The position numbers and the translations under genes were made by a program. This document shows, piece after piece, positions 1 through 64,000 of a DNA stretch of 64,000 bases. How positions within the stretch are numbered: position 1 is the stretch's first letter; each line of letters starts with the position of its first letter. Origin of the DNA: Ginsengibacter hankyongi (lineage in GTDB: Bacteria > Bacteroidota > Bacteroidia > Chitinophagales > Chitinophagaceae); assembly GCF_008710285.1 (NCBI RefSeq), contig NZ_VYQF01000001.1, positions 124,001-188,000 of the forward strand, read 5' to 3'. The notes below the pieces were generated by a model. That model was not told the origin of the DNA. It made no database searches and saw only the letters and a program-made list of their open reading frames with translations.

Positions 1-118
1 ATCTTGCGGCCGCAATTGACGCACAAACCCCCGCAATACCGCCGCCTACAACAACCAAGTCGGATTCAATTTCCTTTTTTTTCAGATCCCTAAACAATTT
101 TTCCGCATTAGTTATCAT
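1..118 (-). CDS. FAD-dependent oxidoreductase, N-terminus only
   Basis: The gene starts at an ATG at 118 and runs off the left edge, so only about 39 residues are visible. After a short charged leader comes VVVGGGIAGVCASIAAAR, a textbook dinucleotide-binding GxGxxG/A motif with a Rossmann strand in front. The family is most likely the FAD-dependent oxidoreductase group (PF12831-like) often found with Bacteroidota polysaccharide genes, but substrate and full length cannot be judged. It is divergent from the LacI-type regulator at 495, whose operator-like site lies in the shared 376-bp gap, so co-regulation is possible. Confidence 0.75.
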   Translation of the reverse strand, partial: MITNAEKLFRDLKKKEIESDLVVVGGGIAGVCASIAAAR

Positions 119-443
119 GTTTCGAATTATTGTAAATAAATAAAGTTTTTTAAGCCTCGAGCCGGTCAGCTACTCTCCAATATGCCTTCAGCATTTGCAG
201 GATAGCGATAAAATTGTCTAGATAACACTGAAAAAATAAACGAAAAATACCAGTCAGTATGCCGTGATAACAAAGAAAGTATAAAAGCCAAAAAAAGTAC
301 CGAGACATAGGGAGGCAATTTAAATTTTCACAAATAAAATATATGATAACAAAATATTTTACCATTGTTATAAATAAACCTGTTAAAAGTATCATCATTA
401 GCATAAATTTGAACTAACTAAAATATGCATTCCAAAATTTACC

Positions 444-475
444 TATCGAAATCATTTGCGAAATCGTTTTCGATA
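444..475. promoter_or_regulatory. Nested palindromic LacI-family operator candidate
   Basis: An outer inverted repeat, TATCGAAA at 444-451 and TTTCGATA at 468-475, encloses an inner dyad, CGAAATCGTTTTCG at 459-472, with arms CGAAA/TTTCG and a central CG step. A central CpG is typical of LacI/PurR/CcpA-family operators. It ends 20 bp before the start codon of the LacI-type gene, a position that fits autorepression; it may also act on the divergent FAD oxidoreductase. Nothing else is recognised in the 119-494 gap. Confidence 0.5.
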
Positions 476-494
476 GATACATAAATTAAATAGT

Positions 495-1673
495 ATGCCA
501 AGAGTTGTCTGCCCCAGGTGTGAAAAAGCTGAAACCGTTCAGAAGTCGGGTATCGTTCGCAAAAAGCAACGTTTCTATTGTAAGGATTGTAATTATCATT
601 TCACAATATATCATGAAAGCATAAAATCAAGAAAAAAACAAAAGCCTAATTCAGGAGGTCAAACATCCTTATTGGATATTGCGAAAGCGGTGGGGGTATC
701 TGTTTCAACCGTATCAAGGGCACTGAATAACCATCCTGATATCAGCGAAAAAACAAAAGTAGCAATAAAGAGCATTGCTAAAGAATTGGCATATGAACCG
801 AACGCGCTTGCACAAAGTCTAGTTACAAGATCAACGCATACATTGGGTGTCATCATTCCAAATTTACATACTACCTTTTTTGCCACGATGCTAAGCGGTA
901 TTCAGCACGTTTCATCACAGGCAGGATACCGGGTAGTGATTTGCCAGTCAGATGACTTACATCAAACTGAAGTCGCCAATGTTCAGGCATTGATGAACAA
1001 TATGATTGACGGATTATTATTCTGCCATTCGTTGGAAACTTCAACTTTTGATCATATAAAAATACAGTTGAGGCGAGGTATTCCAATTGTTCAATTTTAC
1101 AGGGTATCACTGGAAGTAGAAACGCCCTGCGTTTTCTGCGAGGATGAAAACGGGGCTATCCAGGTAACGGAACACCTGATTGAAATGGGCTGTAGGCGTA
1201 TTGGAATATTATTGGGGCCACCACATTTAATGATTTCTAAAAAACGATTAGAGGGGTACTACAAGGCCTTAAATAAATTCAAAATTCCCTTAGATCCAAA
1301 ACTTGTAGCCAATGTTGATTTCAGCACCAAATCGGTACACTCTTCCGTAGATAATTGGTTGCATTTAGATGTTCCCGTTGATGCTGTTTTTTCCATTTCT
1401 GACAAAAGTGCCGTACAAACCATACAGTACTTAAAAAAACTCCACATCAAGGTTCCAGATACTGTTTGTGTAGCAGGATTTGGTAATGAGTATACTGGCG
1501 AAATCATTGAACCTCAGTTAACAACTTTTGATGTGCGTACGGGATTAATAGGTGAAAAAACCGCAAAGCTTTTATTGAACAGGATCATTGATCAAAATAG
1601 CACTTCAGAAAATGTTACAGTAAAAGGACACCTGATCGTAAGAGATTCTTCAAAGAGAGTGCAGCATTTATAG
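495..1673 (+). CDS. LacI-family transcriptional regulator with N-terminal zinc ribbon
   Basis: A 392-residue protein with three parts. Residues 1-40 carry two cysteine pairs, CPRC (C6, C9) and CKDC (C29, C32), spaced like the zinc ribbon of IS1-type InsA/transposase proteins. A basic linker (about 42-55) follows. Residues 57-110 are a LacI helix-turn-helix (DIAKAVGVSVSTVSRAL) with the hinge helix (EPNALAQSL). Residues 116-390 are a periplasmic-binding-protein-like ligand domain. Classical LacI regulators begin at the helix-turn-helix, so the first 55 residues are extra. The ATG at 495 is the first in frame, and no ATG precedes the HTH, so the ribbon is part of the translated protein unless a non-ATG start is used. 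Ligand unknown; sugar-acid or fucoside metabolism is a guess from the neighbours. Confidence 0.85.
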   Translation: MPRVVCPRCEKAETVQKSGIVRKKQRFYCKDCNYHFTIYHESIKSRKKQKPNSGGQTSLLDIAKAVGVSVSTVSRALNNHPDISEKTKVAIKSIAKELAYEPNALAQSLVTRSTHTLGVIIPNLHTTFFATMLSGIQHVSSQAGYRVVICQSDDLHQTEVANVQALMNNMIDGLLFCHSLETSTFDHIKIQLRRGIPIVQFYRVSLEVETPCVFCEDENGAIQVTEHLIEMGCRRIGILLGPPHLMISKKRLEGYYKALNKFKIPLDPKLVANVDFSTKSVHSSVDNWLHLDVPVDAVFSISDKSAVQTIQYLKKLHIKVPDTVCVAGFGNEYTGEIIEPQLTTFDVRTGLIGEKTAKLLLNRIIDQNSTSENVTVKGHLIVRDSSKRVQHL

Positions 1674-1929
1674 AACAATCTAATCTAATAATTAGATACA
1701 ATGAATCATTAAGTCAATTAATCTGTCTTTTGGAGGTATGCTATTTCTTCTTATTTCAGCATATAGACTCTACGCTCACGGAGGTATGGGGCAAAGCCAC
1801 ATCAGGCAACAATAGCCCCGTTGTTAATGTTTGGATGCCTTGACTTCCGATTAACATTTGTTATTGTTGCTGTTCTTAAGTAATATAGAAAAAACACAAA
1901 GAACTGCAACAAATGAGCTTGGACATTTA

Positions 1930-4073
1930 TCACCTACTGATAAACTGACGTTCCTGCAATTGAGCATTAAATTGATACGCCTTTCCACCTAAAAGCTCAA
2001 TAGTTTTAGTCGTTCGACCGTATCGGATTCGGTAGGAGCCACTTTTTGCTGCCTTTAAAATGGCCTTTTGCAATTGCCCATCTTTCCAAAATAAACTCAC
2101 TTCCACGTTGCCTCTGGCCTTTAAGCCCTTTATTAAACCCTGTCTCCACGCATCAGGTAAAGCAGGCAGTAAATCAATTTCACCGGTGTGACTCTGCAAT
2201 AGCATCTCGCTTAAACCTGCCGTATAACCAAAGTTGGCATCAATTTGAAAGGGAGGATACGTGTCTAATAGGTTATAAGAAATACTATGTCGAAAAAGGC
2301 TTTGCACCATCTGATAAGCCCTGTTTCCCTGCTGCAGCCGGGCATACAAGTTAATCTTCCATGCACTGCTCCAACCAACACTGCTATCTCCGCGGGAATT
2401 TAAAGAAATCAGTGCAGCTTTGGCTAAAGAGGGACGGTGATGATCTGTAGAATCGTCCCAATCTTCCATCCATTCCTGCAACTGTCCCCACTGCCTATTT
2501 GTGGGCCAAGTAGTTTAGCTCGCATGACCTCTACTTTTTTGCGATACGACTGCTCGACATTTAACACTGAGGCAGCATCAAGATAATTTGTGAACAAATC
2601 ATAAACAATCTGCTGATCATAAGAGACTCCGGGATATGGACTTTTATCACTTTCGTTTTTATGAGGACCATGTTCGGGAGACCAACCGTCAGGTGTAACT
2701 AGCTTGCCATCTGTACGTTCTACCAAATGACCTTCCCAGTATTCCACCAATTGCTTGAGCATGGGGTAAGCTCTCTTCCGCAGAAAATTCGTATCATTCG
2801 TAAAAGCATAATGCTCCCAGAAATGCTGCGACATCCATGCATTGCCAGGCCGATGCAAGCGCCATTTACTAGGTCCTCCCATAATATTATTAGTGCTATA
2901 AGCTATCCAGCCTTTCGTCGTTTTCAAAACAGAATCACCAGAATTTTTACTTACAGCAGCCAGGTTTTCTACCCAATCAAATAGTGGAAAATGGCACTCA
3001 GCCAAGTTGGTCACTTCAGCAGGCCAGTAATTCATTTGAACATTGATATTGGTAGTGTATTGCGAGTACCAGGCTGGCTTATATTCATCATTCCAGATCC
3101 CCTGTAAATTGGCAGGCAGACCGCCTTTTCGGGAAGAACTGATCAACAAATATCTGCCATATTGAAACAACAGGGTTTCCAATGCATGATCCCTTTGACC
3201 TTTGTTATAAGCTTCTATTCTTTTGTTGGTGGGTATACCCGGTGTTTCACCAAGATAAAACACAACACGACTAAACAACCTTTCAAAGTCATTTACATGA
3301 TCCTTTTTTAATTCTTGATAAGATTGGCGAGACACACGACTAATTCTTTTTACTAACTCATCATGGGGATCTGCACCCAGCCAATTTTCTCCCGAATAAG
3401 GACGGAACGACGTTCCAGCTACAAGTGTCAATGTCAATTTATCAGCATTTTTAACAATGATGGAGCTATCAGTTCGTATTAACCTACCACCTGTACTATT
3501 TACCTGCAGTATCGCCTCGTACTTCATTTGATTTCCTAGTAAACCCTTGAATGAAATCCGATTTTTCTGAACCACAGAAAAAGATTGATGTGCATCTTTC
3601 ATGACGATGTTGGCAGTAATAGAGTGAGGCTTTTCAGAAGAGATCTGCATCACCATTGCTTTCGCAGGATGACTGATAAAATATTCGTGTTTAAAATGAA
3701 TGCCGTCCGCAACATATTCGGTGTGATGAAGCGCCTGGTCCAGCAATAGCATTCTCTTATAATTTCCAACAGTATGATGTTTCCAGTGGATAAAGATATT
3801 TCCGAAAGGTTGATAGCTTCCTACAACTTTAGTAGTGCCGGTTACTAGAGAGCTTTCATTGAATTGGATCCTTTCTGTTGCTGTACCTCCAAAAACCGTT
3901 GCACCCAATGAACCATTACCCAATGGTAATGCCTGAAGCCAGTTTGCAGCCGGCGTATCGTACCATAACGTTTGATTCTGAATACCGCGTTCTTTACCAT
4001 TTGTTTGAGCAGCAACTGATAAACACATTATTACACTACAAACAAATAATTTTAAAGCTTTGTCTATCAACAT
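1930..4073 (-). pseudogene. GH95 alpha-L-fucosidase-like glycoside hydrolase, frameshifted and internally deleted
   Basis: Two overlapping frames together encode one GH95 protein. The first (4073 to about 2490) starts with a signal peptide (LFVCSVIMCLSVAAQ) and holds the GH95 N-terminal domain and the core segments GLPANLQGIWN and MNYWPAEVTNLAECHFPLFDW. The second continues with GQLQEWMEDWDD and ends with DANFGYTAGLSEMLLQSH. The frame breaks at about 2485-2495, where the expected IGRWGQLQEW needs one more base. In addition DDSTDHHR runs straight into PSLAKAAL: the normally invariant segment of roughly 20 residues beginning HVSHL and ending near the PG motif is missing in frame. One base could be a sequencing error; the second lesion is not easily explained that way, so the gene is probably dead. 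The family hydrolyses terminal alpha-1,2-L-fucosides or galactosides in the periplasm. Confidence 0.8.
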
Positions 4074-4124
4074 AATTTTTATTCTTAAGAATATATTAAT
4101 TACCCTTGTGGCATTGGCAATTTT

Positions 4125-4215
4125 TTAAACTCTCCATTTTTTAAACCAATCGTCAAACTTCAACAACTTCAACGTCGTGTATTTTTAAAAATGGTAAAAC
4201 TTTATCGTTGGTCAT
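4125..4215 (-). pseudogene. Possible decayed C-terminal fragment of an unknown gene
   Basis: On the minus strand an ATG at 4215 opens MTNDKVLPFLKIHDVEVVEV and stops after 20 residues, but a one-base shift continues DDWFKKWRV and a stop at 4125. The protein-like composition across the break suggests the tail of a decayed gene, possibly a PIN-type toxin. It is too short to assign. The rest of the gap up to 4360 shows nothing. Confidence 0.2.
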
Positions 4216-4360
4216 AATAATCTTTCATCATTCTTTTAGTTAAATAATATCTTTTTATTTACGTCTTTTTAAATGTACATATACCGCAAATACGAATAAA
4301 GGCAAGTTATTGGGACCGTATACGAAAACAATGTTGAGTGGGTTGTACAAATAAGCCTAT

Positions 4361-4528
4361 TTAGTAACAGGTACTCTTTTTTGACTTCGGCATCGAAGTA
4401 CTGAAAAATAATGACGCTACCACCAATACAATAGCTGCAATAGCGATATATAAAGATTTCACCGTGCCGGGTAAAAAAACCAGCGAGGTTACTAAAATAA
4501 CAAGTGAATTGTAGTTTCGATTTTTCAT
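4361..4528 (-). CDS. Small two-helix membrane protein, unknown
   Basis: The frame allows a longer start at 4591, but the ATG at 4528 gives a cleaner 55-residue protein: a short polar N-terminus (MKNRNYNS), a hydrophobic stretch (LVILVTSLVFLPG), a second long hydrophobic helix (IAIAAIVLVVASLFF) and a charged tail (KSKKSTCY). That is the profile of a small inner-membrane protein. No family is recognised and no operon partner is near. It could be a chance frame in decayed DNA. Confidence 0.3.
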   Translation of the reverse strand: MKNRNYNSLVILVTSLVFLPGTVKSLYIAIAAIVLVVASLFFSTSMPKSKKSTCY

Positions 4529-4702
4529 TTCAAAAATTCCTGGTAAATCGTCTGTACGTGATGATCTTTTATAAAAATATTTTTCCACCACCGGCGCTAC
4601 CCGGTTATTTTCATTGGCTGATTACCAAATAACAAATAAAGAATGAAACCGGCTTGCTTTCTTATCTAAAATTGTCTTTCCATTCAATTATATTAACATT
4701 CT

Positions 4703-5063
4703 CTATTTTGCCGCTTTTACCATAAACCTTTTTATCGAAGGAACAAAACCTGCTTTTTTACCAAAAATTGAATCATCCAGACCTTCAACAAAAAAATCCG
4801 GCTGCAAACAGCCGGATTAAAAGATGGCATATACTGAATGTGTCCAAAATCATGGAGTCTTTAATACACTTATGGTAGGTAGCCAGTCCGCTTATTTTGG
4901 CCATTTCCATCACGGAAGCCCTCGTAATATTTATGGGATTACAAAAACCGGTTTAAGTTAAAAAACTGGAAAAGCGCCATGTAAAAACTGATATGAGTGA
5001 GGCCGATCTGCCGTCATCATTGATCGCCTCGTAAAACCCGGTTAACGCACTCACTTGTTCCAT
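4703..5063 (-). pseudogene. Relic of a Bacteroidota mobile-element regulatory protein
   Basis: An ATG at 5063, preceded by a GGAGGGG-like ribosome site, opens MEQVSALTGFYEAINDDGR. After frame changes the minus strand continues as SFYMALFQFFNLNRF, then NPINITRASVMEMAKISGLA and TYHKCIKD, then HDFGHIQYMPSFNPA. These blocks in this order match a small protein that commonly accompanies the HTH/excisionase-like gene in Bacteroidota integrative elements, as recalled from family knowledge. At least three frameshifts separate them, so it is a pseudogene. Beyond the hairpin at 4795-4818 a further frame (DDSIFGKKAGFVPSIKRF, stop at 4703) looks like the tail of yet another unidentified coding sequence. 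Confidence 0.55.
4789..4818 (-). terminator. Rho-independent terminator
   Basis: A perfect 10-bp stem, AATCCGGCTG (4795-4804) with CAGCCGGATT (4809-4818) and a 4-base loop, is followed on the minus strand by a run of T. It would end minus-strand transcripts from the HTH gene at 5096-5362 and the relic behind it. Confidence 0.7.
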
Positions 5064-5095
5064 TCCCCTCCTTTTTAAAACAGAAATCTCACACA

Positions 5096-5362
5096 TCACA
5101 CGCTATTGCTCTTCAGCAACTTTTCTATATCCTCGTACCAGTAATAATATATTCCGCCGATCTTGCTGTGGCGGAGTTCACGGGACAACCCAAGCCTCCG
5201 GATCGTGTTGGACGAAATATCCAACAGTTTTCTTACCTCTGAATTTTTAAGCCAGGGTTTAACCGGTTGTGCTACTGGTGATTTCAGCAATTGCTTTATA
5301 TCGTTTAACAACTGGACTTTGAATTGCTGCAGGTCCTCTTTTTTAACTACCTCGATAGCCAT
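5096..5362 (-). CDS. Helix-turn-helix (excisionase/MerR-like) mobile-element protein
   Basis: An 88-residue protein with a helical N-terminus (VVKKEDLQQFKVQLLNDIKQLL) and a winged HTH_17-type domain (SEVRKLLDISSNTIRRLG, then HSKIGGIYYYWYEDIEKLL). This arrangement is typical of small DNA-binding proteins carried by Bacteroidota conjugative or integrative elements, where they act in excision control or transcription. It sits directly upstream of the mobile-element relic at 4703-5063 on the same strand, supporting an element origin. The frame is intact, but with its partner and integrase missing it is probably an orphan. Confidence 0.7.
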   Translation of the reverse strand: MAIEVVKKEDLQQFKVQLLNDIKQLLKSPVAQPVKPWLKNSEVRKLLDISSNTIRRLGLSRELRHSKIGGIYYYWYEDIEKLLKSNSV

Positions 5363-5527
5363 TTCACGTTGTTTTATTGATGGAGTAATAGTTGCTACCT
5401 TCTTGCCCAGGCGCTCTTAATATAATTCGCTTTTTATTTCAAACTGACATCCCCTTCCTGGTCGTCTTTTTTTTTGAATTGTTTAAATCCCCTGCTTTCT
5501 GTGAAGGCCCCTTTTTAATGTCTTCCT

Positions 5528-6688
5528 TCACGTCTTTTTCTCCCTTTTGCCGATCAGGCCACCTAATACCAATAAATTTCCTATCTCCCTGCTTGTTCTA
5601 ATAAGGTTGTTTTCAGTAAATGCTAACGCAGTTGGCATCTTCAAAGGTTGATGCCCGATTGGTATTAACACGTCAAAGTATTTCCGCAAATTAGTATCTG
5701 GTATTAAAGGTACTTTCCCTGCCATACCAATGACAGGTAGCCTTTTAAGCTTCGCGCGGGAAGCCACACCAAATGGACCTTTTCCTTTCATTGTTTGATC
5801 GTCTATGCTGCCTTCTCCGGTAATAACCAAATCACATTTTTCCAATGCCAGATCAAAATCAGTAAGCTGAAGAAAATAGTCAATCCCGTTTACCATTTTT
5901 GCATTCAATAAACCGTACAACCCTGCAGCAGCGCCACCGGCAGTACCTCCATACTTTAATTCTGATATGTCCTTGCCTGTATTTTGCAGTACCACTTCTG
6001 ATAGCCTCGAAAGAGCCGCATCTAATTCCTGTACAGACGAATAGGAAGCACCCTTTTGAGGGCCAAATACAGATGCAGATCCATGCTTACCTAATAAATG
6101 GTTGTCAACATCACAGAGTACAATCACTTCGCACTCCTCAACTCTTTTGTCAATTTCCGATAAATCAATGGCCGCAAGTTTTGAGAGGTACCCTGGTGAG
6201 GAAGGCAAATCTCTGCCATCTGCATTTAAAAAACGAACACCTAGCGCTTTGAGTATTCCGATACCACCGTCCACTGTGGCAGAGCCTCCCATTCCTACTA
6301 TGATCTTTTTCACTCCTTTATCCAGGGCATTTTTAATGAGTTCCCCGGTACCAAATGAAGTTGCCTCCAATGGATTCAATTCATCAGGCTGTAGTAACCG
6401 CAGACCCGATGCTGTGGCCATTTCTATCACAGCAGTTTTGCCTGCTTCTATTAAACCAAATGAGGCGTGTATTTTTCTTCCCAAAGGATCGTGAACCACT
6501 GCATTTACCGGGATCCCCTTGCATTTCTCCATTATTAAAAATCCCGTTCCATCTCCTCCATCTCCTATAGGAAAACATTCGCAGGTACAATCTAGTTTAC
6601 TCTGCACCAATCCTTCCTTTATTGCTCTCGCCGCTTCACTTGCATTTAGGCTATGTTTAAAAGCATTTGGAGAAATGAGAATATTCAT
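5528..6688 (-). CDS. Glycerate 2-kinase (GlxK/GarK type)
   Basis: A 386-residue cytoplasmic enzyme of the glycerate kinase family (usual length about 375-385) that phosphorylates D-glycerate with ATP to 2-phosphoglycerate, feeding lower glycolysis. Visible blocks: N-terminal SPNAFKHSLNASEAA, GDGGDGT, the glycine-rich GMGGSATVDGGIG with the following GDGR-like AD-GRDLP, GGTAGGAAAGL, and ITGEGSIDDQTMKGKGP near the C-terminus. The start at 6688 places MNILISPNAFK correctly. It lies 42 bp downstream of the LctP-type permease on the same strand, so the pair most likely imports and phosphorylates glycerate. The C-terminal KREKKT tail is a little longer than usual. Confidence 0.92.
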   Translation of the reverse strand: MNILISPNAFKHSLNASEAARAIKEGLVQSKLDCTCECFPIGDGGDGTGFLIMEKCKGIPVNAVVHDPLGRKIHASFGLIEAGKTAVIEMATASGLRLLQPDELNPLEATSFGTGELIKNALDKGVKKIIVGMGGSATVDGGIGILKALGVRFLNADGRDLPSSPGYLSKLAAIDLSEIDKRVEECEVIVLCDVDNHLLGKHGSASVFGPQKGASYSSVQELDAALSRLSEVVLQNTGKDISELKYGGTAGGAAAGLYGLLNAKMVNGIDYFLQLTDFDLALEKCDLVITGEGSIDDQTMKGKGPFGVASRAKLKRLPVIGMAGKVPLIPDTNLRKYFDVLIPIGHQPLKMPTALAFTENNLIRTSREIGNLLVLGGLIGKREKKT

Positions 6689-6730
6689 AATGGATCTTTT
6701 ATAAAATAGCGTTAATTGAAATGATGATGG

Positions 6731-8509
6731 TTAATCATATTGCGCTTTTCTTACGGGCTTTTTATTCACCCTATTCTTGATTAATTTGATAGTAATCATG
6801 AAAATAATCAAAATAATTGCCAGTACAAGGAGGTACCTTGAACCTAATGATAGATCATAATTAATATAAGAGATTTCAGCGGTTAGCAGGTGATAACCTG
6901 GCACCATCCAACTAAACAGATAAGCCTGCAATAAAACAATAAAGCAGATGAAAATCAGCATAATAAAACTGTGCTTCAGTGTAAATCTGAAAAGCTCAGA
7001 TTCTTTGCCAACAAGATTTCCTGCGGCCGCGGCAACCGCAATAGACGGAGGAGAAATCATTTTACCGATAACACCGCCGGAAACATTTGCAGCAACTGTT
7101 ACTACCGGATCTACCCCTATTGACGTAGCAGTAACGGCCTGGAGTTTGCTAAATAATGCATTGGAAGACGTGTCGGAGCCTGTTATGAATACTCCCAACC
7201 AACCAAGTACCGGGGCAAAGAAAGGAAACAGAGAGCCTGTATTTGCCAATACAGCAGCTAAAGTTAAGATAATGCCTGAATCATTGACCAGGTACGCGAA
7301 TCCCAAAACAGATGTTACCGTAATCACAGGAAATTTAAGTTGTTTAAGTGTTAGCATAAATATTTTTACACCATCACTGAAGTTTAGTCCTATTAAAGGG
7401 ATTGCGATAATTGCCGATATTAAAATAGCCGTCCCGGCTGCTGATAAATAATTAAATTTAAAAACATGCGATATCAATTTACCATCCGCACTTAGAATGA
7501 CGTTGTGAATTCCCCAAAATTTGAACTCTATTTGTCCGAAAGAATTGAGAACTTCTTTTACCGGTTGCAGCCCCCAGGCTACAATCATTATTGTCAACAA
7601 AATAAATGGCGACCATGCTCTGATAATCTGGCCGGTTGAATACTTTTTTTTCCCCGTAATTGACGTAGAAACCTCATTGGGAAATCTCCAGATATTTTTC
7701 GGTTTCCAGAATTTTAAAAAAGCTATAAGGCTTATTATTGAACCAATACCGGCAAGGATATCAGGAAGAGAGGGGCCTAAAAAATTAGAACACGCCCATT
7801 GAATTACAGCAAAAGAAATTCCTGATACTAATATAGCGGGCAATACTTCTTTTGTTTTTTTTAATCCACACATTAATACTACCAAATAAAAGGGAAGCAT
7901 TACAGATAATATTGGAAGCGTTCTGCCGACCATTTGTGAAATTGCCATCTCAGGAATTGAGGATACCTGCGATGCAACCGTTATCGGTATACCAATAGAA
8001 CCAAATGCAACCGGTGCTGTATTGGCAATGAGACAAATTCCGGCAGCATAAAGGGGATCAAAGCCAAGTCCAACAAGCATTGCGGCAGTTATGGCCACAG
8101 GTGCTCCAAAACCGGCGGTACCTTCCAGAAAAGCGCCAAATGAAAAAGCAATTAACAGCGCTTGTAGTCTTCTGTCGGAAGTGACCGATGCCATAAAATG
8201 CTTTATAATTTCAAATTGGCCGCTTTCCACAGTAATATTGAATAAAAAAAGTGCGGTAATAACAATCCAGCAAATCGGGAACAAGCCATACAATGCCCCG
8301 TTTACAGCAGAAAGCAGTGCTAATTTAACCGGCATGCCATAGATAATGATTGCTATAAATAGGGCAATTCCAGTGGCTATTAAACTGGCCTTAGACCCCC
8401 TCATTCTCTTTATTATTAATGCCCAGAAGATAAAAAGTATGGGAATTACAGCCACGAATGCAGATAAAGTAATGTTATTAAACGGATTAATAACTTGTGA
8501 CCAGTTCAT
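6731..8509 (-). CDS. LctP-family permease (lactate/glycolate/glycerate transport)
   Basis: A 592-residue integral membrane protein with about 13-14 hydrophobic segments and the LctP family core FEGTAGFGAPVAITAAMLVGLGFDP-type region (here FLEGTAGFGAPVA), plus the C-terminal TGSDTSSNALF and SGGVIGKMISPPSIAVA blocks. The family imports L-lactate or glycolate with protons. First gene of a two-gene operon with the glycerate kinase downstream, which argues that the physiological substrate here is glycerate or a close 2-hydroxy acid rather than lactate; that is inference from context. The promoter lies in the short gap after the xylulokinase relic. Confidence 0.88.
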   Translation of the reverse strand: MNWSQVINPFNNITLSAFVAVIPILFIFWALIIKRMRGSKASLIATGIALFIAIIIYGMPVKLALLSAVNGALYGLFPICWIVITALFLFNITVESGQFEIIKHFMASVTSDRRLQALLIAFSFGAFLEGTAGFGAPVAITAAMLVGLGFDPLYAAGICLIANTAPVAFGSIGIPITVASQVSSIPEMAISQMVGRTLPILSVMLPFYLVVLMCGLKKTKEVLPAILVSGISFAVIQWACSNFLGPSLPDILAGIGSIISLIAFLKFWKPKNIWRFPNEVSTSITGKKKYSTGQIIRAWSPFILLTIMIVAWGLQPVKEVLNSFGQIEFKFWGIHNVILSADGKLISHVFKFNYLSAAGTAILISAIIAIPLIGLNFSDGVKIFMLTLKQLKFPVITVTSVLGFAYLVNDSGIILTLAAVLANTGSLFPFFAPVLGWLGVFITGSDTSSNALFSKLQAVTATSIGVDPVVTVAANVSGGVIGKMISPPSIAVAAAAGNLVGKESELFRFTLKHSFIMLIFICFIVLLQAYLFSWMVPGYHLLTAEISYINYDLSLGSRYLLVLAIILIIFMITIKLIKNRVNKKPVRKAQYD

Positions 8510-8581
8510 AAATTTACTTTTTTACCGTATTTACAGAAGAGTTAAAGTTGCTTAAAAGGTATTACAAAAATATTTTAATCG

Positions 8582-8878
8582 TTACGGATAATTTCCCAAC
8601 AACTGCTTCCATTCTTTGTAAAGCTCGTCATAAATAGAACTATTGGTTGGTTCAAATTTTCTTATTGGTCTAAAATTAGAGTATGCTTCACTATGTGATT
8701 TGAAAATCCTGCACCCACACCCGCGCCCAGTGCGGCTCCCAAACTTCCATCATTTTCATACAACTCAACAGCAACACCTGTTTCATTTGCAAATGATTTG
8801 ATAAAGACATGCTCAAAAAATAAATTGGCTTTTTCTATACGAATAATGGTCGGGTGCAAATTATTCTCCCGCATTATT
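8582..8878 (-). pseudogene. Xylulokinase C-terminal fragment
   Basis: Only the last hundred or so residues of an FGGY kinase remain: MRENNLHPTIIRIEKANLFF, then GVAVELYENDGSLGAALGAG, the conserved FGGY C-terminal motif in which a GAA loop closes the ATP site. A one-base shift near 8695-8705 moves the frame, and the proper tail (EAYSNFRPIRKFEPTNSS, ending LLGNYP) finishes at the stop at 8582. The upstream five-sixths of the gene are absent: the fragment abuts the truncated integrase at about 8878. It would have phosphorylated D-xylulose; it cannot be functional. Confidence 0.75.
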
Positions 8879-8879
8879 C

Positions 8880-9522
8880 TGCGTTGACATTTTAAATCCC
8901 CAAAAAGGATCTCTTGTTAGCCAGCCATGGCGAATACAACCGTTGACAATTTTTCTGAAATTACATGTATACTTCATCGTTGTGTTATGGTTACACTTGC
9001 GAACCGACTTAAGCCAAAATACGTAGTCAGTCAAAAAATCATAATTGAGCTTATTGATCTCAAAGTCTTCTAAATCATATTTCCATTTTATAAAAGAAAG
9101 GATATGTCCAAACGAGATTTTATAACGCCTTAATGTAGCAGGCGAATACTCGGAATCCACCAATGCTGCCAACTGCTCATTGTGCTTTTTGAAAACTTCT
9201 AAAATTGTTTTTTGATTTTTCAACAATACCGAAAAGGATGTTTTTGAGTAACCGGTTTGTTTGTCTCTGTAAGCACCAGCCCTTGCTTCAAAGATCTTTA
9301 CTTTTAGCGTGGAAAGGTGGTTATTTAGTTCCTTGATATACTCCCCTTTTCCATAGGCCTTTTCAGATTTTTGATCCCATAGTTCAGGATCACTTTTGCG
9401 TGAAGTAGCTAATTCCTTTACAAGTCCGTTGACAGTGCTTCGCATGTAAATAGGCATGTGTCTACGTAGATAATTTTTTGGCTTTTTAAGTAGAAAAGCA
9501 TACTAAAATTTTTGCCAAGCAT
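8880..9522 (-). pseudogene. Tyrosine integrase N-terminal relic (integrase 2)
   Basis: The minus strand reads MLGKNFSMLFYLK from an ATG at 9522, then a one-base loss in an A-run shifts the frame, and KPKNYLRRHMPIYMRSTVNG continues. This is the standard arm-binding N-terminus of Bacteroidota tyrosine recombinases. The SAM-like core-binding domain follows (SPATLRRYKISFGHILSFIKWKY, TMKYTCNFRKIVNGCIRHGW, LTRDPFWGFKM). The protein then stops at the junction with the xylulokinase tail, so the catalytic domain with its R-H-R-Y residues is entirely missing. Frameshift plus truncation make it dead. It lies about 250 bp from the tRNA-Lys 3'-end copy at 9771, the same distance and orientation as integrase 1 from the intact tRNA. 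Confidence 0.82.
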
Positions 9523-9605
9523 AATAATAGTTTTAAGGTTATAAAATTAGAACCTCAGCTTTCCTTTGACAAGAGATGTTCAAAGACAGGACATGTACAT
9601 TTTCA

Positions 9606-9671
9606 AATCGTGAGTTCGAAAATCGTGAGTCATATTTTTAATCGAATCGAACTCATGAATTACTCACGATT
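9606..9671. repeat. Direct and inverted TCGTGAGT repeats, possible integrase arm sites
   Basis: AATCGTGAGTTCGA at 9606-9619 and AATCGTGAGT at 9621-9630 are direct copies; TCGAACTCATGA at 9647-9658 and ACTCACGATT at 9662-9671 are inverted copies. Clustered short repeats between a tyrosine integrase gene and its att site are typical of arm-type binding sites. They probably belong to the element of integrase 2. Confidence 0.45.
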
Positions 9672-9713
9672 ACTATGCGCTTAAATGAGCATTTTGATCA
9701 ATCTCATAAAACA

Positions 9714-9748
9714 AAAAAGCCCGCAAACATTGAGTTTTCGGGCTTTTT
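9714..9748. terminator. Rho-independent terminator
   Basis: AAAAAGCCCG (9714-9723) pairs with CGGGCTTTTT (9739-9748) around a 15-base loop; A-tract and T-tract flanks allow it to work in both directions. It lies just downstream of the tRNA-Lys 3'-end copy, as the hairpin at 13644 does for the intact tRNA, so it may be the displaced original tRNA terminator. Confidence 0.6.
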
Positions 9749-9770
9749 ATTTCTTCTGAACTATAAATTA

Positions 9771-9792
9771 GTGATCTGGCTGGACTCGAACC
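9771..9792 (-). other. attachment-site remnant: copy of the tRNA-Lys 3' end
   Basis: GTGATCTGGCTGGACTCGAACC matches the 3' end of the tRNA-Lys gene at 13702-13724 except for one missing G. The match covers the acceptor strand and T-arm and then ends abruptly. A partial duplicate of a tRNA 3' end is the footprint left when a tyrosine-recombinase element integrates there. It marks the left end of the island bounded by the tRNA gene and possibly the attachment site of integrase 2. It is not a tRNA gene. Confidence 0.7.
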
Positions 9793-9840
9793 GCCTAAAA
9801 TATCGCTTAAGATTCAGTGGGTTATAAGAGCTGATTGCAT

Positions 9841-9860
9841 TGGTAACCGAATTGGTAACC
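9841..9860. repeat. GGTAACC tandem motif, left copy
   Basis: TGGTAACCGAATTGGTAACC. The same 20-base tandem recurs with one change at 13580-13599 near the tRNA-Lys gene, in the same orientation. Both lie just inside the presumed ends of the island, so they are probably recombinase binding sites or end repeats. Nothing else is seen from 9861 to 10023. Confidence 0.5.
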
Positions 9861-10023
9861 TATCATTCACTTTTAATTCATATACATCAAAAAGAGCTAA
9901 AGTGCTATGTAAATTTAAGAAATACTTACTTAAAACGGTACATTTTAGCCTAATATATTTATAACTAACCATTAGGCATACACGCTTTACAGTGGGCTTT
10001 TACCAGGCTTTTGTATGCTTTAC

Positions 10024-11043
10024 CTATGTTAGCGGGATTTCAATAATGAATGTTGTCTTAACGCCCTCTTCGCTCTCAACTGTTAATTTACCACCATGAG
10101 CTTTAACTATATCATAACTGATGCTTAATCCTAAACCGGTTCCTTCGCCCGTGGGCTTGGTTGTGAAAAAAGGCTGAAAAATTTTATCGGCTATTTTCGG
10201 TGGAATTCCAACTCCATTGTCCTGGATAATTATTTTTACACTGTCAGTCACTTTGATAGTTTGGACAAATACCATCGGTTGATATGAGCTATCAGCAGTA
10301 GTCTTTTTTTTATTGAGGGCATAGAAGGCGTTGGTAAATAAATTCAAAAGAACTCTTCCAATATCTTGCGGAACTATTTCTATTTTACCAAGACTCGAAT
10401 CAAAATCTGTTTTGATGGCTGTATTGAAGGATTTATCTTTCGCCTTAAAACCGTGATAACTCAAACGTAAATATTCATCGCACAGTACGTTGATATCTGT
10501 AGGTTCCTTTTCGCCGGTACTGCCACCACTGTGTTGAAGCATACCCTTTACAATCGCATCAGCTCGCCGTCCATGATGATTGATCTTCTCTTCGTTTTCT
10601 GTAATATCATTTGCAATGGCCCTTACTTCGTCAAGATTACCCTTATTAATTTCATCTTTCATATCAATCAATAGTTCTAGATTGATATCTGAAAAATTAT
10701 TGACAAAATTGAGTGGGTTTTGTATTTCGTGAGCTATGCCGGCCGTAAGCTCTCCTAACGAAGCCATTTTTTCAGATTGTATGAGCTGCAACTGCGCAGA
10801 TTTAAGACTGTTTAATGATTTTTGCAACATTTCTTTTTGCTGGGATAGCTCAAGCGTTCTTTCTTCAACCCTCGTTTCCAGAGATTCATTTTGTTGCGTG
10901 AGTGCGAGCCTTTGCTGCTCATGCAAAATATTCAGGTTTTTATGGTATTGAATCTTTTTTTTCTGACTACTAATGAATGCGATAATGAAACTGGCAAACA
11001 GCAATACCATCGCAGTAACGCCTATAATAATCCTTGTTTCCAT
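10024..11043 (-). CDS. Membrane-anchored sensor histidine kinase
   Basis: About 339 residues from the ATG at 11043 (an upstream ATG at 11064 would overlap the previous gene by 20 bp). One N-terminal membrane helix, a long coiled coil (residues about 30-90), then a HisKA-like dimerisation helix with the phospho-acceptor in GIAHEIQNPLNF (about H105), and a HATPase_c domain with the N box (LLNLFTNAFYAL), G1 (DNGVGIP) and G2 (GTGLGLS). No sensory domain of its own; the preceding gene encodes a seven-helix membrane protein ending at 11045, so the two are translationally coupled and probably form a split receptor. No response regulator is adjacent, so its partner is unknown. It lies inside the tRNA-Lys island. 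Confidence 0.88.
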   Translation of the reverse strand: METRIIIGVTAMVLLFASFIIAFISSQKKKIQYHKNLNILHEQQRLALTQQNESLETRVEERTLELSQQKEMLQKSLNSLKSAQLQLIQSEKMASLGELTAGIAHEIQNPLNFVNNFSDINLELLIDMKDEINKGNLDEVRAIANDITENEEKINHHGRRADAIVKGMLQHSGGSTGEKEPTDINVLCDEYLRLSYHGFKAKDKSFNTAIKTDFDSSLGKIEIVPQDIGRVLLNLFTNAFYALNKKKTTADSSYQPMVFVQTIKVTDSVKIIIQDNGVGIPPKIADKIFQPFFTTKPTGEGTGLGLSISYDIVKAHGGKLTVESEEGVKTTFIIEIPLT

Positions 11044-11044
11044 A

Positions 11045-11707
11045 TCAATTAAAAGAAGGTGCATAGAATGTTTTAGCTATCAAAATGCAAAGAAGAATAT
11101 AAGCCAGATTGTGAACATTCCAAATTTTGATGGCCATTTGAAAATTTTGCGATAGTAAAGGTTCATAAAAAAGGAACACAAAGAAATTGATCACAACGTA
11201 GGTGCTCAACCCGGTAACTAACCAAAATTTTTTTGTACTAGTAATTCTTTCGGACTCTGCATTTAATTCGTGCAGGTAATAGAGCAGGCAAAATATCAAT
11301 AAGCAAAAAGATTCTACAATAAATAATGTACTGCTGAAAGAATCATAATTAAAAAAATTTTCGAAAAATGCAAAATTAACTATAACGAAGGAAGCGAAAA
11401 GCAAAGCGACAATTAGCACAATTTTTCTGCTGTATACTTTATCGCTATAATAGAAGAAAAGGCTGAAACATATAAACCTGACGACCGAATGAATATTGTA
11501 TAAAGAGTTGTTAGAATCCCCTAAAAACGTTTTTCCCGGAAAGTCACTTATTACATCAATCAATACATTTATAAGAAGTGCTGTCCACAGGTACCAAATG
11601 ACAGGCAATAGAAATCTCGGTTGGTGAGGCTTTAAAAGCAGTACGATTAATGGAATGATTAAAGCCCATACTTCTGACCAATCAAAAATTTCCTGCAATA
11701 CCTTCAT
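11045..11707 (-). CDS. Seven-helix membrane protein, putative sensor subunit
   Basis: 220 residues with about seven evenly spaced hydrophobic helices (for example VWALIIPLIVLLL, FICFSLFFYYSD, STLFIVESFCLLIFCLLYYL, YVVINFFVFLFYEPLL) and short polar loops, resembling 7TM receptor modules placed before histidine kinases in Bacteroidota. No catalytic motif. It lies 4 bp after the lipoprotein gene and overlaps or touches the kinase gene, so the three form one operon. Signal unknown. Confidence 0.7.
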   Translation of the reverse strand: MKVLQEIFDWSEVWALIIPLIVLLLKPHQPRFLLPVIWYLWTALLINVLIDVISDFPGKTFLGDSNNSLYNIHSVVRFICFSLFFYYSDKVYSRKIVLIVALLFASFVIVNFAFFENFFNYDSFSSTLFIVESFCLLIFCLLYYLHELNAESERITSTKKFWLVTGLSTYVVINFFVFLFYEPLLSQNFQMAIKIWNVHNLAYILLCILIAKTFYAPSFN

Positions 11708-11711
11708 TAGT

Positions 11712-12437
11712 TTAATATGAATTTCTGGGCGGGGTTGGGTTTGTTGGTGAAACGCCTGGTATGGCAGGATAATTCATAAAAAAAGGTTTATTTTTCTCCC
11801 ATGGGGATCGGGAGGGTTCTTTATTAGTGTAACCTAGTACATATTGAATCGTGTATATATTTGGGGAAAGTGGCACAATGGATGGGGTAAATGTTATAAA
11901 ATTAGCGGGAGGTGGAGTTGAACCAGTAAGATAGTTATGCAGGTTTGCAATGTCGTCGTTGTTTGAATGCTGATCGTTCTTTGAATTAAGCTCCTGATCA
12001 GATAGCAGAACATTTATGCCGTTCATGTCAAACACTCCCGTACCTGGAAATTCGGAGGACACTTGCAAAATCAGTGGAGCCCTGTTGTTACCAAAGTCTG
12101 TATTGCCTTCTTGTTCTTTTTTTCCTTCAAAAGCAGCGAGAGAAAAAACGCCGTTTTGCCAATAAATTTGAAAGATAATTTTTTCAGTTCTTTGTACATG
12201 TAGGCGCCTGTAAAGCTTTACCATGTCGGGTGTGCTGGCGTATAAAATGTGTAAATTTGATTCAATACATATTTTGCTTAAAAACGATTTCGACGGAATG
12301 GAAGTGTCGGTACTAACTCTACTGGTTGTGTCAGTTCTATTAATCTGCTTATTATTCCCGGAATTACAAGCTTGCAAAATGCAACATGCGCCTAAAATAA
12401 TTACCAGTGAAAATAGTTTTCGATGAGAAAATAGCAT
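11712..12437 (-). CDS. Predicted lipoprotein, unknown function
   Basis: From the ATG at 12437 the protein begins MLFSHRKLFSLVIILG and has a lipobox ILQAC, so it should be lipid-anchored after SPase II cleavage; an ATG at 12470 would add 11 residues before the signal. The mature part (about 215 residues) has a Ser/Thr/Asn-rich spacer, a globular middle (TEKIIFQIYWQNGVFSLAAF) and a proline-rich C-terminus (TPPPANF, SPTNPTPPRNSY). No known domain. First gene of the lipoprotein/7TM/kinase operon, so it may be the periplasmic ligand-facing part of the sensor. Confidence 0.6.
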   Translation of the reverse strand: MLFSHRKLFSLVIILGACCILQACNSGNNKQINRTDTTSRVSTDTSIPSKSFLSKICIESNLHILYASTPDMVKLYRRLHVQRTEKIIFQIYWQNGVFSLAAFEGKKEQEGNTDFGNNRAPLILQVSSEFPGTGVFDMNGINVLLSDQELNSKNDQHSNNDDIANLHNYLTGSTPPPANFITFTPSIVPLSPNIYTIQYVLGYTNKEPSRSPWEKNKPFFMNYPAIPGVSPTNPTPPRNSY

Positions 12438-12677
12438 TTTTTGGAATGATGAAAAATTAGCGTTTGGCATAAAATGAAATTTGAAGGTTTAAAGTCGTTG
12501 ACTAAAAATTTCCTGATTTACGAATAGAGGTTTCGAGATTAGCAGGTAAGTCTTATAGTTAGGAGAGGTAAAAGTGAAACGCACTACAAGATAATTATAA
12601 TGATCGTACAAAAAAATAGTTTGAAATATCTTTATTTTCTATTGGGCTGGTAAAATGACCCGAATTAATACTGTGCA

Positions 12678-12920
12678 TTAACTATTAAGAAACGGAAATA
12701 CTGAATCTTCCTGAAGGCCAGTGAAGTCACAGAACTCCTTTACTGAAATGAAATCTCCTTTTTTCTTCTTGTATTTTTTGCGGATCTGAGCAATCATCAT
12801 GCGTGCCTTTCTTTCCTTACGGCCTGTAATATTCGAAATGTCTTTGCATAGATCACTATGCGTTTTGGTATTATAACCTGCATAACTCTGCATTTTCGGT
12901 CTGGTGACTTTGTAACCCAA
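12678..12920 (-). CDS. Small basic protein, probably a gene fragment
   Basis: About 80 residues from a TTG at 12920; the open frame continues upstream to 12950 without any ATG (reading IYTEFDNKNKAQQLGYK), so the true 5' end may be lost. The visible part is strongly basic (GRKERKARMMIAQIRKKYKKKKG) and ends with a helix-turn-helix-like stretch (FISVKEFCDFTGLQEDSVFPFL). It may be a small DNA-binding protein of a mobile element; no family is recognised. Confidence 0.35.
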   Translation of the reverse strand: MGYKVTRPKMQSYAGYNTKTHSDLCKDISNITGRKERKARMMIAQIRKKYKKKKGDFISVKEFCDFTGLQEDSVFPFLNS

Positions 12921-13035
12921 TTGTTGCGCTTTATTCTTGTTATCGAATTCTGTATAAATATAAAAAGTTTATTGTACTAACGGTATATAGACGCAATTTA
13001 TTTACAGAAATATTTAACCTCTAAAACCAATATTT

Positions 13036-13131
13036 ATGGCAAAACAAAGTGGGATAATTCCCCTGGAAGGAACGATTGGAAATATCACCTTCTACAAATC
13101 AAAACAGGGCTTCCTGAATTATTTCTATTAA
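13036..13131 (+). pseudogene. Truncated start of a widespread Bacteroidota protein (DUF6266-like)
   Basis: An ATG at 13036 opens MAKQSGIIPLEGTIGNITFY, which matches from memory the conserved start (M-[AS]-[RK]-Q-x-G-I-I-K-L-K-G-T-I-G-x-[LI]-T-F-Y) of a family of about 200 residues seen in many Bacteroidota genomes. After 31 codons it runs into the truncated integrase on the other strand and stops. The first two thirds of the frame agree well with the family start, so this looks like a deletion end point rather than a real small gene. Confidence 0.45.
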
Positions 13132-13457
13132 CATCCGCGGCCTTTCAATAACTCCAGTGTACTCCTTTTTATTGATTCAATGGTTACTATTTCATTTCTT
13201 GCTTCGAGCCTGCTTCGGCAACTCAAAATCTTTGTTTTAATAAAAGCAAGATCGAAGTTTATCATTTTTGATTCATTGGATTTTCCTCTTACAGTCTGAG
13301 ACCTTGCATCCCAGTCCAAAACTGAGGCTTCTCTATGAGTTGAAAGTTCAATGCGATTGCCGTTAACTGTTACCCGGGCATTGATAGGAGCTTTGCCATT
13401 TTTAATACGATTTTTTTTAATCCAGAAAAGGATCGAGAATGTTAATTGTGTTTGCAT
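13128..13457 (-). pseudogene. Tyrosine integrase N-terminal relic (integrase 1)
   Basis: Starts MQTQLTFSILFWIKKNRIKN and continues GKAPINARVTVNGNRIELST, the arm-binding N-terminal domain of Bacteroidota tyrosine recombinases, then the linker helix region (FIKTKILSCRSRLEARNE) and the start of the core-binding domain. It ends after 109 residues; the usual length is about 400, so most of the core-binding domain and all of the catalytic domain are missing. It lies about 250 bp from the tRNA-Lys gene and points away from it, as expected for an element integrated there. Confidence 0.78.
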
Positions 13458-13553
13458 GTGTGGTGACTTTAAAATGAATAATTTTTTTAAAGCACCTCAA
13501 CCTTCTTTGTATTTGTTCGTAGTGAAAGAGTAGAGCAATCATTTTGACTGCAT

Positions 13554-13601
13554 TCGGTTACCAAATATCGGAGCAATTCTGGTAACCGAGTTGGTAACCG
13601 A
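13554..13601. repeat. GGTAACC motif cluster, right copy
   Basis: TCGGTTACCAA at 13554-13564 is inverted relative to TGGTAACCGAGTTGGTAACC at 13580-13599. The tandem pair repeats the left copy at 9841-9860 with one substitution. Position between integrase 1 and the tRNA gene suggests arm-type recombinase sites. Confidence 0.5.
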
Positions 13602-13643
13602 ACACCTTGATCTAATTTGGTTCACCTTTGACGGTTAAAAAGT

Positions 13644-13681
13644 AAAAAGCCGCTTAAAACGTGCATTTTAAGCGGCTTTTT
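13644..13681. terminator. Rho-independent terminator after tRNA-Lys
   Basis: A 16-bp stem, AAAAAGCCGCTTAAAA (13644-13659) with TTTTAAGCGGCTTTTT (13666-13681), and a 6-base loop. It lies 22 bp downstream of the tRNA 3' end in the direction of tRNA transcription and is followed by a U-tract in either direction. Confidence 0.8.
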
Positions 13682-13702
13682 TTAGATTTGACTTGTTCGT
13701 TG

Positions 13703-13775
13703 TGATCTGGCTGGGACTCGAACCCAGGACCCATACATTAAAAGTGTATTGCTCTACCAACTGAGCTACCAAATC
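13703..13775 (-). tRNA. tRNA-Lys(UUU)
   Basis: A 73-base cloverleaf: acceptor arms GATTTGG and CCAGATC, D-arm GCTC/GAGC, anticodon stem ATACA/TGTAT with loop CTTTTAA (anticodon TTT), T-arm CTGGG TTCGAGT CCCAG, discriminator A; CCA is not encoded. It serves as the integration target for the neighbouring element remnants, whose left boundary is the 3'-end copy at 9771-9792. Confidence 0.97.
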
Positions 13776-13904
13776 TTTAAAAAGGAGTGCAAAAATAATG
13801 CAAAAAGATTTGAGAACAAATTTTTTACAAGACTTACTTTTATTAGCAGGTTTTTTTTAAAATTAACTTCAAATGAAAAGAACTATTAATTTATCTTCAG
13901 CCTT

Positions 13905-14645
13905 ATGAAAATATCAGCGATAGGCATAATAATTTTTATTTTCTTTTCTTTCGGAAAATGTAATTCTTCCAAAACCATCAGGAAACCGTTTGTTAATCCC
14001 CAATACAATTATACTTATAAACCACGCTCTTCAGATGGTACAGGAAAATTTTATGCAGACAGGGAAATTGCACAGGTAATGGGGAGTGAAGGTGCCGCAT
14101 GGCTGGATAGAAGAGATCGACAGAAAGAAGAAAATTCGCGGCTTGCAATTGAAAAAATGAATTTGTTGCCAACAAGTGTGGTCGCAGATATTGGTGCGGG
14201 TACAGGTTACTTTACTTTTAAAATTGCTGAAAAAGTTCCGCAGGGAAAAGTATATGCAGTAGAAATACAGGATGAATTGTTGCGATACCTGAATAATGAA
14301 AAATATGAACTGGGCGATTCGAATGTTGTGGTAATAAAGGGCGATGTAAAATCCCCGCATTTGCCGGATAGTTCCATAGATCTTGCTTTACTGATTGACG
14401 TATACCATGAATTACAATATCCAAGAGAAATGATGCATAGCATCAGCAAAGCATTAAAAAAGAATGGCAAGCTCTTATTGCTTGAGTACAGGGCTGAGGA
14501 TCCGAAAATTCCAATTTTACCTTTACATAAAATGAGTGTGGAACAAATAAATAAGGAAATGATTTCAAACGGTTTTAAGCTTTCTTTGGATGGCGAATTT
14601 CTGCCAATTCAACATTTTTTATTGTATGAAAAAATTAATCCATAA
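13905..14645 (+). CDS. Exported class I SAM-dependent methyltransferase
   Basis: 246 residues starting with a hydrophobic export signal (AIGIIIFIFFSFGKC); the cysteine at position 19 could be a lipidation site but the residue before it is Lys, so lipidation is doubtful. The mature protein has a conserved pre-domain (DREIAQVMGSEGAAWLDR) and a Rossmann methyltransferase fold with motif I VVADIGAGTGYF at residues 92-103, an acidic loop (VYAVEIQD) and LALLIDVYHEL. This matches a known group of secreted methyltransferases whose substrate is not established. A 17-bp gap separates it from the next gene, so the two may be co-transcribed. Confidence 0.8.
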   Translation: MKISAIGIIIFIFFSFGKCNSSKTIRKPFVNPQYNYTYKPRSSDGTGKFYADREIAQVMGSEGAAWLDRRDRQKEENSRLAIEKMNLLPTSVVADIGAGTGYFTFKIAEKVPQGKVYAVEIQDELLRYLNNEKYELGDSNVVVIKGDVKSPHLPDSSIDLALLIDVYHELQYPREMMHSISKALKKNGKLLLLEYRAEDPKIPILPLHKMSVEQINKEMISNGFKLSLDGEFLPIQHFLLYEKINP

Positions 14646-14662
14646 TGTTTCTTTTTTTATAA

Positions 14663-15085
14663 ATGAATACAAACAAAAAGATTGATATTATTAATGATCT
14701 GCTGGAAGACTGCATCCTGGCTTACCCTGTGTCGTCGTTTGTAATAAGCCTTTACAAACAATACCAGCAGCGTGGAAGCCTGAGTAAAAAACAATTACAG
14801 GGTTTGCACAGCAAAGCTTCAAAAATAAAAGACGTATCTGTAAGTAAGCTTGGCACCCTGGAAGCCATCATAAAAAGAATGCCGACAAGATATAAATCTG
14901 AGTTGCCACCCCGTGCCCCTTTATTTGAAAAAGATAAAGAAGCCGGCATGTTGATGGAAACAATTCTTGCAAGGTATCCTCAACATAAGAGAGTATTGTT
15001 TCTTAAGGCTAAATATGAAAACAATGAATTGCTTTCCTCAAATGAAATTTCGGAGTTGAAAAAATTTAAGCAGTTGATAAAATAA
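14663..15085 (+). CDS. Hypothetical helical cytoplasmic protein
   Basis: 140 residues, predicted all-helical, basic in the middle (SLSKKQLQGLHSKASKIKDV) with no signal peptide or membrane helix. The C-terminal part (METILARYPQHKRVLFLKAKYENNELL, broken here for length considerations) resembles a TPR-like helical hairpin but no family is recognised. Follows the exported methyltransferase closely and converges with the Crp/Fnr gene. Confidence 0.6.
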   Translation: MNTNKKIDIINDLLEDCILAYPVSSFVISLYKQYQQRGSLSKKQLQGLHSKASKIKDVSVSKLGTLEAIIKRMPTRYKSELPPRAPLFEKDKEAGMLMETILARYPQHKRVLFLKAKYENNELLSSNEISELKKFKQLIK

Positions 15086-15108
15086 CATTTGGTAAAATCA
15101 AAATGATT

Positions 15109-15741
15109 TCAATTAAAATCTTTCATTAGTTTAATCTCATTCCTGTATAATAAAATTTTACCATCATTTTCCAGTTGCTTTAATAAGCGGGAAACCACTA
15201 CTCGTGATGTGGCGAGTTCATCTGCAATTAAATAATGCGATGCTTTAATAACACTGGAGCCGGACAGGCGTTGTTTTTCCTTTAGATAGGCAACCAACCT
15301 TTCATCTAATTTATGAAAAGCGATACTTTCGATTGATTTCAGCAACTCTAAAAAACGTTCGTTAAAACTATGCATAATATAGTTTTTCCAGCTCGTGTAT
15401 TTACATAACCATTCATCTAATTTAATATGAGGAATCGCTATAAGTTCCACATCATCTTCGGCAATTGCTTTTACTTCGCTTTTTTTCGCTTCAAGGCAAC
15501 AGCTATAGGCCATAGAGCAGCTTTCATTATCAGACAAATAATACAATAAAATTTCTTTCCCGGTTTCGTCTTTTCTAAAAACTTTTAAAGTGCCTTTTAA
15601 AACAATAGGCATCATGCGAATATATTTTCCGTAATCCATAATAATGTCGCCTTCCTTAAAATGTTTAACCTCGCCAAACTGGTACATTTCCTTTATTAAG
15701 GCCGACTCAAATGTTGCATCTAGGCTCGTAAATTTATTCAT
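15109..15741 (-). CDS. Crp/Fnr-family transcriptional regulator with a cysteine cluster
   Basis: 210 residues: a cyclic-nucleotide-binding-type beta barrel (about 20-115), dimerisation helix (KNYIMHSFNERFLELLKSIES) and a C-terminal winged helix. Three cysteines (C75, C81, C82) sit in ESCSMAYSCC, where Bacteroidota Crp/Fnr proteins often carry such a group; there are no residues typical of cAMP binding, so thiol, persulfide or metal-cluster sensing is plausible. The recognition helix reads TSRVVVSRLLKQL. Compared with FNR (ETISR) it lacks the glutamate that reads TGA, and it resembles NtcA (STRVTVTRLL), which binds GTA-N8-TAC. That is exactly the half-site spacing of the S-type motif found before the sulfur genes just upstream on the chromosome, so I infer this protein controls them. 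Confidence 0.9.
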   Translation of the reverse strand: MNKFTSLDATFESALIKEMYQFGEVKHFKEGDIIMDYGKYIRMMPIVLKGTLKVFRKDETGKEILLYYLSDNESCSMAYSCCLEAKKSEVKAIAEDDVELIAIPHIKLDEWLCKYTSWKNYIMHSFNERFLELLKSIESIAFHKLDERLVAYLKEKQRLSGSSVIKASHYLIADELATSRVVVSRLLKQLENDGKILLYRNEIKLMKDFN

Positions 15742-15862
15742 AGTATCTTTTTAAAACCATTGGCAAAATTATAGCTTCTGGAAGTAAGAAACTATGAACA
15801 ATTAGTAAGAAATTAAAAGATCGATTTCCTCTGGAAAGACATCTAAATTAAATGACGCAAGT

Positions 15863-15879
15863 TTGTAAAATGTTTACAA
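15863..15879. promoter_or_regulatory. Palindrome upstream of the Crp/Fnr gene
   Basis: TTGTAAAATGTTTACAA is a perfect dyad with 7-bp arms and an ATG centre, about 120 bp before the regulator's start codon. It resembles the S-type site (GTA...TAC), but the half-sites are one base closer, and no TAnnTTTG box lies at 33 bp. Possible autoregulatory site, unproven. Confidence 0.35.
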
Positions 15880-15937
15880 CGAAACCCCGCGTAATAGAAT
15901 AAATTTAATAAAAAGCGTAGAATAAATTTTTTGAAGA

Positions 15938-16138
15938 TTAATTTTTCATTTTATGTTTTTTAACACCCAATACATTTAGGATATTTTCCAACGGGCAAAA
16001 TCTGGTAAACGACGATTGCAGTAAATTGACACCAACAAACACGCCCAGCCAAAGCCAGTTAATATTAATAAAGTATGCCAGCATAATGCTTGTTAAAACA
16101 AATGCACCAGCAACAGCGCGAACAATTCTTTCTCTCAT
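15938..16138 (-). CDS. DUF2892 (YgaP-like) small inner-membrane protein
   Basis: 66 residues with the DUF2892 pattern: RIVRAVAGAFVLTSIMLAYF as first helix, a second helix (WLWLGVFVGVNLLQSS) and the FCPLENILNVLGVK motif with one conserved cysteine. Such domains form a two-helix membrane hairpin and in YgaP are fused to a rhodanese, linking them to sulfane-sulfur handling. Last gene of the TolC-MFP-RND operon, 19 bp after the PII-like gene. Confidence 0.82.
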   Translation of the reverse strand: MRERIVRAVAGAFVLTSIMLAYFININWLWLGVFVGVNLLQSSFTRFCPLENILNVLGVKKHKMKN

Positions 16139-16157
16139 ATTTTAATTTTTAAAATGA

Positions 16158-16466
16158 TTAATAACTTGTTTTTTCCACAGGAACAATAAACGCACGTAAA
16201 GGAAAACCTGTATCGCTTGTATCGTTATATTTTTTTATTAAATCCATGGCATGCTCAGCATTTTCAACATCCGTAAAACTGAATATGATCATAGAATCAA
16301 ATTTTTCGTCTCCGCTGGCAAACCAATCTGCCAACAGGTTGGGTGTATGATTGTCTTTAAACCCTATTACATCAGTTACACTAAATACGCGAATATTTGC
16401 CTGTTTAAATATTTTCGTAACAACATCATGGTATTCTTTTAAACAGGTTACTATAAAAAATTTCAT
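16158..16466 (-). CDS. PII-like / CutA-fold protein linked to an RND exporter
   Basis: 102 residues with a ferredoxin-like beta-alpha-beta pattern (KFFIVTCLKEYHDVVTKIF, SMIIFSFTDVENAEHAMDLI, RAFIVPVE) like small PII-superfamily proteins such as DUF3240, which accompany RND metal exporters. PII proteins form trimers and regulate membrane transporters. It starts 15 bp after the RND pump gene and precedes DUF2892, so it probably senses the exporter's substrate or energy state. Family assignment is by fold pattern and context; exact domain uncertain. Confidence 0.6.
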   Translation of the reverse strand: MKFFIVTCLKEYHDVVTKIFKQANIRVFSVTDVIGFKDNHTPNLLADWFASGDEKFDSMIIFSFTDVENAEHAMDLIKKYNDTSDTGFPLRAFIVPVEKTSY

Positions 16467-16481
16467 ATCTAACGATTTATA

Positions 16482-19400
16482 TTATTTGTTGGGATATTTT
16501 TTGCGCATCATTCTATAATATAATAAAGGCACAACAAGCAGTGTAAGAAATGTTGATGTAATCGTTCCACCCATTAATGAAATTGCAAGGCCCTGGAAAA
16601 TAGGATCAAATAAGATAATCACTGCGCCTAAAGCTACAGCGCCTGCTGTTAATAAAATAGGTGTTGTTCTCACTGCGCCTGCTTCTATAATTGCCTGTTT
16701 TAATGGAATGCCTTCTCTAAGGCGGATATTAATAAAATCAATGAGGAGTACCGAGTTTCGGACCATTACACCTGCCAGTGCTATAAAACCGATCATTGAA
16801 GTTGCTGTGAAATAAGCGCCCAGCATCCAGTGGCCCAAAACAATTCCTATTAATGATAGTGGAATAGCAGCAAGCATAACCAATGGCACAGTAAAGTTTT
16901 GAAACCAACCTACAATTAATATGTAGATCAATAAAATAACCACAGCAAATGCAATACCTAAGTCCCTGAAAACTTCAAATGTAATCTGCCATTCGCCATC
17001 CCATTTTAAAGAATAATTATCTTCCATTTCCGGCTGATGTGTGTATTCTTCTTTCAATGAAAAGCCTTTTGGAACCTGTATGTTTTTTAAACTATCAGAA
17101 ATTCGTGACATAGCGTAAGACGGGCTTTCGAGACTTCCCGCCATATCAGCTACCACATACACAACTTCCTTCTGGTTTTTGCGGTAAATACTTTTTTGCT
17201 TTATTTGTTTTGTAACAGTTACCAAATCTCTTATCGGCACCTCATTACCCTGCATACCCATAACTTTTACATCGAGTATGTCATCCATATTTGCTTTGTC
17301 CGAATCATTTAATTGCAGTTTGATAATAGTTTGATTATAGGACGCAGGCTGATATATATTACCAACGGGCATGCCCGACAATGCAGCGTTTACGGTCGCC
17401 GTTACCTGCGCAGGCGCTACACCATACCGCATTGCTTTTTCTTTATCAACAGTTACATGATACTCAGGCTGATCATCTTCTACCATCCAGTCTGCGTCAA
17501 CTACATCTGTTGTTTTACTGAACAAAGTTTTTACCTGTTTTGCCATTTTTATTTGTTCATTGTAATCAGGCCCATATATTTCTGCAACCAATGTAGATAA
17601 CACCGGTGGCCCTGGCGGCACTTCAACAATCTTCACATTTGCATTGTATTTTGCTGCTATAACCTGTACGGGCACACGCATTTGTTTTGCGATTGCATGG
17701 CTTTGCAAACTGCGATCTTTCTTGTCAACCAGGTTTACCTGAACATCTGCAACATTATCCCCTCTTCTCAAATCATAATGCCGCACTAAACCATTAAAAC
17801 TAATGGGCGCCGATGTTCCAATATAAGCCTGGTAGTTTCTAACTAACGGCTGCCTTGAAACGTAGTCGGCGATATCTTTTGCAACGGCCTGTGTTTTTTC
17901 CAAAGTAGTGCCTTCGGGCATGTCAATTACAACCTGGAATTCATTCTTATTATCGAACGGCAACATTTTTACAGCAACCGCTTTGGTGTAAAACATAGAA
18001 AGAGATGCAAGTAAAATCACCACAATACTTATAATAAATGTCCACCGTTTCCACCTTGATTCCAGCATCGGGCGAATGAATGAGCGATAAATTTTATAGA
18101 TGCGGGTTTCTTCAAGTATATGTGGTTTGCTTTCTTTGTGACTGATTCCTTTTCTTTCTTTCTCACGCAGGAAAATGTAACCAAGATATGGCGTAAGCGT
18201 TAATGCCACAATCAATGATAGCATCATGGCAATAGATGCACCAATGGGCATTGGACTCATATAGGGCCCCATCATTCCCGACACAAAAGCCATCGGCAAT
18301 ACCGCTGCTACAACAGTGAACGTTGCAAGTATTGTCGGGTTACCTACTTCATTAATAGCATAGATGGCAGCCTGCAATGGCGGCAGCTTTTTCATTTTGA
18401 AATGCCGATGCATATTCTCCGCAATGATAATGGAATCATCTACCACAATACCCGTAATAAATACTAATGCAAACAGTGTAATGCGGTTTAAAGTATAATG
18501 CATGAAGTAGTAACTGAATAACGTAAGGGCAAATGTTACCGGTACTGATAAGAATACCACTAACCCGCCACGCCAGCCCATTGCCAGCATTACAAATAAA
18601 GTAACTACCACAATCGCGATAAATAAATGGAGTAATAATTCTGATACTTTATCTGAAGCAGTTTCGCCATAGTTTCTTGTAACAGTTAGTTGCACATCAT
18701 TAGGCAGTAAATCTTTCTTGAGATGCTCCACTTTAGCAAGAATCTTTTCAGATATTTGCATCGCATCGGCACCTTTCTTTTTGGCAATAGATAAAGTAAC
18801 AGCCGGATAATTTGATTTGAATTTATTAGCTTTTGAAGTATCTGCCCTACCATAGCCAAACAACACATATTGATTAGAGGTTTCAGGCGCTTCTTCTACC
18901 CTTGCAATTTGTTTTAGATAAACCGGCTGTTGTTGATTGATACCGACAACAAGGTTGGCTACATCGTCGGACGTATTTAAAAAATTTCCTGTTTCAACAG
19001 AAAAAACAGTGTCTTGCTGCAACAGGTTACCACTCTGCATCTGCGTATTGCTGCCTTGTATTTGTTTGCTGACAGATAAAAAATCTACATGGTTTTCCGC
19101 CATCTTATTTTTATCTAGTACTACTTTTATTTCACGGCTTCTTCCCCCGATAATATTAATGTCTGAAACATCCGGTATCTTTTTAATTTCATTGGTAAGC
19201 TCCTGCCCAATTTGTTTCAACCGGTAATCATCATAGTTTTCGCTCCACAAAGTTAAGCCCAATACAGGCACGTCATCTATCGATCTTGTTTTTATCAATG
19301 GAAGTGTGACACCTTGCGGCATCTTGTCCATATTCTTCATCAATTCATTATAAAGTTTTACCAAAGAATTTTCTACATTTTCTCCCACATAAAATTGAAC

Positions 19401-19691
19401 GATCAGCATAGCCTGTCCTTTCATGGATGTAGAATACACATACTCAACGCCCTTCACATTCGAAATCATTTTCTCCAAAGGCTCCGCCACTTTTGTTTCT
19501 ACATCCTTGGGCTCGGCGCCGGGATAACCAATAAAAATATCGGCCATCGGCACCTGTATTTGTGGTTCTTCCTCACGAGGGATCAAATACGTGCTGTATG
19601 CACCAATCAATAAAAATGCAATCATTAACAGTATCGTTAATTTCGACTGTATGAAAGCCTTAGCTATATTACCTGCAAATCCATTTTTCAT
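16482..19691 (-). CDS. RND-family efflux pump, inner-membrane subunit
   Basis: 1069 residues, standard RND length. N-terminal helix (SKLTILLMIAFLLIGAYSTY), porter region with NIIGGRSREIKV, the helix-4 proton-relay motif GIVVDDSIIIAENMHRHF with two adjacent aspartates, helix 5-6 (ATFTVVAAVLPMAFVSGMMG), and the C-terminal repeat ending in PIFQGLAISLMGG and VVPLLYYRMM. The aspartate pair fits HAE1/hydrophobe-type pumps more than CzcA metal pumps. Operon order TolC, adaptor, pump, PII-like, DUF2892. The operon promoter carries the S-type site shared with sulfide and persulfide genes, so the substrate may be a sulfur-related toxic compound; that is inference. Confidence 0.92.
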   Translation of the reverse strand: MKNGFAGNIAKAFIQSKLTILLMIAFLLIGAYSTYLIPREEEPQIQVPMADIFIGYPGAEPKDVETKVAEPLEKMISNVKGVEYVYSTSMKGQAMLIVQFYVGENVENSLVKLYNELMKNMDKMPQGVTLPLIKTRSIDDVPVLGLTLWSENYDDYRLKQIGQELTNEIKKIPDVSDINIIGGRSREIKVVLDKNKMAENHVDFLSVSKQIQGSNTQMQSGNLLQQDTVFSVETGNFLNTSDDVANLVVGINQQQPVYLKQIARVEEAPETSNQYVLFGYGRADTSKANKFKSNYPAVTLSIAKKKGADAMQISEKILAKVEHLKKDLLPNDVQLTVTRNYGETASDKVSELLLHLFIAIVVVTLFVMLAMGWRGGLVVFLSVPVTFALTLFSYYFMHYTLNRITLFALVFITGIVVDDSIIIAENMHRHFKMKKLPPLQAAIYAINEVGNPTILATFTVVAAVLPMAFVSGMMGPYMSPMPIGASIAMMLSLIVALTLTPYLGYIFLREKERKGISHKESKPHILEETRIYKIYRSFIRPMLESRWKRWTFIISIVVILLASLSMFYTKAVAVKMLPFDNKNEFQVVIDMPEGTTLEKTQAVAKDIADYVSRQPLVRNYQAYIGTSAPISFNGLVRHYDLRRGDNVADVQVNLVDKKDRSLQSHAIAKQMRVPVQVIAAKYNANVKIVEVPPGPPVLSTLVAEIYGPDYNEQIKMAKQVKTLFSKTTDVVDADWMVEDDQPEYHVTVDKEKAMRYGVAPAQVTATVNAALSGMPVGNIYQPASYNQTIIKLQLNDSDKANMDDILDVKVMGMQGNEVPIRDLVTVTKQIKQKSIYRKNQKEVVYVVADMAGSLESPSYAMSRISDSLKNIQVPKGFSLKEEYTHQPEMEDNYSLKWDGEWQITFEVFRDLGIAFAVVILLIYILIVGWFQNFTVPLVMLAAIPLSLIGIVLGHWMLGAYFTATSMIGFIALAGVMVRNSVLLIDFINIRLREGIPLKQAIIEAGAVRTTPILLTAGAVALGAVIILFDPIFQGLAISLMGGTITSTFLTLLVVPLLYYRMMRKKYPNK

Positions 19692-19740
19692 TTGATCCTA
19701 TTAATTCGTTTTAACTTTGAAACAGGGAAAAATTGGGAGC

Positions 19741-20844
19741 CTATTTTATTTTTACAGGAATTCCGTTATATATTTTTCCATCGGCACTTACAATAAACTG
19801 TTCATTCTTTCCTAATCCGCTTAGCACTTCTGCTTTATCGCCAAAAGTTTTACCTAACCTCACCCAGCGAAGTAATGCCGTATTGTTGGCACTTATCGTG
19901 TACAGTCCCGTTAGTTGATCTTTATTAATTATACTTGAAACCGGCACCAGAACAGCATCTGTATCTACTTCAACTTTATTGGAAGATGCTATTGAAAGAT
20001 TAGCATACATGCCGGCATATAAACCATTTTTCTCTTTATCAGGAATGCTTACTTTAATAAGATACTGGCCACCCGTAAACTGCGATGATTGATTAAGCTG
20101 GGTAACTTTGCCGGTGAAAATTTTGTTGATAGATTTAATATTTACCGTTACTGACTGGCCTTGTTTTACCTGGTTGATTTGAGTTTCAGGCACTGCAGCG
20201 CTTATTTGATAAGAGCCGCTTTGTTCAATAGTAACTATTGGCATTCCCGGATTTGCCATGCTTCCCGCATCTGCTAATTTTTGTGTAACCGTACCCGAAA
20301 ACGGAGCCGTTAAGGTTGTGTAGGCCAACATTGCATTTACTTCGTTGCGCATTTGTTTTGCAGATTCCAGTCTTGATTTTGCTGAATTGTATTGAAGTGT
20401 AGCATTATCCAACTCTTTTGCTGTCGCACTCTGCTGCTTGTATAAAGCGGTGAAGCGATCATAATCTTTTTGCGCATTTTGTAAAGCATCATTAGCCTCT
20501 GCTATCGAAGCATCTACCTGGGCACGTTTTGCAACAATATCATTATTACTTATGGAAGCAATTAACTGTCCCTTATTTACATGGTCTCCAACCTTTACAT
20601 TCAGTTTTGTTATATAGCCCATTACTCTTGTACTGATATTTGCTGATTGCGATGCCTCAACCTGTCCGCTTATATTAATAGCCTGCTGGTCGTTGCCTGA
20701 TGGCGTAGCAACAGTTACAACAACGGCACTGTCTGTGTTTGGTTCGGCTTTCGTTTTATTCTTAGTGGAACAGGAACTTAATGCCAAGAATCCAATAACA
20801 GTAAAGAGTTGTAGTATATTTTTTGTATTCGCAATCATGCTCAT
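19741..20844 (-). CDS. RND periplasmic adaptor (membrane fusion protein), lipoprotein
   Basis: 367 residues with signal and lipobox LALSSC, so anchored by lipid. Then the usual order: beta-barrel/lipoyl half (VEASQSANISTRVMGYITKL, VKVGDHVNKGQLIA), a coiled-coil hairpin (about 85-165; AQVDASIAEANDALQNAQKD), second lipoyl half (YTTLTAPFSGTV) and beta-barrel (GQSVTVNI). It bridges the RND pump to TolC. It starts 11 bp after the TolC gene and ends 49 bp before the pump gene. Confidence 0.92.
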   Translation of the reverse strand: MSMIANTKNILQLFTVIGFLALSSCSTKNKTKAEPNTDSAVVVTVATPSGNDQQAINISGQVEASQSANISTRVMGYITKLNVKVGDHVNKGQLIASISNNDIVAKRAQVDASIAEANDALQNAQKDYDRFTALYKQQSATAKELDNATLQYNSAKSRLESAKQMRNEVNAMLAYTTLTAPFSGTVTQKLADAGSMANPGMPIVTIEQSGSYQISAAVPETQINQVKQGQSVTVNIKSINKIFTGKVTQLNQSSQFTGGQYLIKVSIPDKEKNGLYAGMYANLSIASSNKVEVDTDAVLVPVSSIINKDQLTGLYTISANNTALLRWVRLGKTFGDKAEVLSGLGKNEQFIVSADGKIYNGIPVKIK

Positions 20845-20855
20845 TTTGTAATAGT

Positions 20856-22196
20856 TTATTTAGTTGATGCTTTTAATAGTTGTAAATACGCCTTAGTAAT
20901 ATTCGATGTAAATATTGCCTGGGCCAATGCAAATTTTTGTTGTGAAAGTTGATTGGTTGCCATTAGTACATCAGTTGTATTCACCAAGCCCTGCTGGTAA
21001 CGGTTTTGTAAAATCATTAATGATTCCGAAGCCTGTTCGATTGCAAGTTTTTGTTGTTTAATATTGAACGATGCATCTGCAAGATCCCGGTAGGCTTTAT
21101 CAAGTTCCAACTGGCTCTCATCTTTTTGCTTTGCTAATTCTTCTGATAATTTATTTCGTTCTAACGTCTGTGTGGCAATTGTATTTTTTGTCCTGTTTCC
21201 TTTGAAGATGTCCCACGAAAGTTGAATACCTGCCAAGTAAGCATTGGCTCCAAAACCGAGAGCCTGCCTGTCATTGAACTGGTAACTTCCAAATGCATTT
21301 AACTTTGGCAGGTAACTCATTTTACTTGACTTAATCATCAAATCAGAAGTTTCAATAGCTTTTTGCATCGCAAGAAAATCTGACCGGGAAGATGCAATTT
21401 TTGTGGCTGTATCATTTGCCGGTGTTTCCTGCTGCAAAGTATTTTCTGGTTTATAAATAACACCGTCGCCTTGCCCCATTAGCAAACTGAGGTAGTCGGA
21501 TGCATTACGGATATTACTCTTTGCTTTTGCCAGGTTAGTTTCAACGGTAGTAACCTGCACCTGTGCATTCAGCAAATCCGACTTTTGAATTAACCCTTGC
21601 TTAAAATGATTATCAGTAAATGTGTAAACTGAATTTGTTGTCTGCAATGCTTCTTCCAAAACTTTTACCGCATCGTAAGCTAATTGTAATTGCAGGTAGG
21701 CTTTCTGAACTTCAAAAGTTAAATATTCTTTGGTCCGTTGTGTTTTGTATTGATATAATTCTATTTGCTTTGCAGCAGCCTTTCTTTTGTACAGTATATC
21801 CATATTTATCAATGGCTGCTGCACTTCCAGTTTTGTTGTAAAGTCAGGAGTACCTGAAGGGTGGTTTAGAAGATCCGGATTAAAATCATTTTGAGTGATA
21901 GATTTTTGCTGAAGCTTAAATCCAAATGCATTGAGCGGATTATCAGTACTCATTGCTGTATAGGAAAAACCAACCTGCGGCAAATAAATAGCCTCTGTTT
22001 GTTTGTAGTTGGATGCAGCAATATTTTCATCCAGCTTAGCAAGTTGAATTCTCTTGTTATTATTTAAAGTTGCTGCGATCGCATCAGAAAGACTTAATTG
22101 TCTTAGACTGTCCTGCGCTGAAACTTTTAATACAACCGCATTAAAAATGATGACTGTTGTAAAGGCTGCTAAAATGAAATGTCTTCTTCTGTTCAC
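20856..22196 (-). CDS. TolC-family outer-membrane efflux protein
   Basis: 446 residues, N-terminal signal (FILAAFTTVIIFNAVVLKVSAQ), two internal repeats of the OEP family (NNKRIQLAKLDENIAAS... and later QKLAIEQASESLMILQNRYQ, QGLVNTTDVLMATNQLSQQ), alpha-helical barrel composition. Forms the outer-membrane channel of the tripartite pump and is the first gene of the operon; the S-type activator site and a matching -7 box lie just upstream. Confidence 0.92.
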   Translation of the reverse strand: MNRRRHFILAAFTTVIIFNAVVLKVSAQDSLRQLSLSDAIAATLNNNKRIQLAKLDENIAASNYKQTEAIYLPQVGFSYTAMSTDNPLNAFGFKLQQKSITQNDFNPDLLNHPSGTPDFTTKLEVQQPLINMDILYKRKAAAKQIELYQYKTQRTKEYLTFEVQKAYLQLQLAYDAVKVLEEALQTTNSVYTFTDNHFKQGLIQKSDLLNAQVQVTTVETNLAKAKSNIRNASDYLSLLMGQGDGVIYKPENTLQQETPANDTATKIASSRSDFLAMQKAIETSDLMIKSSKMSYLPKLNAFGSYQFNDRQALGFGANAYLAGIQLSWDIFKGNRTKNTIATQTLERNKLSEELAKQKDESQLELDKAYRDLADASFNIKQQKLAIEQASESLMILQNRYQQGLVNTTDVLMATNQLSQQKFALAQAIFTSNITKAYLQLLKASTK

Positions 22197-22214
22197 TTAT
22201 TTTTAATTTAACCG

Positions 22215-22258
22215 CAAAATTAATTGCATCAAAAGTGGTAAAGTGTAACATTTGTAAC
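22215..22258 (-). promoter_or_regulatory. S-type Crp/Fnr site and -7 box of the TolC-MFP-RND operon
   Basis: GTAACATTTGTAAC at 22245-22258 (on the minus strand GTTAC-AAAT-GTTAC, one half-site deviating by one base) and TAATTTTG on the minus strand at 22215-22222, a perfect TAnnTTTG. Centre-to-centre distance is 33 bp, as for an activator bound near -41.5. Confidence 0.6.
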
Positions 22259-22298
22259 GTTCTCGGCTATTCGTTTATAAAAAAATTATTAAATAGGG

Positions 22299-22342
22299 TG
22301 AAAAAAAAGTACTGCCGCATGGTTAACATGCGGCAGTACTTT
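22299..22342 (-). terminator. Terminator of the rhodanese-thioredoxin operon
   Basis: A 15-bp stem, AAGTACTGCCGCATG (22307-22321 region) with CATGCGGCAGTACTT (22327-22341), and a 5-base loop, followed on the minus strand by eight T. It closes the operon ending at 22364. Confidence 0.9.
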
Positions 22343-22363
22343 AAGAAAAAATTACCTACTTAA

Positions 22364-22675
22364 TTATTTTACAAACTGGCTCACCTGGTTCCAGGTTCCA
22401 CCATTTATTACGTTTGTAAATCCATTTTGTTCCAGTATACTTTTTGCCTGGCTGCTCCGTCCACCGCTGCGGCAGAATACAACGATATTCTTTTTGTTTT
22501 TAAATTTTGCCAATTGGGATGCAACAGTATTTAATGGAATATTTACTGACCCTTTTACATGGCCTTCAGCAAATTCACCGGGGGTTCTTACATCCACCAG
22601 GAAAGCTCCTTCGTTAATAATGTTCTTTAAATCTACAGTTGGTCCTCCACCAAATAGGGATTGAAAAATATTCAT
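22364..22675 (-). CDS. Single-domain rhodanese
   Basis: 103 residues, one rhodanese domain with VDVRTPGEFAEGHVKGSVNI and the catalytic loop VVFCRSGGRSSQA, C68 being the persulfide-carrying residue. CRSGGR is the six-residue loop of sulfur transferases rather than Cdc25-type phosphatases. Cytoplasmic. Last gene of an operon with thioredoxin, DUF6132 and a YgaP-like protein; likely moves sulfane sulfur to or from thioredoxin. Confidence 0.93.
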   Translation of the reverse strand: MNIFQSLFGGGPTVDLKNIINEGAFLVDVRTPGEFAEGHVKGSVNIPLNTVASQLAKFKNKKNIVVFCRSGGRSSQAKSILEQNGFTNVINGGTWNQVSQFVK

Positions 22676-22687
22676 TTGTTTTAAATT

Positions 22688-22984
22688 TTATATTGTGAAT
22701 TTCTTGATTACATCAACTAATCCTGCCTTAGGTATTACGCCGCTTTGCCTCCAAACGGCTTTCCCTTTTTTAAATATTATTAAAGTAGGTACTCCCTGAA
22801 TTTGATATTGGCCGGCTGTAGCCGGATTTTTATCCACATCAATTTTCAGGATAGTGGCAGTTTCACCCACTTCTTTCTTTACATCTTTAAGAATAGGAGC
22901 CATCATTTTGCAAGGGCCACACCATTCTGCAGAAAAATCTACCAATACTGGTTTATCGGATTGTATGATTTCATTAAATGTCAT
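22688..22984 (-). CDS. Thioredoxin
   Basis: 98 residues, a minimal thioredoxin fold with the active site WCGPCK (C22, C25), a buried aspartate (VDFSAEW) and the cis-proline GVPTLIIFKKG. Cytoplasmic dithiol reductant; with rhodanese 12 bp downstream it probably reduces protein persulfides. Confidence 0.95.
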   Translation of the reverse strand: MTFNEIIQSDKPVLVDFSAEWCGPCKMMAPILKDVKKEVGETATILKIDVDKNPATAGQYQIQGVPTLIIFKKGKAVWRQSGVIPKAGLVDVIKKFTI

Positions 22985-22993
22985 TTTCTAATA

Positions 22994-23215
22994 TTATTCT
23001 TTTTCTTTTAAAGTTTGCTTTTTGGTTTCATTTTTAAACATCCCAAACACTAATGCACCCATGAATGCTCCATAAATTGTACTGTTAACAGGCTTTGATG
23101 TTATCACGCATGTGCCCGAATCGCATCCAATTTGTTGCCAATATAAATAACCCGCAATAGCGCCAATTGCAGCACCTATCATGTATAGCATATTATTTTT
23201 AAACCACTTCTTCAT
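22994..23215 (-). CDS. DUF6132-like small membrane protein
   Basis: The ATG at 23215 gives a 73-residue protein (MKKWFKNNMLYMIGAAIGAI); the longer start at 23278 would read back through the upstream gene. Two hydrophobic segments (MIGAAIGAIAGYLYWQ and IYGAFMGALVFGMF) flank a cysteine pair CDSGTC. Small membrane protein often seen with rhodaneses and thioredoxins in Bacteroidota; the CxxxxC pair may exchange thiols. Overlaps the previous gene by 17 bp, so translational coupling is likely. Confidence 0.7.
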   Translation of the reverse strand: MKKWFKNNMLYMIGAAIGAIAGYLYWQQIGCDSGTCVITSKPVNSTIYGAFMGALVFGMFKNETKKQTLKEKE

Positions 23216-23435
23216 ATGTAACATCTTTAGTAGTTTCTGTGCTTTTTTTAACAGGCGTTGCGCAACCATTAACACCACAGCAACCTATATTAAATACCGG
23301 CATTGCTGTAAATAGCAGACCTAGTAATCCCATCGCCCATTCTTTCACGATTACAGATTGCACAATAATAGCAACGCCCAGACCCAATCGTAAAAATCTC
23401 ATAAAATTCCAATTACTAAAAATTGCCTGTTTCAT
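23199..23435 (-). CDS. DUF2892-like (YgaP-type) membrane protein with CC-x3-C
   Basis: 78 residues with two hydrophobic helices (FLRLGLGVAIIVQSVIV, AMGLLGLLFTAMPVFNIG) followed by GCCGVNGCATP, three cysteines close to the membrane surface, and an acidic tail. First gene of the operon with DUF6132, thioredoxin and rhodanese. A role in membrane-proximal sulfur relay is inferred from neighbours and cysteine pattern. Confidence 0.72.
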   Translation of the reverse strand: MKQAIFSNWNFMRFLRLGLGVAIIVQSVIVKEWAMGLLGLLFTAMPVFNIGCCGVNGCATPVKKSTETTKDVTYEEVV

Positions 23436-23501
23436 TTTTTAATTTATTTAAATTCTTTCTTTTAATATATCTGATAAAGACATTTTATGAATTTGATAAA
23501 G

Positions 23502-23546
23502 CAAAAATAAATTCAATCATCCCCGTTTTTTGTAACAAAGGTTACA
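23502..23546 (-). promoter_or_regulatory. S-type Crp/Fnr site and -7 box of the YgaP-thioredoxin-rhodanese operon
   Basis: TGTAACAAAGGTTACA at 23531-23546, a perfect GTAAC-N4-GTTAC dyad, with TATTTTTG (minus strand) at 23502-23509. Centre distance 33 bp; the start codon is about 67 bp beyond the box. Confidence 0.7.
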
Positions 23547-23551
23547 AACAA

Positions 23552-23575
23552 AAAAGCAGCCAAAAAGCTGCTTTT
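23552..23575 (-). terminator. Terminator of the SQR-DsrC-DsrE operon
   Basis: AAAAGCAGC (23552-23560) pairs with GCTGCTTTT (23567-23575) around a 6-base loop, with a T-run following on the minus strand. It lies between the DsrE-like gene and the next operon's activator site. Confidence 0.7.
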
Positions 23576-23607
23576 AAAGTTTAAATGAGAATCGTTTTAA
23601 GAGGCGT

Positions 23608-24144
23608 CTATACAAACAACATGTGTACACCTTCTCCGGCGCTCTCTTTATAAAAATCACCAACGGTAATTACATCATCTACACCTTCATACAAATCTTC
23701 CTTCTTGTAATGAAACATATCCATGGCTAACTTACATGCCCATAATTTTACGCCTGACGCTGATAAAATATCCAGGAACTCAGGTATTTCGGGCATATCT
23801 ATTTTTTCCATTTCTTTTTTCATCATTGAGGTAGCCAATGCTTCCATACCAGGTAAACCGCCCAGCATAGTTGGCAGGTGCATAGCAGGATTGCCTACGG
23901 TAGCCACATGCAGATGTTCCAGTTTCTTTTTATGAACAGCCTCGAGGCCGAAAAAAGTAAAAAATATTTCTGCGTCTATGCCCTCCATACGGGCTCCGTT
24001 AGCTAATACAAAAGCAGCATATACATTTTCCAATGTTCCTTTAGATAAGATGATCATCATCTTTTTTATTACACCGTTATTTTCATGCATAACTGCTACA
24101 CCACTTCTCTCTAGCATTGCAGTTACTTCATCATTTTCATTCAT
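23608..24144 (-). CDS. DsrE/DsrF-like sulfurtransferase
   Basis: The ATG at 24144 gives 178 residues (MNENDEVTAMLERSG). The earlier in-frame ATG at 24201 would overlap the DsrC-like gene and add an untypical leader. DsrE-fold features: MMIILSKGTLENVYAAFVLANGARM, then EIFFTFFGLEA, and C137 in KLWACKLAMDMF, the conserved sulfur-binding position of DsrE2 proteins. Such proteins carry sulfane sulfur between SQR, rhodaneses and DsrC/TusA. Last gene of the SQR-DsrC-DsrE operon, 22 bp after the DsrC-like gene. Confidence 0.88.
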   Translation of the reverse strand: MNENDEVTAMLERSGVAVMHENNGVIKKMMIILSKGTLENVYAAFVLANGARMEGIDAEIFFTFFGLEAVHKKKLEHLHVATVGNPAMHLPTMLGGLPGMEALATSMMKKEMEKIDMPEIPEFLDILSASGVKLWACKLAMDMFHYKKEDLYEGVDDVITVGDFYKESAGEGVHMLFV

Positions 24145-24166
24145 AATTGACAAAAATTTAAATTTT

Positions 24167-24484
24167 TTAAATACAACTTGCGGGCTTGGGAATACCGGCA
24201 ATTTTCGTCGCGGTTTTTAATGGCGCTGTTGGAAACAACTGGTAGAACTCTTTAATATCTACCACTCCGCATTTTCCGACACGCCGTATGCTCAGCGCTA
24301 CGTTGTTCTTTTGTTCATTTTGCAAATACTTTAATACTTCCCAATGCCGCGGTGTTAAGGGAACATGCGCTTCGTCGGCCAGTGCTTCCCCAACTTTTTC
24401 ATCCCATTGGCTAAAATTTGTTAAGTATCCTTCTTCGTTTACGGCGATTGATTTACCGGCTATTGTCCTTTCATAATTGGTTAT
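24167..24484 (-). CDS. DsrC/TusE-like sulfur-relay protein without a standard start codon
   Basis: The minus strand between SQR and DsrE encodes TNYERTIAGKSIAVNEEGYL, then WDEKVGEALADEAHVPLTPRH, WEVLKYLQ and the C-terminus KIAGIPKPASCI, a full-length DsrC/TusE protein (105 residues). The invariant penultimate cysteine (C104) is present; the second DsrC cysteine, 11 residues earlier, is Thr93, so it is the TusE/one-cysteine type. There is no ATG, GTG or TTG upstream in frame: the frame opens after a stop inside the last codons of SQR and the natural start position is an ATA at 24484 (ATT is the only alternative). Either a rare start, a recent start-codon mutation, or a sequence error. Confidence 0.8.
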   Translation of the reverse strand: MTNYERTIAGKSIAVNEEGYLTNFSQWDEKVGEALADEAHVPLTPRHWEVLKYLQNEQKNNVALSIRRVGKCGVVDIKEFYQLFPTAPLKTATKIAGIPKPASCI

Positions 24485-24500
24485 TTTTAATTTTAATAAT

Positions 24501-25757
24501 TTAATTTAAAACGGTTTCAGCTTTCTCATAATGCTTTCCACTTTCTGACATAGTCGCTGAAACAAATGGTATGTGTGTTCCTTTTAATAAAACATTCCAA
24601 TAGATCCATCTGAATGCAAGTTTACCCATGTGGTTCATCCTGCTTTCTTTTAATAAACGCAAAGGACCAAGGCCTGCAAATGGAAAGCTTCCTTCAACGG
24701 GCTCGTGTGTGTAATTAAAGTCTATCAGCAATGCTTTACCATGGCCCGTTTCAATAAAGCAGTTAGCATGGCCGTCAAACCCTTCTTTCAAGGGCTCTCC
24801 TTTTATATAAAGAAGAATATTGTCAGTTAATATTTCGGCCTCAAAGTGAGCAACAGAGCCTGCTTTGGATGCAGGTATATTGCTTGCATCTCCCAGCACA
24901 AAAATGTTTTTATAATCTTTAGATTGAAGTGTGGCCTTATTAGCAGGAACATAGTTTAAGTTATCGCCCATGCCTGATCTTTCTATCACTTCATCGCCTT
25001 TATTAGTAGGTACTGTTACTAATATATCGAACGGAATTCTTTTACCACCATAATCCACAATCTCTTTCGTTTCATTGTCTACATACTCAATTGCAAAATC
25101 ACCTTCAGTTTTTATATTCTTTTCCTGCAGCAAATGATCGAGCGCTTCTGTAGCTTTTGGTTTTGTAAATGCTCCACTTAAAGGGGTTACATAAGTTATT
25201 TCCACTTTATCACGTATATGCTTATGCGTAAAAAATGAGTCGGCCAAAAATGTAAATTCTAACGGTGCCACCGGGCATTTAATAGGCATCTCCGTGATAT
25301 GAACTACTAGCTTTCCACCCTGCCACTCTCTCAATTTATTTCTTAATGCCAGTGCACCTTCAAAAGTGTAAAAATCAAAAACAGATTTCTGCCATTCAGT
25401 TCCTTTCATGCCTTCGGTTTCTTCGGGAGCAATTTTAGCACCCGTAGCTATTATTAAAATATCATAGTTCAATTCTTTACCACTCTCTAATTGAATTTTA
25501 TTTTCGGTTGGAAGAATGCGGTTAATTTTTTGTTTGATGAGTGTAACTTCCTTTGGAATAAACTCTTCAATCGTTTTTATAATATCTTCAGGAGCATAAA
25601 TATCAAAAGGCAGAAAAAGATAACCAGGCTGGTAATGATGTTCTTTTCTTTCATCAATAATGCTTATCTGCCAATCGGGCTGTTTTAAATGATGGTGTAA
25701 ATGATTAGCCATCATTGTGCCGGAAGTTCCGGCTCCGAGTATAATAAGATTTTTCAT
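24501..25757 (-). CDS. Sulfide:quinone oxidoreductase-like flavoprotein (SQR 1)
   Basis: The ATG at 25757 gives 418 residues starting MKNLIILGAGTSGTMMANHL, the FAD-binding GxGxxG; the longer start at 25799 adds a leader not seen in the family. Further marks: ILIIATGAKI, the cysteine in MPIKCPVAPLEF, NIFVLGDASNIPASKAGS and a C-terminal amphipathic region (MGKLAFRWIYWNVLLKG) for membrane attachment. It resembles SQR/flavocytochrome c reductases that oxidise sulfide to sulfane sulfur and pass electrons to quinone. First gene of the operon with DsrC and DsrE. Subtype unclear, since it shows fewer canonical cysteines than SQR 2. Confidence 0.88.
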   Translation of the reverse strand: MKNLIILGAGTSGTMMANHLHHHLKQPDWQISIIDERKEHHYQPGYLFLPFDIYAPEDIIKTIEEFIPKEVTLIKQKINRILPTENKIQLESGKELNYDILIIATGAKIAPEETEGMKGTEWQKSVFDFYTFEGALALRNKLREWQGGKLVVHITEMPIKCPVAPLEFTFLADSFFTHKHIRDKVEITYVTPLSGAFTKPKATEALDHLLQEKNIKTEGDFAIEYVDNETKEIVDYGGKRIPFDILVTVPTNKGDEVIERSGMGDNLNYVPANKATLQSKDYKNIFVLGDASNIPASKAGSVAHFEAEILTDNILLYIKGEPLKEGFDGHANCFIETGHGKALLIDFNYTHEPVEGSFPFAGLGPLRLLKESRMNHMGKLAFRWIYWNVLLKGTHIPFVSATMSESGKHYEKAETVLN

Positions 25758-25899
25758 TTTTCGTGATTTATAATTAAATTTTTGCGATGTAAAATTCATC
25801 CGGATTATTTCAATTTATTATGATAACGGTAACCTTGTCTAGTGATCTAAATCACCAGGCGTTATGATTCTTCACCAAAAGTGCTGGCACAAAGTTTTA

Positions 25900-25944
25900 T
25901 GTAATAAATGTTACAGACCACTTACTTTTTACAGGTTAGTTTTG
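25900..25944 (+). promoter_or_regulatory. S-type Crp/Fnr site and -7 box of the CoA-disulfide reductase gene
   Basis: TGTAATAAATGTTACA at 25900-25915 and a perfect TAGTTTTG at 25937-25944 on the plus strand, centres 33 bp apart. The gene starts at 26118, so the leader would be about 160 bases. A second dyad, GTGATCTAAATCAC at 25842-25855, lies nearer the divergent SQR operon but has no box at 33 bp. The remainder of the 25758-26117 gap shows nothing else. Confidence 0.6.
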
Positions 25945-26117
25945 AAAAACTTTTCACCGCAATTACGGGTAAAGGTCTGGTAATAGAATTAAACAAAAAC
26001 GTTTATAGGTACCGTGAGTTCATCATTTATTTTGCCCGCAATGTATCTTTCAACTTACCCGGGTGACCATTGCAAAAAGGAAACACATTTATTTACACAT
26101 AATTTTTTAAAAAGCTT

Positions 26118-27824
26118 ATGAGCCACATGAAATACATAATAATAGGTGCTGTTGCAGGCGGAGCCAGTACAGCAGCAAGATTAAGAAGATTAGATGAGCA
26201 TGCAAAAATCATCATTTTTGAAAAGGGAGAATATATTTCCTACGCAAATTGCGGATTGCCCTATTATATTGGCGATGTCATTAAAGACAGGAATAAACTG
26301 TTTGTACAAACCGCAACTTCGTTTAACAAACGTTTTAATATTGATGTAAGGATAACCACGCTGATAACAGCAATTGATCCTGCGAAGAAAAACGTTACCG
26401 CCAATAATCAAATAACCGGCGAAGCATATGAAGAGACTTACGACAAGTTAATTCTGTCACCCGGCGCAGAACCACTTCAGCCTCCATTACCAGGTATTGG
26501 CAGCGAAGGAATTTTTACTTTAAGAAATGTAAAAGACACCGATTATATAAAAAGTTATGTAAAAAAGAAACATGTAAAAAAAGCGGTAGTAATTGGCGCA
26601 GGCTTCATTGGTTTGGAAATGGCTGAAAACTTTCATGATATTGGGCTTGAGGTTACCATTATAGAAATGGGAAACCAGGTTCTTGCTCCTGTTGATTTCC
26701 CCATTGCAGCAATTGTACAACAACATATCCGTACCCACGGAGTTGATCTTCGTTTAGGCGTAGCTGTTACAGGCTTTACTAAAATAGGGCAACAAATAGA
26801 AATTTCCTTAAATAACGGAGAAGTACTGACTGCAGACATGGTATTACTTTCAATAGGTGTGCGACCCGATACACGATTGGCTATACAGGCAGGACTGAAA
26901 ACAGGTACAGCAAAGGGGATTTGGGTAAATGAATACTTACAAACATCTAACCCCGATATTTATGCCGTGGGCGATGCCATAGAATTTGAAAACCCCATAA
27001 CGGGGCAATCTATGATTACTTCTCTCGCAGGGCCTGCAAACAAACAGGGACGCATCTGTGCAAACAATGTTGTTTTAGGTGATGTTCAAAAATATAAGGG
27101 TTCTATCAATACGGCTATTGTAAAAGTTTTTGATATGACAGTAGGTACTGCAGGTACTGCATCCAAACATTTGAAAACAGCTAATATTGACCATGTTGTG
27201 TCCACTACATTTAACGGATCGCACGCTGCTTACTATCCTAACGCAAAACAAATGACCATGCAAATTGCATTTTCGTCTACGGATGGTCGTTTGCTGAGTG
27301 CTCAAATCGCGGGCTATGACGGCGTTGATAAACGACTTGATATTTTATCTTCTTTTATTAAACAAAATAAAACCATTTACGAATTGGCTGAATTTGAACA
27401 TGCCTATGCTCCGCCCTATTCTTCGGCAAAAGACCCGGTTAATATGGCCGGTTTTGTCGCCGAAAATATTTTAATGAAAAGGCTAGAAGTATTTTACTGG
27501 AATGAACTTGAAAATTTAAAGCCGCAAGATATATTGTTAGATGTTCGCAGGGCCGATGAATACATTGCCGGGAAGATAGGAAAAGCTATTAACATACCTG
27601 TGGATGAAATAAGAACCAGGCTGATAGAAATACCAAAAGATAAAAATATTTACATTTATTGTGAGGCTGGCTTGAGAGGATACCTGGCACAAAGAATATT
27701 AAAGCAAAATGGATTCAACAATGTAAAAAATCTTTCTGGCGGGTACAACGTATGGAAATCGTGCATGGCCGAAACCTGGATTGTAAATAATGCAAAGCAA
27801 AATGGTCTTGCATTACAGGATTAA
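26118..27824 (+). CDS. CoA-disulfide/persulfide reductase with C-terminal rhodanese domain
   Basis: 568 residues. N-terminal flavoprotein disulfide reductase: FAD motif IIIGAVAGGASTAARLRR, the single active cysteine in SYANCGLPYY (C45), a second nucleotide motif AVVIGAGFIGLEMAE and ADMVLLSIGVRPDT, then a dimerisation domain. C-terminal rhodanese (about 470-555) with LLDVRRADEYIAG and the loop YCEAGLRG (C515). This is the CoADR-RHD architecture: NAD(P)H-driven reduction of CoA or glutathione-type persulfides and polysulfides. A start at the second ATG (26127) is possible. It has its own S-type promoter and diverges from the SQR operon. Confidence 0.93.
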   Translation: MSHMKYIIIGAVAGGASTAARLRRLDEHAKIIIFEKGEYISYANCGLPYYIGDVIKDRNKLFVQTATSFNKRFNIDVRITTLITAIDPAKKNVTANNQITGEAYEETYDKLILSPGAEPLQPPLPGIGSEGIFTLRNVKDTDYIKSYVKKKHVKKAVVIGAGFIGLEMAENFHDIGLEVTIIEMGNQVLAPVDFPIAAIVQQHIRTHGVDLRLGVAVTGFTKIGQQIEISLNNGEVLTADMVLLSIGVRPDTRLAIQAGLKTGTAKGIWVNEYLQTSNPDIYAVGDAIEFENPITGQSMITSLAGPANKQGRICANNVVLGDVQKYKGSINTAIVKVFDMTVGTAGTASKHLKTANIDHVVSTTFNGSHAAYYPNAKQMTMQIAFSSTDGRLLSAQIAGYDGVDKRLDILSSFIKQNKTIYELAEFEHAYAPPYSSAKDPVNMAGFVAENILMKRLEVFYWNELENLKPQDILLDVRRADEYIAGKIGKAINIPVDEIRTRLIEIPKDKNIYIYCEAGLRGYLAQRILKQNGFNNVKNLSGGYNVWKSCMAETWIVNNAKQNGLALQD

Positions 27825-27885
27825 CTATTCGTGTACCCGTTGCCGTTCTACATCTCTCATACTGGGAAATGTTAGCGAATGAATT

Positions 27886-28107
27886 TTAAAACCTGGGCTG
27901 TGATTTCTTTGCAGCACAGGTGTTTAAACCAAATAAAATATATAAAGGGCAAGTGCCAACAAGGCTGGTTAATAACAATGCTACACCTACAAGCAATAGT
28001 ATAATACCTGATACTCCGCTAATAATATTTGTAAAGTATAAAAAGGCCACTAAGGCTGCAAGCAGCAAACGGATGATCCTGTCTGCACTTCCAATATTCT
28101 TTTTCAT
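27886..28107 (-). CDS. DUF2892 (YgaP-like) membrane protein
   Basis: 73 residues: KKNIGSADRIIRLLLAALVA, two membrane helices, then GTCPLYILFGLNTCA, with two cysteines in the conserved DUF2892 tail. Convergent with the CoADR-rhodanese gene and upstream of SQR 2 on the same strand family of sulfur genes; no S-type site is seen before it. Confidence 0.85.
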   Translation of the reverse strand: MKKNIGSADRIIRLLLAALVAFLYFTNIISGVSGIILLLVGVALLLTSLVGTCPLYILFGLNTCAAKKSQPRF

Positions 28108-28256
28108 ATAAATTTATTTTTATGGATTAAAAAGATAATTTTTGTTATAATAAGTATCGATATAAAGTAAAATGAATTAATGTACCTATTTAAAAAAGAC
28201 TGCTAAATAAAAGCCAACCTGTGATGTTAAACAAGTTGGTCATTGTTATATTCTCA

Positions 28257-29459
28257 TCAGGCAGTTCCTTTTAATATTTTATTCCAATACAGCCACGGCA
28301 ATATTTTAAGTTTTAAAATCCACATACTCCATCTCGATTTTGTTTGATCAAATGGAAAGGTCATTTTAGGAGTATTTGAATAATCAAACTCAGCAAGCAT
28401 CAATCTTCCGTATTTTGTGGGTATTGGGCAGGCACTATATCCTGTATATTCACCCCGCAATTTTTCATTAGCCAGGAATGCTAATACATTCTTTACAACA
28501 ACAGGCGCTTGTCTACGAATTGCAGCACCGGTTTTTTTAGCCGGGGCATTAATACAATCACCAAGTGCAAATACATTGGCAAAACGGCTATGCTGCATAG
28601 TTGTTTTATTTATTTCAACAAAACCATAGGGATTATTTGGATCTGAAAGCGGGCTGTTTTTTATAAAATCCGGTGCAGATTGCGGCGGAACTATATGGGA
28701 CATGTCAAACTTTATTTCTTTTCTGTCAGTTATACCGTCCTTATTTTTTTCTTCATAATAAATCGTTTTATTCGCTGCATCAACTGCGGTTACATTTACT
28801 CCGAAGTGCGTTTTTATATTATCGTCTTTTATTACATTATTGAGTGTTGCGGCATATTCCTTTACGTCGAAAATACTTGCGGCACCTGAGAGAATATGCA
28901 CATCACATTTATCCAAAATACCCTGTTTACGCCAGTAATCGCATGCGAGGTACATTATTTTGTGAGGAGCTCCGCCACATTTAACGGGACCAACCGGATT
29001 TGTAAAAACTGCTGTTCCACCTTTAAAATTTCTTATCAATTCCCAGGTATACGGAGCTATATCAAATGAGTAATTGGAAGTAACATTATTTTTACCAACG
29101 GTTTCCTTCAAACCTTTTATTTTATTCCAGTCAAGCTGAATTCCCGGACAAACAACCAAAGCATCGTATCCGTATGAATTACCTTGTCTCGTTATCACTT
29201 TATTTTCTGCAGGTAAAAAAGTTTCCACTGCATCTTTAATCCAGGTAGCTCCTTTAGGAATATAATCTTTTTCGCTTCTGACTGTTTTGTTAATATCAAA
29301 TACACCGGCTCCAACAAGAGTCCATGCAGGTTGATAATAATGTTTTTCAGACGGTTCGATTATCGTTATTTGAAGGCTTTTATTTTTACGTAAAAGCTGC
29401 GCAGCTACAGAGAGGCCGGCATTGCCACCCCCTACTATAATTATTTTTTTAGCAAGCAT
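28257..29459 (-). CDS. Sulfide:quinone oxidoreductase (SQR 2)
   Basis: 400 residues. FAD motif KIIIVGGGNAGLSVAAQLLR, GYDALVVCPGIQLDW, catalytic cysteines C161 (VGPVKCGGAPHK) and C344 (GYSACPIPTKYG), NVFALGDCINAPAKKTG and a membrane-attaching C-terminus (MWILKLKILPWLYWNKILKG). The cysteine pattern matches type II/mitochondrial-like SQR, which oxidises sulfide and hands sulfane sulfur to a small thiol. Persulfide from it would be handled by the dioxygenase fusion at 37641 and the reductase at 26118. Controlled by an S-type site. Confidence 0.93.
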   Translation of the reverse strand: MLAKKIIIVGGGNAGLSVAAQLLRKNKSLQITIIEPSEKHYYQPAWTLVGAGVFDINKTVRSEKDYIPKGATWIKDAVETFLPAENKVITRQGNSYGYDALVVCPGIQLDWNKIKGLKETVGKNNVTSNYSFDIAPYTWELIRNFKGGTAVFTNPVGPVKCGGAPHKIMYLACDYWRKQGILDKCDVHILSGAASIFDVKEYAATLNNVIKDDNIKTHFGVNVTAVDAANKTIYYEEKNKDGITDRKEIKFDMSHIVPPQSAPDFIKNSPLSDPNNPYGFVEINKTTMQHSRFANVFALGDCINAPAKKTGAAIRRQAPVVVKNVLAFLANEKLRGEYTGYSACPIPTKYGRLMLAEFDYSNTPKMTFPFDQTKSRWSMWILKLKILPWLYWNKILKGTA

Positions 29460-29484
29460 GTCGTTTGTTTTAAAATTTGTTTTA

Positions 29485-29528
29485 TAAAGATATTTTTATA
29501 AAAAAAATCACATAGTAACATTTATCAC
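29485..29528 (-). promoter_or_regulatory. S-type Crp/Fnr site and -7 box of SQR 2
   Basis: GTAACATTTATCAC at 29515-29528 (minus strand GTGAT-AAAT-GTTAC; one half-site is degenerate) and TATCTTTA (minus) at 29485-29492. Centre distance exactly 33 bp. Confidence 0.55.
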
Positions 29529-29594
29529 ACTTGTGTAGGGAGGTAATGTATTTATAGTAATATTAACTACGGCAATCAGCACAAAACAGATAAG

Positions 29595-30203
29595 TCAATT
29601 CCACCTTCCATATCCCCCTCTTGTATCCCTGGCAGAAATTATTTTAGAAAAGGCTGTTTTACTCAAGATAACGGGCTCGTAATTTATTCCCAACATCTTT
29701 AAGCGCCGCACAAAAGCCCTCAGGTGATTTCCAGACGCCATTGCTAAATAATTATACGTAGCAAGAATATCAGGCTTTTGAGTTTGCTTAATCCTTTCCT
29801 GCAGATCAGCGATATCCATCTCTTCTACTTTTGCTCCTGCCCTCAAAGCTTCCGGTAAAGCCTGGCTGCCTGCCGCAACTAATTTATTATAATAATTTTT
29901 CAATAGCGCATTCGTAAATAAACCATGCTTGTCGTTGTTTTTATAAACAGGATCCTGGAGTTTGTAAGTTGTAATAAGAGCTTTCATTTTATCCATGTGA
30001 ATTTGTTCACTCTGCCTGATGTTGCCAAATGGATTTACACCCCATTTTATGTACATTGAATCATACACATCCCTTGCCAGTTTTTCTTCCTCTCGCATGT
30101 AGAGGATTGCATCCTTTTCCTTCGGCGTTAAAGAAAATGTTTGTTGCGCAAAACCTTTTATAGAAAGCAAACTAACTGTGATTAAAAAAATTATCTTTTT
30201 CAT
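29595..30203 (-). CDS. DUF2202 ferritin-like exported protein
   Basis: The ATG at 30203 gives a clean signal peptide (KKIIFLITVSLLSIKGFAQ); an earlier ATG at 30227 adds charged residues before it. Mature domain of about 180 residues with the DUF2202 pattern: KDAILYMREEEKLARDVYDSM, QSEQIHMDKMKALI, IADLQERIKQT, YLAMASGNHLRAFVRRLK. The repeated E..H pairs fit a four-helix ferritin-like bundle. Function in the periplasm unknown. The 30204-30587 gap after it holds the USP promoter and an unphased dyad TGATATCGATCA at 30349-30360. Confidence 0.85.
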   Translation of the reverse strand: MKKIIFLITVSLLSIKGFAQQTFSLTPKEKDAILYMREEEKLARDVYDSMYIKWGVNPFGNIRQSEQIHMDKMKALITTYKLQDPVYKNNDKHGLFTNALLKNYYNKLVAAGSQALPEALRAGAKVEEMDIADLQERIKQTQKPDILATYNYLAMASGNHLRAFVRRLKMLGINYEPVILSKTAFSKIISARDTRGGYGRWN

Positions 30204-30499
30204 TTTCTTACCTTTTACAAAGCCCACAGGTTAATCGAATTTTCTTCTGATTAATTACAATCAATCTCATTACTTATTCTGCCTAACCATTCAGGCAAAG
30301 GTCCGTTAGTTAGCTATTTTGAAGAATGACTTTTGTTATTATTGAATATGATATCGATCACTGCAATACTCAGTATGGGAAAGGCAAAATGTTAAGTAAC
30401 TTATTATTGTTCGTAATTTTTTACAGGCAAATAATTTGGAAACAATTACTAAGATGAAGGTTAATGGGAAGCAAAAGCAACATTTATCATAGGTCATCA

Positions 30500-30541
30500 T
30501 GATTTCCATCATTTATTGAGTGCAGGGAGAATCTAATCTTG
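30500..30541 (+). promoter_or_regulatory. T-type (FNR-like) site and -7 box of the USP/ATPase/permease operon
   Basis: TGATTTCCATCA at 30500-30511 and TAATCTTG at 30534-30541, centres 32 bp apart. The start codon at 30588 follows about 45 bases later. Confidence 0.55.
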
Positions 30542-30587
30542 CATTTTGCTTCCCAAATTGTCCTGTCTAACTTATAAATATTTAAAC

Positions 30588-31427
30588 ATGAAAAAGTTTT
30601 TAGCAGTTTTTGACGGTTATAAAATGTCGAACAGCACATTGAATTATGCCATACAATTATCCAAGGTTGTTAATGCAAATCTTGTAGGTGTTTTTTTGGA
30701 TGAATTTATTTACCGGAACTACAATGTAGTAGCGGTGATGAAAACAAACGAGGATTATACTGAAAAAATGAAAGAGATGGATGCCAAAGACCAGCTCAAA
30801 AGAGACGAAGCAGCACAACATTTTCAAAAGGCTTGTGGCAAAGCTGGTATTAGCTATTCTATTCACAGGGATAAAAGTATCGCTCTACAGGAGCTAAAAC
30901 ACGAAAGTATGTTTGCCGATCTTATTATTATAAACGAATACGAAACATTTACAAAATATAAAGAAGAACTTCCCACCCGCTTCATGAAGGATTTGCTGAG
31001 TGATGTGCAGTGCCCGGTATTATTAGTTTCAAATAAATTCAAGCCGGTTGATAAAATAGTTTTGTTATACGATGGTGCACCTTCATCATTATATGCAATA
31101 AAAATGTTCAGTTATTTGTTTGGCAATTTCCAGGATCTGCCGGTAGAAGTATTTTCAGTAAATGAACGGAAAGCAAACCTTCGCTTACCGGACAATAAAC
31201 TGATGAGAGAATTTATTAAAAGACATTTTCCAAAAGCAACTTATAACGTTGCAACGGGCGAGGCTGAAGAACAAATACTGGATTATTTACATAACCATAA
31301 AGAAAACGAATTGATAGTGCTAGGCGCTTACAGGCGAAGTGAACTTTCACGTTGGTTTAAAACCAGCATGGCCGATACGCTGATGCGAAAACTGGACACG
31401 GCTTTATTTGTAGCGCATAATAAATAA
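30588..31427 (+). CDS. Universal stress protein, tandem UspA-like domains
   Basis: The ATG at 30588 gives 279 residues (MKKFLAVFDGYKMSN); the upstream ATG at 30546 precedes the expected transcription start region only slightly and adds an atypical leader. Two UspA-like halves: the first with FADLIIINEYETF and CPVLLVSN, the second from KIVLLYDGAPSSLYA with ELIVLGAYRRSELSRWF. The classic ATP loop G-2x-G-9x-G is not intact in either half, so it is probably a non-ATP-binding type. First gene of an operon with the P-type ATPase and AI-2E permease. Confidence 0.88.
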   Translation: MKKFLAVFDGYKMSNSTLNYAIQLSKVVNANLVGVFLDEFIYRNYNVVAVMKTNEDYTEKMKEMDAKDQLKRDEAAQHFQKACGKAGISYSIHRDKSIALQELKHESMFADLIIINEYETFTKYKEELPTRFMKDLLSDVQCPVLLVSNKFKPVDKIVLLYDGAPSSLYAIKMFSYLFGNFQDLPVEVFSVNERKANLRLPDNKLMREFIKRHFPKATYNVATGEAEEQILDYLHNHKENELIVLGAYRRSELSRWFKTSMADTLMRKLDTALFVAHNK

Positions 31428-31496
31428 AATTCATCAACATAAATAAAAATACAATAATGCCGCTTACCCACTACGAAGTAAAATAACAGATTGCTA

Positions 31497-34073
31497 ATGA
31501 ACTGGCACAGATTAAGCATACCCGAAGTTTTTGAATTGCTTGGCACCAGCCAACATGGCTTAAGTACAACAATAGCCGAAGACAAGTTACTGGAGATTGG
31601 CCCCAATGAATTACAGGAAGGTAAAAAGAAAAGTGTAGCCAGCATATTGTTGGCGCAGTTTAAAGATGTCATGATTTTGATATTAATGGCTGCGGCAATC
31701 ATATCAGGAATCATCGGCGACATCACTGATACCATCGTTATTCTTGTAATTGTTTTATTGAATGCGGTTATTGGCTTCTTACAGGAATACCGTGCAGAAA
31801 AAGCCATGCAGGCCTTAAAACGAATGGCTATAATGCAGGCAAAAATAATGCGGGATGGAAGAATCGCATGGTTGCCGGCAACTGTATTAGTACCAGGTGA
31901 TATTGTTTTTTTAGAAGCCGGTAATGCAGTGCCTGCAGACGTTCGCATAATTGAATCAGTTAATTTAAAAATTGAAGAAGCTGCACTTACCGGGGAATCT
32001 AATGCTGTAGATAAGATAACGCATTCGCTGGAAGTTGATGATCTACCCGTTGGAGATAAAAAAAATATGGGATTTAAAGGCACGTTTGTTACGTATGGAA
32101 GAGGAACCGCGGTGGTAATTGCAACCGGTATGCAAACAGAATTAGGCCGCATCGCAAAAATGCTGCAGGAAGATGAAACACTTACTCCGCTACAACAACG
32201 CATGGCCTCTTTTGGAAAAAAGCTTTCCGTGTTGGTGTTGTTTTTATGCGTCTTGTTTTTTGTGGCAGGCTGGTTGCGTGGAGAAGATGTTGTAAAAATG
32301 ATACTAACGAGTATTTCGTTAGCCGTAGCCGCAATTCCTGAAGCACTGCCTGCAGTTATTACAATTTCACTTGCATTGGCTGCTAAAAGAATGATTCGTT
32401 TGAACAGCCTCATAAGGAAATTACCTGCGGTAGAAACGTTAGGCTCGGTTACATATATCTGCACTGATAAAACAGGAACACTTACCAAAAATAAAATGTA
32501 TGTAGAAGATGTATTTGTGAACGGAAAAGTGTACGACCGAAATGAACTTTCTTTTATATTAGAAAAGCACGAGGTCATGTTACTGCTGCAAGCCTTTGCA
32601 CTCAATAACGATTCTTTTGAAGATGCTGATAAAGTAATAAAAGGCGACAGTACCGAAATTGCGTTGTTGGAAGTATCAAGAGAACAAAAAATACAAACGG
32701 GTACATGGCCCCGCCTTTCGGAAATAGCATTTGATGCAGACCGCAAATTGATGACAACTTTCCATTTGCATGAAAATAAAATTATTTCTTTTACAAAAGG
32801 AGCACCGGATATTTTATTGCAGCATTGTATAAACATTGACATGCCGGTGTTACAAAAGCAAGTAGATAAAATGGCAGCCAAAGGCCTCAGGGTATTGGGT
32901 TTCGCCTTTAGATATTGGGATGCAGTACCGCCAAATCCTGATAGTGAATTTCATGAATCCGGCTTGCAATTTTTAGGATTAGCGGGTATTATTGATCCGC
33001 CACGTGAAGAAGTATTTGATGCCGTAGCCCAATGCAAAACTGCCGGCATTATTCCGGTGATGATAACAGGTGATCATCCTCTTACTGCAAAAACTATAGC
33101 GCAACGCATTGGTATTTTAAGCAACGAAAATGATTTGGTAATAACGGGCCAGGAACTTGCTGCCTTAGATAATGAAAGCTTCTTAGCCAAGGTGGAAAAG
33201 ATAAAAGTATATGCACGTGTTTCGCCGGAACAAAAATTACATATTGTAAAAGCATTGCAACGAAAAGGACACTATGTTGCCATGACAGGAGATGGCGTAA
33301 ACGATGCTCCATCATTAAAAAGAGCCAATATTGGCATTGCCATGGGCATTACCGGAACTGATGTTTCTAAAGAAGCAGCTCACATGATTTTATTGGACGA
33401 TAATTTTTCTACCATTGTAAAAGCAGTGCGGGAAGGAAGAAGAATTTATGATAACATCCTTAAGTTCATCAAATACCTTATGACAAGTAACTCCGGTGAA
33501 TTATGGACTTTGTTGATAGGCCCTATCATCGGATTGCCGGTGGCATTATTACCAATTCATATTTTATGGATAAACTTAGTTACCGATGGGTTGCCTGCCA
33601 TTTCATTATCGTTTGAAAAAGCAGAAAAAAATATTATGAACCGTCCTCCCCGCCCACCGCAGCAAAGTGTGTTTGCCAACGGCAGAGGTACGCACATGAT
33701 TTGGGTGGGTATGCTCATGGCTGGCATTGCATTGTCTGCACAAAGCTGGGCCATTAGCCATGGCTTACATTGGCAAACGATTGTGTTTAATGTCTTATGT
33801 CTTAGCCAGATGGGGCATGTGCTTGCCATCCGGTCAGAATCTCAATCTTTTTTTAGTGCCGGAATTTTTTCAAACAAACCCTTAATTGGTTCAGTGCTCG
33901 CAGCTTTTCTATTGCAGTTTAGTGTAACCTATATACAATTTTTACAACCCATATTTAAAACCCAGGCTTTAACCGTACACGAATTTATTTTAGTAGGCGC
34001 AGCATCATCGGTAGTATTCTTTGCAGTTGAAATTGAAAAAATTATTTCCAGGAAATATGGTTTAAGAAAATGA
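31497..34073 (+). CDS. P-type cation ATPase, P2A (Ca2+-type)
   Basis: 858 residues from the ATG at 31497 (a TTG lies 6 bases upstream). N-terminal actuator entry (ALTGESNAVDK), helix-4 ion motif VAAIPEALPAVIT, phosphorylation site CTDKTGTLTKN (aspartate about 324), nucleotide-binding FTKGAPDILLQ and hinge TGDGVNDAPSLKRANIGIAMG. Helix 6 reads NLVTDGLPAISLSFE. PEALP and NLVTDGLPA place it in the bacterial P2A group that contains Ca2+ pumps and mycobacterial CtpF. It lies in a USP-led operon with a T-type promoter. Ion specificity unproven. Confidence 0.92.
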   Translation: MNWHRLSIPEVFELLGTSQHGLSTTIAEDKLLEIGPNELQEGKKKSVASILLAQFKDVMILILMAAAIISGIIGDITDTIVILVIVLLNAVIGFLQEYRAEKAMQALKRMAIMQAKIMRDGRIAWLPATVLVPGDIVFLEAGNAVPADVRIIESVNLKIEEAALTGESNAVDKITHSLEVDDLPVGDKKNMGFKGTFVTYGRGTAVVIATGMQTELGRIAKMLQEDETLTPLQQRMASFGKKLSVLVLFLCVLFFVAGWLRGEDVVKMILTSISLAVAAIPEALPAVITISLALAAKRMIRLNSLIRKLPAVETLGSVTYICTDKTGTLTKNKMYVEDVFVNGKVYDRNELSFILEKHEVMLLLQAFALNNDSFEDADKVIKGDSTEIALLEVSREQKIQTGTWPRLSEIAFDADRKLMTTFHLHENKIISFTKGAPDILLQHCINIDMPVLQKQVDKMAAKGLRVLGFAFRYWDAVPPNPDSEFHESGLQFLGLAGIIDPPREEVFDAVAQCKTAGIIPVMITGDHPLTAKTIAQRIGILSNENDLVITGQELAALDNESFLAKVEKIKVYARVSPEQKLHIVKALQRKGHYVAMTGDGVNDAPSLKRANIGIAMGITGTDVSKEAAHMILLDDNFSTIVKAVREGRRIYDNILKFIKYLMTSNSGELWTLLIGPIIGLPVALLPIHILWINLVTDGLPAISLSFEKAEKNIMNRPPRPPQQSVFANGRGTHMIWVGMLMAGIALSAQSWAISHGLHWQTIVFNVLCLSQMGHVLAIRSESQSFFSAGIFSNKPLIGSVLAAFLLQFSVTYIQFLQPIFKTQALTVHEFILVGAASSVVFFAVEIEKIISRKYGLRK

Positions 34074-34095
34074 GTGACAATAAAAAATTAGTGAC

Positions 34096-35175
34096 ATGAA
34101 TCCGAACCACACCGCTCTTCAATCATATCTTAAGTTGTTACAAATAACATTACTAACGGTTGCGCTAATGTATTTTGGAAAAGGATTATTGATACCACTT
34201 TCGTTTTCACTATTACTTGCATTAATTCTCTACCCCGTTTGTAATTGGCTCGAAAAACATAGGCTGAACCGCATTGTTGCGATAGCTATTTCAATAATAA
34301 TTGTCATAATTTTTTTTGCAGTTATAATCTGGCTATTGCTATGGCAGGTAGCATATCTTAAAGATGATCTTCCTTTTCTTACCCAAAAAATTAAAGATGC
34401 TTTGCAACAACTCCAGCAATGGTTTTATAAAAATACAGGTATTGTAGGCCTTGAAACAACATGGATAGAGAACACTGCGCGGAGTTCAGGCAGCAGTGTC
34501 AGCACACTCATTCAATCTCTTTTTAAAAGCGTTAGCAGCATCTTATTTTCACTCTTTATAATTCCGGTTTTTACAGCCCTGTTTTTATACCATCGTGAGC
34601 AATTTGTCCGGTTCTTACAATCACTCACCGCGGAAAAATACCATGCACGTCTTCAAACGATTCTACATGAAACCTCTTATACTTACTATAAATATATTGT
34701 CGGACTTATTAAGGTGTACCTCGTTGTTGGAACACTAAATAGTATTGGCTTGTTATTGTTAGGCGTTGATCATGCCATCTTATTTGGAATGCTTACTGCC
34801 TTTATGACAATGATCCCGTATGTTGGCATTATCATCAGTTCAATGCTTCCAATAACAGTGGCATGGGTAACCACTAATTCACTGCTTTATCCGTTAGGAG
34901 TGATCGCCATTTTTGCATTTGTTCAATACCTTGAAAACAGTGTTATTTTTCCGAAAATAGTAGGCCAGCAATTGAATGTAAGCAGTTGGGCTATATTAGT
35001 AGCGCTTATAGCCGGTGGAATTGTTTGGGGAGTTTCGGGTATGGTTCTATTTATGCCTTTTGTTGCCATCCTGAAAATCATCAGTGGCTATATAGAGGAA
35101 TGGAAGCCTTTGAATATTTTATTGAGCCGTGAGGAAAAACAAAAAACAAAAAGGATTATTAAATCACCCAAATAA
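34096..35175 (+). CDS. AI-2E/PerM-family permease
   Basis: 359 residues with eight or so helices and the family marks LLIPLSFSLLLALILYPVCN-type N-terminus (here starting FGKGLLIPLSFSLLLAL), a soluble middle, GVDHAILFGMLTAFMTMIPYVG and LEPVL-like NSVIFPKIVGQQLNVS. The family exports AI-2, Na+/H+ or other solutes; substrate cannot be read from sequence. It follows the ATPase gene by 22 bp and is the last gene before a bidirectional terminator. Confidence 0.88.
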   Translation: MNPNHTALQSYLKLLQITLLTVALMYFGKGLLIPLSFSLLLALILYPVCNWLEKHRLNRIVAIAISIIIVIIFFAVIIWLLLWQVAYLKDDLPFLTQKIKDALQQLQQWFYKNTGIVGLETTWIENTARSSGSSVSTLIQSLFKSVSSILFSLFIIPVFTALFLYHREQFVRFLQSLTAEKYHARLQTILHETSYTYYKYIVGLIKVYLVVGTLNSIGLLLLGVDHAILFGMLTAFMTMIPYVGIIISSMLPITVAWVTTNSLLYPLGVIAIFAFVQYLENSVIFPKIVGQQLNVSSWAILVALIAGGIVWGVSGMVLFMPFVAILKIISGYIEEWKPLNILLSREEKQKTKRIIKSPK

Positions 35176-35177
35176 AA

Positions 35178-35207
35178 AAACAGCCGTTATTAATTCACCG
35201 GCTGTTT
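35178..35207. terminator. Bidirectional terminator
   Basis: AAACAGCCG (35178-35186) pairs with CGGCTGTTT (35199-35207), loop of 12 bases, with A- and T-rich flanks. It separates the convergent permease and thioredoxin genes. Confidence 0.75.
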
Positions 35208-35230
35208 ATAAAAAATATTATCCGTTCGCC

Positions 35231-35614
35231 TTAACTATTTCCTTCTTCCACTTTTACCGGTGCAAGCAAATGATCTTCTATTACTTTTTTCAACACATGT
35301 TTTGGGAGAGCACCTGGTTGCATCATTGGCTCACCATCAGCACCAATGAAAAGAATAGTTGGTATGCTTTGAATGCCAAACACAGCCGACAGTTCCTGTT
35401 CAACATCTGTATTTACTTTATAGATGACCAACCTGCCTTCATATTCTTTAGAAAGGTCTTCCAGTATGGGAGCCACCATTTTGCAGGGGCCACACCAATC
35501 AGCATAAAAATCGATGATGGCAGGTAATTCCCCCTGGTATTTCCAGTCCTGTACCGTTTCGTAATTAAATATTTTATCCTTAAAATCCCGGGTCGTAAGT
35601 TGTATAGTTGCCAT
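35231..35614 (-). CDS. Thioredoxin (extended)
   Basis: 127 residues: about 30 leading residues, then FYADWCGPCKMVAPI with C41 and C44, KVNTDVEQELSAVFGI and cis-proline in SIPTILFIG. Longer than the thioredoxin at 22688 at both ends. Cytoplasmic. Its promoter has the S-type site, tying it to the sulfide/persulfide group despite its position next to stress genes. Confidence 0.93.
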   Translation of the reverse strand: MATIQLTTRDFKDKIFNYETVQDWKYQGELPAIIDFYADWCGPCKMVAPILEDLSKEYEGRLVIYKVNTDVEQELSAVFGIQSIPTILFIGADGEPMMQPGALPKHVLKKVIEDHLLAPVKVEEGNS

Positions 35615-35634
35615 AACAATTATTATTATTTTTG

Positions 35635-35678
35635 TAAAATTAAAACAGTTAATAAACCTTATGAGTAACTTTTGTTAC
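35635..35678 (-). promoter_or_regulatory. S-type Crp/Fnr site and -7 box of the thioredoxin gene
   Basis: GTAACTTTTGTTAC at 35665-35678, a perfect dyad, and TAATTTTA (minus) at 35635-35642, 33 bp apart centre to centre, 21 bp before the start codon. Confidence 0.68.
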
Positions 35679-35760
35679 TATTCTGCAATAGAATATGCCT
35701 GCCCGTTCTTATGTTTTTATGATATAAATAAACAAAATTATAGTTCATTGTCAGCACGGG

Positions 35761-36141
35761 TTAGATACTATTTATCAGATACACAATCAGGAACACACTC
35801 ACTAAAAAAATAAATGCGGTAAGAATTGTAATGAGTAAAGAAGAATGTTGATAGCCTCCTTCATCCAATTGCCTGGCCGAGCTTTTATAACGCATATATG
35901 AGAGCACGGCAGTGATAGTTCCCACACCTACTAAAATAATACCCAATATACCAGAGTATCCCTTTGAGGGTACAACGTCTGCCTTGCCAAGTATCAGGGA
36001 TATTTGTTTTACAAACAGCGAAAATTTAACGACTACAAAACCAAATGCCATAATGCCAACACTTGTTCTTATCCATGCAAGGAATGTTCTTTCGTTAGCA
36101 AGGTGATCGCTAGCGTTGCCCTGCCTTTTAAATTCTTCCAT
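35761..36141 (-). CDS. DUF202 (YidH-like) membrane protein
   Basis: 126 residues with the conserved DUF202 N-terminus DHLANERTFLAWIRTSVGIMAFGF, where the acidic and arginine residues precede helix 1, and three helices in all (the others near GILGIILVGVGTITAVLSY and LLITILTAFIFLVSVFLIVY). Inner-membrane protein of unknown role. Single gene with no recognised activator site. Confidence 0.88.
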   Translation of the reverse strand: MEEFKRQGNASDHLANERTFLAWIRTSVGIMAFGFVVVKFSLFVKQISLILGKADVVPSKGYSGILGIILVGVGTITAVLSYMRYKSSARQLDEGGYQHSSLLITILTAFIFLVSVFLIVYLINSI

Positions 36142-36259
36142 TTTTAATAATCATTTATAATAATTGGAACGCATAATAAAGATAATTTCTTTCATGCAGT
36201 AATCGTTCCAAATAAATTAATAAATGATGGGATGAGCGAGGCTGATTCCCTCGGTGGAT

Positions 36260-36859
36260 TTATTCTTTTATTCCAACAAACCTTACTATATCTGAAATTC
36301 CTTCATGGTATTTACCTTCTGACAATTCCGTCCGCAGTGTTTGAAGAAGTTCAATTTTCATTCCGCCAAATTCTTCCCTGATGATATCTTCCGTATAAAG
36401 CATCGATACATCTTTAGGGCCGCCGGTATCATTTTGTAACTGGTTTGGATTGAAAGCTTCCAATATTATTTTACCACCGGGCTTCAGCCATGTTATTGCT
36501 TTTTGAAGAACTGCTTTTCGGGTAGCAGGTGGAAAGTGTGCGTAGATAAATGCTACAACATCTGCACTATTTGCAGGATAGTCAACTGCAAGGGCATCTT
36601 CAACAACATATTCAATACTCACTCCTTTTTTATGAGCTAATTGAAGTGCCTTCATTTTTCCTGCTTCGCTTGAATCAAAAGCGTCTACACTCCAACCGTT
36701 AGAGGCAGCAAACACAGCATTTCTTCCTTCGCCCTCGCAAGGTAAAATGATAGTACCAGGTTTTAATTTACTGAGCTGTTCTGCAAAAAAAACATTGGGC
36801 TCTTCCCCATATATGTATTCTTTTACGCTATACCGTTCATTCCAAAAATTGTGCATCAT
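36260..36859 (-). CDS. Class I SAM-dependent methyltransferase (TehB/TPMT-like)
   Basis: 199 residues starting MMHNFWNERYSVKEYIYGEEPN, a signature of TehB-like and thiopurine-type methyltransferases; SAM motif TIILPCEGEGRNAVFAA, acidic loop VDAFDSSEAG, post-motif SADVVAFIYAHFPPATR. Such enzymes methylate chalcogen oxyanions or thiols. The position among sulfur genes fits a thiol or sulfide substrate, but that is inference. Either of two adjacent ATGs may start it. Confidence 0.85.
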   Translation of the reverse strand: MMHNFWNERYSVKEYIYGEEPNVFFAEQLSKLKPGTIILPCEGEGRNAVFAASNGWSVDAFDSSEAGKMKALQLAHKKGVSIEYVVEDALAVDYPANSADVVAFIYAHFPPATRKAVLQKAITWLKPGGKIILEAFNPNQLQNDTGGPKDVSMLYTEDIIREEFGGMKIELLQTLRTELSEGKYHEGISDIVRFVGIKE

Positions 36860-36963
36860 ATTCGCTTTATAAATAAAATATTAAAAAGGTAAATTACCTG
36901 GTGCCGCCCATAAAAATATTTAATTCCTTAAACTATAAATAATTTTAGCAAACAGGTAGCCCT

Positions 36964-37545
36964 TTAAAGTTCTTTTAATTGCCGGATAAATGAATCTGAA
37001 TCATAACCTCCAATGCCTTTATGATTTAAAACTACATTTCCTTTTTTATTAATAACAATGGTTGTGGGCAAACTGCCGTTAAAAATTTCTGCAGGTACAT
37101 CTCCCGATGTGTAATAGACAGGGAAAGAAAAATGATTCTTTTCTAAATAATCAATAGCTTTTGTTTTGTTTTCATCTTCGTTAATAAAAAGAAAAATAAA
37201 GTTGGTGTCGTTCTGTAATTTTTTATAAAGTTCATGCAACGAAGGCATTTCAGCCCTGCATGGAGGGCACCATGATGCCCAAAAATTTATGAATACAACT
37301 TTACCTTTTAAATTGGCTGTATTATTTACATTTCTTGTTGAATCGGTATAAGCGAATGAAGCGCTTACAGGCAAATCCTGCGCCGTATCTTTTTTTATTT
37401 CTGGTTTAAACAGCCCCACTGCCACAAACTGTTGCAGCAACCACGCCTTACCGTTAGGACTTATAATTATGAAAATAAAAAAAGCAATTAATAAAATATT
37501 TAACACTCTTTTTATTAATCGCTTATTTGAATTTATGAAACCCAT
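36964..37545 (-). CDS. TlpA-like membrane-anchored thiol-disulfide oxidoreductase
   Basis: 193 residues: N-terminal membrane helix (VLNILLIAFFIFIIIS), linker, then a TlpA/ResA-type thioredoxin fold with FINFWASWCPPCRAEMPSL (C93, C96), NDTNFIFLFINEDENK and cis-proline in SLPTTIVINKKG. The WCPPC site faces the periplasm and is typical of reductive roles such as cytochrome c maturation or protein thiol repair. The gene is monocistronic. Confidence 0.9.
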   Translation of the reverse strand: MGFINSNKRLIKRVLNILLIAFFIFIIISPNGKAWLLQQFVAVGLFKPEIKKDTAQDLPVSASFAYTDSTRNVNNTANLKGKVVFINFWASWCPPCRAEMPSLHELYKKLQNDTNFIFLFINEDENKTKAIDYLEKNHFSFPVYYTSGDVPAEIFNGSLPTTIVINKKGNVVLNHKGIGGYDSDSFIRQLKEL

Positions 37546-37640
37546 AATTAGTTTGAGAATTATTCAATGCCAACTGAAATTTTAATCGTATGATATTTTA
37601 ATTCTCTTTATGCTACGTAATTTAAAAGATCATTGATTAT

Positions 37641-39056
37641 CTATGCCTTCATTACTTTAGTCTGGCATACAAAGTTTGTTTTTCCGATTGGCGTTTCACT
37701 GATCGCTTTGAAGCCGCCGGCTACTTCGGTGAAGTTTCTGTAGCCACGTGCCTGTAATATAGATGAAGCGATCATACTGCGGTAACCGCTCGCACAATGG
37801 ATATAAAAATGTTCCTCGGGATTTATATCCTTAATCCATTCATTAATATAATCTAAGGGCTTGTTGTAAGCTTCTTCCACATGCTCGGCCGCGTATTCAG
37901 ATTCCCTTCTTATATCAATCACTTTATCTTTTGGTATTTCAACTTCAGCAGCAAATTGTTCTGCCGTAATCCTGTCTACTACGTCAGCTTCTTTGCCTGA
38001 TTCAAGCCATGCTGCAAAACCACCTTTTAAATGTCCTAAGACATTATCAAAACCAACGCGGCTTAACCGGGTTACTGTTTCTTCTTCTTTTCCTTCATCA
38101 GTAACTAATAACAATGGTTGCTTCACATCAATAATCAATGCACCAACCCATGGAGCAAAATCGCCGTTGAGGCCAATATTTATAGATTGAGGAATAAAAC
38201 CCTTATAAAAATCAGCAGCATCCCTTGTATCCAGTATCAAAGCTTCAGTGCTTTCTGCAGCAGCTTCAAATTCATCAGGAGTCAATGCTTTCATTCCATG
38301 TGTTAATACCGACTCAAAACTTTCATATCCTTTTTTATTCATCGCAACGTTTAAACCAAAATAAGCCGGCGGAGGAGTTAATCCTTCTGTAACTGCTTTT
38401 ATAAAAGATGCTTTGTCGGGCTGATTTAACGCGTAGTTCATCTTCTTTTGATTACCGAGCGTGTCTACTGTTTCCTTCATCATGTTTTTACCACAGGCAC
38501 TGCCGGCGCCGTGTGCAGGATAAACGATTACATCATCTGCCAAAGGCATTATTTTGTTCATTAAACTATCGTACAACAAACCTGCTAATTCTTCCTGCGT
38601 CATGTGTGCAGCTTTTTGTGCAAGGTCAGGGCGGCCAACATCTCCTAAGAACAATGTGTCGCCACTAAATATGGCATGGTCTTTCCCGTTTTCATCTTTT
38701 AAAAGATAGGTAGTACTTTCCATGGTATGCCCGGGAGTATGCAACACTTTAATAGTTACATCGCCTACTTTAAATTCTTCACCATCTTTTGCAGAAATAC
38801 ATTCAAACTCGCATGCTGCATTAGGTCCGTACACGATTGGTGCACCTGTTTTTTTACTTAGGTCAACATGACCACTTACAAAGTCGGCGTGAAAGTGTGT
38901 TTCAAAAACATACTTTAAGGTAACATCATCTTTTTGTAATCTTTTTATATACGGATCTGTTTCACGAAGCGGGTCGATGATAGCTGCTTCGCCATTGCTG
39001 GTGATGTAGTAGGCCCCTTGTGCCAAACACCCGGTATAAATTTGTTCTATATTCAT
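37641..39056 (-). CDS. Persulfide dioxygenase-rhodanese fusion (CstB-like)
   Basis: 471 residues. N-terminal metallo-beta-lactamase-fold persulfide dioxygenase (ETHFHADFVSGH with H54, H56, D58; HTPGHTMESTTY; SGDTLFLGDVGRPD) binding one Fe. Two rhodanese domains follow: the first (about 265-355) lacks a catalytic cysteine (LLLVTDEGKEEE), the second (about 365-465) has it in HCASGYRS (C421). This is the architecture of CstB-like enzymes, which oxidise low-molecular-weight persulfides to sulfite and transfer sulfur to make thiosulfate. It completes the pathway begun by the SQRs. Controlled by an S-type site. Confidence 0.93.
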   Translation of the reverse strand: MNIEQIYTGCLAQGAYYITSNGEAAIIDPLRETDPYIKRLQKDDVTLKYVFETHFHADFVSGHVDLSKKTGAPIVYGPNAACEFECISAKDGEEFKVGDVTIKVLHTPGHTMESTTYLLKDENGKDHAIFSGDTLFLGDVGRPDLAQKAAHMTQEELAGLLYDSLMNKIMPLADDVIVYPAHGAGSACGKNMMKETVDTLGNQKKMNYALNQPDKASFIKAVTEGLTPPPAYFGLNVAMNKKGYESFESVLTHGMKALTPDEFEAAAESTEALILDTRDAADFYKGFIPQSINIGLNGDFAPWVGALIIDVKQPLLLVTDEGKEEETVTRLSRVGFDNVLGHLKGGFAAWLESGKEADVVDRITAEQFAAEVEIPKDKVIDIRRESEYAAEHVEEAYNKPLDYINEWIKDINPEEHFYIHCASGYRSMIASSILQARGYRNFTEVAGGFKAISETPIGKTNFVCQTKVMKA

Positions 39057-39081
39057 GATAACCGTTTTTTATTTTATATGG

Positions 39082-39125
39082 CAAAAGTGCAAACATTTCT
39101 TCCCATATTTGGTAACATTTGTTGC
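39082..39125 (-). promoter_or_regulatory. S-type Crp/Fnr site and -7 box of the persulfide dioxygenase gene
   Basis: GTAACATTTGTTGC at 39112-39125 (one base off the dyad) and CACTTTTG (minus) at 39082-39089, a TAnnTTTG box with one change; 33 bp apart. Confidence 0.55.
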
Positions 39126-39309
39126 AGAGTAGAAGCTCACGCCCATACATGACCACCGAATTCTTTCGTAATTTAATTTTTGGATTCTTTACACAAATTT
39201 ACGACTAATTGCAGCAGGGAAAGACATGCCACCGTTAAAGCCAGATTAACAGTTCATGTGGTGCCAACGAACTAAACTATCGCAGGCTTAACCAATACCG
39301 TAAGACGTT

Positions 39310-40049
39310 CTATTTTATTTTAATTAAATAACCCAATGCTATTGCAAGAGAACCGGTTTGGTTTTTACCATCAATTTCAGTATGAGTTTGAATGTTAGTT
39401 AAACCAATAATTGCACGGCCTTCAAGAAGAAGGCTTCCCACACCCACGGGATACTGAAGACCCCAACCAACTTGCACGCCCATGTTTACTGTTTTTATAC
39501 TCTCTTTAACATTTGTTGTACTATTAAATGAAAAAGGAGGAAGTTCGTTCCCGTTCTGCGTAAAGGGCATTGTAGCGGCCGCATCCATATACAGTAAACT
39601 GCTGCCGCTGGTTGTTGTTTTTACCTCCGTTAAAAAAGCAATGTCCGGACCAAAACATATATAATATTCCAGGTTATGCCCCAACGTTAGTTTCAATAAT
39701 ACAGGGATTTCCAGGTAGTTTAATATTGTTGCATTTTTAAAATTTGCATAAATATTTACGCCTGGTGGTAGTGTAATACCGCTTATTGCATCAGCCGGTA
39801 TAGGCTGCATTCCATTTCGTTGGCCCCTTGCGGTGAATAATTAATTTCCGGCTGCAATGAAAAGAATTTGCTTAATTGAAAGTTCGCAACCAAACCGAAA
39901 TAAGCAGCTTCTCTTGAGGTATACCCTTTAGTCTGTTCGCTATTACCTTTTAAGTCTGGAATGCTGATACCTCCTTTGGCCCCGATAAGTATTTGGGCAT
40001 TTGCAGCAATGCAAATAAACATTAAGGCAATGATGAAAATTTGCTTCAT
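39310..40049 (-). pseudogene. Outer-membrane beta-barrel (porin-like) protein with a frameshift
   Basis: Starts at 40049 with a signal peptide (KQIFIIALMFICIAANAQ) and the usual Bacteroidota barrel opening (IGAKGGISIPDL, FFSLQPEINYSPQG). After that the frame must shift by one base to continue NGMQPIPADAISGITLPPG and the rest of the barrel to the stop at 39310 (ending SLAIALGYLIKIK). The break is at a run of four C at 39824-39827; adding one restores the common S-P-Q-G-G-x-R-N-G reading. Homopolymer location makes a sequencing error as likely as a true mutation. About 245 residues if repaired. Confidence 0.75.
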
Positions 40050-40066
40050 ATATTCTTATTTATGAA

Positions 40067-40501
40067 TCAAACATTAATATAGCCATCCGGATTTTCAGCG
40101 TCTTCTTCAAAACTTTCCTCATAATCAGAAATTATAAATTCATCAGAGGAGTTTCTTCCAATCTGGTTTAATTCCTTTAAAGTAAAATCATCCATCTCTG
40201 TGGTCTGTCTCCAACCATCTTTATCTTTATTGAAGACCTGAACCGAAAGTTTAAAGTGTTGTTGAAATTCCTTTTCAACATCTGCCACTTTAAAAAAAGG
40301 TTGAATTTCCAATATGCCTGAAACATGTTTGTGTCGAAGAGATCCAATATCCGTTAAAGGGTCTATTAGATCCGTCTCCATGGAACCTTCATACTTTTTG
40401 TGTCGCGTGTTGTAAAATTCAATCTTCAGGTAAGGATAAAAATCGGAAAATACATCCTGTATATTCTTGAGCAACGTTTTATCATTAATTTCTATGTGCA
40501 T
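40067..40501 (-). CDS. Conserved hypothetical protein
   Basis: The ATG at 40501 gives 144 residues (MHIEINDKTLLKNIQDVFSD); an earlier ATG at 40564 is less likely. Mixed alpha/beta protein with a repeated pattern of FSDFYPYLKIEFY and FQQHFKLSVQVFNKDKDGWR, ending in a very acidic tail (DYEESFEEDAENPDG). No signal peptide. Similar short proteins occur in Bacteroidota but I recall no function. Confidence 0.65.
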   Translation of the reverse strand: MHIEINDKTLLKNIQDVFSDFYPYLKIEFYNTRHKKYEGSMETDLIDPLTDIGSLRHKHVSGILEIQPFFKVADVEKEFQQHFKLSVQVFNKDKDGWRQTTEMDDFTLKELNQIGRNSSDEFIISDYEESFEEDAENPDGYINV

Positions 40502-40774
40502 GGCTAAATATTTTAAGCTATAAGAATTTCTTTCTTTTAATAAATATTTTTTGCATTGTACCAAAACTATTCGCTTGCAGGGATGCAGGCAATGATTTGT
40601 GTTAGTTAATTGTATGACGAAGGTTATAACATTTTAAGGGGCGGATATTATTTACAGATCGTGGTATTCATTTCAACAGGCGCAATGTTTAAATCATAAA
40701 AAGGATTTTGAAAATACTTAACCAAAGAAATCAAAACCCTAGCTTTTTGCGTATCACAAAATCATTTCCGTAAC

Positions 40775-40817
40775 TGACCCAGGTCATATTTAACAATAGA
40801 ATCTTCCTTTATTTTTA
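40775..40817 (+). promoter_or_regulatory. T-type (FNR-like) site and -7 box of the ABC exporter operon
   Basis: TGACCCAGGTCA at 40775-40786 and TATTTTTA at 40810-40817, exactly 33 bp apart. The expected transcription start (about 40825) supports the ATG at 40904 over the earlier one at 40838. Confidence 0.65.
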
Positions 40818-40903
40818 CTTCAGTTTCATGCAGAGAATTGGCTTTTAAAAGGGGAGCTGGATTTCGGTCTGGCTCTCGATTTTTCAGCGATAACAAAAAC
40901 AAT

Positions 40904-41995
40904 ATGGTCTGGATAAAACAAACATTATACATAATATTTTTCCTGATAATATTGCAGTCCTGCGACAAGCGGCAGGTAAAAATTCATCCAGCTAAAGAAA
41001 ATATAACAGAGTCTGTATATGCTTCAGGCATTGTAAAGAGCCGGGACCAATATGAGGTTTTTTCACCGGTTAACGGCCTAATACAAAAAATATTTGTAAG
41101 GGAAGGAGATACTGTTAAAAAAAATGATGCAATCATCGAGGTGAAAAGTGAAACAGCAAAATTAAATATTGAGAATGCAAAACTTACATTAGAAAATGCT
41201 GAAGTAAGGGCCAATATGGACAAATTAAATGAAGCGCAAACCAATATTATTTTCCTGAAAAGCAAACTGAAAAATGACTCTTCCTTATTAGAACGGCAAC
41301 GAAATCTTTGGAACAATAATATTGGCACCCGCAATGAGCTTGAGCAGCGGGAGCTGGCCTATAAAAATGACCTGGCTTCTTACAAGGGTGCCGTTTACCG
41401 TTATGATGAACTTTACAGGCAGTTAAATTTTAATGCGGCACAATCAAAAAATAATTTAAAAATCAACCAGACACTTGCAAATGATTTTATCATTAAAAGC
41501 AGGATTAATGGAAAAGTTTACAGTCTTGCAAAAGAAGATGGGGAAATGGTTACAACACAATCTCCGATAGCGGTAATTGGTGGCACTGGCAGTTTTATAT
41601 TGGAACTTGAAGTGGATGAATATGATATTGAAAAGATTAAACCAGGTCAAAAAGTGCTGATAACAATGGATAGTTACAAGAATAAGATCTTTGAGGCCAC
41701 GGTAACAAGGATAATCCCGTTTATGAACGATCGCACAAGATCGTTTACCATTGAAGGCACCTTTGATACAAAGCCACCTGTCTTATATCCCAACCTTACT
41801 GTGGAAGCAAATATCTTAATTCAATCAAAAGAAAATGTAATTACTATTCCTTTAGATTATTTAATTGATGACTCACTGGTAAGGTTAACCGCAGATAAAA
41901 AACGGAAAGTTATAACAGGTCTTAAAGATTATCAGAAAGTTGAAATCCTAAGTGGTCTTTCTGTTGGTGATGAAATTATAAAACCAGAACAATGA
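40904..41995 (+). CDS. HlyD/MacA-like periplasmic adaptor lipoprotein
   Basis: The ATG at 40904 gives 363 residues with a signal and lipobox IILQSC; the upstream ATG at 40838 would put 22 charged residues in front of the signal. Lipoyl halves (YEVFSPVNGLIQKIFVREGD and FIIKSRINGKVYSLAKEDGE), a coiled coil (about 75-165), and a beta barrel (EYDIEKIKPGQKVLITMD). It joins the downstream FtsX-like permease and ATPase as the adaptor of a MacAB-like exporter. Its stop overlaps the next start by 4 bases. Confidence 0.88.
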   Translation: MVWIKQTLYIIFFLIILQSCDKRQVKIHPAKENITESVYASGIVKSRDQYEVFSPVNGLIQKIFVREGDTVKKNDAIIEVKSETAKLNIENAKLTLENAEVRANMDKLNEAQTNIIFLKSKLKNDSSLLERQRNLWNNNIGTRNELEQRELAYKNDLASYKGAVYRYDELYRQLNFNAAQSKNNLKINQTLANDFIIKSRINGKVYSLAKEDGEMVTTQSPIAVIGGTGSFILELEVDEYDIEKIKPGQKVLITMDSYKNKIFEATVTRIIPFMNDRTRSFTIEGTFDTKPPVLYPNLTVEANILIQSKENVITIPLDYLIDDSLVRLTADKKRKVITGLKDYQKVEILSGLSVGDEIIKPEQ

Positions 41996-43251
41996 ATTAC
42001 AAACTCATCATTAGCATAGCAAAATCGTTATTAAAAGCACGCTTTCGGCAAACAATGATAGCGGCCATTGGCGTCACTTTCAGCATTACTATGTTTATTG
42101 CTTTGCTGGGTTTTATGACGGGGCTAAATGATTTGCTGGATGGGTTAATTTTAAACAGAACGCCCCACATTCGTCTCTTTAATGAAATAAAACCGAGCGT
42201 TGTGCAGCCTGTTAATTTAAGTACAGCATACAAGGGTTATTATCATATTATACACTCCATAAAATCTGAGAACAGCCGCCAGGATATTTATAACAGCCAA
42301 GCAGTTATGCAAGCTATTAAAGCAGATGAAAGAGTGCAGGGTTTTGCTCCCAAAATTGTAACTCAGGTATTTTATAATGACGGAACAGTGGATATAACAG
42401 GTGTTGTAAATGGTATTGATCCGCAGGCAGAAACCAGGTTGTTTCATTTTGGGGATTATATTGTCAGCGGTTCAGTAATAGATATGAAGAATATAAGTAA
42501 CAGTATTATTCTTGGAAAAGCGCTGGCTGAACGGCTTAATGCAAACCTGGGAGATATGGTACAAATTATAACTGTAAAAGGCGACAGGTTCCCATTGAAA
42601 TTAGTAGGACTTTACCAATCGGGCATAAACGATTTGGATAAAACACAAGGCTATGTTTATTTCAATACTGCACAAAAACTTTTGGGCAAGAGCAACACCT
42701 ACTTTACAGACATACAAATAAAATTAAAAGATCTAAATGAAGCGCCGGCAGTTGCAAAAGAGTATGCAAAAAAATTTGGAACACAAGCAGAGGATATTCA
42801 AACAGCTAATGCGCAATTTGAAACCGGCAGTTCTGTAAGAACTATTATTTCCTATTCAGTTGGCATTACTTTATTAATAGTTGCAGGGTTCGGTATTTAT
42901 AACATTTTAAACATGATGATTTACGAAAAAATGGATACTATAGCGATTTTGAAAGCGACCGGATTTTCGGGAAGAGATGTAAAAGCAATATTTATTTTTA
43001 TAGCATTAAGCATTGGGATAGTGGGTGGATTTCTCGGCCTCATATTCGGTTTTGCATTTTCAGCCATCATTGATGAGATACCATTCCATACTCCTTCGTT
43101 ACCGACAATTACAACCTACCCGGTAAATTATAAAGCTGTAATTTATTTTATTGCTACTGCTTTTTCTTTAATCACAACTTACCTGGCAGGTTTATTCCCT
43201 GCAAGAAAAGCGAGCAAGGTGGACCCGGTTGTAATAATCAGAGGAAAGTAA
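41992..43251 (+). CDS. ABC transporter permease, FtsX/MacB-LolCE fold
   Basis: 419 residues: one helix near the N-terminus (TMIAAIGVTFSITMFIALLGF), a large periplasmic domain (about 45-265), then three helices in the FtsX region (IISYSVGITLLIVAGFGIYN, VKAIFIFIALSIGIVGGFLGL, AVIYFIATAFSLITTYLAGL) and the tail PARKASKVDPVVIIRG. Type VII ABC architecture that moves lipids, peptides or lipoproteins across the envelope by a mechanotransmission mechanism. ATGA overlap with the adaptor. Confidence 0.9.
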   Translation: MNYKLIISIAKSLLKARFRQTMIAAIGVTFSITMFIALLGFMTGLNDLLDGLILNRTPHIRLFNEIKPSVVQPVNLSTAYKGYYHIIHSIKSENSRQDIYNSQAVMQAIKADERVQGFAPKIVTQVFYNDGTVDITGVVNGIDPQAETRLFHFGDYIVSGSVIDMKNISNSIILGKALAERLNANLGDMVQIITVKGDRFPLKLVGLYQSGINDLDKTQGYVYFNTAQKLLGKSNTYFTDIQIKLKDLNEAPAVAKEYAKKFGTQAEDIQTANAQFETGSSVRTIISYSVGITLLIVAGFGIYNILNMMIYEKMDTIAILKATGFSGRDVKAIFIFIALSIGIVGGFLGLIFGFAFSAIIDEIPFHTPSLPTITTYPVNYKAVIYFIATAFSLITTYLAGLFPARKASKVDPVVIIRGK

Positions 43252-43252
43252 A

Positions 43253-43933
43253 ATGAATAATATAATATTAGAAGCAAGGCACATTAATAAATATTTTCAT
43301 GATCCTGTTACCGTGAAAGTCCTGGACGATATTAATTTTATTATTAGCAAAGAAGAATTCGTTTCAGTTGTAGGGAAATCAGGATGCGGAAAATCAACAC
43401 TGCTATATATCCTTTCTACTATGGACACCGATTTTGAAGGAGATGTACTGATAGATAACGAAAGCCTTGTACATAAAAAAGAAATTGAATTAGCGCGAAT
43501 AAGAAATGAAAAAATTGGCTTCATCTTCCAGTTCCATTACCTGATCAACGAATTTACCGTGCTTAAAAATGTAATGCTGCCCGGATTGAAGCTTGCTCAT
43601 TTTACTGAAAAAGAGATTGAACAACGGGCAATAGAAAAACTTGAAATGCTCGATATAAAAGACCTCGCCTTAAAAATGGCCAACAAACTTTCGGGCGGAG
43701 AAAAACAAAGAGTTGCTATTGCACGTGCACTTATTAATAATCCGGCTATTATAATGGGCGATGAGCCCACCGGTAATCTTGATAAAAAAAACAGGGAAAT
43801 TGTTTTTGACATTTTCAAAAGGCTTGCTAACGATTACCAACAAACGCTTTTAATTGTAACCCACGATTCTACACTTGCAGAAATTTCTAATCGTTCAATT
43901 GAAATGGAGGATGGCAAGATAATCAGGCAATGA
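43253..43933 (+). CDS. ABC transporter ATP-binding protein, LolD/MacB type
   Basis: 226 residues: Walker A GKSGCGKSTLL (41-51), Q-loop FIFQFHYLINEFTV, signature LSGGEKQRVAIARAL, Walker B AIIMGDEPTGNLD and H-switch VTHDST. The FQFHYLINEFT and GNLD wording is typical of LolD/FtsE/MacB. It starts 2 bp after the permease stop. Together with the adaptor it forms a complete exporter with a T-type promoter. Confidence 0.94.
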   Translation: MNNIILEARHINKYFHDPVTVKVLDDINFIISKEEFVSVVGKSGCGKSTLLYILSTMDTDFEGDVLIDNESLVHKKEIELARIRNEKIGFIFQFHYLINEFTVLKNVMLPGLKLAHFTEKEIEQRAIEKLEMLDIKDLALKMANKLSGGEKQRVAIARALINNPAIIMGDEPTGNLDKKNREIVFDIFKRLANDYQQTLLIVTHDSTLAEISNRSIEMEDGKIIRQ

Positions 43934-44027
43934 TTTTTTTATTCTCCGCGGGATAAATTTTTTTAACATGAGGTGCATTTAATATGCGTCAGGTATAAAG
44001 AGGGATGACTACAGTTTCAAATTAACC

Positions 44028-44070
44028 TGACTCTTATCATAGCATAGTTACGACTTCACTAATAACTTTA
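44028..44070 (+). promoter_or_regulatory. T-type (FNR-like) site and -7 box of a lipoprotein gene
   Basis: TGACTCTTATCA at 44028-44039 and TAACTTTA at 44063-44070, 33 bp apart; start codon 20 bases further. Confidence 0.65.
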
Positions 44071-44089
44071 CTTTATAAAATATTAAATT

Positions 44090-44719
44090 ATGAAAACTAC
44101 AATAATTGCAGGTTGGGTAATACTGCTTTTCCTGTTTAGTTGCTCACCTTCATCACGCATTACTCATTCCTGGACATCCAACACTATTGGTGAAAAAAAT
44201 TATAATAAAATAATGGTAGTTGGTTTAATGCCAAATAATGACAGGGAACTCCGTGAAAATATGGAGAATCATTTGGTAGGTGATTTAACGATAAGAGGGT
44301 ATATCGCAATTTCTTCATTAAAAGAATATGGGCCTAAATCATTTGAGAATATGAAAGAAGAAGAGGTGATTGATACATTACATGCAAGTGGCGTGGATGC
44401 TGTAGTTACCATAGTACTACTAGATAAAAACAGGGAACAGTATTACATACCCGGAAGAGTTTACTTTTCTCCCTATTTTATTTATCAGCGCCACTTCTGG
44501 GGATATTATACAACCATTTATAATCGTGTATACTCTCCCGGTTATTACCAGGTAGATACAAAATATTTTTGGGAAAGTAATTTTTACAATCTTGAAACGA
44601 AAGAGCTGCTTTATTCAGTGCAAACTACATCATTTAATCCAGGTAGTACGCAAAGCCTGGCAGATGAATATGGTAAATTGATCGTATCCGATATGGCTAA
44701 GAAAGGAATTATAAAATGA
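44090..44719 (+). CDS. Predicted lipoprotein, conserved hypothetical
   Basis: 209 residues with signal and lipobox LFLFSC. The mature domain starts SRITHSWTSNTIGEKNYNKI, a pattern of lipoproteins in which a WTS/W-x-D entry is followed by VMVVGL-like strand, then DDTLHASGVDAVVTIVLLD, aromatic-rich YFSPYFIYQRHFWGYY, and a C-terminal SLADEYGKLIVSDMAKKG. Similar to DUF4136-type envelope proteins but not clearly one. Own promoter with a T-type site. Confidence 0.7.
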   Translation: MKTTIIAGWVILLFLFSCSPSSRITHSWTSNTIGEKNYNKIMVVGLMPNNDRELRENMENHLVGDLTIRGYIAISSLKEYGPKSFENMKEEEVIDTLHASGVDAVVTIVLLDKNREQYYIPGRVYFSPYFIYQRHFWGYYTTIYNRVYSPGYYQVDTKYFWESNFYNLETKELLYSVQTTSFNPGSTQSLADEYGKLIVSDMAKKGIIK

Positions 44720-44805
44720 AAAAATCTAACCAGTTATTCATTTCATAAACAATAAATATTTGTTCCGCCTTTTACATTTTAGGAGAATGATTAAATATTT
44801 TTTTA

Positions 44806-45192
44806 TTAAATAATTACCTTCCCTTTTAACTGAAAAGAAATAAGTATAACTACAACTCCCATTGCCAGGTAAACAATATGGAGCCATTGATAGGAACGAA
44901 TTATTATCATTTGAGTTATAATCCAACCACAAACCATAACCCCGCCTGCTAACGCCCAGGTATAGCGTTTGGGATCACGTTTCATGTTATAGAAAACGGC
45001 GAGTAAGTTAACAATACCAACAAATATTATTAACAGTATTCCCGGGACCATATAATTTTTAAAGGGAGTTCCTTCTATCAGGCCAGGGGATAAATTCAAG
45101 GCGCTGCCATCAGGGTAACCAATCATCATTAATCCCGACAAAATAGCTGTCACCGAAATAAAAGAAAGCAGGATAAATAGGAATAATTTCAT
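44806..45192 (-). CDS. Four-helix membrane protein, unknown
   Basis: 128 residues with four hydrophobic segments (LFLFILLSFISVTAILSGL, MVPGILLIIFVGIVNLLAVF, WALAGGVMVCGWIITQMIII, LHIVYLAMGVVVILISFQL) and the loop IGYPDGSALNLSPGLIEGTP between the first two. Small conserved inner-membrane protein without known function. Downstream of the PEBP-like gene by 23 bp, so likely an operon. Confidence 0.65.
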   Translation of the reverse strand: MKLFLFILLSFISVTAILSGLMMIGYPDGSALNLSPGLIEGTPFKNYMVPGILLIIFVGIVNLLAVFYNMKRDPKRYTWALAGGVMVCGWIITQMIIIRSYQWLHIVYLAMGVVVILISFQLKGKVII

Positions 45193-45215
45193 CTCATATT
45201 TTTTATAAATAATAA

Positions 45216-45719
45216 TTAATCCGTGACAACATTATTATTAACTGCAGGCTGATTTATTTTTTTATAAAAGCCAACCAGAACACCAAAAGCAATTATATGT
45301 TCACTCATTTCCTTTTCCAATGCCAACTTATCGGCACCCGCAGGCAAATCAAGTAACGCATCTAAAGCATATACTTTGAAAAAATACCTGTGTGCATCAT
45401 AACGTGGGCAAGGCCCGCTATACTCATTTTTATTAAAATCGTTTTTACCGACAATACCATGAACTTCATTTTCTTTAATGTGATGTGTTACAGGAATATT
45501 CCACACTAACCAGTGCGTCCAATTACTTACAACTGTATCAGGATTATTTAAAATAATAGCGAGGCATTTTGCTTCTTCAGGAATGCCTTCTATGTCCAAT
45601 GGCGGGCTTATATTCAACGCATCATCGGTGTATTTTGCAGGAATAACCTCATTTTCATTAAAGGCTTTGCTACTTATTCTAAGTAATTTATAATCCAGTT
45701 CCTTCATTTCATTTTTCAT
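45216..45719 (-). CDS. YbhB/YbcL-type PEBP-like protein
   Basis: 167 residues with the PEBP core: IPAKYTDDALNISPPLDIEG, CLAIILNNPDTVVSNWTHWLVWNIP, ENEVHGIVGKNDFNKNEYSGP-type loop (here GKNDFNKNEYSGPCPRYDAH) and RYFFKVYALDALLDLPAG, ending with a variable tail. YbhB-family members bind anionic ligands; the biological role in bacteria is uncertain. No signal peptide, so cytoplasmic. Confidence 0.88.
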   Translation of the reverse strand: MKNEMKELDYKLLRISSKAFNENEVIPAKYTDDALNISPPLDIEGIPEEAKCLAIILNNPDTVVSNWTHWLVWNIPVTHHIKENEVHGIVGKNDFNKNEYSGPCPRYDAHRYFFKVYALDALLDLPAGADKLALEKEMSEHIIAFGVLVGFYKKINQPAVNNNVVTD

Positions 45720-45749
45720 CTTGTATAATTTTTTACAGGTAATGAAATA

Positions 45750-45932
45750 TTACGGTCCTTCACCCGGCGGCGGAATTTCAACAGGAGGTGTCACAAAAGG
45801 ATCTTCATCCGGAATAATATCCGGCTCCTCTTCAGGAGGTATCGGAACTTCCGGATCCTCAGACGGATATATTTCAGGCTCTTCAGGCCGTGGAAATTCG
45901 ATTGGCTCTATGGGTTGTTTTTTCTTTGGCAT
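45750..45932 (-). CDS. Small acidic proline-rich protein
   Basis: 60 residues: a basic start (MPKKKQPIEP), then almost only P, E, D, I and V, such as FPRPEEPEIYPSEDPEVP and DIIPDEDPFVTPPVE, ending PPPGEGP. Bacteroidota often carry small proteins of this kind with the same IPDEDPF/PPPGEGP ending. It must be intrinsically disordered. Function unknown. The opposite-strand frame here is glycine/serine-rich and is its shadow. Confidence 0.55.
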   Translation of the reverse strand: MPKKKQPIEPIEFPRPEEPEIYPSEDPEVPIPPEEEPDIIPDEDPFVTPPVEIPPPGEGP

Positions 45933-46299
45933 AAATTTTCAAATTGTTTTGAATAACTATTCGTGCATCCATAAAAGAATGGAACGCCTGTTGATTTGCT
46001 TTACGCTTATAACAGTTAGCCAAAGTAAACCTGTTTGTGATTAAAAAACTATGAGGATAATTATGCATTCAAATGATGATCGTCATTAGTAATAGTATTT
46101 ATAAAACAATTCCAGAATAAAGAAACAGATTGCTTATGACTAAAATATCACTTGCAATAATCATGGAGTTAATGGCATCTGAAACTAAAACTATTCATGA
46201 GAAATTATGAAAAACTCTAATGATAAATTCTTGAAAAAATATCGAAGAAGTTCGTGTTAATGAGTTTGTTTAAACCAGGAAAACTATCAGCGTTTTTAC

Positions 46300-46342
46300 T
46301 GACAGCCATCATGTATTCTACCTATTATGTGAAATAATTTTA
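46300..46342 (+). promoter_or_regulatory. T-type (FNR-like) site and -7 box of the T9SS surface protein
   Basis: TGACAGCCATCA at 46300-46311 and TAATTTTA at 46335-46342, 33 bp apart; start codon at 46385. A further dyad, TGATGATCGTCA at 46074-46085, has no box at 33 bp. The rest of the 45933-46384 gap shows nothing. Confidence 0.6.
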
Positions 46343-46384
46343 TGCAATTTTTAAAATTATTTCCTAATAAATAAAATATTAACC

Positions 46385-49300
46385 ATGAAAAAGTTAATGG
46401 CGATGTTGTTAATATTTACAACGATAACAAACACACATTCAGTAGCTCAAACGTGGAATGGTTCTGTAAATAATGATTGGAATACTGCAGGCAACTGGAC
46501 GCCAGGAAATGTCCCCACCTCTTCCAGTAATGTGATTATAAATAATGCTTCCACATCTTATCAACCTGCACTGGCAGGTAATGTAAATATTGCATCACTG
46601 ACTATGTCGGCGGGTATTTTAAATCTGAATAATTTTACGATCACCTGCTCCGGAAATGCAGTATTCACAGGAGATAGCGTGCTAAATGGAAAAGTTATAG
46701 CCAACACTTTCGATAATGTCGCTAATATGCATATAGGAGGTAAATTCATCCTGGAAAAGACAGGGCCATCCAATGAATTTTGGAGTGGTAACAATAAATT
46801 TTATGGAGATAGCCTTATCATTATTTGGCGCCAGGGTTCGTTGCATTTAGAGAATGCTGCCTCCTCTCCTGATAGTATTTTTGGTAATTTAAAGGTTCAG
46901 GTGGCTGATGATTATTCAGTCTATTTTTCACAGGGTTCTCGACTTTATGTTCAAAACAATTTAATACTTGATAATATCGGTAATGGAACTTTTTTTCTGA
47001 ATGGTGCAAACAATGTTATGATTGGCGGCAACCTGGTAGGGCAAAATTTTTCAAGTTCAACTCCTAACTTCCTTTTAGAAAAAATAACAACGTTGGGTAA
47101 TAATGCAAACGGGCCTTTTTTTAGTCATACCGCTTCAATAAATAACTGCAATTTCAACGGTAATTTCACGCTGGTAGCAGATTCTAACGTTGCAATGAAT
47201 ATTACCAATTCATCTTTTCTGGGAGCTGATAATTTATTCCAGGCTGGGATCACAGAAACACAAAGCAACAGGTTTGGGCATGCTAGTTCGGGAACAACCA
47301 TATTGAGATCTGTTTTAAATTCCGGAAGTAATTACATGCGGGATGGTAACAATAAATTTTTTAATAATGCTCAATGGGAAACTTATGCGGCATATCCAAA
47401 CAATGTTACCATTCAGCAAAACTTTTTCGGGGTAGATAGTTGTTGGGGGAATATGAATTTTATTTTAATGGGGAATTCTTCTCTTACAACCAATGGTAGT
47501 GGTTATAATTATGTAGCAGGTAACCTGACAATTGATGGGCAAGGCGCAAGGAAAGGGGTGCTGTTTACCGGTGGCGTCGGCAACAGTTTTACTATTGGTG
47601 GGAATTTTACAGTAAAAAATTTTATGCCTAACTCGCTACCCTCAGTTGGAAACACTAATGTTTACCTGCGAAATGTATATGTAAATGGCTCTGATACCTG
47701 CGGGAACATTCTATTGTACTACCGGAGACATTAATAATTGCAGCTTCAATGGCAATTTTAAATTGATCGCTGATTCATCGCAGGCCTATTTTATATCCAA
47801 CTCATCGTTTTTGGGAGCTGATAATTTATTCCAGGCGGGGAATTACACAGGCACAGAATGACAAGTTTGGACATATTGGGCCTGGGATGACTATTTTAAG
47901 ATCTGCATTAAGCTCCGGTAGTAATTTCATGAGGGATGGCAACAATAAATTTTACTCCAATGTTCAGTGGGAGACTTATGCGCTATATCCGGCTGGCGTT
48001 ACCATTCAGCAAAACTATTTTGGTGTGGATACCTGTTTAGGTAATATGAGTTTTATCTTAAAAGGAAACGCTGCTCTTACAACTAACGGCAACGGTAATA
48101 ATTATGTTGCAGGTAATGTGATTATTGATGGCCAGGGTGCCAGGAAATGGGTCGAATTTACAGGCGGTACAGGCAATAACTTTTATGTTGGCGGAAATTT
48201 CACAGTCAAAAATTTTACTCCTTTTGCTGAAACAGGAGTGGGCAATACAAATGTTCATCTCCGCAATTTATTTATAACCGGCACAGACACAGTTGGAACA
48301 TTCTATTGCACTACAGGTGATGTTTCTAATTCCAGTTTCAATGGCAATTTTAAATTGATCGCAGATTCGAACCAGACTTATGCATTGAATTATTCTTCTT
48401 TCCTGGGAGCGAACAATCTTTTCCAATCGGGTAACCTGGAATTTCATGATAATAAATTCGGACAAAATGGAATAGGTTCTACGATCCTCAGAACTTCATA
48501 TAACGAGGGTGGAAGTTTCTTGATGAGAGATGGCCTCAATAAATTCTTTGGAAATGTTCAATGGGAAACTTATGCACTGTACCCGGGTAGCACTACAATT
48601 CAGCAAAACTATTATGGTGCAGATAGCTGTTCGGGCAATATGAGTTTTATTTTGAAAGGAAATTCTTACCTGACAACAAATGGCAACGGCAATAATTATG
48701 TAGCAGGTAATGTGGTCATAGATGGGCAGGGAGCCAGGAAATGGGTTCAGTTTACAGGCGGCGCCGGCAACACTTTTAATGTTGGGGGGAATTTCACAGT
48801 GAAAAATTTTTCTCCAGCTGCTGAATCAGGAGTGGGGCATACCAATGTTTATCTCCGGAATTTATTTGTAGCCGGCACTGACACTGTTGGAACATTTTAT
48901 TGCATTACCGGTGATATTAATAACAGTATTTTTCATGGCAATTTTAAATTGATAGCCGATTCTATTTACATATTTGCACTGGCGAATTCTTCTTTTTTGG
49001 GTGCTGACAATTATTTCCAAAGTGGTAGCCTTGATGTCCAAAATAATAAGATGGGTCAAACCAACCTTGGAACCACGATTTTGAAAACTGCGCAGAATGG
49101 GGGCGGATTGATCTATATGCGGGACGGTAACAATAAATTTTTTGGTGATGTACAATGGTTGGCAATTGCACCACCAACAGGTTCCACCTACTTCCAGCAA
49201 ACTTTTTATGGCCCCGATAGCTGTCTTGGCAATTTAACTGTCAGTGCTGAAGGCGCTGCCAGTGTCAATTTTGCTGGCAACAATTTGTATATCGGGAAAG

Positions 49301-50546
49301 GATTGTCTCTTCAAAATAATGGAAGCGGAACCATTGTTCATGATAACGGAAGCTCGGCCATTTATTTTATTGGTGCAGATACTGCCAACTATTCTTATAG
49401 TGGAAGTGGCGCAGTTCCATCTTTAAGGAACATTGGAATAAGTCGTCAAGGCGGTTTAAGATTACTGTCTCCTTTAACTTGTTCGGGCCTGATCTTAACA
49501 AGAGGAATAATTTTATCATCATCATCAAATCCAATGCAGCTAACAAATGGAGCAGTTGTTACCGGAGGCGGGGACAGCAGCTATGTGGATGGTGCATTAG
49601 TTAAAACAGGTAACACCGCATTCACTTTCCCATTGGGGGAAAATAATGTCTATGCCCCCATTAGCATCACCGCACCAGCATTATCCACCGATGTTTTCAA
49701 GGCACAGTACTTTAAAACAAATCCAGGAATAGTTTATGATTCTACACAACACGATGCTTCATTAAATCATATCAGCAGAAGTGAGTACTGGCTTTTGGAC
49801 AGGACTAACGGAACATCCACACCAAAAGTAACATTAAGCTGGAATGCCAACAGAAGTGGCCCGGTGGATATGATGAATGACTTAAGAATTGCCCGTTGGG
49901 ATGGAACTGCATGGAAAGATGAAGGCAACGGAAATATTTCAGGAACGAATGATGAAGGAACTATTCAATCATTAAACAACATTAGCAATTTTAGTCCATT
50001 ACAATAGCATCAAGCTCTGTTAATAATGCACTTCCTGTAACCTTTTTATTATTTAATGTAACACCTCTTGTCAACCATGCAATATTACCGCAATGGAAAA
50101 CCGCAGTGGAAATAAACAATGCAAATTATGAAGTTGAAAGAAGTACAGACGGAAGGAACTGGATAAAAATTGCTACCGTATTGCCAGTGCCATCACATGA
50201 ATACGACTATACTGACAATGCGGTTGCTGCGGGACTATATTATTATCGTATTAAGCAGGTTGATACTAACGGAAGCTACAACTACAGCATAATACGGGTA
50301 ATAAAATTAAATGGAGATACCAGGTTATCAATATGGCCTAACCCTGTTACGAATATTTTATTCGTTCAAAGTAATTTTACCAAAGGCAGGTTCGAAATAA
50401 CAGATGCAAGTGGAAAAATTATCAAGAAAGAAATTATAAACAATACTCTTACAACCGTTCCATTGCAGCATTTGGCAAAAGGTATTTACACAATAAGACT
50501 ATATTATAACGGAGGAATGTTTGTAGAAAAATTTATTAAGCAATAA
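46385..50546 (+). pseudogene. Large T9SS-secreted repeat protein, broken by three frameshifts
   Basis: A signal peptide (KLMAMLLIFTTITNTHSVAQ) and WNGSVNNDWNTAGNWTPGNVP, a cell-surface opening common in Bacteroidota adhesins, start the gene at 46385. Three one-base shifts break it: an extra base near 47696 (expected D-T-A-G-T-F), an extra A near 47843 (expected QAGITQAQ), and a lost base near 50000 (expected SPFTIASS). Repaired, it is about 1387 residues: repeats, a C-terminal region NFSPFTIASSS... LPVTFLLF, a fibronectin-like stretch (VEINNANYEVERSTDGRNW) and the type A sorting domain SIWPNPVTNILFVQS with FEITDASGKI and KGIYTIRLYYNGG. It would be exported by T9SS to the surface. None of the breaks is in a long homopolymer. 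Confidence 0.8.
47153..49130 (+). repeat. Four ~591-bp (197-residue) tandem coding repeats
   Basis: The block beginning with the codons for FNGNF (FHGNF in the last) starts at 47153, 47745, 48337 and 48931, giving periods of 592, 592 and 594; one base of each of the first two is the frameshift insertion. Each unit contains NSSFLGADN-FQ, MRDGNNKF, WETYALYP, LTTNG-G-NYVAGN, IDGQGARK and G-NTNVYLRNL. The last unit is cut short. Probably a surface beta-structure repeat. Confidence 0.85.
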
Positions 50547-50737
50547 AAATTATTGAAAGAAATTTTTTAGAATAATTGGGAAAGATGCATTTAAGAGATT
50601 GAAATACGAATCAATAGAAACAACACTGATGAAATTTGGGAGATCTTCTATTAAATAATGGATCTCAACCATATTCTTTCCTTAGTCTTCAGAGTGTTAC
50701 TCTTCTGCAAAAATTTTACTCCCGGATATTTATTTGA

Positions 50738-52084
50738 TTAAACGCCAAACGGAAAGGTTTCCGGAACTTGTTTACCATCAGGTTTAATATGCAACGGATG
50801 TAAAGCTTTTGTCTCATCCAGGTAAATGAATGCATCGTAGCGCATCGGTAAAATAGTGGGCACATAATTCCCGTATTCTTCATATTTGGAATTATATACA
50901 ACGCCAACAGCACGGTGACCAATATGACTTTCCATCAACATATCATTATTAGTAAAATCATCCATTAGTAATAATTTATTTTCTTTCCCTGCGCTATGCA
51001 ACAAGTACTCCCAACTTCCTTTCGTGGCCTCGGGTAGTTGCATTACACGCATCTCTGCACCCCAGCTGTGGCCGGCCATTACTGTTCCTTTATAAGAACC
51101 AAAACCAACCAGCGCAACTCCTTTATCATGATGCTGCATCCTTGCGAGCTCACCAATATTAAACATGCCTTCATCTGCCATGTCAGTTGCTCTCGCATCG
51201 CCAATATGGGTGTTATGCGCCCACACAATTATTTTAGAATTATCGCCATGAAATTGTAATAAACGCTCCAAAGTATCGGCCATATGCCTGTCACGCACGT
51301 TCCAGCTATGAGGACCGCCTTTAATCATCGCACGATAATATTTTTCGGCATTTACTGTAACCAACGCATTTTGTTCTGCACTAAAAACATTTTCATGATC
51401 GGTGTTGTAAGTTGGTAATTTTTGTCGAATCTCTTTTAATAAATGCACTACTTCAGTCTCGCATATTTCCGGAACAAATTGTGACGCTCTTGCATAAGAA
51501 CTTCCCTCGTCTTTGCGATAAGGCTCAAAGCATTGATAGGCTTCCTCTGCTACTTTTAATGCTGAAGGATCTGTTTTTTTTAAGTACTGCATTATGCTGT
51601 CCATACTTTCCCAAAGGCTATATACATCCAGCCCATAAAAGCCTGCTTTTTTATTTGCCCCCAGTCCTGTATTATGTTGCTTGAGCCAATCGGCCAGCGC
51701 TACAATTTCCCAGTTGGCCCACATCCACGTAGGCCAACGATTAAAAGCATGCAATACTTTAAATGCGCTTTTGTTAGCAGCATCATAATCTTTTACAAAC
51801 CGGTTTAGCCGGTAACAATCAGGCCAGTCCCCTTCCACCGCAATAAAGTTGAAGCCTTTTTCTTCAATCAAGCGTTTTGAGATATGAGCCCTCCAGGTAT
51901 AATATTCATGTGTACCGTGGCTGGCTTCGCCCAACATAACAATTCTTGCATCGCCGACCCTATCGAACAAGGGTTGCAGATCGGCTTTGCTCTGTAAAGG
52001 ATAAGCCCATTGTTTAATAGCACTAACAGCTTCGCTTTCGTTTGCGATGGTGTCTTTGGTAAATTGGCGTCGCATCGTTTTCAT
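50738..52084 (-). CDS. Erythromycin esterase-like protein
   Basis: 448 residues with the family blocks RIVMLGEASHGTHEYYTWRA, FIAVEGDWPDCYRLNRFV, NRWPTWMWANWEIVALADWL, GFYGLDVYSLWESMDSI, RDRHMADTLERLL, KIIVWAHNTHIGDARATDM and GHSWGAEMRVMQLP. The conserved Glu/His set is that of EreA-like hydrolases, but non-resistance members are common and linked with phosphoribosyltransferases, as in mycobacterial Rv2030c. A phosphoribosyltransferase gene lies 1.5 kb away. Divergent from DUF892; a T-type site in between. Confidence 0.9.
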   Translation of the reverse strand: MKTMRRQFTKDTIANESEAVSAIKQWAYPLQSKADLQPLFDRVGDARIVMLGEASHGTHEYYTWRAHISKRLIEEKGFNFIAVEGDWPDCYRLNRFVKDYDAANKSAFKVLHAFNRWPTWMWANWEIVALADWLKQHNTGLGANKKAGFYGLDVYSLWESMDSIMQYLKKTDPSALKVAEEAYQCFEPYRKDEGSSYARASQFVPEICETEVVHLLKEIRQKLPTYNTDHENVFSAEQNALVTVNAEKYYRAMIKGGPHSWNVRDRHMADTLERLLQFHGDNSKIIVWAHNTHIGDARATDMADEGMFNIGELARMQHHDKGVALVGFGSYKGTVMAGHSWGAEMRVMQLPEATKGSWEYLLHSAGKENKLLLMDDFTNNDMLMESHIGHRAVGVVYNSKYEEYGNYVPTILPMRYDAFIYLDETKALHPLHIKPDGKQVPETFPFGV

Positions 52085-52213
52085 TTTAAATTGTTATCGT
52101 TGTTGTATTAATCTATTTATATAAATAATCCGTCTACGTTCTTTCCAAAAAGTATCTACTACAAAATAAACTTCTTTTCAACCGAAACAAATGAGGAGGA
52201 TTATATCTTCAAA

Positions 52214-52256
52214 TGATGATGATCATTTCTCTTGAAAGCCCGAACGCATAATTTTG
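52214..52256 (+). promoter_or_regulatory. T-type (FNR-like) site and -7 box of the DUF892 gene
   Basis: TGATGATGATCA at 52214-52225 and a perfect TAATTTTG at 52249-52256, 33 bp apart. The box lies inside the longer reading frame from 52232, so the ATG at 52277 must be the real start. Confidence 0.7.
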
Positions 52257-52276
52257 AAAAAATTAAAACAAACATC

Positions 52277-52801
52277 ATGCAAAACAATACAAAATCCATT
52301 TTTACATTGCGAAGTCTTATGGATGAGGATGCCCGTAAATTTATCATTGGCGAAGTACAGCTAAAAAATATTTTGCCGGAGTGGATAGCTAAAGCCGGAT
52401 CACTAAAGCTAAAAACTGTATTGGAAAAATACCTTCATTATGTTGAACAACATGTTCAGGAGATGGAAGGGTTTTTTGAAGCAGAAAATATTATCTCATT
52501 AAGCCTTAATAACAGGATAATGCATTCCTTTATAGAAGAGGCGAAAGAAAAATTAAGCGCCTGCGCTGATAGTGAAGTAACAGATGCATGTCTCCTGGCT
52601 TCGGTTCAAGCTATAAACCATTTTAAAATAAGTTCCTATGGCACTGCAGCTGCGTTCGCTAATGCATTAGGCCTCGAAAAACCGGCAACTATTTTTCATG
52701 AGGCAGAAATTAGCGAAAAACAAATTGATGACAGGCTCTCTCAATTAGCCGAACATGAAATAAACGTGAGGGCTAAAGCACCCATTGTGATACAACGATA
52801 A
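52277..52801 (+). CDS. DUF892 (YciE/YciF-like) ferritin-fold protein
   Basis: 174 residues from the ATG at 52277. Helices with FIIGEVQLKNILPEWIAKAG, YLHYVEQHVQEMEGFFEAEN, ACLLASVQAINHFKISSYGT and ATIFHEAEISEKQIDDRLSQL match DUF892, a ferritin-like helical bundle induced under stress. Cytoplasmic. Followed 10 bp later by an alpha/beta hydrolase gene. Confidence 0.88.
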   Translation: MQNNTKSIFTLRSLMDEDARKFIIGEVQLKNILPEWIAKAGSLKLKTVLEKYLHYVEQHVQEMEGFFEAENIISLSLNNRIMHSFIEEAKEKLSACADSEVTDACLLASVQAINHFKISSYGTAAAFANALGLEKPATIFHEAEISEKQIDDRLSQLAEHEINVRAKAPIVIQR

Positions 52802-52811
52802 AAATGGCATT

Positions 52812-53465
52812 ATGAATTATAGGTTTAATAGCGAAGTGAGTATTACCTCCAATGACAATGTAATCCTACAGGGGTTATTAACCATACCTGAAAAAGCCCC
52901 GGCCATCATAATTTTTTCACATGGAAGCGGTAGCAGCAGGTTTAGCAAAAGAAACCGCCTGGTAGCGGAATACCTGAATGGAAAAAATTTTGGAACATTA
53001 TTATTTGACCTGTTAACAACAGAAGAAGACAAGTTTTATGATTACCGGTTTAATATTGAGCTGTTAACGAAGAGATTAGCCAGTGCGACTGGGTGGCTGG
53101 AAAAATTCCCATCTGCTAAAGATTGTCGCATTGGCTACTTTGGAGCCAGCACTGGTGCTGCATCTGCATTAGCTGCTGCGGCTAATTTACCTCAGATAGG
53201 TGCAGTTGTTTCAAGAGGCGGGCGACCGGATTTAGCGATGGACAATTTACTGAGAGTTGAAGCGCCGGTTTTGTTAATTGTTGGTAGCCTTGATACTGAA
53301 GTGCTGGAATTAAATAAGGATGCATATCGAAAATTACATTGCGAAAAAAAACTGGAAGTAGTGGATGGAGCAACTCATTTGTTTGAAGAACCCGGCACGA
53401 TGGATAAGGTATCCAAACTCGCGGCTGCGTGGTTTCAAAAATATTTACAGCCTGTAAAAGTATAG
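52812..53465 (+). CDS. Alpha/beta hydrolase (dienelactone hydrolase-like)
   Basis: 217 residues: AIIIFSHGSGSSRFSKRN (oxyanion region), nucleophile elbow YFGASTGAASAL with the catalytic serine in GxSxG, aspartate in VGSLDTEV and histidine in VDGATHLFEEPG. Resembles the hydrolase that in other bacteria is fused to or paired with a phosphoribosyltransferase (as in mycobacterial Rv0571c); here the phosphoribosyltransferase gene follows 77 bp later. Likely co-transcribed from the DUF892 promoter. Confidence 0.88.
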   Translation: MNYRFNSEVSITSNDNVILQGLLTIPEKAPAIIIFSHGSGSSRFSKRNRLVAEYLNGKNFGTLLFDLLTTEEDKFYDYRFNIELLTKRLASATGWLEKFPSAKDCRIGYFGASTGAASALAAAANLPQIGAVVSRGGRPDLAMDNLLRVEAPVLLIVGSLDTEVLELNKDAYRKLHCEKKLEVVDGATHLFEEPGTMDKVSKLAAAWFQKYLQPVKV

Positions 53466-53542
53466 AGCTTACGCAAATAACGCATTGGAGATTTTTTGGA
53501 AAGTCTAATCATCGGCAAAATAAAAAAGAATAAACTTAATAT

Positions 53543-54175
53543 ATGTTTCGCGATAGAATAGAAGCGGGTTTATTGCTGGCTGCAAAATTAAGGAAGTATA
53601 AAAATGATCCTGGAATTGTGTTAGCGGTTCCAAGAGGCGGCGTGCCCGTTGCTTATGAAGTTGCGCATGAATTAGGTTTTCCCATTGAGGTTGTCCTTAC
53701 TAAAAAAATCGGGCACCCGATGAACAAGGAATATGCCATTGGCGCAGCAAGCCTTTCGGGCTATTTTGTTTTGCCTCATGAGAATGTTTCAGACCAATAC
53801 ATAGAAAATGAAGTAAAAAACATCCAGGCAAGGTTGAAGGAAATGTATAAATTATTTATGGGCGATAAGGAACCCGAAGATCTTCAAGGCAAAACAGTAA
53901 TAATAATTGATGATGGTATTGCGACCGGTAACACCTTATTAGGTACTGTGAATTTATTGCGTAAAAGCAAGCCTGCGAAAATAGTTATTGGTGTACCTGT
54001 TGCATCGCGAAATGCCGTGCAAAAATTATCAAAAGAAGTAGACGAAATTGTTGCTGTATTAATACCTGAAGAGTTTCACGGCGTAGGTGCCTTCTATGAA
54101 AATTTTGAGCAGGTAAGCGATAAAGAAGTAATGTTTTACCTGGACAAATTAAGGGAGTTGAGAAACGCAGGTTAG
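53543..54175 (+). CDS. Phosphoribosyltransferase
   Basis: 210 residues with a type I PRTase fold: VLAVPRGGVPVAYEVA near the start and the PRPP loop VIIIDDGIATGNT (about 126-138), then VPVASRNAVQKLSKEVDE. The PRGG start and short length fit the stress-associated group seen with erythromycin esterase and hydrolase domains rather than purine or pyrimidine salvage enzymes. Substrate unknown. Confidence 0.9.
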   Translation: MFRDRIEAGLLLAAKLRKYKNDPGIVLAVPRGGVPVAYEVAHELGFPIEVVLTKKIGHPMNKEYAIGAASLSGYFVLPHENVSDQYIENEVKNIQARLKEMYKLFMGDKEPEDLQGKTVIIIDDGIATGNTLLGTVNLLRKSKPAKIVIGVPVASRNAVQKLSKEVDEIVAVLIPEEFHGVGAFYENFEQVSDKEVMFYLDKLRELRNAG

Positions 54176-54290
54176 TTGATAATTAGTTATCATTTTAATT
54201 CCGCTACCGGGTTAATATCTACCGTTCTATAAAATAATCCTCAGAGAAACCCACTGAAAAATTCCTCTTGATTACTGTCATCATAAGCCC

Positions 54291-54333
54291 TGATTATCCT
54301 CATAGCAAAGGGTTTGTAATATGACTATCTTAA
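54291..54333 (+). promoter_or_regulatory. T-type-like site and -7 box of the BON gene
   Basis: TGATTATCCTCA at 54291-54302 (one base off TGAY-N4-RTCA) and TATCTTAA at 54326-54333, 33 bp apart. A better dyad, TGATTACTGTCA at 54269-54280, lies 22 bp upstream, two helical turns away. Confidence 0.45.
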
Positions 54334-54367
54334 AGAAAATAAATTTATCAAGTTAAAACTTTATATC

Positions 54368-55042
54368 ATGAAAACAGACAGTCAAATTCAACAAGATGTG
54401 ATGGACCAATTAAAATGGGAACCATATCTAAATGCTGCTCAAATTGGAGTAGCTGTAAAAAATGGGATCGTAACACTTTCCGGGCAAGTTGATACATATT
54501 CCAAAAAACTGATTGCAGAAAATGCCGCAAAAAAAATTTCAGGAGTAAAAGCAATTGCAGAAGACATACAAATTGGGGTGTCCCCAGCATATAATAAAAC
54601 AGATGCAGAAATTGCAGAAGCTGTTCTTAATGCTTTGAAATGGCATACTGCGGTACAGGAAGAAAAAATAAAAGTAAAGGTAGAAGATGGGTATGTTAGG
54701 CTTGAGGGCGAAGTTGAATGGAATTTCCAACGCAAAAATGCTGCTGCGGCTATTGAAAACCTGGCAGGAGTTCGTTCCGTAATAAATTTAATTACGGTAA
54801 AACCAAAAATTACCGCTTCAGACATTCAGGATAAAATCAATGAGGCTCTTAAAAGGAGTGCCACTATTGATGCCGGAAAAATTACTGCGGAAGTTATAGG
54901 AAGCAAGGCTATCCTTCGCGGTAAAGTTCGTTCATTTGCAGAAAAAGAAGATGCTGAAAATGCTGCATGGTTTGCTCCTGGAATAACTGCTGTTGAAAGT
55001 AAAATTGAAATTGAAGTTCCGGAATATTCTTTTGAATATTAA
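54368..55042 (+). CDS. Triple BON-domain protein
   Basis: 224 residues with three BON repeats, about 1-70, 75-145 and 150-222, each with the pattern of an opening helix (QIQQDVMDQLKWEPYL; AEIAEAVLNALKWHTAV; DIQDKINEALKRSATI), IxVxVxxGxVxLxGxV strand (IGVAVKNGIVTLSGQV) and AENAAxxIxGVxxI (AAKKISGVKAI). No signal peptide is visible, so it is probably cytoplasmic or non-classically exported, unlike OsmY. BON domains bind phospholipids and are induced by osmotic and other stress. Confidence 0.9.
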   Translation: MKTDSQIQQDVMDQLKWEPYLNAAQIGVAVKNGIVTLSGQVDTYSKKLIAENAAKKISGVKAIAEDIQIGVSPAYNKTDAEIAEAVLNALKWHTAVQEEKIKVKVEDGYVRLEGEVEWNFQRKNAAAAIENLAGVRSVINLITVKPKITASDIQDKINEALKRSATIDAGKITAEVIGSKAILRGKVRSFAEKEDAENAAWFAPGITAVESKIEIEVPEYSFEY

Positions 55043-55089
55043 TAAGCAGTTTCAATTTAATCTGAATTGAAAAGCAGTTTTGTTTGATT

Positions 55090-55126
55090 AAGCTGTCCCG
55101 ATAAAAAAAATTGAGACAGCTTTTTT
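55090..55126 (+). terminator. Terminator after the BON gene
   Basis: AAGCTGTC (55090-55097) and GACAGCTT (55115-55122) with a T-run after it. About 50 bp downstream of the BON stop codon. Confidence 0.75.
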
Positions 55127-55337
55127 ATTTAAATTATATCTTCAAATTGTTCACTATCTGACGACTGAAAATATATTTTCATTTGATAAAGCTCAAGGAA
55201 AAAATTATAAGATTTGATAAAGGAAACGTTATAAGGCAACGGCCATTACCGGTAACTAACGGCTAGAAGGGCGATGTATTTTTTAAAAGCCTTCTTCATT
55301 TTCCGGTATAGAAAATTAAATATGATACTTTTAAAAA

Positions 55338-55670
55338 TTATAAACGCACTGTGCTTACTTCTTCTTCAGGCAGCGCTTGTTTCCCGGTAATTTGTTGCTT
55401 TATCAACTTCTTCAATTCATGAATTGCTTCTTTAGCTGCACTCTTAAAATTTTGCGCTCTTGCCTGCACCACAAGATCGTCGCCATGCATCGTCAGCTTA
55501 ATGCCGCAAACTTTATTTTCGGTTGGAATAATAGTTTTATCTGGCAGCAATGATACTTCTGCCCTGGATATCTTCTTATCAGTATGTAAAAGTTTTATTA
55601 ACTGTCGCGTTATATCTGTTACCAGGTTTTCAGGCACTTTTCCATAGACCGTATTAAATTCGATAGTCAT
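55338..55670 (-). CDS. Short HPF/RaiA-type ribosome hibernation factor
   Basis: The ATG at 55670 gives 110 residues (MTIEFNTVYGKVPEN); the longer start at 55727 overlaps the promoter and is unlikely. Beta-alpha-beta-beta-beta-alpha order of S30AE domains: ITRQLIKLLHTDKKISRAEV, then NKVCGIKLTMHGDDLVVQAR, and FKSAAKEAIHELKKLIKQQ. Lacks the long C-terminal dimerisation domain, so it is the short (HPF/YfiA) type, which blocks the ribosomal A/P sites in resting cells. T-type promoter. Confidence 0.8.
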   Translation of the reverse strand: MTIEFNTVYGKVPENLVTDITRQLIKLLHTDKKISRAEVSLLPDKTIIPTENKVCGIKLTMHGDDLVVQARAQNFKSAAKEAIHELKKLIKQQITGKQALPEEEVSTVRL

Positions 55671-55705
55671 AAAAAAAAATTTAAGTAATGAATAATCTGT
55701 TCGGG

Positions 55706-55748
55706 TAAATATAAAATCATTCGACACTAATGCTAATGACTTTAATCA
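55706..55748 (-). promoter_or_regulatory. T-type (FNR-like) site and -7 box of the HPF gene
   Basis: TGACTTTAATCA at 55737-55748 and TATATTTA (minus) at 55706-55713, 33 bp apart; start codon 35 bases further. Confidence 0.65.
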
Positions 55749-55790
55749 GCCATAAAAATGATATACAGCAGAAAGTACTCTATAACGAAG

Positions 55791-56813
55791 TCAGGGAATT
55801 AAATGAGAACCATAATATGCAGTGCCCAACAAAGCAGTTTTATTATTTAAAATAATTTTTATCGGAACTTTTTCAAGCAAATAATTTAATCTCCCGCTGT
55901 TACAAAATGAAGAGTAAAATTGATTATCCTGGAATAAGGAAATAATTTGCGGAACAATACCGCCGCCTATAAACAGGCCACCGGTAGCCTTTAATTTCAA
56001 AACAAGATTTGCCGATTCATACGCCAGGAATTGTATAAACCAATCCATAGTTTCCTTACAAATTTTACATTCAGTAACATGTGTACTTATAACAGCTGGT
56101 AAATTATCATTCTTAAATTTTTCTTTAAGCCAGTTCGGCTCATCTCTTTTCTTTTCATCCCGAAGGAATTCATAAATGTTTACAATACCGGGTCCGCAGA
56201 TGAGGCGTTCCCAACTTACATGTTCAAATTTCTTTTGCAGAAAAGTATATAACTCAAAATCGAATTGATTTCTCGGAGCAAAATCACTATGGCCACCTTC
56301 GGTAGCAAATGGATGATAACAATTACCGTCATAATAAAGCCCGGCCTCTCCCAGCCCGGTGCCTGGCGCAATTATAGCAGCATTCCCTGCAACATCACTT
56401 CCGGTATTTAGCGGCATAATATCCTTGTCATTAAGCAGCGCTAATCCATACGCAGTTGCTTCAAGATCATTAATCAATTTTATTTTTTTTATGCCAAAAT
56501 GCTTAGACAATTCATCACTATCTACTTCCCAGGCTAAATTAGAAAGCTTTGCGTGTCCATTCAATACAGGCCCTGCCACACCAAAGCAAATAACGTCAGG
56601 AAGAGGAAAATTTTTTATGAAAATATCAGCCAGCTCAATAATATTTTTATAATCTACGGATTTATAATGTGCCTCATGTATGGTAGTAATATTGTTACCA
56701 TCTGATTTAATAAGTGCAAGATTGGTTTTAGTTGCACCGATGTCACCGGCAAGTATATTATTAACCCGGCCAGTTTTATTTTTTGCAGCTGTTGTATTAA
56801 ATTTCAAAAGCAT
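55791..56813 (-). CDS. Glucokinase
   Basis: 340 residues from the ATG at 56813 (two further ATGs upstream, at 56837 and 56834, add a hydrophobic leader). Glk-family marks: ILAGDIGATKTNLAL (phosphate loop), CFGVAGPVLNGHAKLSNLAW, INDLEATAYGL (catalytic aspartate), APGTGLGEAGL, TEGGHSDFAPRN and ATGGLFIGGGIVPQI. It phosphorylates glucose with ATP. Follows a USP gene on the same strand with an 107-bp gap; probably shares its T-type promoter. Near the phosphorylase-like gene, suggesting glycogen use in the resting state. Confidence 0.9.
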   Translation of the reverse strand: MLLKFNTTAAKNKTGRVNNILAGDIGATKTNLALIKSDGNNITTIHEAHYKSVDYKNIIELADIFIKNFPLPDVICFGVAGPVLNGHAKLSNLAWEVDSDELSKHFGIKKIKLINDLEATAYGLALLNDKDIMPLNTGSDVAGNAAIIAPGTGLGEAGLYYDGNCYHPFATEGGHSDFAPRNQFDFELYTFLQKKFEHVSWERLICGPGIVNIYEFLRDEKKRDEPNWLKEKFKNDNLPAVISTHVTECKICKETMDWFIQFLAYESANLVLKLKATGGLFIGGGIVPQIISLFQDNQFYSSFCNSGRLNYLLEKVPIKIILNNKTALLGTAYYGSHLIP

Positions 56814-56920
56814 AATTAATAAATAAGGCAACATCAATTATAATTAAGTTGCCCGGTGTAAAATATTAAGAATACTTATTTCATTTGCATTTTATGTAAT
56901 CGGCTACTGCTAATTAATAG

Positions 56921-57739
56921 TTAATGAAGTGCCACAACAGGAATTTCACTATTCAATATGATTTGTTTTGAATGACTTTTATGAAATAATTTATCAATTA
57001 TGTCATGATGTTTTGGTAAAACAAACAGTATGTCAATTTTATTTTTTTCCGCGAAGCTCATAATACTTTCATCCGCGTCTTTACCTTTAATGAAGTGATA
57101 CCATGGTTTTAACGAAGCCATTTTTTGCTTCATAACTTTTATTTCCAGGCTGTTTTCTTTATTTGTTGTCTCAGGCTCCGAAGTATTAATTACATGCAAC
57201 TCGGCATTAAAATCGTTCACAAATAATTTTATCTCATCAATTATCGACGAGTCCACAACAGTATCAAACTCACAGGCGAGCCCGATCTTTTTTATTGATG
57301 AATATTTTGTTATTAATGGTATAGTTATTAATGGACAGGTTAAATATTTCATGGCAAAAACCGTATTGCTGCCAAATAATAAACGTTCAGCTACAGTCTT
57401 CCCCTGGCTCCCCATAACAACCGCGTAGGGATTTATATAGCCACAGACAACTTTTAACTCATGCGGAAAGAATACACCCATTCTTACTTCGGTATCTATC
57501 TTTATTTTACCATTTGCCTTGCTCAGCAAATTTGTTTTTAATTCACCTATATATTTTTCAGCATCTTTTCTTATCTCATCTATATCCAGTGGAACCGGTA
57601 TCTCACTGTAACTAACAGGTATTTGATATACATGCAATAACAAGATATCGGCATTAATGGCCAGCGCCATTTTCGCAGCATATTCAGCAGCATTCGAAGC
57701 TGAAGAAGAAAAATCCGTTGCAACCAGGATCGTTTTCAT
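56921..57739 (-). CDS. Universal stress protein, tandem UspA
   Basis: 272 residues from the ATG at 57739 (MKTILVATDFSSSASNAAEY); a start at 57757 is possible. First half has the full ATP loop: VVMGSQGKTVAERLLFGSN (G-2x-G-9x-G-S) and CPLITIPL; second half is degenerate (DILFVLPKHHDIIDKLFHKS, SEIPVVALH). Likely ATP-binding through domain 1. Paired with a similar protein at 59136 around the Balon-like gene. Confidence 0.92.
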   Translation of the reverse strand: MKTILVATDFSSSASNAAEYAAKMALAINADILLLHVYQIPVSYSEIPVPLDIDEIRKDAEKYIGELKTNLLSKANGKIKIDTEVRMGVFFPHELKVVCGYINPYAVVMGSQGKTVAERLLFGSNTVFAMKYLTCPLITIPLITKYSSIKKIGLACEFDTVVDSSIIDEIKLFVNDFNAELHVINTSEPETTNKENSLEIKVMKQKMASLKPWYHFIKGKDADESIMSFAEKNKIDILFVLPKHHDIIDKLFHKSHSKQIILNSEIPVVALH

Positions 57740-57781
57740 AAAAAATATTTTTTGCAATTGATATATTAGTTACTACTTAGG

Positions 57782-57824
57782 CAAAACTAATAATAGCCGG
57801 GAGTAAATTCTATGATAACCATCA
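57782..57824 (-). promoter_or_regulatory. T-type (FNR-like) site and -7 box of the USP/glucokinase genes
   Basis: TGATAACCATCA at 57813-57824 and TAGTTTTG (minus, perfect) at 57782-57789, 33 bp apart. Confidence 0.7.
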
Positions 57825-57912
57825 GCAGGCATAATGATTTCAGCATACATGCATGATTTATAAAATCGATGGTACCAAAAGAATCTATAATAATACACAT
57901 CATTGGTTGTAG

Positions 57913-57955
57913 TGATAATAATCATGTTTTCTTTCTTATACCTAAGATAGATTTG
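57913..57955 (+). promoter_or_regulatory. T-type (FNR-like) site and -7 box of the Balon-like gene
   Basis: TGATAATAATCA at 57913-57924 and TAGATTTG (perfect) at 57948-57955, 33 bp apart. Start codon at 57973. Confidence 0.7.
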
Positions 57956-57972
57956 ACTTAAAATTCAGGGCC

Positions 57973-59052
57973 ATGTCAACAAATATTTCACAAAAGGAAA
58001 GCACTGCATTTGGTGCTTTAAATACTGAGCCATCAGTATTTATAATTATGCCCTTCGAACCAATGATGTCAACAAAGTACCAACTTGAATTGAAGCTTAA
58101 ACAGGTAAGTAAAATTGTTGAAGAAAAATTATTAAAAAATCACATAGCCGCTGAGGCACAGCCAATTTTACTCAGGCTACAGTTACTAATAAAGGAGCTT
58201 AATTACAATTCATTAAAAAAAAGCATAGCCATTTTATTATCTGCTTCGGATGAGCAGGTTATTTACTTTGACATACCGGTAAGAGAAAAAGTATCGGTGG
58301 ATGAATCGTTTGGAATTTGTGATATCATATTAAATAAGAAAGAAAAAATCGGGTACCTGGTATTGTTGTTAAATTCCGATAAGTCTAAAATGTATGTTGG
58401 AAATTTGAAAGATTTACAATTAATAAAATCCAACAAGAGTAGTGATTTCCCATGGGATAAAAACGATATACCTCAGAGAGTGGCTAATTTTTCAGATCCT
58501 GGTGATAGAAAAGAAATATTGTTACATAAATTTCTGCGTCACATGGACCAGGGATTGTCTCTTATACTAAGGGCCTATAATTTACCTGTGTTTATAATTG
58601 CGCCTGAAAGAGTTCTCGGGCACTTTAAAAAGATAACCCGGAATGAAGAAAAACTTGTTGCCGAAATTCATGGCGACTATCTTGACTCCAGCGAAACAAC
58701 CATATTTAAAATCCTACAACCGCATTTACAAAATTGGAAAAAATTAAAACAACAATACATTTTACAGGAGATCGAAAAAGCCAGAAATGAACATATACTT
58801 GCATGCGGCATTAAGGATGTATATAATACGGCCACTTATAAAAACAGCAGGCTGCTGGTAATTGAAAAAGATTTAATCACTTCGAAAAACACGTTGGAAG
58901 TCGATCAATATATTAGCCGGCATAGTACTCCTTTTTACATTAAAAGTACCCTGGATGGTATAATTGAAAAGGTGATAAAGTATGGCGGAAATGTGGAAGT
59001 TGTAGATAAATTGCAAGCCAACGAGCAAATAGCTTTGATACCATACTATTAA
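57973..59052 (+). CDS. Balon-like (baeRF3) ribosome hibernation factor
   Basis: 359 residues, near the family length. An N-terminal helical region (YQLELKLKQVSKIVEEKLL) and the baeRF entry VIYFDIPVREKVSVDESFGI, a middle domain (KFLRHMDQGLSLILRAYNLP, VFIIAPERVLGHFKKITRN, LVAEIHGDYLDSSETTIF) and a C-terminal eRF1_3-like domain with RLLVIEKDL, DGIIEKVIKYGGNVEVVDK and ANEQIALIPYY. This order matches bacterial homologues of archaeal release factor aRF1, whose founding member Balon sits in the ribosomal A site of resting cells. It has no GGQ. It lies between two USP genes and 2.3 kb from HPF. Assignment is by family pattern, without a search. Confidence 0.72.
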   Translation: MSTNISQKESTAFGALNTEPSVFIIMPFEPMMSTKYQLELKLKQVSKIVEEKLLKNHIAAEAQPILLRLQLLIKELNYNSLKKSIAILLSASDEQVIYFDIPVREKVSVDESFGICDIILNKKEKIGYLVLLLNSDKSKMYVGNLKDLQLIKSNKSSDFPWDKNDIPQRVANFSDPGDRKEILLHKFLRHMDQGLSLILRAYNLPVFIIAPERVLGHFKKITRNEEKLVAEIHGDYLDSSETTIFKILQPHLQNWKKLKQQYILQEIEKARNEHILACGIKDVYNTATYKNSRLLVIEKDLITSKNTLEVDQYISRHSTPFYIKSTLDGIIEKVIKYGGNVEVVDKLQANEQIALIPYY

Positions 59053-59135
59053 ATCATAATTTTAAACTGTTTGTTCCATCTCTATCCATTTCATATAATT
59101 TTTAACTACTTTTTTTATGCGTTCTAAATAATCGT

Positions 59136-59963
59136 TTACGCCTCTGTTACAAATAACATGGGAATGTGTGGATGATCAATAAAAGATTTTGATTGACTTT
59201 TATGAAAGAGTGATTCCAGCAACCCATGTTTTTTGGGAATTATTATAAGCAGGTCTGCTTTGTTGTCTTTTGCAAATTCTAATACGCCAGCTTCTATATT
59301 AGGACTGGTAATAAAATGCAGTTGGGGATGAAATTTATCAAGTTGATTTTGAAAGGTGATGGCTCCTGTCATTTCTTTTTTATGAACACCCGAATCATTT
59401 TTCATTATACATACAATGTCTAACCGGGCATCAAAGAGTTTCAGGAGGTTTTTAATATAATCGAAATGAATAGTCTCCGACACGTCTTTTAAGTCGGACG
59501 CTAATGCAATATTTTTTATTCCTGTAAATTTTTTATTTTCAGGGATTACAATTACGGGGCAATGTAAATTTTTTGCAGCATAAATAGTATTACTTCCAAA
59601 AAGTAAATGCGAAGTTGCTCCCGCACCTTTAGTGGCCATTACCACAGCAAAAGGTTTATTGATCCTACACAAGCTTTTAATCTGTTGCTGAAAAAAGCCA
59701 AATACTGTTATTGTTTCAACCAAAATATTATTGCCTGTTGCCTGTAAAATTTTGTCGCAGAGTGCAGCCATTTCAGTTTCAGCTTCATCCAGGAGATCTG
59801 AATAAATGGCCTTTGATACAGGAAGTTCTGCGGCCATAATCGGTAAATGAATTACATGAAGCAGTATTAATTTTGCGTTAATGCCAAAGGCCATATCAGC
59901 TGCATAGTTTACCGCATTTATTGAAATCGGCGAAAAATCCGTAGGAGCAATAATTGTTTTCAT
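59136..59963 (-). CDS. Universal stress protein, tandem UspA
   Basis: 275 residues (MKTIIAPTDFSPISINAVNYA). Similar throughout to the USP at 56921, including ATP-loop region MATKGAGATSHLLFGSN, where the first glycine is alanine, so ATP binding is less certain. Second half again ends in DLLIIIPKKHGLLESLFHKS. Probably a duplicate of the 56921 gene. T-type promoter divergent from the four-helix protein at 60119. Confidence 0.9.
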   Translation of the reverse strand: MKTIIAPTDFSPISINAVNYAADMAFGINAKLILLHVIHLPIMAAELPVSKAIYSDLLDEAETEMAALCDKILQATGNNILVETITVFGFFQQQIKSLCRINKPFAVVMATKGAGATSHLLFGSNTIYAAKNLHCPVIVIPENKKFTGIKNIALASDLKDVSETIHFDYIKNLLKLFDARLDIVCIMKNDSGVHKKEMTGAITFQNQLDKFHPQLHFITSPNIEAGVLEFAKDNKADLLIIIPKKHGLLESLFHKSQSKSFIDHPHIPMLFVTEA

Positions 59964-60002
59964 TTTTGCATTTTGAGATAAGCAGTTATTGTTTTAGCTC
60001 AA

Positions 60003-60045
60003 GCAAGTTATAGATTGATGGTAAGTAATCTCATGACACAAGTCA
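60003..60045 (-). promoter_or_regulatory. T-type (FNR-like) site and -7 box of the USP at 59136
   Basis: TGACACAAGTCA at 60034-60045 and TAACTTGC (minus) at 60003-60010, 33 bp apart; the box deviates at two positions from TAnnTTTG. Confidence 0.55.
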
Positions 60046-60055
60046 ATTTAAACGT

Positions 60056-60098
60056 TGACTGGCATCATGGAATGCACGAGAACTTACTTGTATTCTTG
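60056..60098 (+). promoter_or_regulatory. T-type (FNR-like) site and -7 box of the membrane protein at 60119
   Basis: TGACTGGCATCA at 60056-60067 and TATTCTTG at 60091-60098, 33 bp apart. Its centre is 22 bp from that of the divergent USP site, so two dimers could sit on the same face of the DNA. Confidence 0.6.
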
Positions 60099-60118
60099 AG
60101 CAGCTTTAAAACTGTACA

Positions 60119-60496
60119 ATGCAGCAAAAAGAAATAGACTTTCTATATAAAAATAAAATTCGAAATAGCCTGTATATAAAAATACTGGCCCATATAACCA
60201 GTATTTTAGTTTGCGGTTTTTTTGCATCTTTTATTATCGGAATAGGGCTGCCTGATATTATGAAAATGAATTTTACGCACATAACGTTATTCAACCTCCT
60301 TCTTGCATTGCCTTTATTGGGCTATGTTATTGTTTTATTTCGCGAAAATATTGGTGCTATCGTTATGTTATTGGGTGGAATAGCCTTAATGATATATCAT
60401 TCTTACTATCGCGATATCGATATGGCATTTATATTCGGGCTACCTTTTATTATATGTGCCCTATTATTTTTTTGGCATTTGAGAACAGCAAAATAA
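60119..60496 (+). CDS. Four-helix membrane protein, unknown
   Basis: 125 residues, four helices (ILAHITSILVCGFFASFII, ITLFNLLLALPLLGYVIVLF, IGAIVMLLGGIALMIYHSYY, MAFIFGLPFIICALLFFW), short loops and a basic N-terminus (YKNKIRNSLYIK). Bacteroidota have many such small proteins of unknown role. It has its own T-type promoter within the stress island, so likely stress-induced. Confidence 0.65.
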   Translation: MQQKEIDFLYKNKIRNSLYIKILAHITSILVCGFFASFIIGIGLPDIMKMNFTHITLFNLLLALPLLGYVIVLFRENIGAIVMLLGGIALMIYHSYYRDIDMAFIFGLPFIICALLFFWHLRTAK

Positions 60497-60536
60497 AAAT
60501 TGTATAAAGTAAAATTTTGTTTGTATGATGGTAGTA

Positions 60537-60578
60537 TGACTGAAGTCAGTCCGGCATGGAATTAGAATCATATAATTA
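60537..60578 (+). promoter_or_regulatory. T-type (FNR-like) site and -7 box of the Hsp20 operon
   Basis: TGACTGAAGTCA at 60537-60548, a perfect dyad, and TATAATTA at 60571-60578, 32 bp apart. Start codon of Hsp20 at 60628. Confidence 0.6.
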
Positions 60579-60627
60579 ACTGGCAATTGGTGGTAACTTG
60601 AGATTCATCTTCATTTAGATATATCAA

Positions 60628-61074
60628 ATGAAAATTTCAAAATTATATAAGCCGCCAAATTCCATTTACCCGGGAGAATACGTGCCTTCAGTAAATGAAG
60701 AAGAGATAAAGAAATTGGTCAGCAAAACACATAAGAAAAAAATCAATCATCCACCGGTTAATATTACAGAACTGGCAGATTTATTTAAGATAGAAATAGC
60801 AATCCCTGGTATGAAAAGAGAAGAATTTCTGGTACAAGCAACGGAAAATGTCTTGCAGGTTTACGCAGTGCACAAAGACCGTGGATTTAATGGACATGGA
60901 AATCCTAAACAAAAAGAATTCAATTATGAATGTTGCCATAGTGAAATTACTTTGCCTGAAAATGTGGATACAGAATTTATAAGTGCTGAATACAAAGCTG
61001 GAATCCTGCGCCTTTTTATTCCTAAGGCAAAACATTTTAGAAAAAACCTGCGTGCAAACATTATAGTTTATTAA
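60628..61074 (+). CDS. Hsp20/alpha-crystallin small heat-shock protein
   Basis: 148 residues: an N-terminal extension (about 1-45), then an alpha-crystallin domain with PPVNITELADLFKIEIAIPG, EEFLVQATENVLQVYA, NYECCHSEITLPENVDTEFI and AEYKAGILRLFIPK (the A-x-x-x-G-x-L motif). C-terminal tail lacks a clear I-x-I. Holdase chaperone. First gene of an operon with the phosphorylase-like gene (10-bp gap). Its counterpart in mycobacterial dormancy regulons is HspX. Confidence 0.9.
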   Translation: MKISKLYKPPNSIYPGEYVPSVNEEEIKKLVSKTHKKKINHPPVNITELADLFKIEIAIPGMKREEFLVQATENVLQVYAVHKDRGFNGHGNPKQKEFNYECCHSEITLPENVDTEFISAEYKAGILRLFIPKAKHFRKNLRANIIVY

Positions 61075-61084
61075 AGAGTTTTAC

Positions 61085-62737
61085 ATGAGTTTTCCCTTCT
61101 CTCATCCTTATAATATAAATCCCGCGTTCCAGAAAAAAGTTGCATATTTCTGTATGGAATTTGGTATTCATCAGCCATTAAAAATATATGCAGGCGGATT
61201 AGGCTTTTTAGCAGGCTCCCATATGCGCAGTGCATTTGAATTACAACAAAACATGGTAGGCATTGGCATCTTATGGAAATACGGTTATTATGACCAGTTG
61301 CGAAAGCAGGACCAAACAATGGATGTATTGTTTGAGGAAAAGAAATATAATTTTTTGAAAGAAACCGGTATCAAATTTACTATTAAAGTTTCCAAACATG
61401 ACGTTTGGGTAACAGCTTATTATCTCCCTCCGGAAGTTTTTAATACAGTTCCAATTTTTTTTCTTACTACAGATTTACCTGAAAATGATTACCTGGCCAA
61501 AACCATTTCGCACAAATTATATGATGCCAATCCGGAAACAAAAATTGCAGCATCCATATTGCTAGGCGAAGGTGGCGCTAAATTATTAGAAGAATTGAAG
61601 TGGGAACCCGATATATATCATTTAAATGAATCGCATGCATTGCCACTTGCATTTTATTTATACAACAAGTATAAAGATATAAATGAGTTAAAGAAACGTC
61701 TTGTATTTACTAATCATACTCCTGAAGAATCCGGCAACCCAAAAACCAATATTGCGCTGCTGGACAAAATGGGATTTTTTTGTGATATTCCTCAAACAGA
61801 AATAAAAGCAATCACTCAAACAGAAGGTGATACAATGGACCACACCCTTGCAGCATTGCGCCTTTCGCATAAAGCGAATGGCGTATCTGTTATGCATCAA
61901 AAAACTTTATCTGCAATGTGGAATTCATTCGAAGGTATCTGTGAAATGATTTCCATTACCAATGCACAGAATTATAATTACTGGCACGATGAAGATTTAT
62001 ATAAAGCATTTAGGAATAATGACGATAAAGAAATGCAAAGAATAAAAATGCAACGTAAGAGAGATTTGTTTGAAGTAGTGGCAGACCAATGCGGTGAAAT
62101 ATATGATGATAAAATTTGTACAATAGTTTTTGCCAAACGCTTTGCGGGATATAAGCGCCCCGATTTATTTTTTCATGATATGGAAAGATTTGAGCAATTG
62201 GTAAATAACAAAGACCGGCCTGTACAAATAATTTGGGCGGGTAAACCCTATCCGATGGACTATGCCGGTATAGGTGTGTTTGATAAAATTGTTGATATAG
62301 CTAAAACCTATTCTAACTGCTCTGTATTGGTTGGCTATGAACTTAGACTTGCCAAATTATTAAAGGCTGGTTCTGATGTATGGTTAAATGTACCACGCAT
62401 TACACATGAAGCATCGGGTACGAGTGGAATGGCTGCTGCAATGAACGGCTCTGTAAATGTTGCTTTGCCGGATGGATGGTTTCCGGAATTTGCCAATGAC
62501 AAAATCAATTCATTTATTATCACACCCTGTGATATTTCAGAACCAGATCATGTGCAGGATGACCTGGACGCGGCAAGCTTGTATAATTTATTGGAAAGGG
62601 AAGTGCTTCCTATGTATTATGATTATCCTCACAGTTGGATGGAACTTATAAAAAATGGTATGAAAGATATTGTTCCAACGTTTGACAGTAACCGAATGGC
62701 ACAGGAATATTATGAGAAATTGTATATGAGCAAATGA
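61085..62737 (+). CDS. GT35 alpha-glucan phosphorylase-like protein without the PLP lysine
   Basis: 550 residues of the short GT35 group. Blocks: AYFCMEFGIHQPLKIYAGGLGFLAGSH-type start (here AYFCMEFGIHQPLKIYAGGL), WEPDIYHLNESHALPLAF, VFTNHTPEESG, CTIVFAKRFAGYKRPDLF, IIWAGKPYPMDYAG and NVPRITHEASGTSGMAAAMNG. In phosphorylases the motif GTG/SNMK or GTSGMK carries the lysine that binds pyridoxal phosphate; here that position is A450 (GTSGMAAAMNG). Without PLP the enzyme could not phosphorolyse glycogen in the normal way. It may be a glucosyl transferase or regulator in a subgroup with this change. Operon with Hsp20. Confidence 0.85.
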   Translation: MSFPFSHPYNINPAFQKKVAYFCMEFGIHQPLKIYAGGLGFLAGSHMRSAFELQQNMVGIGILWKYGYYDQLRKQDQTMDVLFEEKKYNFLKETGIKFTIKVSKHDVWVTAYYLPPEVFNTVPIFFLTTDLPENDYLAKTISHKLYDANPETKIAASILLGEGGAKLLEELKWEPDIYHLNESHALPLAFYLYNKYKDINELKKRLVFTNHTPEESGNPKTNIALLDKMGFFCDIPQTEIKAITQTEGDTMDHTLAALRLSHKANGVSVMHQKTLSAMWNSFEGICEMISITNAQNYNYWHDEDLYKAFRNNDDKEMQRIKMQRKRDLFEVVADQCGEIYDDKICTIVFAKRFAGYKRPDLFFHDMERFEQLVNNKDRPVQIIWAGKPYPMDYAGIGVFDKIVDIAKTYSNCSVLVGYELRLAKLLKAGSDVWLNVPRITHEASGTSGMAAAMNGSVNVALPDGWFPEFANDKINSFIITPCDISEPDHVQDDLDAASLYNLLEREVLPMYYDYPHSWMELIKNGMKDIVPTFDSNRMAQEYYEKLYMSK

Positions 62738-62797
62738 TAACCTGTTTTTTGGAAGACATTGAAAACAAAATTATTTTCAATCAATTAAATAAAAAAC

Positions 62798-63265
62798 ATG
62801 ATAGGAAAATTAAACGAAACCGAAATTGAAGAAGTACTTACCGAAGAAATTATTGGCCGTATTGGTTGCCATGCAGATAATGTAACCTACATAGTGCCCA
62901 TAAGTTATGCCTACGATGGCAAATGTATATATGCACGTTCCTATGAGGGATTAAAAATTGATTTAATGAGAAAAAACCCAAGGGTTTGTTTTGAAGTTGA
63001 CACGATGGAAAACATGGCCAATTGGAAATCCGTTATAGCCTGGGGCGATTTTAAAGAACTCACTGAACCAAGTGAAAGAAAAGCAGGCATAGAAAAATTA
63101 CTTGCCCGCAAAATTTCAGGTGTCGCAAGTAAAACCGTCCAGTTATCTCCACAATGGCCTTTTTCTTCAAAAGAGGATATCGATAAGATGAAAGGAATTA
63201 TTTTATGTATTTCTCTCGATAAAAAAACCGGGCGCTTTGAAAAAAGCGATGAAATAGTTTTCTAA
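62798..63265 (+). CDS. Nim/PNPOx-family flavin-binding protein
   Basis: 155 residues with the split-barrel fold: IEEVLTEEIIGRIGCHADN, TYIVPISYAYDGKCIYARS, EGLKIDLMRKNPRVCFEVDT and WKSVIAWGDFKEL. Family members bind FMN (sometimes F420 or heme) and include NimA nitroreductases and general stress proteins; mycobacterial dormancy regulons carry relatives. Sixty bases after the phosphorylase-like gene, so possibly the third gene of the Hsp20 operon. Confidence 0.88.
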   Translation: MIGKLNETEIEEVLTEEIIGRIGCHADNVTYIVPISYAYDGKCIYARSYEGLKIDLMRKNPRVCFEVDTMENMANWKSVIAWGDFKELTEPSERKAGIEKLLARKISGVASKTVQLSPQWPFSSKEDIDKMKGIILCISLDKKTGRFEKSDEIVF

Positions 63266-63353
63266 AATTAGCATCGGCATCTGTTTTTTTAAGAAATCCG
63301 GGAATATAACAAGAAAGAGTACACGAAGATAAATACGTTTACCTCTTAAAATT

Positions 63354-64000
63354 TCAGGAAGCAACGTTTTTTAAAAACCGGTGGTAAATAAATCTCTTTA
63401 CAAATTCCGCCGTAAATAAATAAATGGCAACTATGGCAATAATGAACAGAATTACCTGCCCGGGTAATTTATCAAAACCTATACGTGGGGCAAATGGTAA
63501 GTACGGTAACAACCAGCCTATTGCCAGGCAAAACAAAACGCTCATAACTAACTTTTTGCCCGGGTTGCTTTGCTTGAAAGGAACAAGCCTCGTACGAATA
63601 ATAAATACAACCAGAATTTGTGTGGCTAAAGATTCCATAAACCAACCGGTACGAAATTGAGCTTCATCCACCGAAAAATATTTATACAGCAAATAAAAAG
63701 TAAGCAGATCGAATATGGAACTGGTTAGCCCGAAAATAAACATAAAGCTATAGATCATTTTGAGGTTCCATCGCTGCGGTTTTTTAATGTAGCTTTCGTC
63801 TACATTATCAGTAGGAATAGTCACCTGTGATGTATCGTACAAAAAATTATTGATCAGAATCTGCACCGGCAACATAGGCAAAAATGGAAGAAACATTGTT
63901 GCAGCAGCCACCGAAAACATGTTGCCAAAGTTTGAGCTAAGGTCCATTAAAATATATTTCATGGTATTGCCAAATGTTTTGCGGCCTTCCAGTATTCCTT
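63354..64000 (-). CDS. Magnesium-translocating P-type ATPase, C-terminal part
   Basis: Only the last 215 residues lie in the window: EGRKTFGNTMKYILMDLSSNFGN, FSVAAATMFLPFLPMLPVQI, then helices 7-10 (FMFIFGLTSSIFDLLTFYLLYK, RTGWFMESLATQILVVFIIRT, FCLAIGWLLPYLPFAPRI). MKYILMDLSSNFGNM and MLPVQILINNFLYD are typical of MgtA/MgtB P3B ATPases. The start is beyond position 64000. The second cation ATPase of the stress region. Its promoter is not in view. Confidence 0.9.
   Translation of the reverse strand, partial: GILEGRKTFGNTMKYILMDLSSNFGNMFSVAAATMFLPFLPMLPVQILINNFLYDTSQVTIPTDNVDESYIKKPQRWNLKMIYSFMFIFGLTSSIFDLLTFYLLYKYFSVDEAQFRTGWFMESLATQILVVFIIRTRLVPFKQSNPGKKLVMSVLFCLAIGWLLPYLPFAPRIGFDKLPGQVILFIIAIVAIYLFTAEFVKRFIYHRFLKNVAS

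Follow-up and report, generated by a model that had tools for sequence, protein, structure and literature searches.

FNR-like operators at a fixed spacing in Ginsengibacter hankyongi, and a receiver-Crp/Fnr fusion as their candidate reader

Introduction

A 64,000-nucleotide stretch of the Ginsengibacter hankyongi genome (contig NZ_VYQF01000001.1, positions 124,001 to 188,000; hereafter the window) holds an island of genes preceded by copies of one palindrome, TGAY-N4-RTCA. Which regulator reads these dyads, and does it serve the island only? The primary-sigma promoter of Bacteroidota has a -7 box, TAnnTTTG. At class II Crp/Fnr-dependent promoters the midpoint of the dyad falls at -41.5, within the -35 region, and no -35 element is required. 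FNR of Proteobacteria, a [4Fe-4S] oxygen sensor and class II activator, has the operator consensus TTGAT-N4-ATCAA, and the recognition helix of the E. coli protein is E-x-x-S-R. A first, sequence-only reading of the window had proposed twelve promoters with such dyads, ten centred 33 bp and two 32 bp from the -7 box, forming a stress regulon under one FNR-like regulator encoded elsewhere.

Results

Dyads and boxes in the window

We defined a unit as a TGAY-N4-RTCA dyad, a gap of 23 bases, then TAnnTTTR, which places the two centres 33 bp apart. The window contains 17 dyads, versus 4.1 ± 2.1 in 100 shuffles, none of which reached 17. Fifteen of them lie wholly in intergenic DNA, as delimited by our own gene list, where 1000 order-1 Markov resamplings gave a mean of 0.59; the earlier estimate of about one dyad by chance was therefore close. 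Seven perfect units were found in the same DNA against 0.002 expected from order-1 Markov resamplings.

Re-scoring the register confirmed the twelve promoters, with 33 bp in ten of them and 32 bp in the other two; the BON promoter was read by eye (Table 1). In seven the box at the 33 bp distance is perfect; the other five have imperfect boxes. At BON, no box is in register with the perfect dyad at 54269. The box TATCTTAA (5/6 by eye) belongs to a degenerate dyad, TGATTATCCTCA, at 54291, 33 bp before it and presumably the one previously described as having a single deviation; the 54269 dyad lies 22 bp further upstream as its partner. The dyads at 953, 6787, 25843, 30349 and 46074 fall outside the set of twelve.

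Table 1. Promoters of the island, with one gene product (positions in the window)
Position	Strand	Dyad	Gap	Box	Downstream gene or remark
30500..30541	+	TGATTTCCATCA	22	TAATCTTG (5/6)	USP, P-type ATPase and AI-2E genes; box at 32 bp; half-site ATCA 22 bp upstream
40775..40817	+	TGACCCAGGTCA	23	TATTTTTA	HlyD/MacB/ABC exporter (Pfam)
44028..44070	+	TGACTCTTATCA	23	TAACTTTA	gene 44090 (no Pfam match; start lipoprotein-like)
46300..46342	+	TGACAGCCATCA	23	TAATTTTA	gene 46385 (Pfam: no match)
52214..52256	+	TGATGATGATCA	23	TAATTTTG	DUF892, DLH and PRTase genes (Pfam)
54269..54333	+	distal 54269-54280; degenerate proximal 54291-54302	23	54326-54333	BON (Pfam)
55706..55748	-	TGATTAAAGTCA	23	TATATTTA	S30AE/HPF-like gene (Pfam score under its cut-off)
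57782..57824	-	TGATGGTTATCA	23	TAGTTTTG	USP, glucokinase (Pfam)
57913..57955	+	TGATAATAATCA	23	TAGATTTG	baeRF3 (Balon-like) gene
57973..59052	+				Balon-like protein with a release-factor fold (Pfam: baeRF_family3), a recurring member of the regulon
60003..60098	both	60034-60045 and 60056-60067, both perfect, 22 bp apart		60091-60098 (+, 5/6); 60003-60010 (-, 4/6)	divergent promoter: DUF7670 gene (+, dyad 60056) and USP ending at 59963 (-, dyad 60034); both boxes at 33 bp
60537..60578	+	TGACTGAAGTCA	22	TATAATTA (5/6)	Hsp20 (Pfam); box at 32 bp

One spacing, and a double operator, genome-wide

The genome scan of dyad against TAnnTTTR that had been suggested was run on the whole genome from which the window comes. 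Among 43 dyad-then-box pairs at gaps of 8 to 38, 23 had a gap of exactly 23 and the other 20 were scattered over 30 gaps; the Bacteroidota -7 box is thus favoured at a single spacing. TTTG was found in the -33 region of none of the 23 perfect units and of 3 of 45 related ones. Together with the 33 bp between dyad and -7 box centres, this absent element supports, from sequence, the proposed FNR-like operator in class II geometry. The core TGAT-N4-ATCA of the FNR operator is present and its outer T/A are not conserved: T stands at -1 in 4/23 own and 12/45 related units, A at +12 in 0/23 and 2/45, and a T follows the dyad in place of the outer T of TTGAT.

As a rule, two dyads make up the operator. 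In 10 of the 11 dyad pairs lying within 30 bases of each other the gap was 10, the second dyad being exactly 22 bp upstream. Of the 23 perfect units, 14 have TCA at -13, where other offsets average 0.46; a match of 4/6 or better to the upstream dyad was seen in 16, compared with 0-2 at five shifted registers. Both this second dyad and the genome-wide extent of the units had been overlooked before.

Only seven of the 23 perfect units lie in the island. The other 16 stand before genes that include ccoNO and a hydrogenase-type subunit, which led us to reject a stress regulon confined to the island. Targets outside it include classic FNR/FixK genes: cbb3 oxidase (ccoNO), hemA/hemH, which have tandem dyads, hydrogenase-type genes and a USP. 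Several further targets have no obvious oxygen link. Among the best 30 ccoN loci of 114 genomes matched in a search of 197 (our genome's own included), the upstream region held a dyad in 27, a tandem in 14 and a full unit in 19 (control 0). Over all 11 baeRF3 loci, a full unit stands before seven, the island copy at 57973 included.

A receiver-Crp/Fnr fusion as candidate regulator

As first supposed, the data support a common regulator whose gene lies beyond the window; the best candidate is a fusion gene at G000:C1:810179-811234 (L029:7177-8235), with receiver, cNMP_binding and HTH_Crp_2 domains by Pfam (E 1.9e-15 for the last). It forms an operon with a FixL-like PAS-PAS histidine kinase, whose gene lies 4 bp upstream. 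FixJ consists of a receiver plus a LuxR-type HTH, a layout that the fusion, with its HTH_Crp_2, does not share. Its DNA-binding half is of the Crp/Fnr kind and related to that of FNR; the N-terminal CxxC..C and internal Cys of FNR are absent from its sequence, and a receiver domain is present. Of 110 fusion loci, 102 have E-x-x-I-R as recognition helix; the search expression matched nothing in the other eight. In a tree of 20/110 fusion, 10/30 L002-type, 10/30 L004-type and all 30 FNR-type loci (L002 and L004 being two other Crp/Fnr types, see below), the fusion groups inside the FNR rows with the L004 type as outgroup, the root being drawn at midpoint. The FNR-type relatives carry an N-terminal CxxC-x8-C in 27 and an internal Cys in 29 of 30 loci.

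Loci of 80 relatives, fetched by the fusion protein alone, contained 335 dyads versus 54 in the reversed control. Gap 23 occurred 46 times, versus at most 5 at any other dyad-box gap, and a dyad-dyad gap of 10 occurred 42 times, versus at most 3 at any other; a unit and/or tandem was present in 43 of the 80 loci, and neither in 37. Within about ±10 kb of the fusion in 20 genomes, 21 units were counted versus 0.87 expected; when the five genomes chosen knowing of nearby sites (G203, G176, G219, G217, G197) were left out, 11 remained versus about 0.66. The adjoining kinase was absent from 2 of these 20 neighbourhoods. Upstream of the kinase gene a dyad occurred in only 18 of 72 cases (control 1), so autoregulation is no general feature; the kinase scored was the best match in each locus, in some cases a gene other than the one beside the fusion.

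FixL has a heme-binding PAS domain with a proximal His and a distal Arg. The first PAS domain of the kinase, PAS1, matches the structures of FixL (E 1.2e-13) and DosP (E 2.5e-13), and its His62 aligns with their histidine; a histidine is kept there in 69 of 80 loci (best-match kinases, as above), with 7 gaps. Met occupies the position of the FixL distal Arg. PAS1 resembles, from its sequence, the heme PAS of FixL and DosP, and probably reports low oxygen; its heme is putative because the best solved match, the PAS kinase 10jx, aligns a histidine there too.

Distribution over genomes

Counts were profiled over 247 genomes, classed by E-value (fusion E ≤ 1e-60, FNR E ≤ 4.4e-53; counts and classes copied by hand). 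Mean gap-23 units and tandems were 4.99 and 1.62 with the fusion only (n=80), 10.68 and 3.76 with fusion and FNR (n=38), 4.12 and 0.86 with FNR only (n=58), and 1.68 and 0.06 with neither (n=71), a class whose mean is raised because the FNR cut leaves some FNR-like genomes in it (e.g. G148, G175, G020, G125). The gap-23 control was 0.30-0.35 in each class. Among the 118 fusion-bearing genomes, in two of which (G054 and G142) the fusion is split or partial, 17 had 0-1 unit. Since FNR-only genomes carry units too, phylogenetic profiling does not by itself point to the fusion; genomes without it can have a four-cysteine FNR that shares its helix, and can carry the same operator at ccoN.

Rival regulators and rival readings

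Palindromes are frequent in AT-rich intergenic DNA, and the sites might reflect chance or composition. We regard this as virtually negligible, and ruled out by the shuffles, resamplings, reversed controls and fusion-locus counts: no shuffle in 100 reached 17 dyads, one spacing is preferred genome-wide, fusion-linked loci are enriched, and tandems occur in 114 of 247 genomes versus one for the reversed control. Another reading takes the dyads for repressor sites, or sites mainly repressing at -41.5. The sign of regulation cannot come from computation, but the missing -33 element (the TTTG counts above), a spacing kept to single-base precision, as in class II activation, and the many targets expected to rise at low oxygen make repression very improbable.

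As to the reader, 30 neighbourhoods of each regulator gave 51 dyads for the fusion (control 4), 41 for the L002 type (control 5) and 12 for the L004 type (control 5), with 8, 1 and 0 tandems and 6, 9 and 3 full units, respectively. The L004 type has the E-x-x-S-R helix of E. coli FNR, the kind suggested by the sequence-only reading; a dyad lies downstream of its gene in our genome, and full units do so in G195 and G217. These two genomes have the fusion as well, the dyads lack the outer T of TTGAT, and on neighbourhood counts this type is the weakest of the three; we rejected it as main reader and find its reading of the dyads quite improbable. The small L002-type protein, which might respond to NO or N2O, is encoded beside nosZ in our genome and has E-x-x-I-R in common with the fusion (21/30 loci matched, 9 unmatched by the expression). 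Being dyad-rich and present in this genome, it may share the operator. Against it stand its single tandem, its occurrence in only 32 of 247 genomes (E ≤ 1e-25) versus 118 for the fusion, and the nosZ stretch of our genome (L030), which has neither a perfect gap-23 unit nor a tandem. A role for it at the island dyads, as their main reader or jointly with the fusion, is unlikely. A Crp/Fnr-type gene in the window itself (15109-15741, minus strand, V-x-x-S-R) was set aside: the analyses of the dyads and of the other regulators brought up no link between it and the dyads.

Discussion

The sites, their spacing, the second dyad, the target sets, the linkage to the fusion, the recurrence across genomes and the kinship of the regulators were computed directly. 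From them we infer binding, activation rather than repression, phosphorylation, and oxygen as the signal. In the reading that we prefer, with a probability of about 0.7, the fusion and its PAS kinase drive a regulon for low-oxygen respiration and dormancy through paired FNR-like operators. An FNR-like activator dimer at -41.5 would, through its contact with RNA polymerase, stand in for the missing -33 element. Usually another dimer would sit at -63.5, on the same side of the helix and two turns further upstream. In G. hankyongi the activator would most likely be the receiver-cNMP-HTH_Crp fusion, phosphorylated by the PAS-PAS kinase. When oxygen drops, the phosphorylated fusion would turn on high-affinity respiration (cbb3, heme and hydrogenase-type genes), and the same switch would turn on the dormancy set of the island, with its USPs, Hsp20, HPF-like and Balon-like factors, DUF892 and BON.

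Other members of the class, which we take from the named relatives to be Bacteroidia, appear to use a four-cysteine FNR as reader of this operator, which suggests that the sensor was swapped and the operator kept. We lean towards a class-wide oxygen/dormancy regulon with a double operator (-41.5/-63.5), whose reader is either a [4Fe-4S] FNR or a fusion of receiver and FNR under the control of a FixL-like kinase. The fusion would have arisen from FNR, its receiver replacing the iron-sulfur sensor while operator and target promoters (ccoN, the Balon-like gene) stayed unchanged. If true, a global regulator would have exchanged its sensor while the promoters did not change. Our searches of the open-access literature showed no such low-oxygen/dormancy regulon for this class; the present data yield a regulator, an operator and a set of targets that can be tested for such control in a large bacterial class.

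The system resembles FNR of Proteobacteria in the dyad core, the predicted -41.5 geometry, the respiration-type targets and the cysteine motifs of relatives in this class. It differs in that the fusion has a receiver domain and no cysteine cluster, a helix with I instead of S, an operator with a T after the dyad instead of the conserved outer T, and dyads paired 22 bp apart. DosR of mycobacteria, a NarL/FixJ-family protein with a different DNA site, provides low-oxygen two-component control of USPs and Hsp20, whereas the candidate here has a Crp/Fnr fold. As in that dormancy regulon, USPs, Hsp20 and a Balon homologue are among the targets, Balon homologues being linked to hypoxia in PMC10901736. 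In Alphaproteobacteria, according to PMC4999443, a cysteine-free Crp/Fnr protein of the FixL-FixJ-FixK system replaces cluster-bearing FNR at cco and heme promoters. A FixL-like PAS kinase and, putatively at such promoters, a cysteine-free Crp/Fnr protein recur here; unlike there, one protein, a receiver fused to a Crp/Fnr half, would stand for FixJ and FixK, in another phylum and with a putative kinase heme. Finally, the Balon-like gene lies near HPF/RaiA-type and Hsp20 genes, as in the ribosome hibernation operons described in PMC10901736; unlike in those, it is assigned to a defined oxygen-type regulon, with the full unit before most of its copies. A ribosome hibernation factor of the Balon type would then be controlled by a defined oxygen-type switch.

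Phased dyads across the genome

In the window we counted 17 TGAYN4RTCA dyads, versus 4.1 ± 2.1 after shuffling, with none of 100 shuffles reaching 17. Fifteen are wholly intergenic, and at seven a perfect TAnnTTTR box follows at a gap of exactly 23 bases, a perfect unit; 1000 Markov resamplings gave means of 0.59 and 0.002, respectively. The twelve dyad promoters claimed in the sequence-only reading are all present: beside the seven perfect ones, three have an imperfect box at gap 23 (5/6 at DUF7670, 4/6 at USP, and BON), and two a box at gap 22 (see table). At BON, the sequence places the degenerate proximal dyad downstream of a perfect partner.

The genome-wide spacing scan that this reading called for was run over the 5,505,520 bases of G. 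hankyongi, where the dyad occurs 387 times, versus 215 for the reversed pattern. With gaps of 8 to 38 on both strands, 43 dyad-box matches were obtained; tallied from their coordinates, 23 lie at gap 23, a number recovered in two further scans, and 20 are scattered over the other 30 gaps. The reversed whole pattern gave 23 matches over all gaps and 0 at gap 23. Of the 23 perfect units, only 7 belong to the island (30500-60578). Given this single preferred gap and the 16 units elsewhere, the phasing is real, but the regulon is genome-wide with a dense cluster in the island, and not bound to it as first proposed.

A probable double operator

In most units, the single dyad originally described proved to be one half of what is probably a double operator. 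The genome has 11 dyad pairs 0-30 bases apart, and the ten with a gap of exactly 10 (22 bp centre to centre) are hereafter called tandems. In the 23 aligned perfect units, TCA is found at -13 in 14 (mean of other offsets 0.46) and TGA at -22 in 7 (mean 0.28). An upstream dyad with at least 4/6 letters accompanies 16 of these units versus 0-2 at five shifted registers, and 32 of 45 related units versus 0-6. In 22/23 the base right after the proximal dyad is T; conservation does not extend to the outer T of the classical FNR box (T at -1 in 4/23), and all 23 lack TTTG around -33. Taking about -8.5 as the centre of the -7 box puts the dyads at about -41.5 and -63.5. Class II activators bind at -41.5, and the FNR-like class II inference seems right in kind.

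Target genes

Island targets are USPs, a P-type ATPase, an HlyD/MacB/ABC exporter, DUF892, dienelactone hydrolase-like, PRTase, BON, S30AE/HPF-like (21.4 bits, under its 23.7 cut-off), glucokinase, baeRF3 (Balon-like), DUF7670 and Hsp20; a Pfam search gave no match for genes 44090 and 46385. Outside the island, the likely first genes after perfect units encode a bifunctional CcoNO, a NuoE/NuoF-like subunit, a fatty acid desaturase, a nitroreductase, a USP, a beta-eliminating lyase and TMEM175. Tandems without a perfect box precede HypC, a NuoL-like protein, a methyltransferase and PEP synthase/PPDK, and one such tandem separates the divergent genes for glutamyl-tRNA reductase and ferrochelatase. 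CheB/CheR-PAS, a HATPase protein, CHAD (weak match), GyrI-like, LolA-like and an alpha/beta hydrolase also follow perfect units, with no clear role in the regulon. Because the PEP synthase/PPDK tandem lies about 5 kb beyond the window, the island may reach further.

The regulon probably works like class II FNR/FixK regulation, from which the paired operator and a receiver-FNR fusion as likely reader set it apart. Hydrogenase-type genes and USPs belong to the classic FNR/FixK target set. The cco and heme genes are FNR/FixK targets in Alphaproteobacteria, according to PMC4999443. In PMC10901736, RaiA and Hsp20 are reported as neighbours of Balon genes, and mycobacterial Balon homologues as activated by hypoxia. 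In the open-access literature we found no paper on this regulon or on a receiver-Crp/Fnr fusion in Bacteroidota. In the accessible part of PMC8510549, Crp/Fnr homologues from Flavobacteriales and Saprospiraceae are placed close to MalR and predicted to sense carbon, and a TGAYN4RTCA operator is not described.

Coordinates of features in G. hankyongi (window, C1:124001-188000; L numbers, other stretches) and in G195, a genome of the same class
Feature	Position	Strand	Remarks
Crp/Fnr-type gene	window 15109-15741	-	helix V-x-x-S-R instead of E-x-x-S-R; 38% identity to L004 type
Promoter	window 30500		box 5/6 at gap 22
Erythromycin-esterase-family gene (PF05139)	window 50738-52084	-	divergent from DUF892 promoter
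BON promoter, upstream dyad	window 54269		perfect
BON promoter, proximal dyad	window 54291		degenerate; box 5/6 at gap 23
Promoter	window 60537		box 5/6 at gap 22
PEP synthase/PPDK gene	L026:5159-7561 (C1:193159)		perfect tandem; right of window
Fusion gene	C1:810179-811234		352 aa
L004-type gene	L028:4517-5155		dyad at L028:5165; TauE/SafE gene next
L002-type regulator locus	L030:1815-5178		adjoins nosZ (Sec-dependent N2O reductase) and cytochrome c gene
115-aa protein	L025:3127-3471	+	C30, about 104 kb; behind own dyad-N23-box
Tandem island	G195:C56:46090 to about 84000		around second receiver-Crp gene

Candidate regulators

Among the 11 cNMP-binding-domain proteins of G. hankyongi, the favoured reader of the dyads is a receiver-cNMP-HTH_Crp fusion, 4 bp before whose gene a PAS-PAS-HisKA-HATPase kinase gene ends. 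Hsp20, P-type ATPase and radical SAM genes share its stretch, ccoNO is about 12 kb off, and inspection by eye showed, upstream of the small gene preceding the kinase gene, a dyad that a CAATTTTG box follows at gap 23. The loci of 80 relatives, collected by the fusion protein query alone, held 335 dyads versus 54 for the reversed pattern, 46 boxes at gap 23 (no other gap exceeding 5) and 42 dyad pairs at gap 10 (at most 3 at others); 43 loci have a unit and/or tandem and 37 neither. Within about ±10 kb of the fusion gene in 20 genomes, 21 units were found versus 0.87 expected from genome totals, or 11 versus about 0.66 once five genomes picked on prior knowledge are set aside. A kinase gene adjoins a fusion gene in 18/20 genomes, where frequent neighbours are relatives of USP, Hsp20, CcoNO, radical SAM or baeRF3 proteins from the island or the fusion stretch.

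Two other Crp/Fnr types were compared with the fusion, using 30 neighbourhoods of about ±1.5 kb each. Those of the fusion held 51 dyads (control 4), 8 tandems and 6 full units. The regulator initially suggested, with an E-x-x-S-R helix, fits least well: L004-type loci, whose helix is E-x-x-S-R in 23, V-x-x-S-R in 6 and unmatched in 1, held 12 dyads (control 5), 0 tandems and 3 full units. Since neighbourhoods of the small nosZ-linked L002 type in relatives are rich in dyads (41, control 5, with 1 tandem and 9 full units), this second regulator may share the operator. The recognition helix reads E-x-x-I-R in 102/110 fusion loci and 21/30 L002-type loci, the rest being unmatched by the expression used. 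In three genomes (G. hankyongi, G195:C53 and G217:C6) a dyad follows the L004-type gene within about 15 bases.

Possible oxygen sensing and a proposed sensor swap

The first PAS domain of the kinase beside the favoured fusion best matches PAS kinase 10jx (3.5e-15), then FixL 1d06 (1.2e-13) and DosP 1v9y (2.5e-13). Its His62 aligns with the histidine of these matches, the heme ligand in FixL and DosP, and is His in 69/80 loci and gapped in 7; heme-based oxygen sensing is thus plausible from the alignment.

In genomes that lack the fusion but have ccoN units (e.g. G002, G082, G139), the contig with ccoN also encodes a plain regulator. In the 30 best plain-regulator loci, some from genomes that also have a fusion, CxxC..C lies near the N-terminus in 27, and an internal Cys in C-x-[I/L]-[P/S] context, which we take to resemble Cys122 of E. 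coli FNR, is present in 29. Their helix is E-x-x-I-R in 29 (one by eye) and E-x-x-T-R in the other. By eye, none of the 11 G. hankyongi proteins has the four-cysteine FNR pattern. The fusion rows of a 70-row tree group together (85/83); with the L004 type as outgroup, fusion and L002 type (97/97) branch among four-cysteine FNRs. Mean units/tandems per genome were 4.99/1.62 with the fusion only, 10.68/3.76 with both, 4.12/0.86 with FNR only and 1.68/0.06 with neither. This evolutionary setting differs from that of the sequence-only reading; the nearest parallel found to such a probable sensor swap comes from Caulobacterales, where PMC4999443 proposes that FnrN was lost and FixLJ took its place.

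Class-wide spread

Across 247 genomes drawn evenly from the class, 1163 units were counted versus 79 for the reversed pattern, and 209 genomes have units; tandems occupy 327 places in 114 genomes, the reversed control appearing in one genome. Upstream regions of ccoN contain a dyad in 27/30, a tandem in 14/30 and a unit in 19/30, and those of baeRF3 in 8/11, 5/11 and 7/11 (control 0 in both sets, each including G. hankyongi). At E ≤ 1e-20, baeRF3 is found in only 10/247 genomes. In G195, at least nine tandems and a baeRF3 gene lie within about 38 kb, an island denser than that of G. hankyongi. For the 115-aa protein of G. hankyongi, the match to the island Balon-like protein is confined to the N-terminal part of the latter (E 3e-16, 36% over 81 aa), so that it would be either a free-standing N-domain or a truncated copy.
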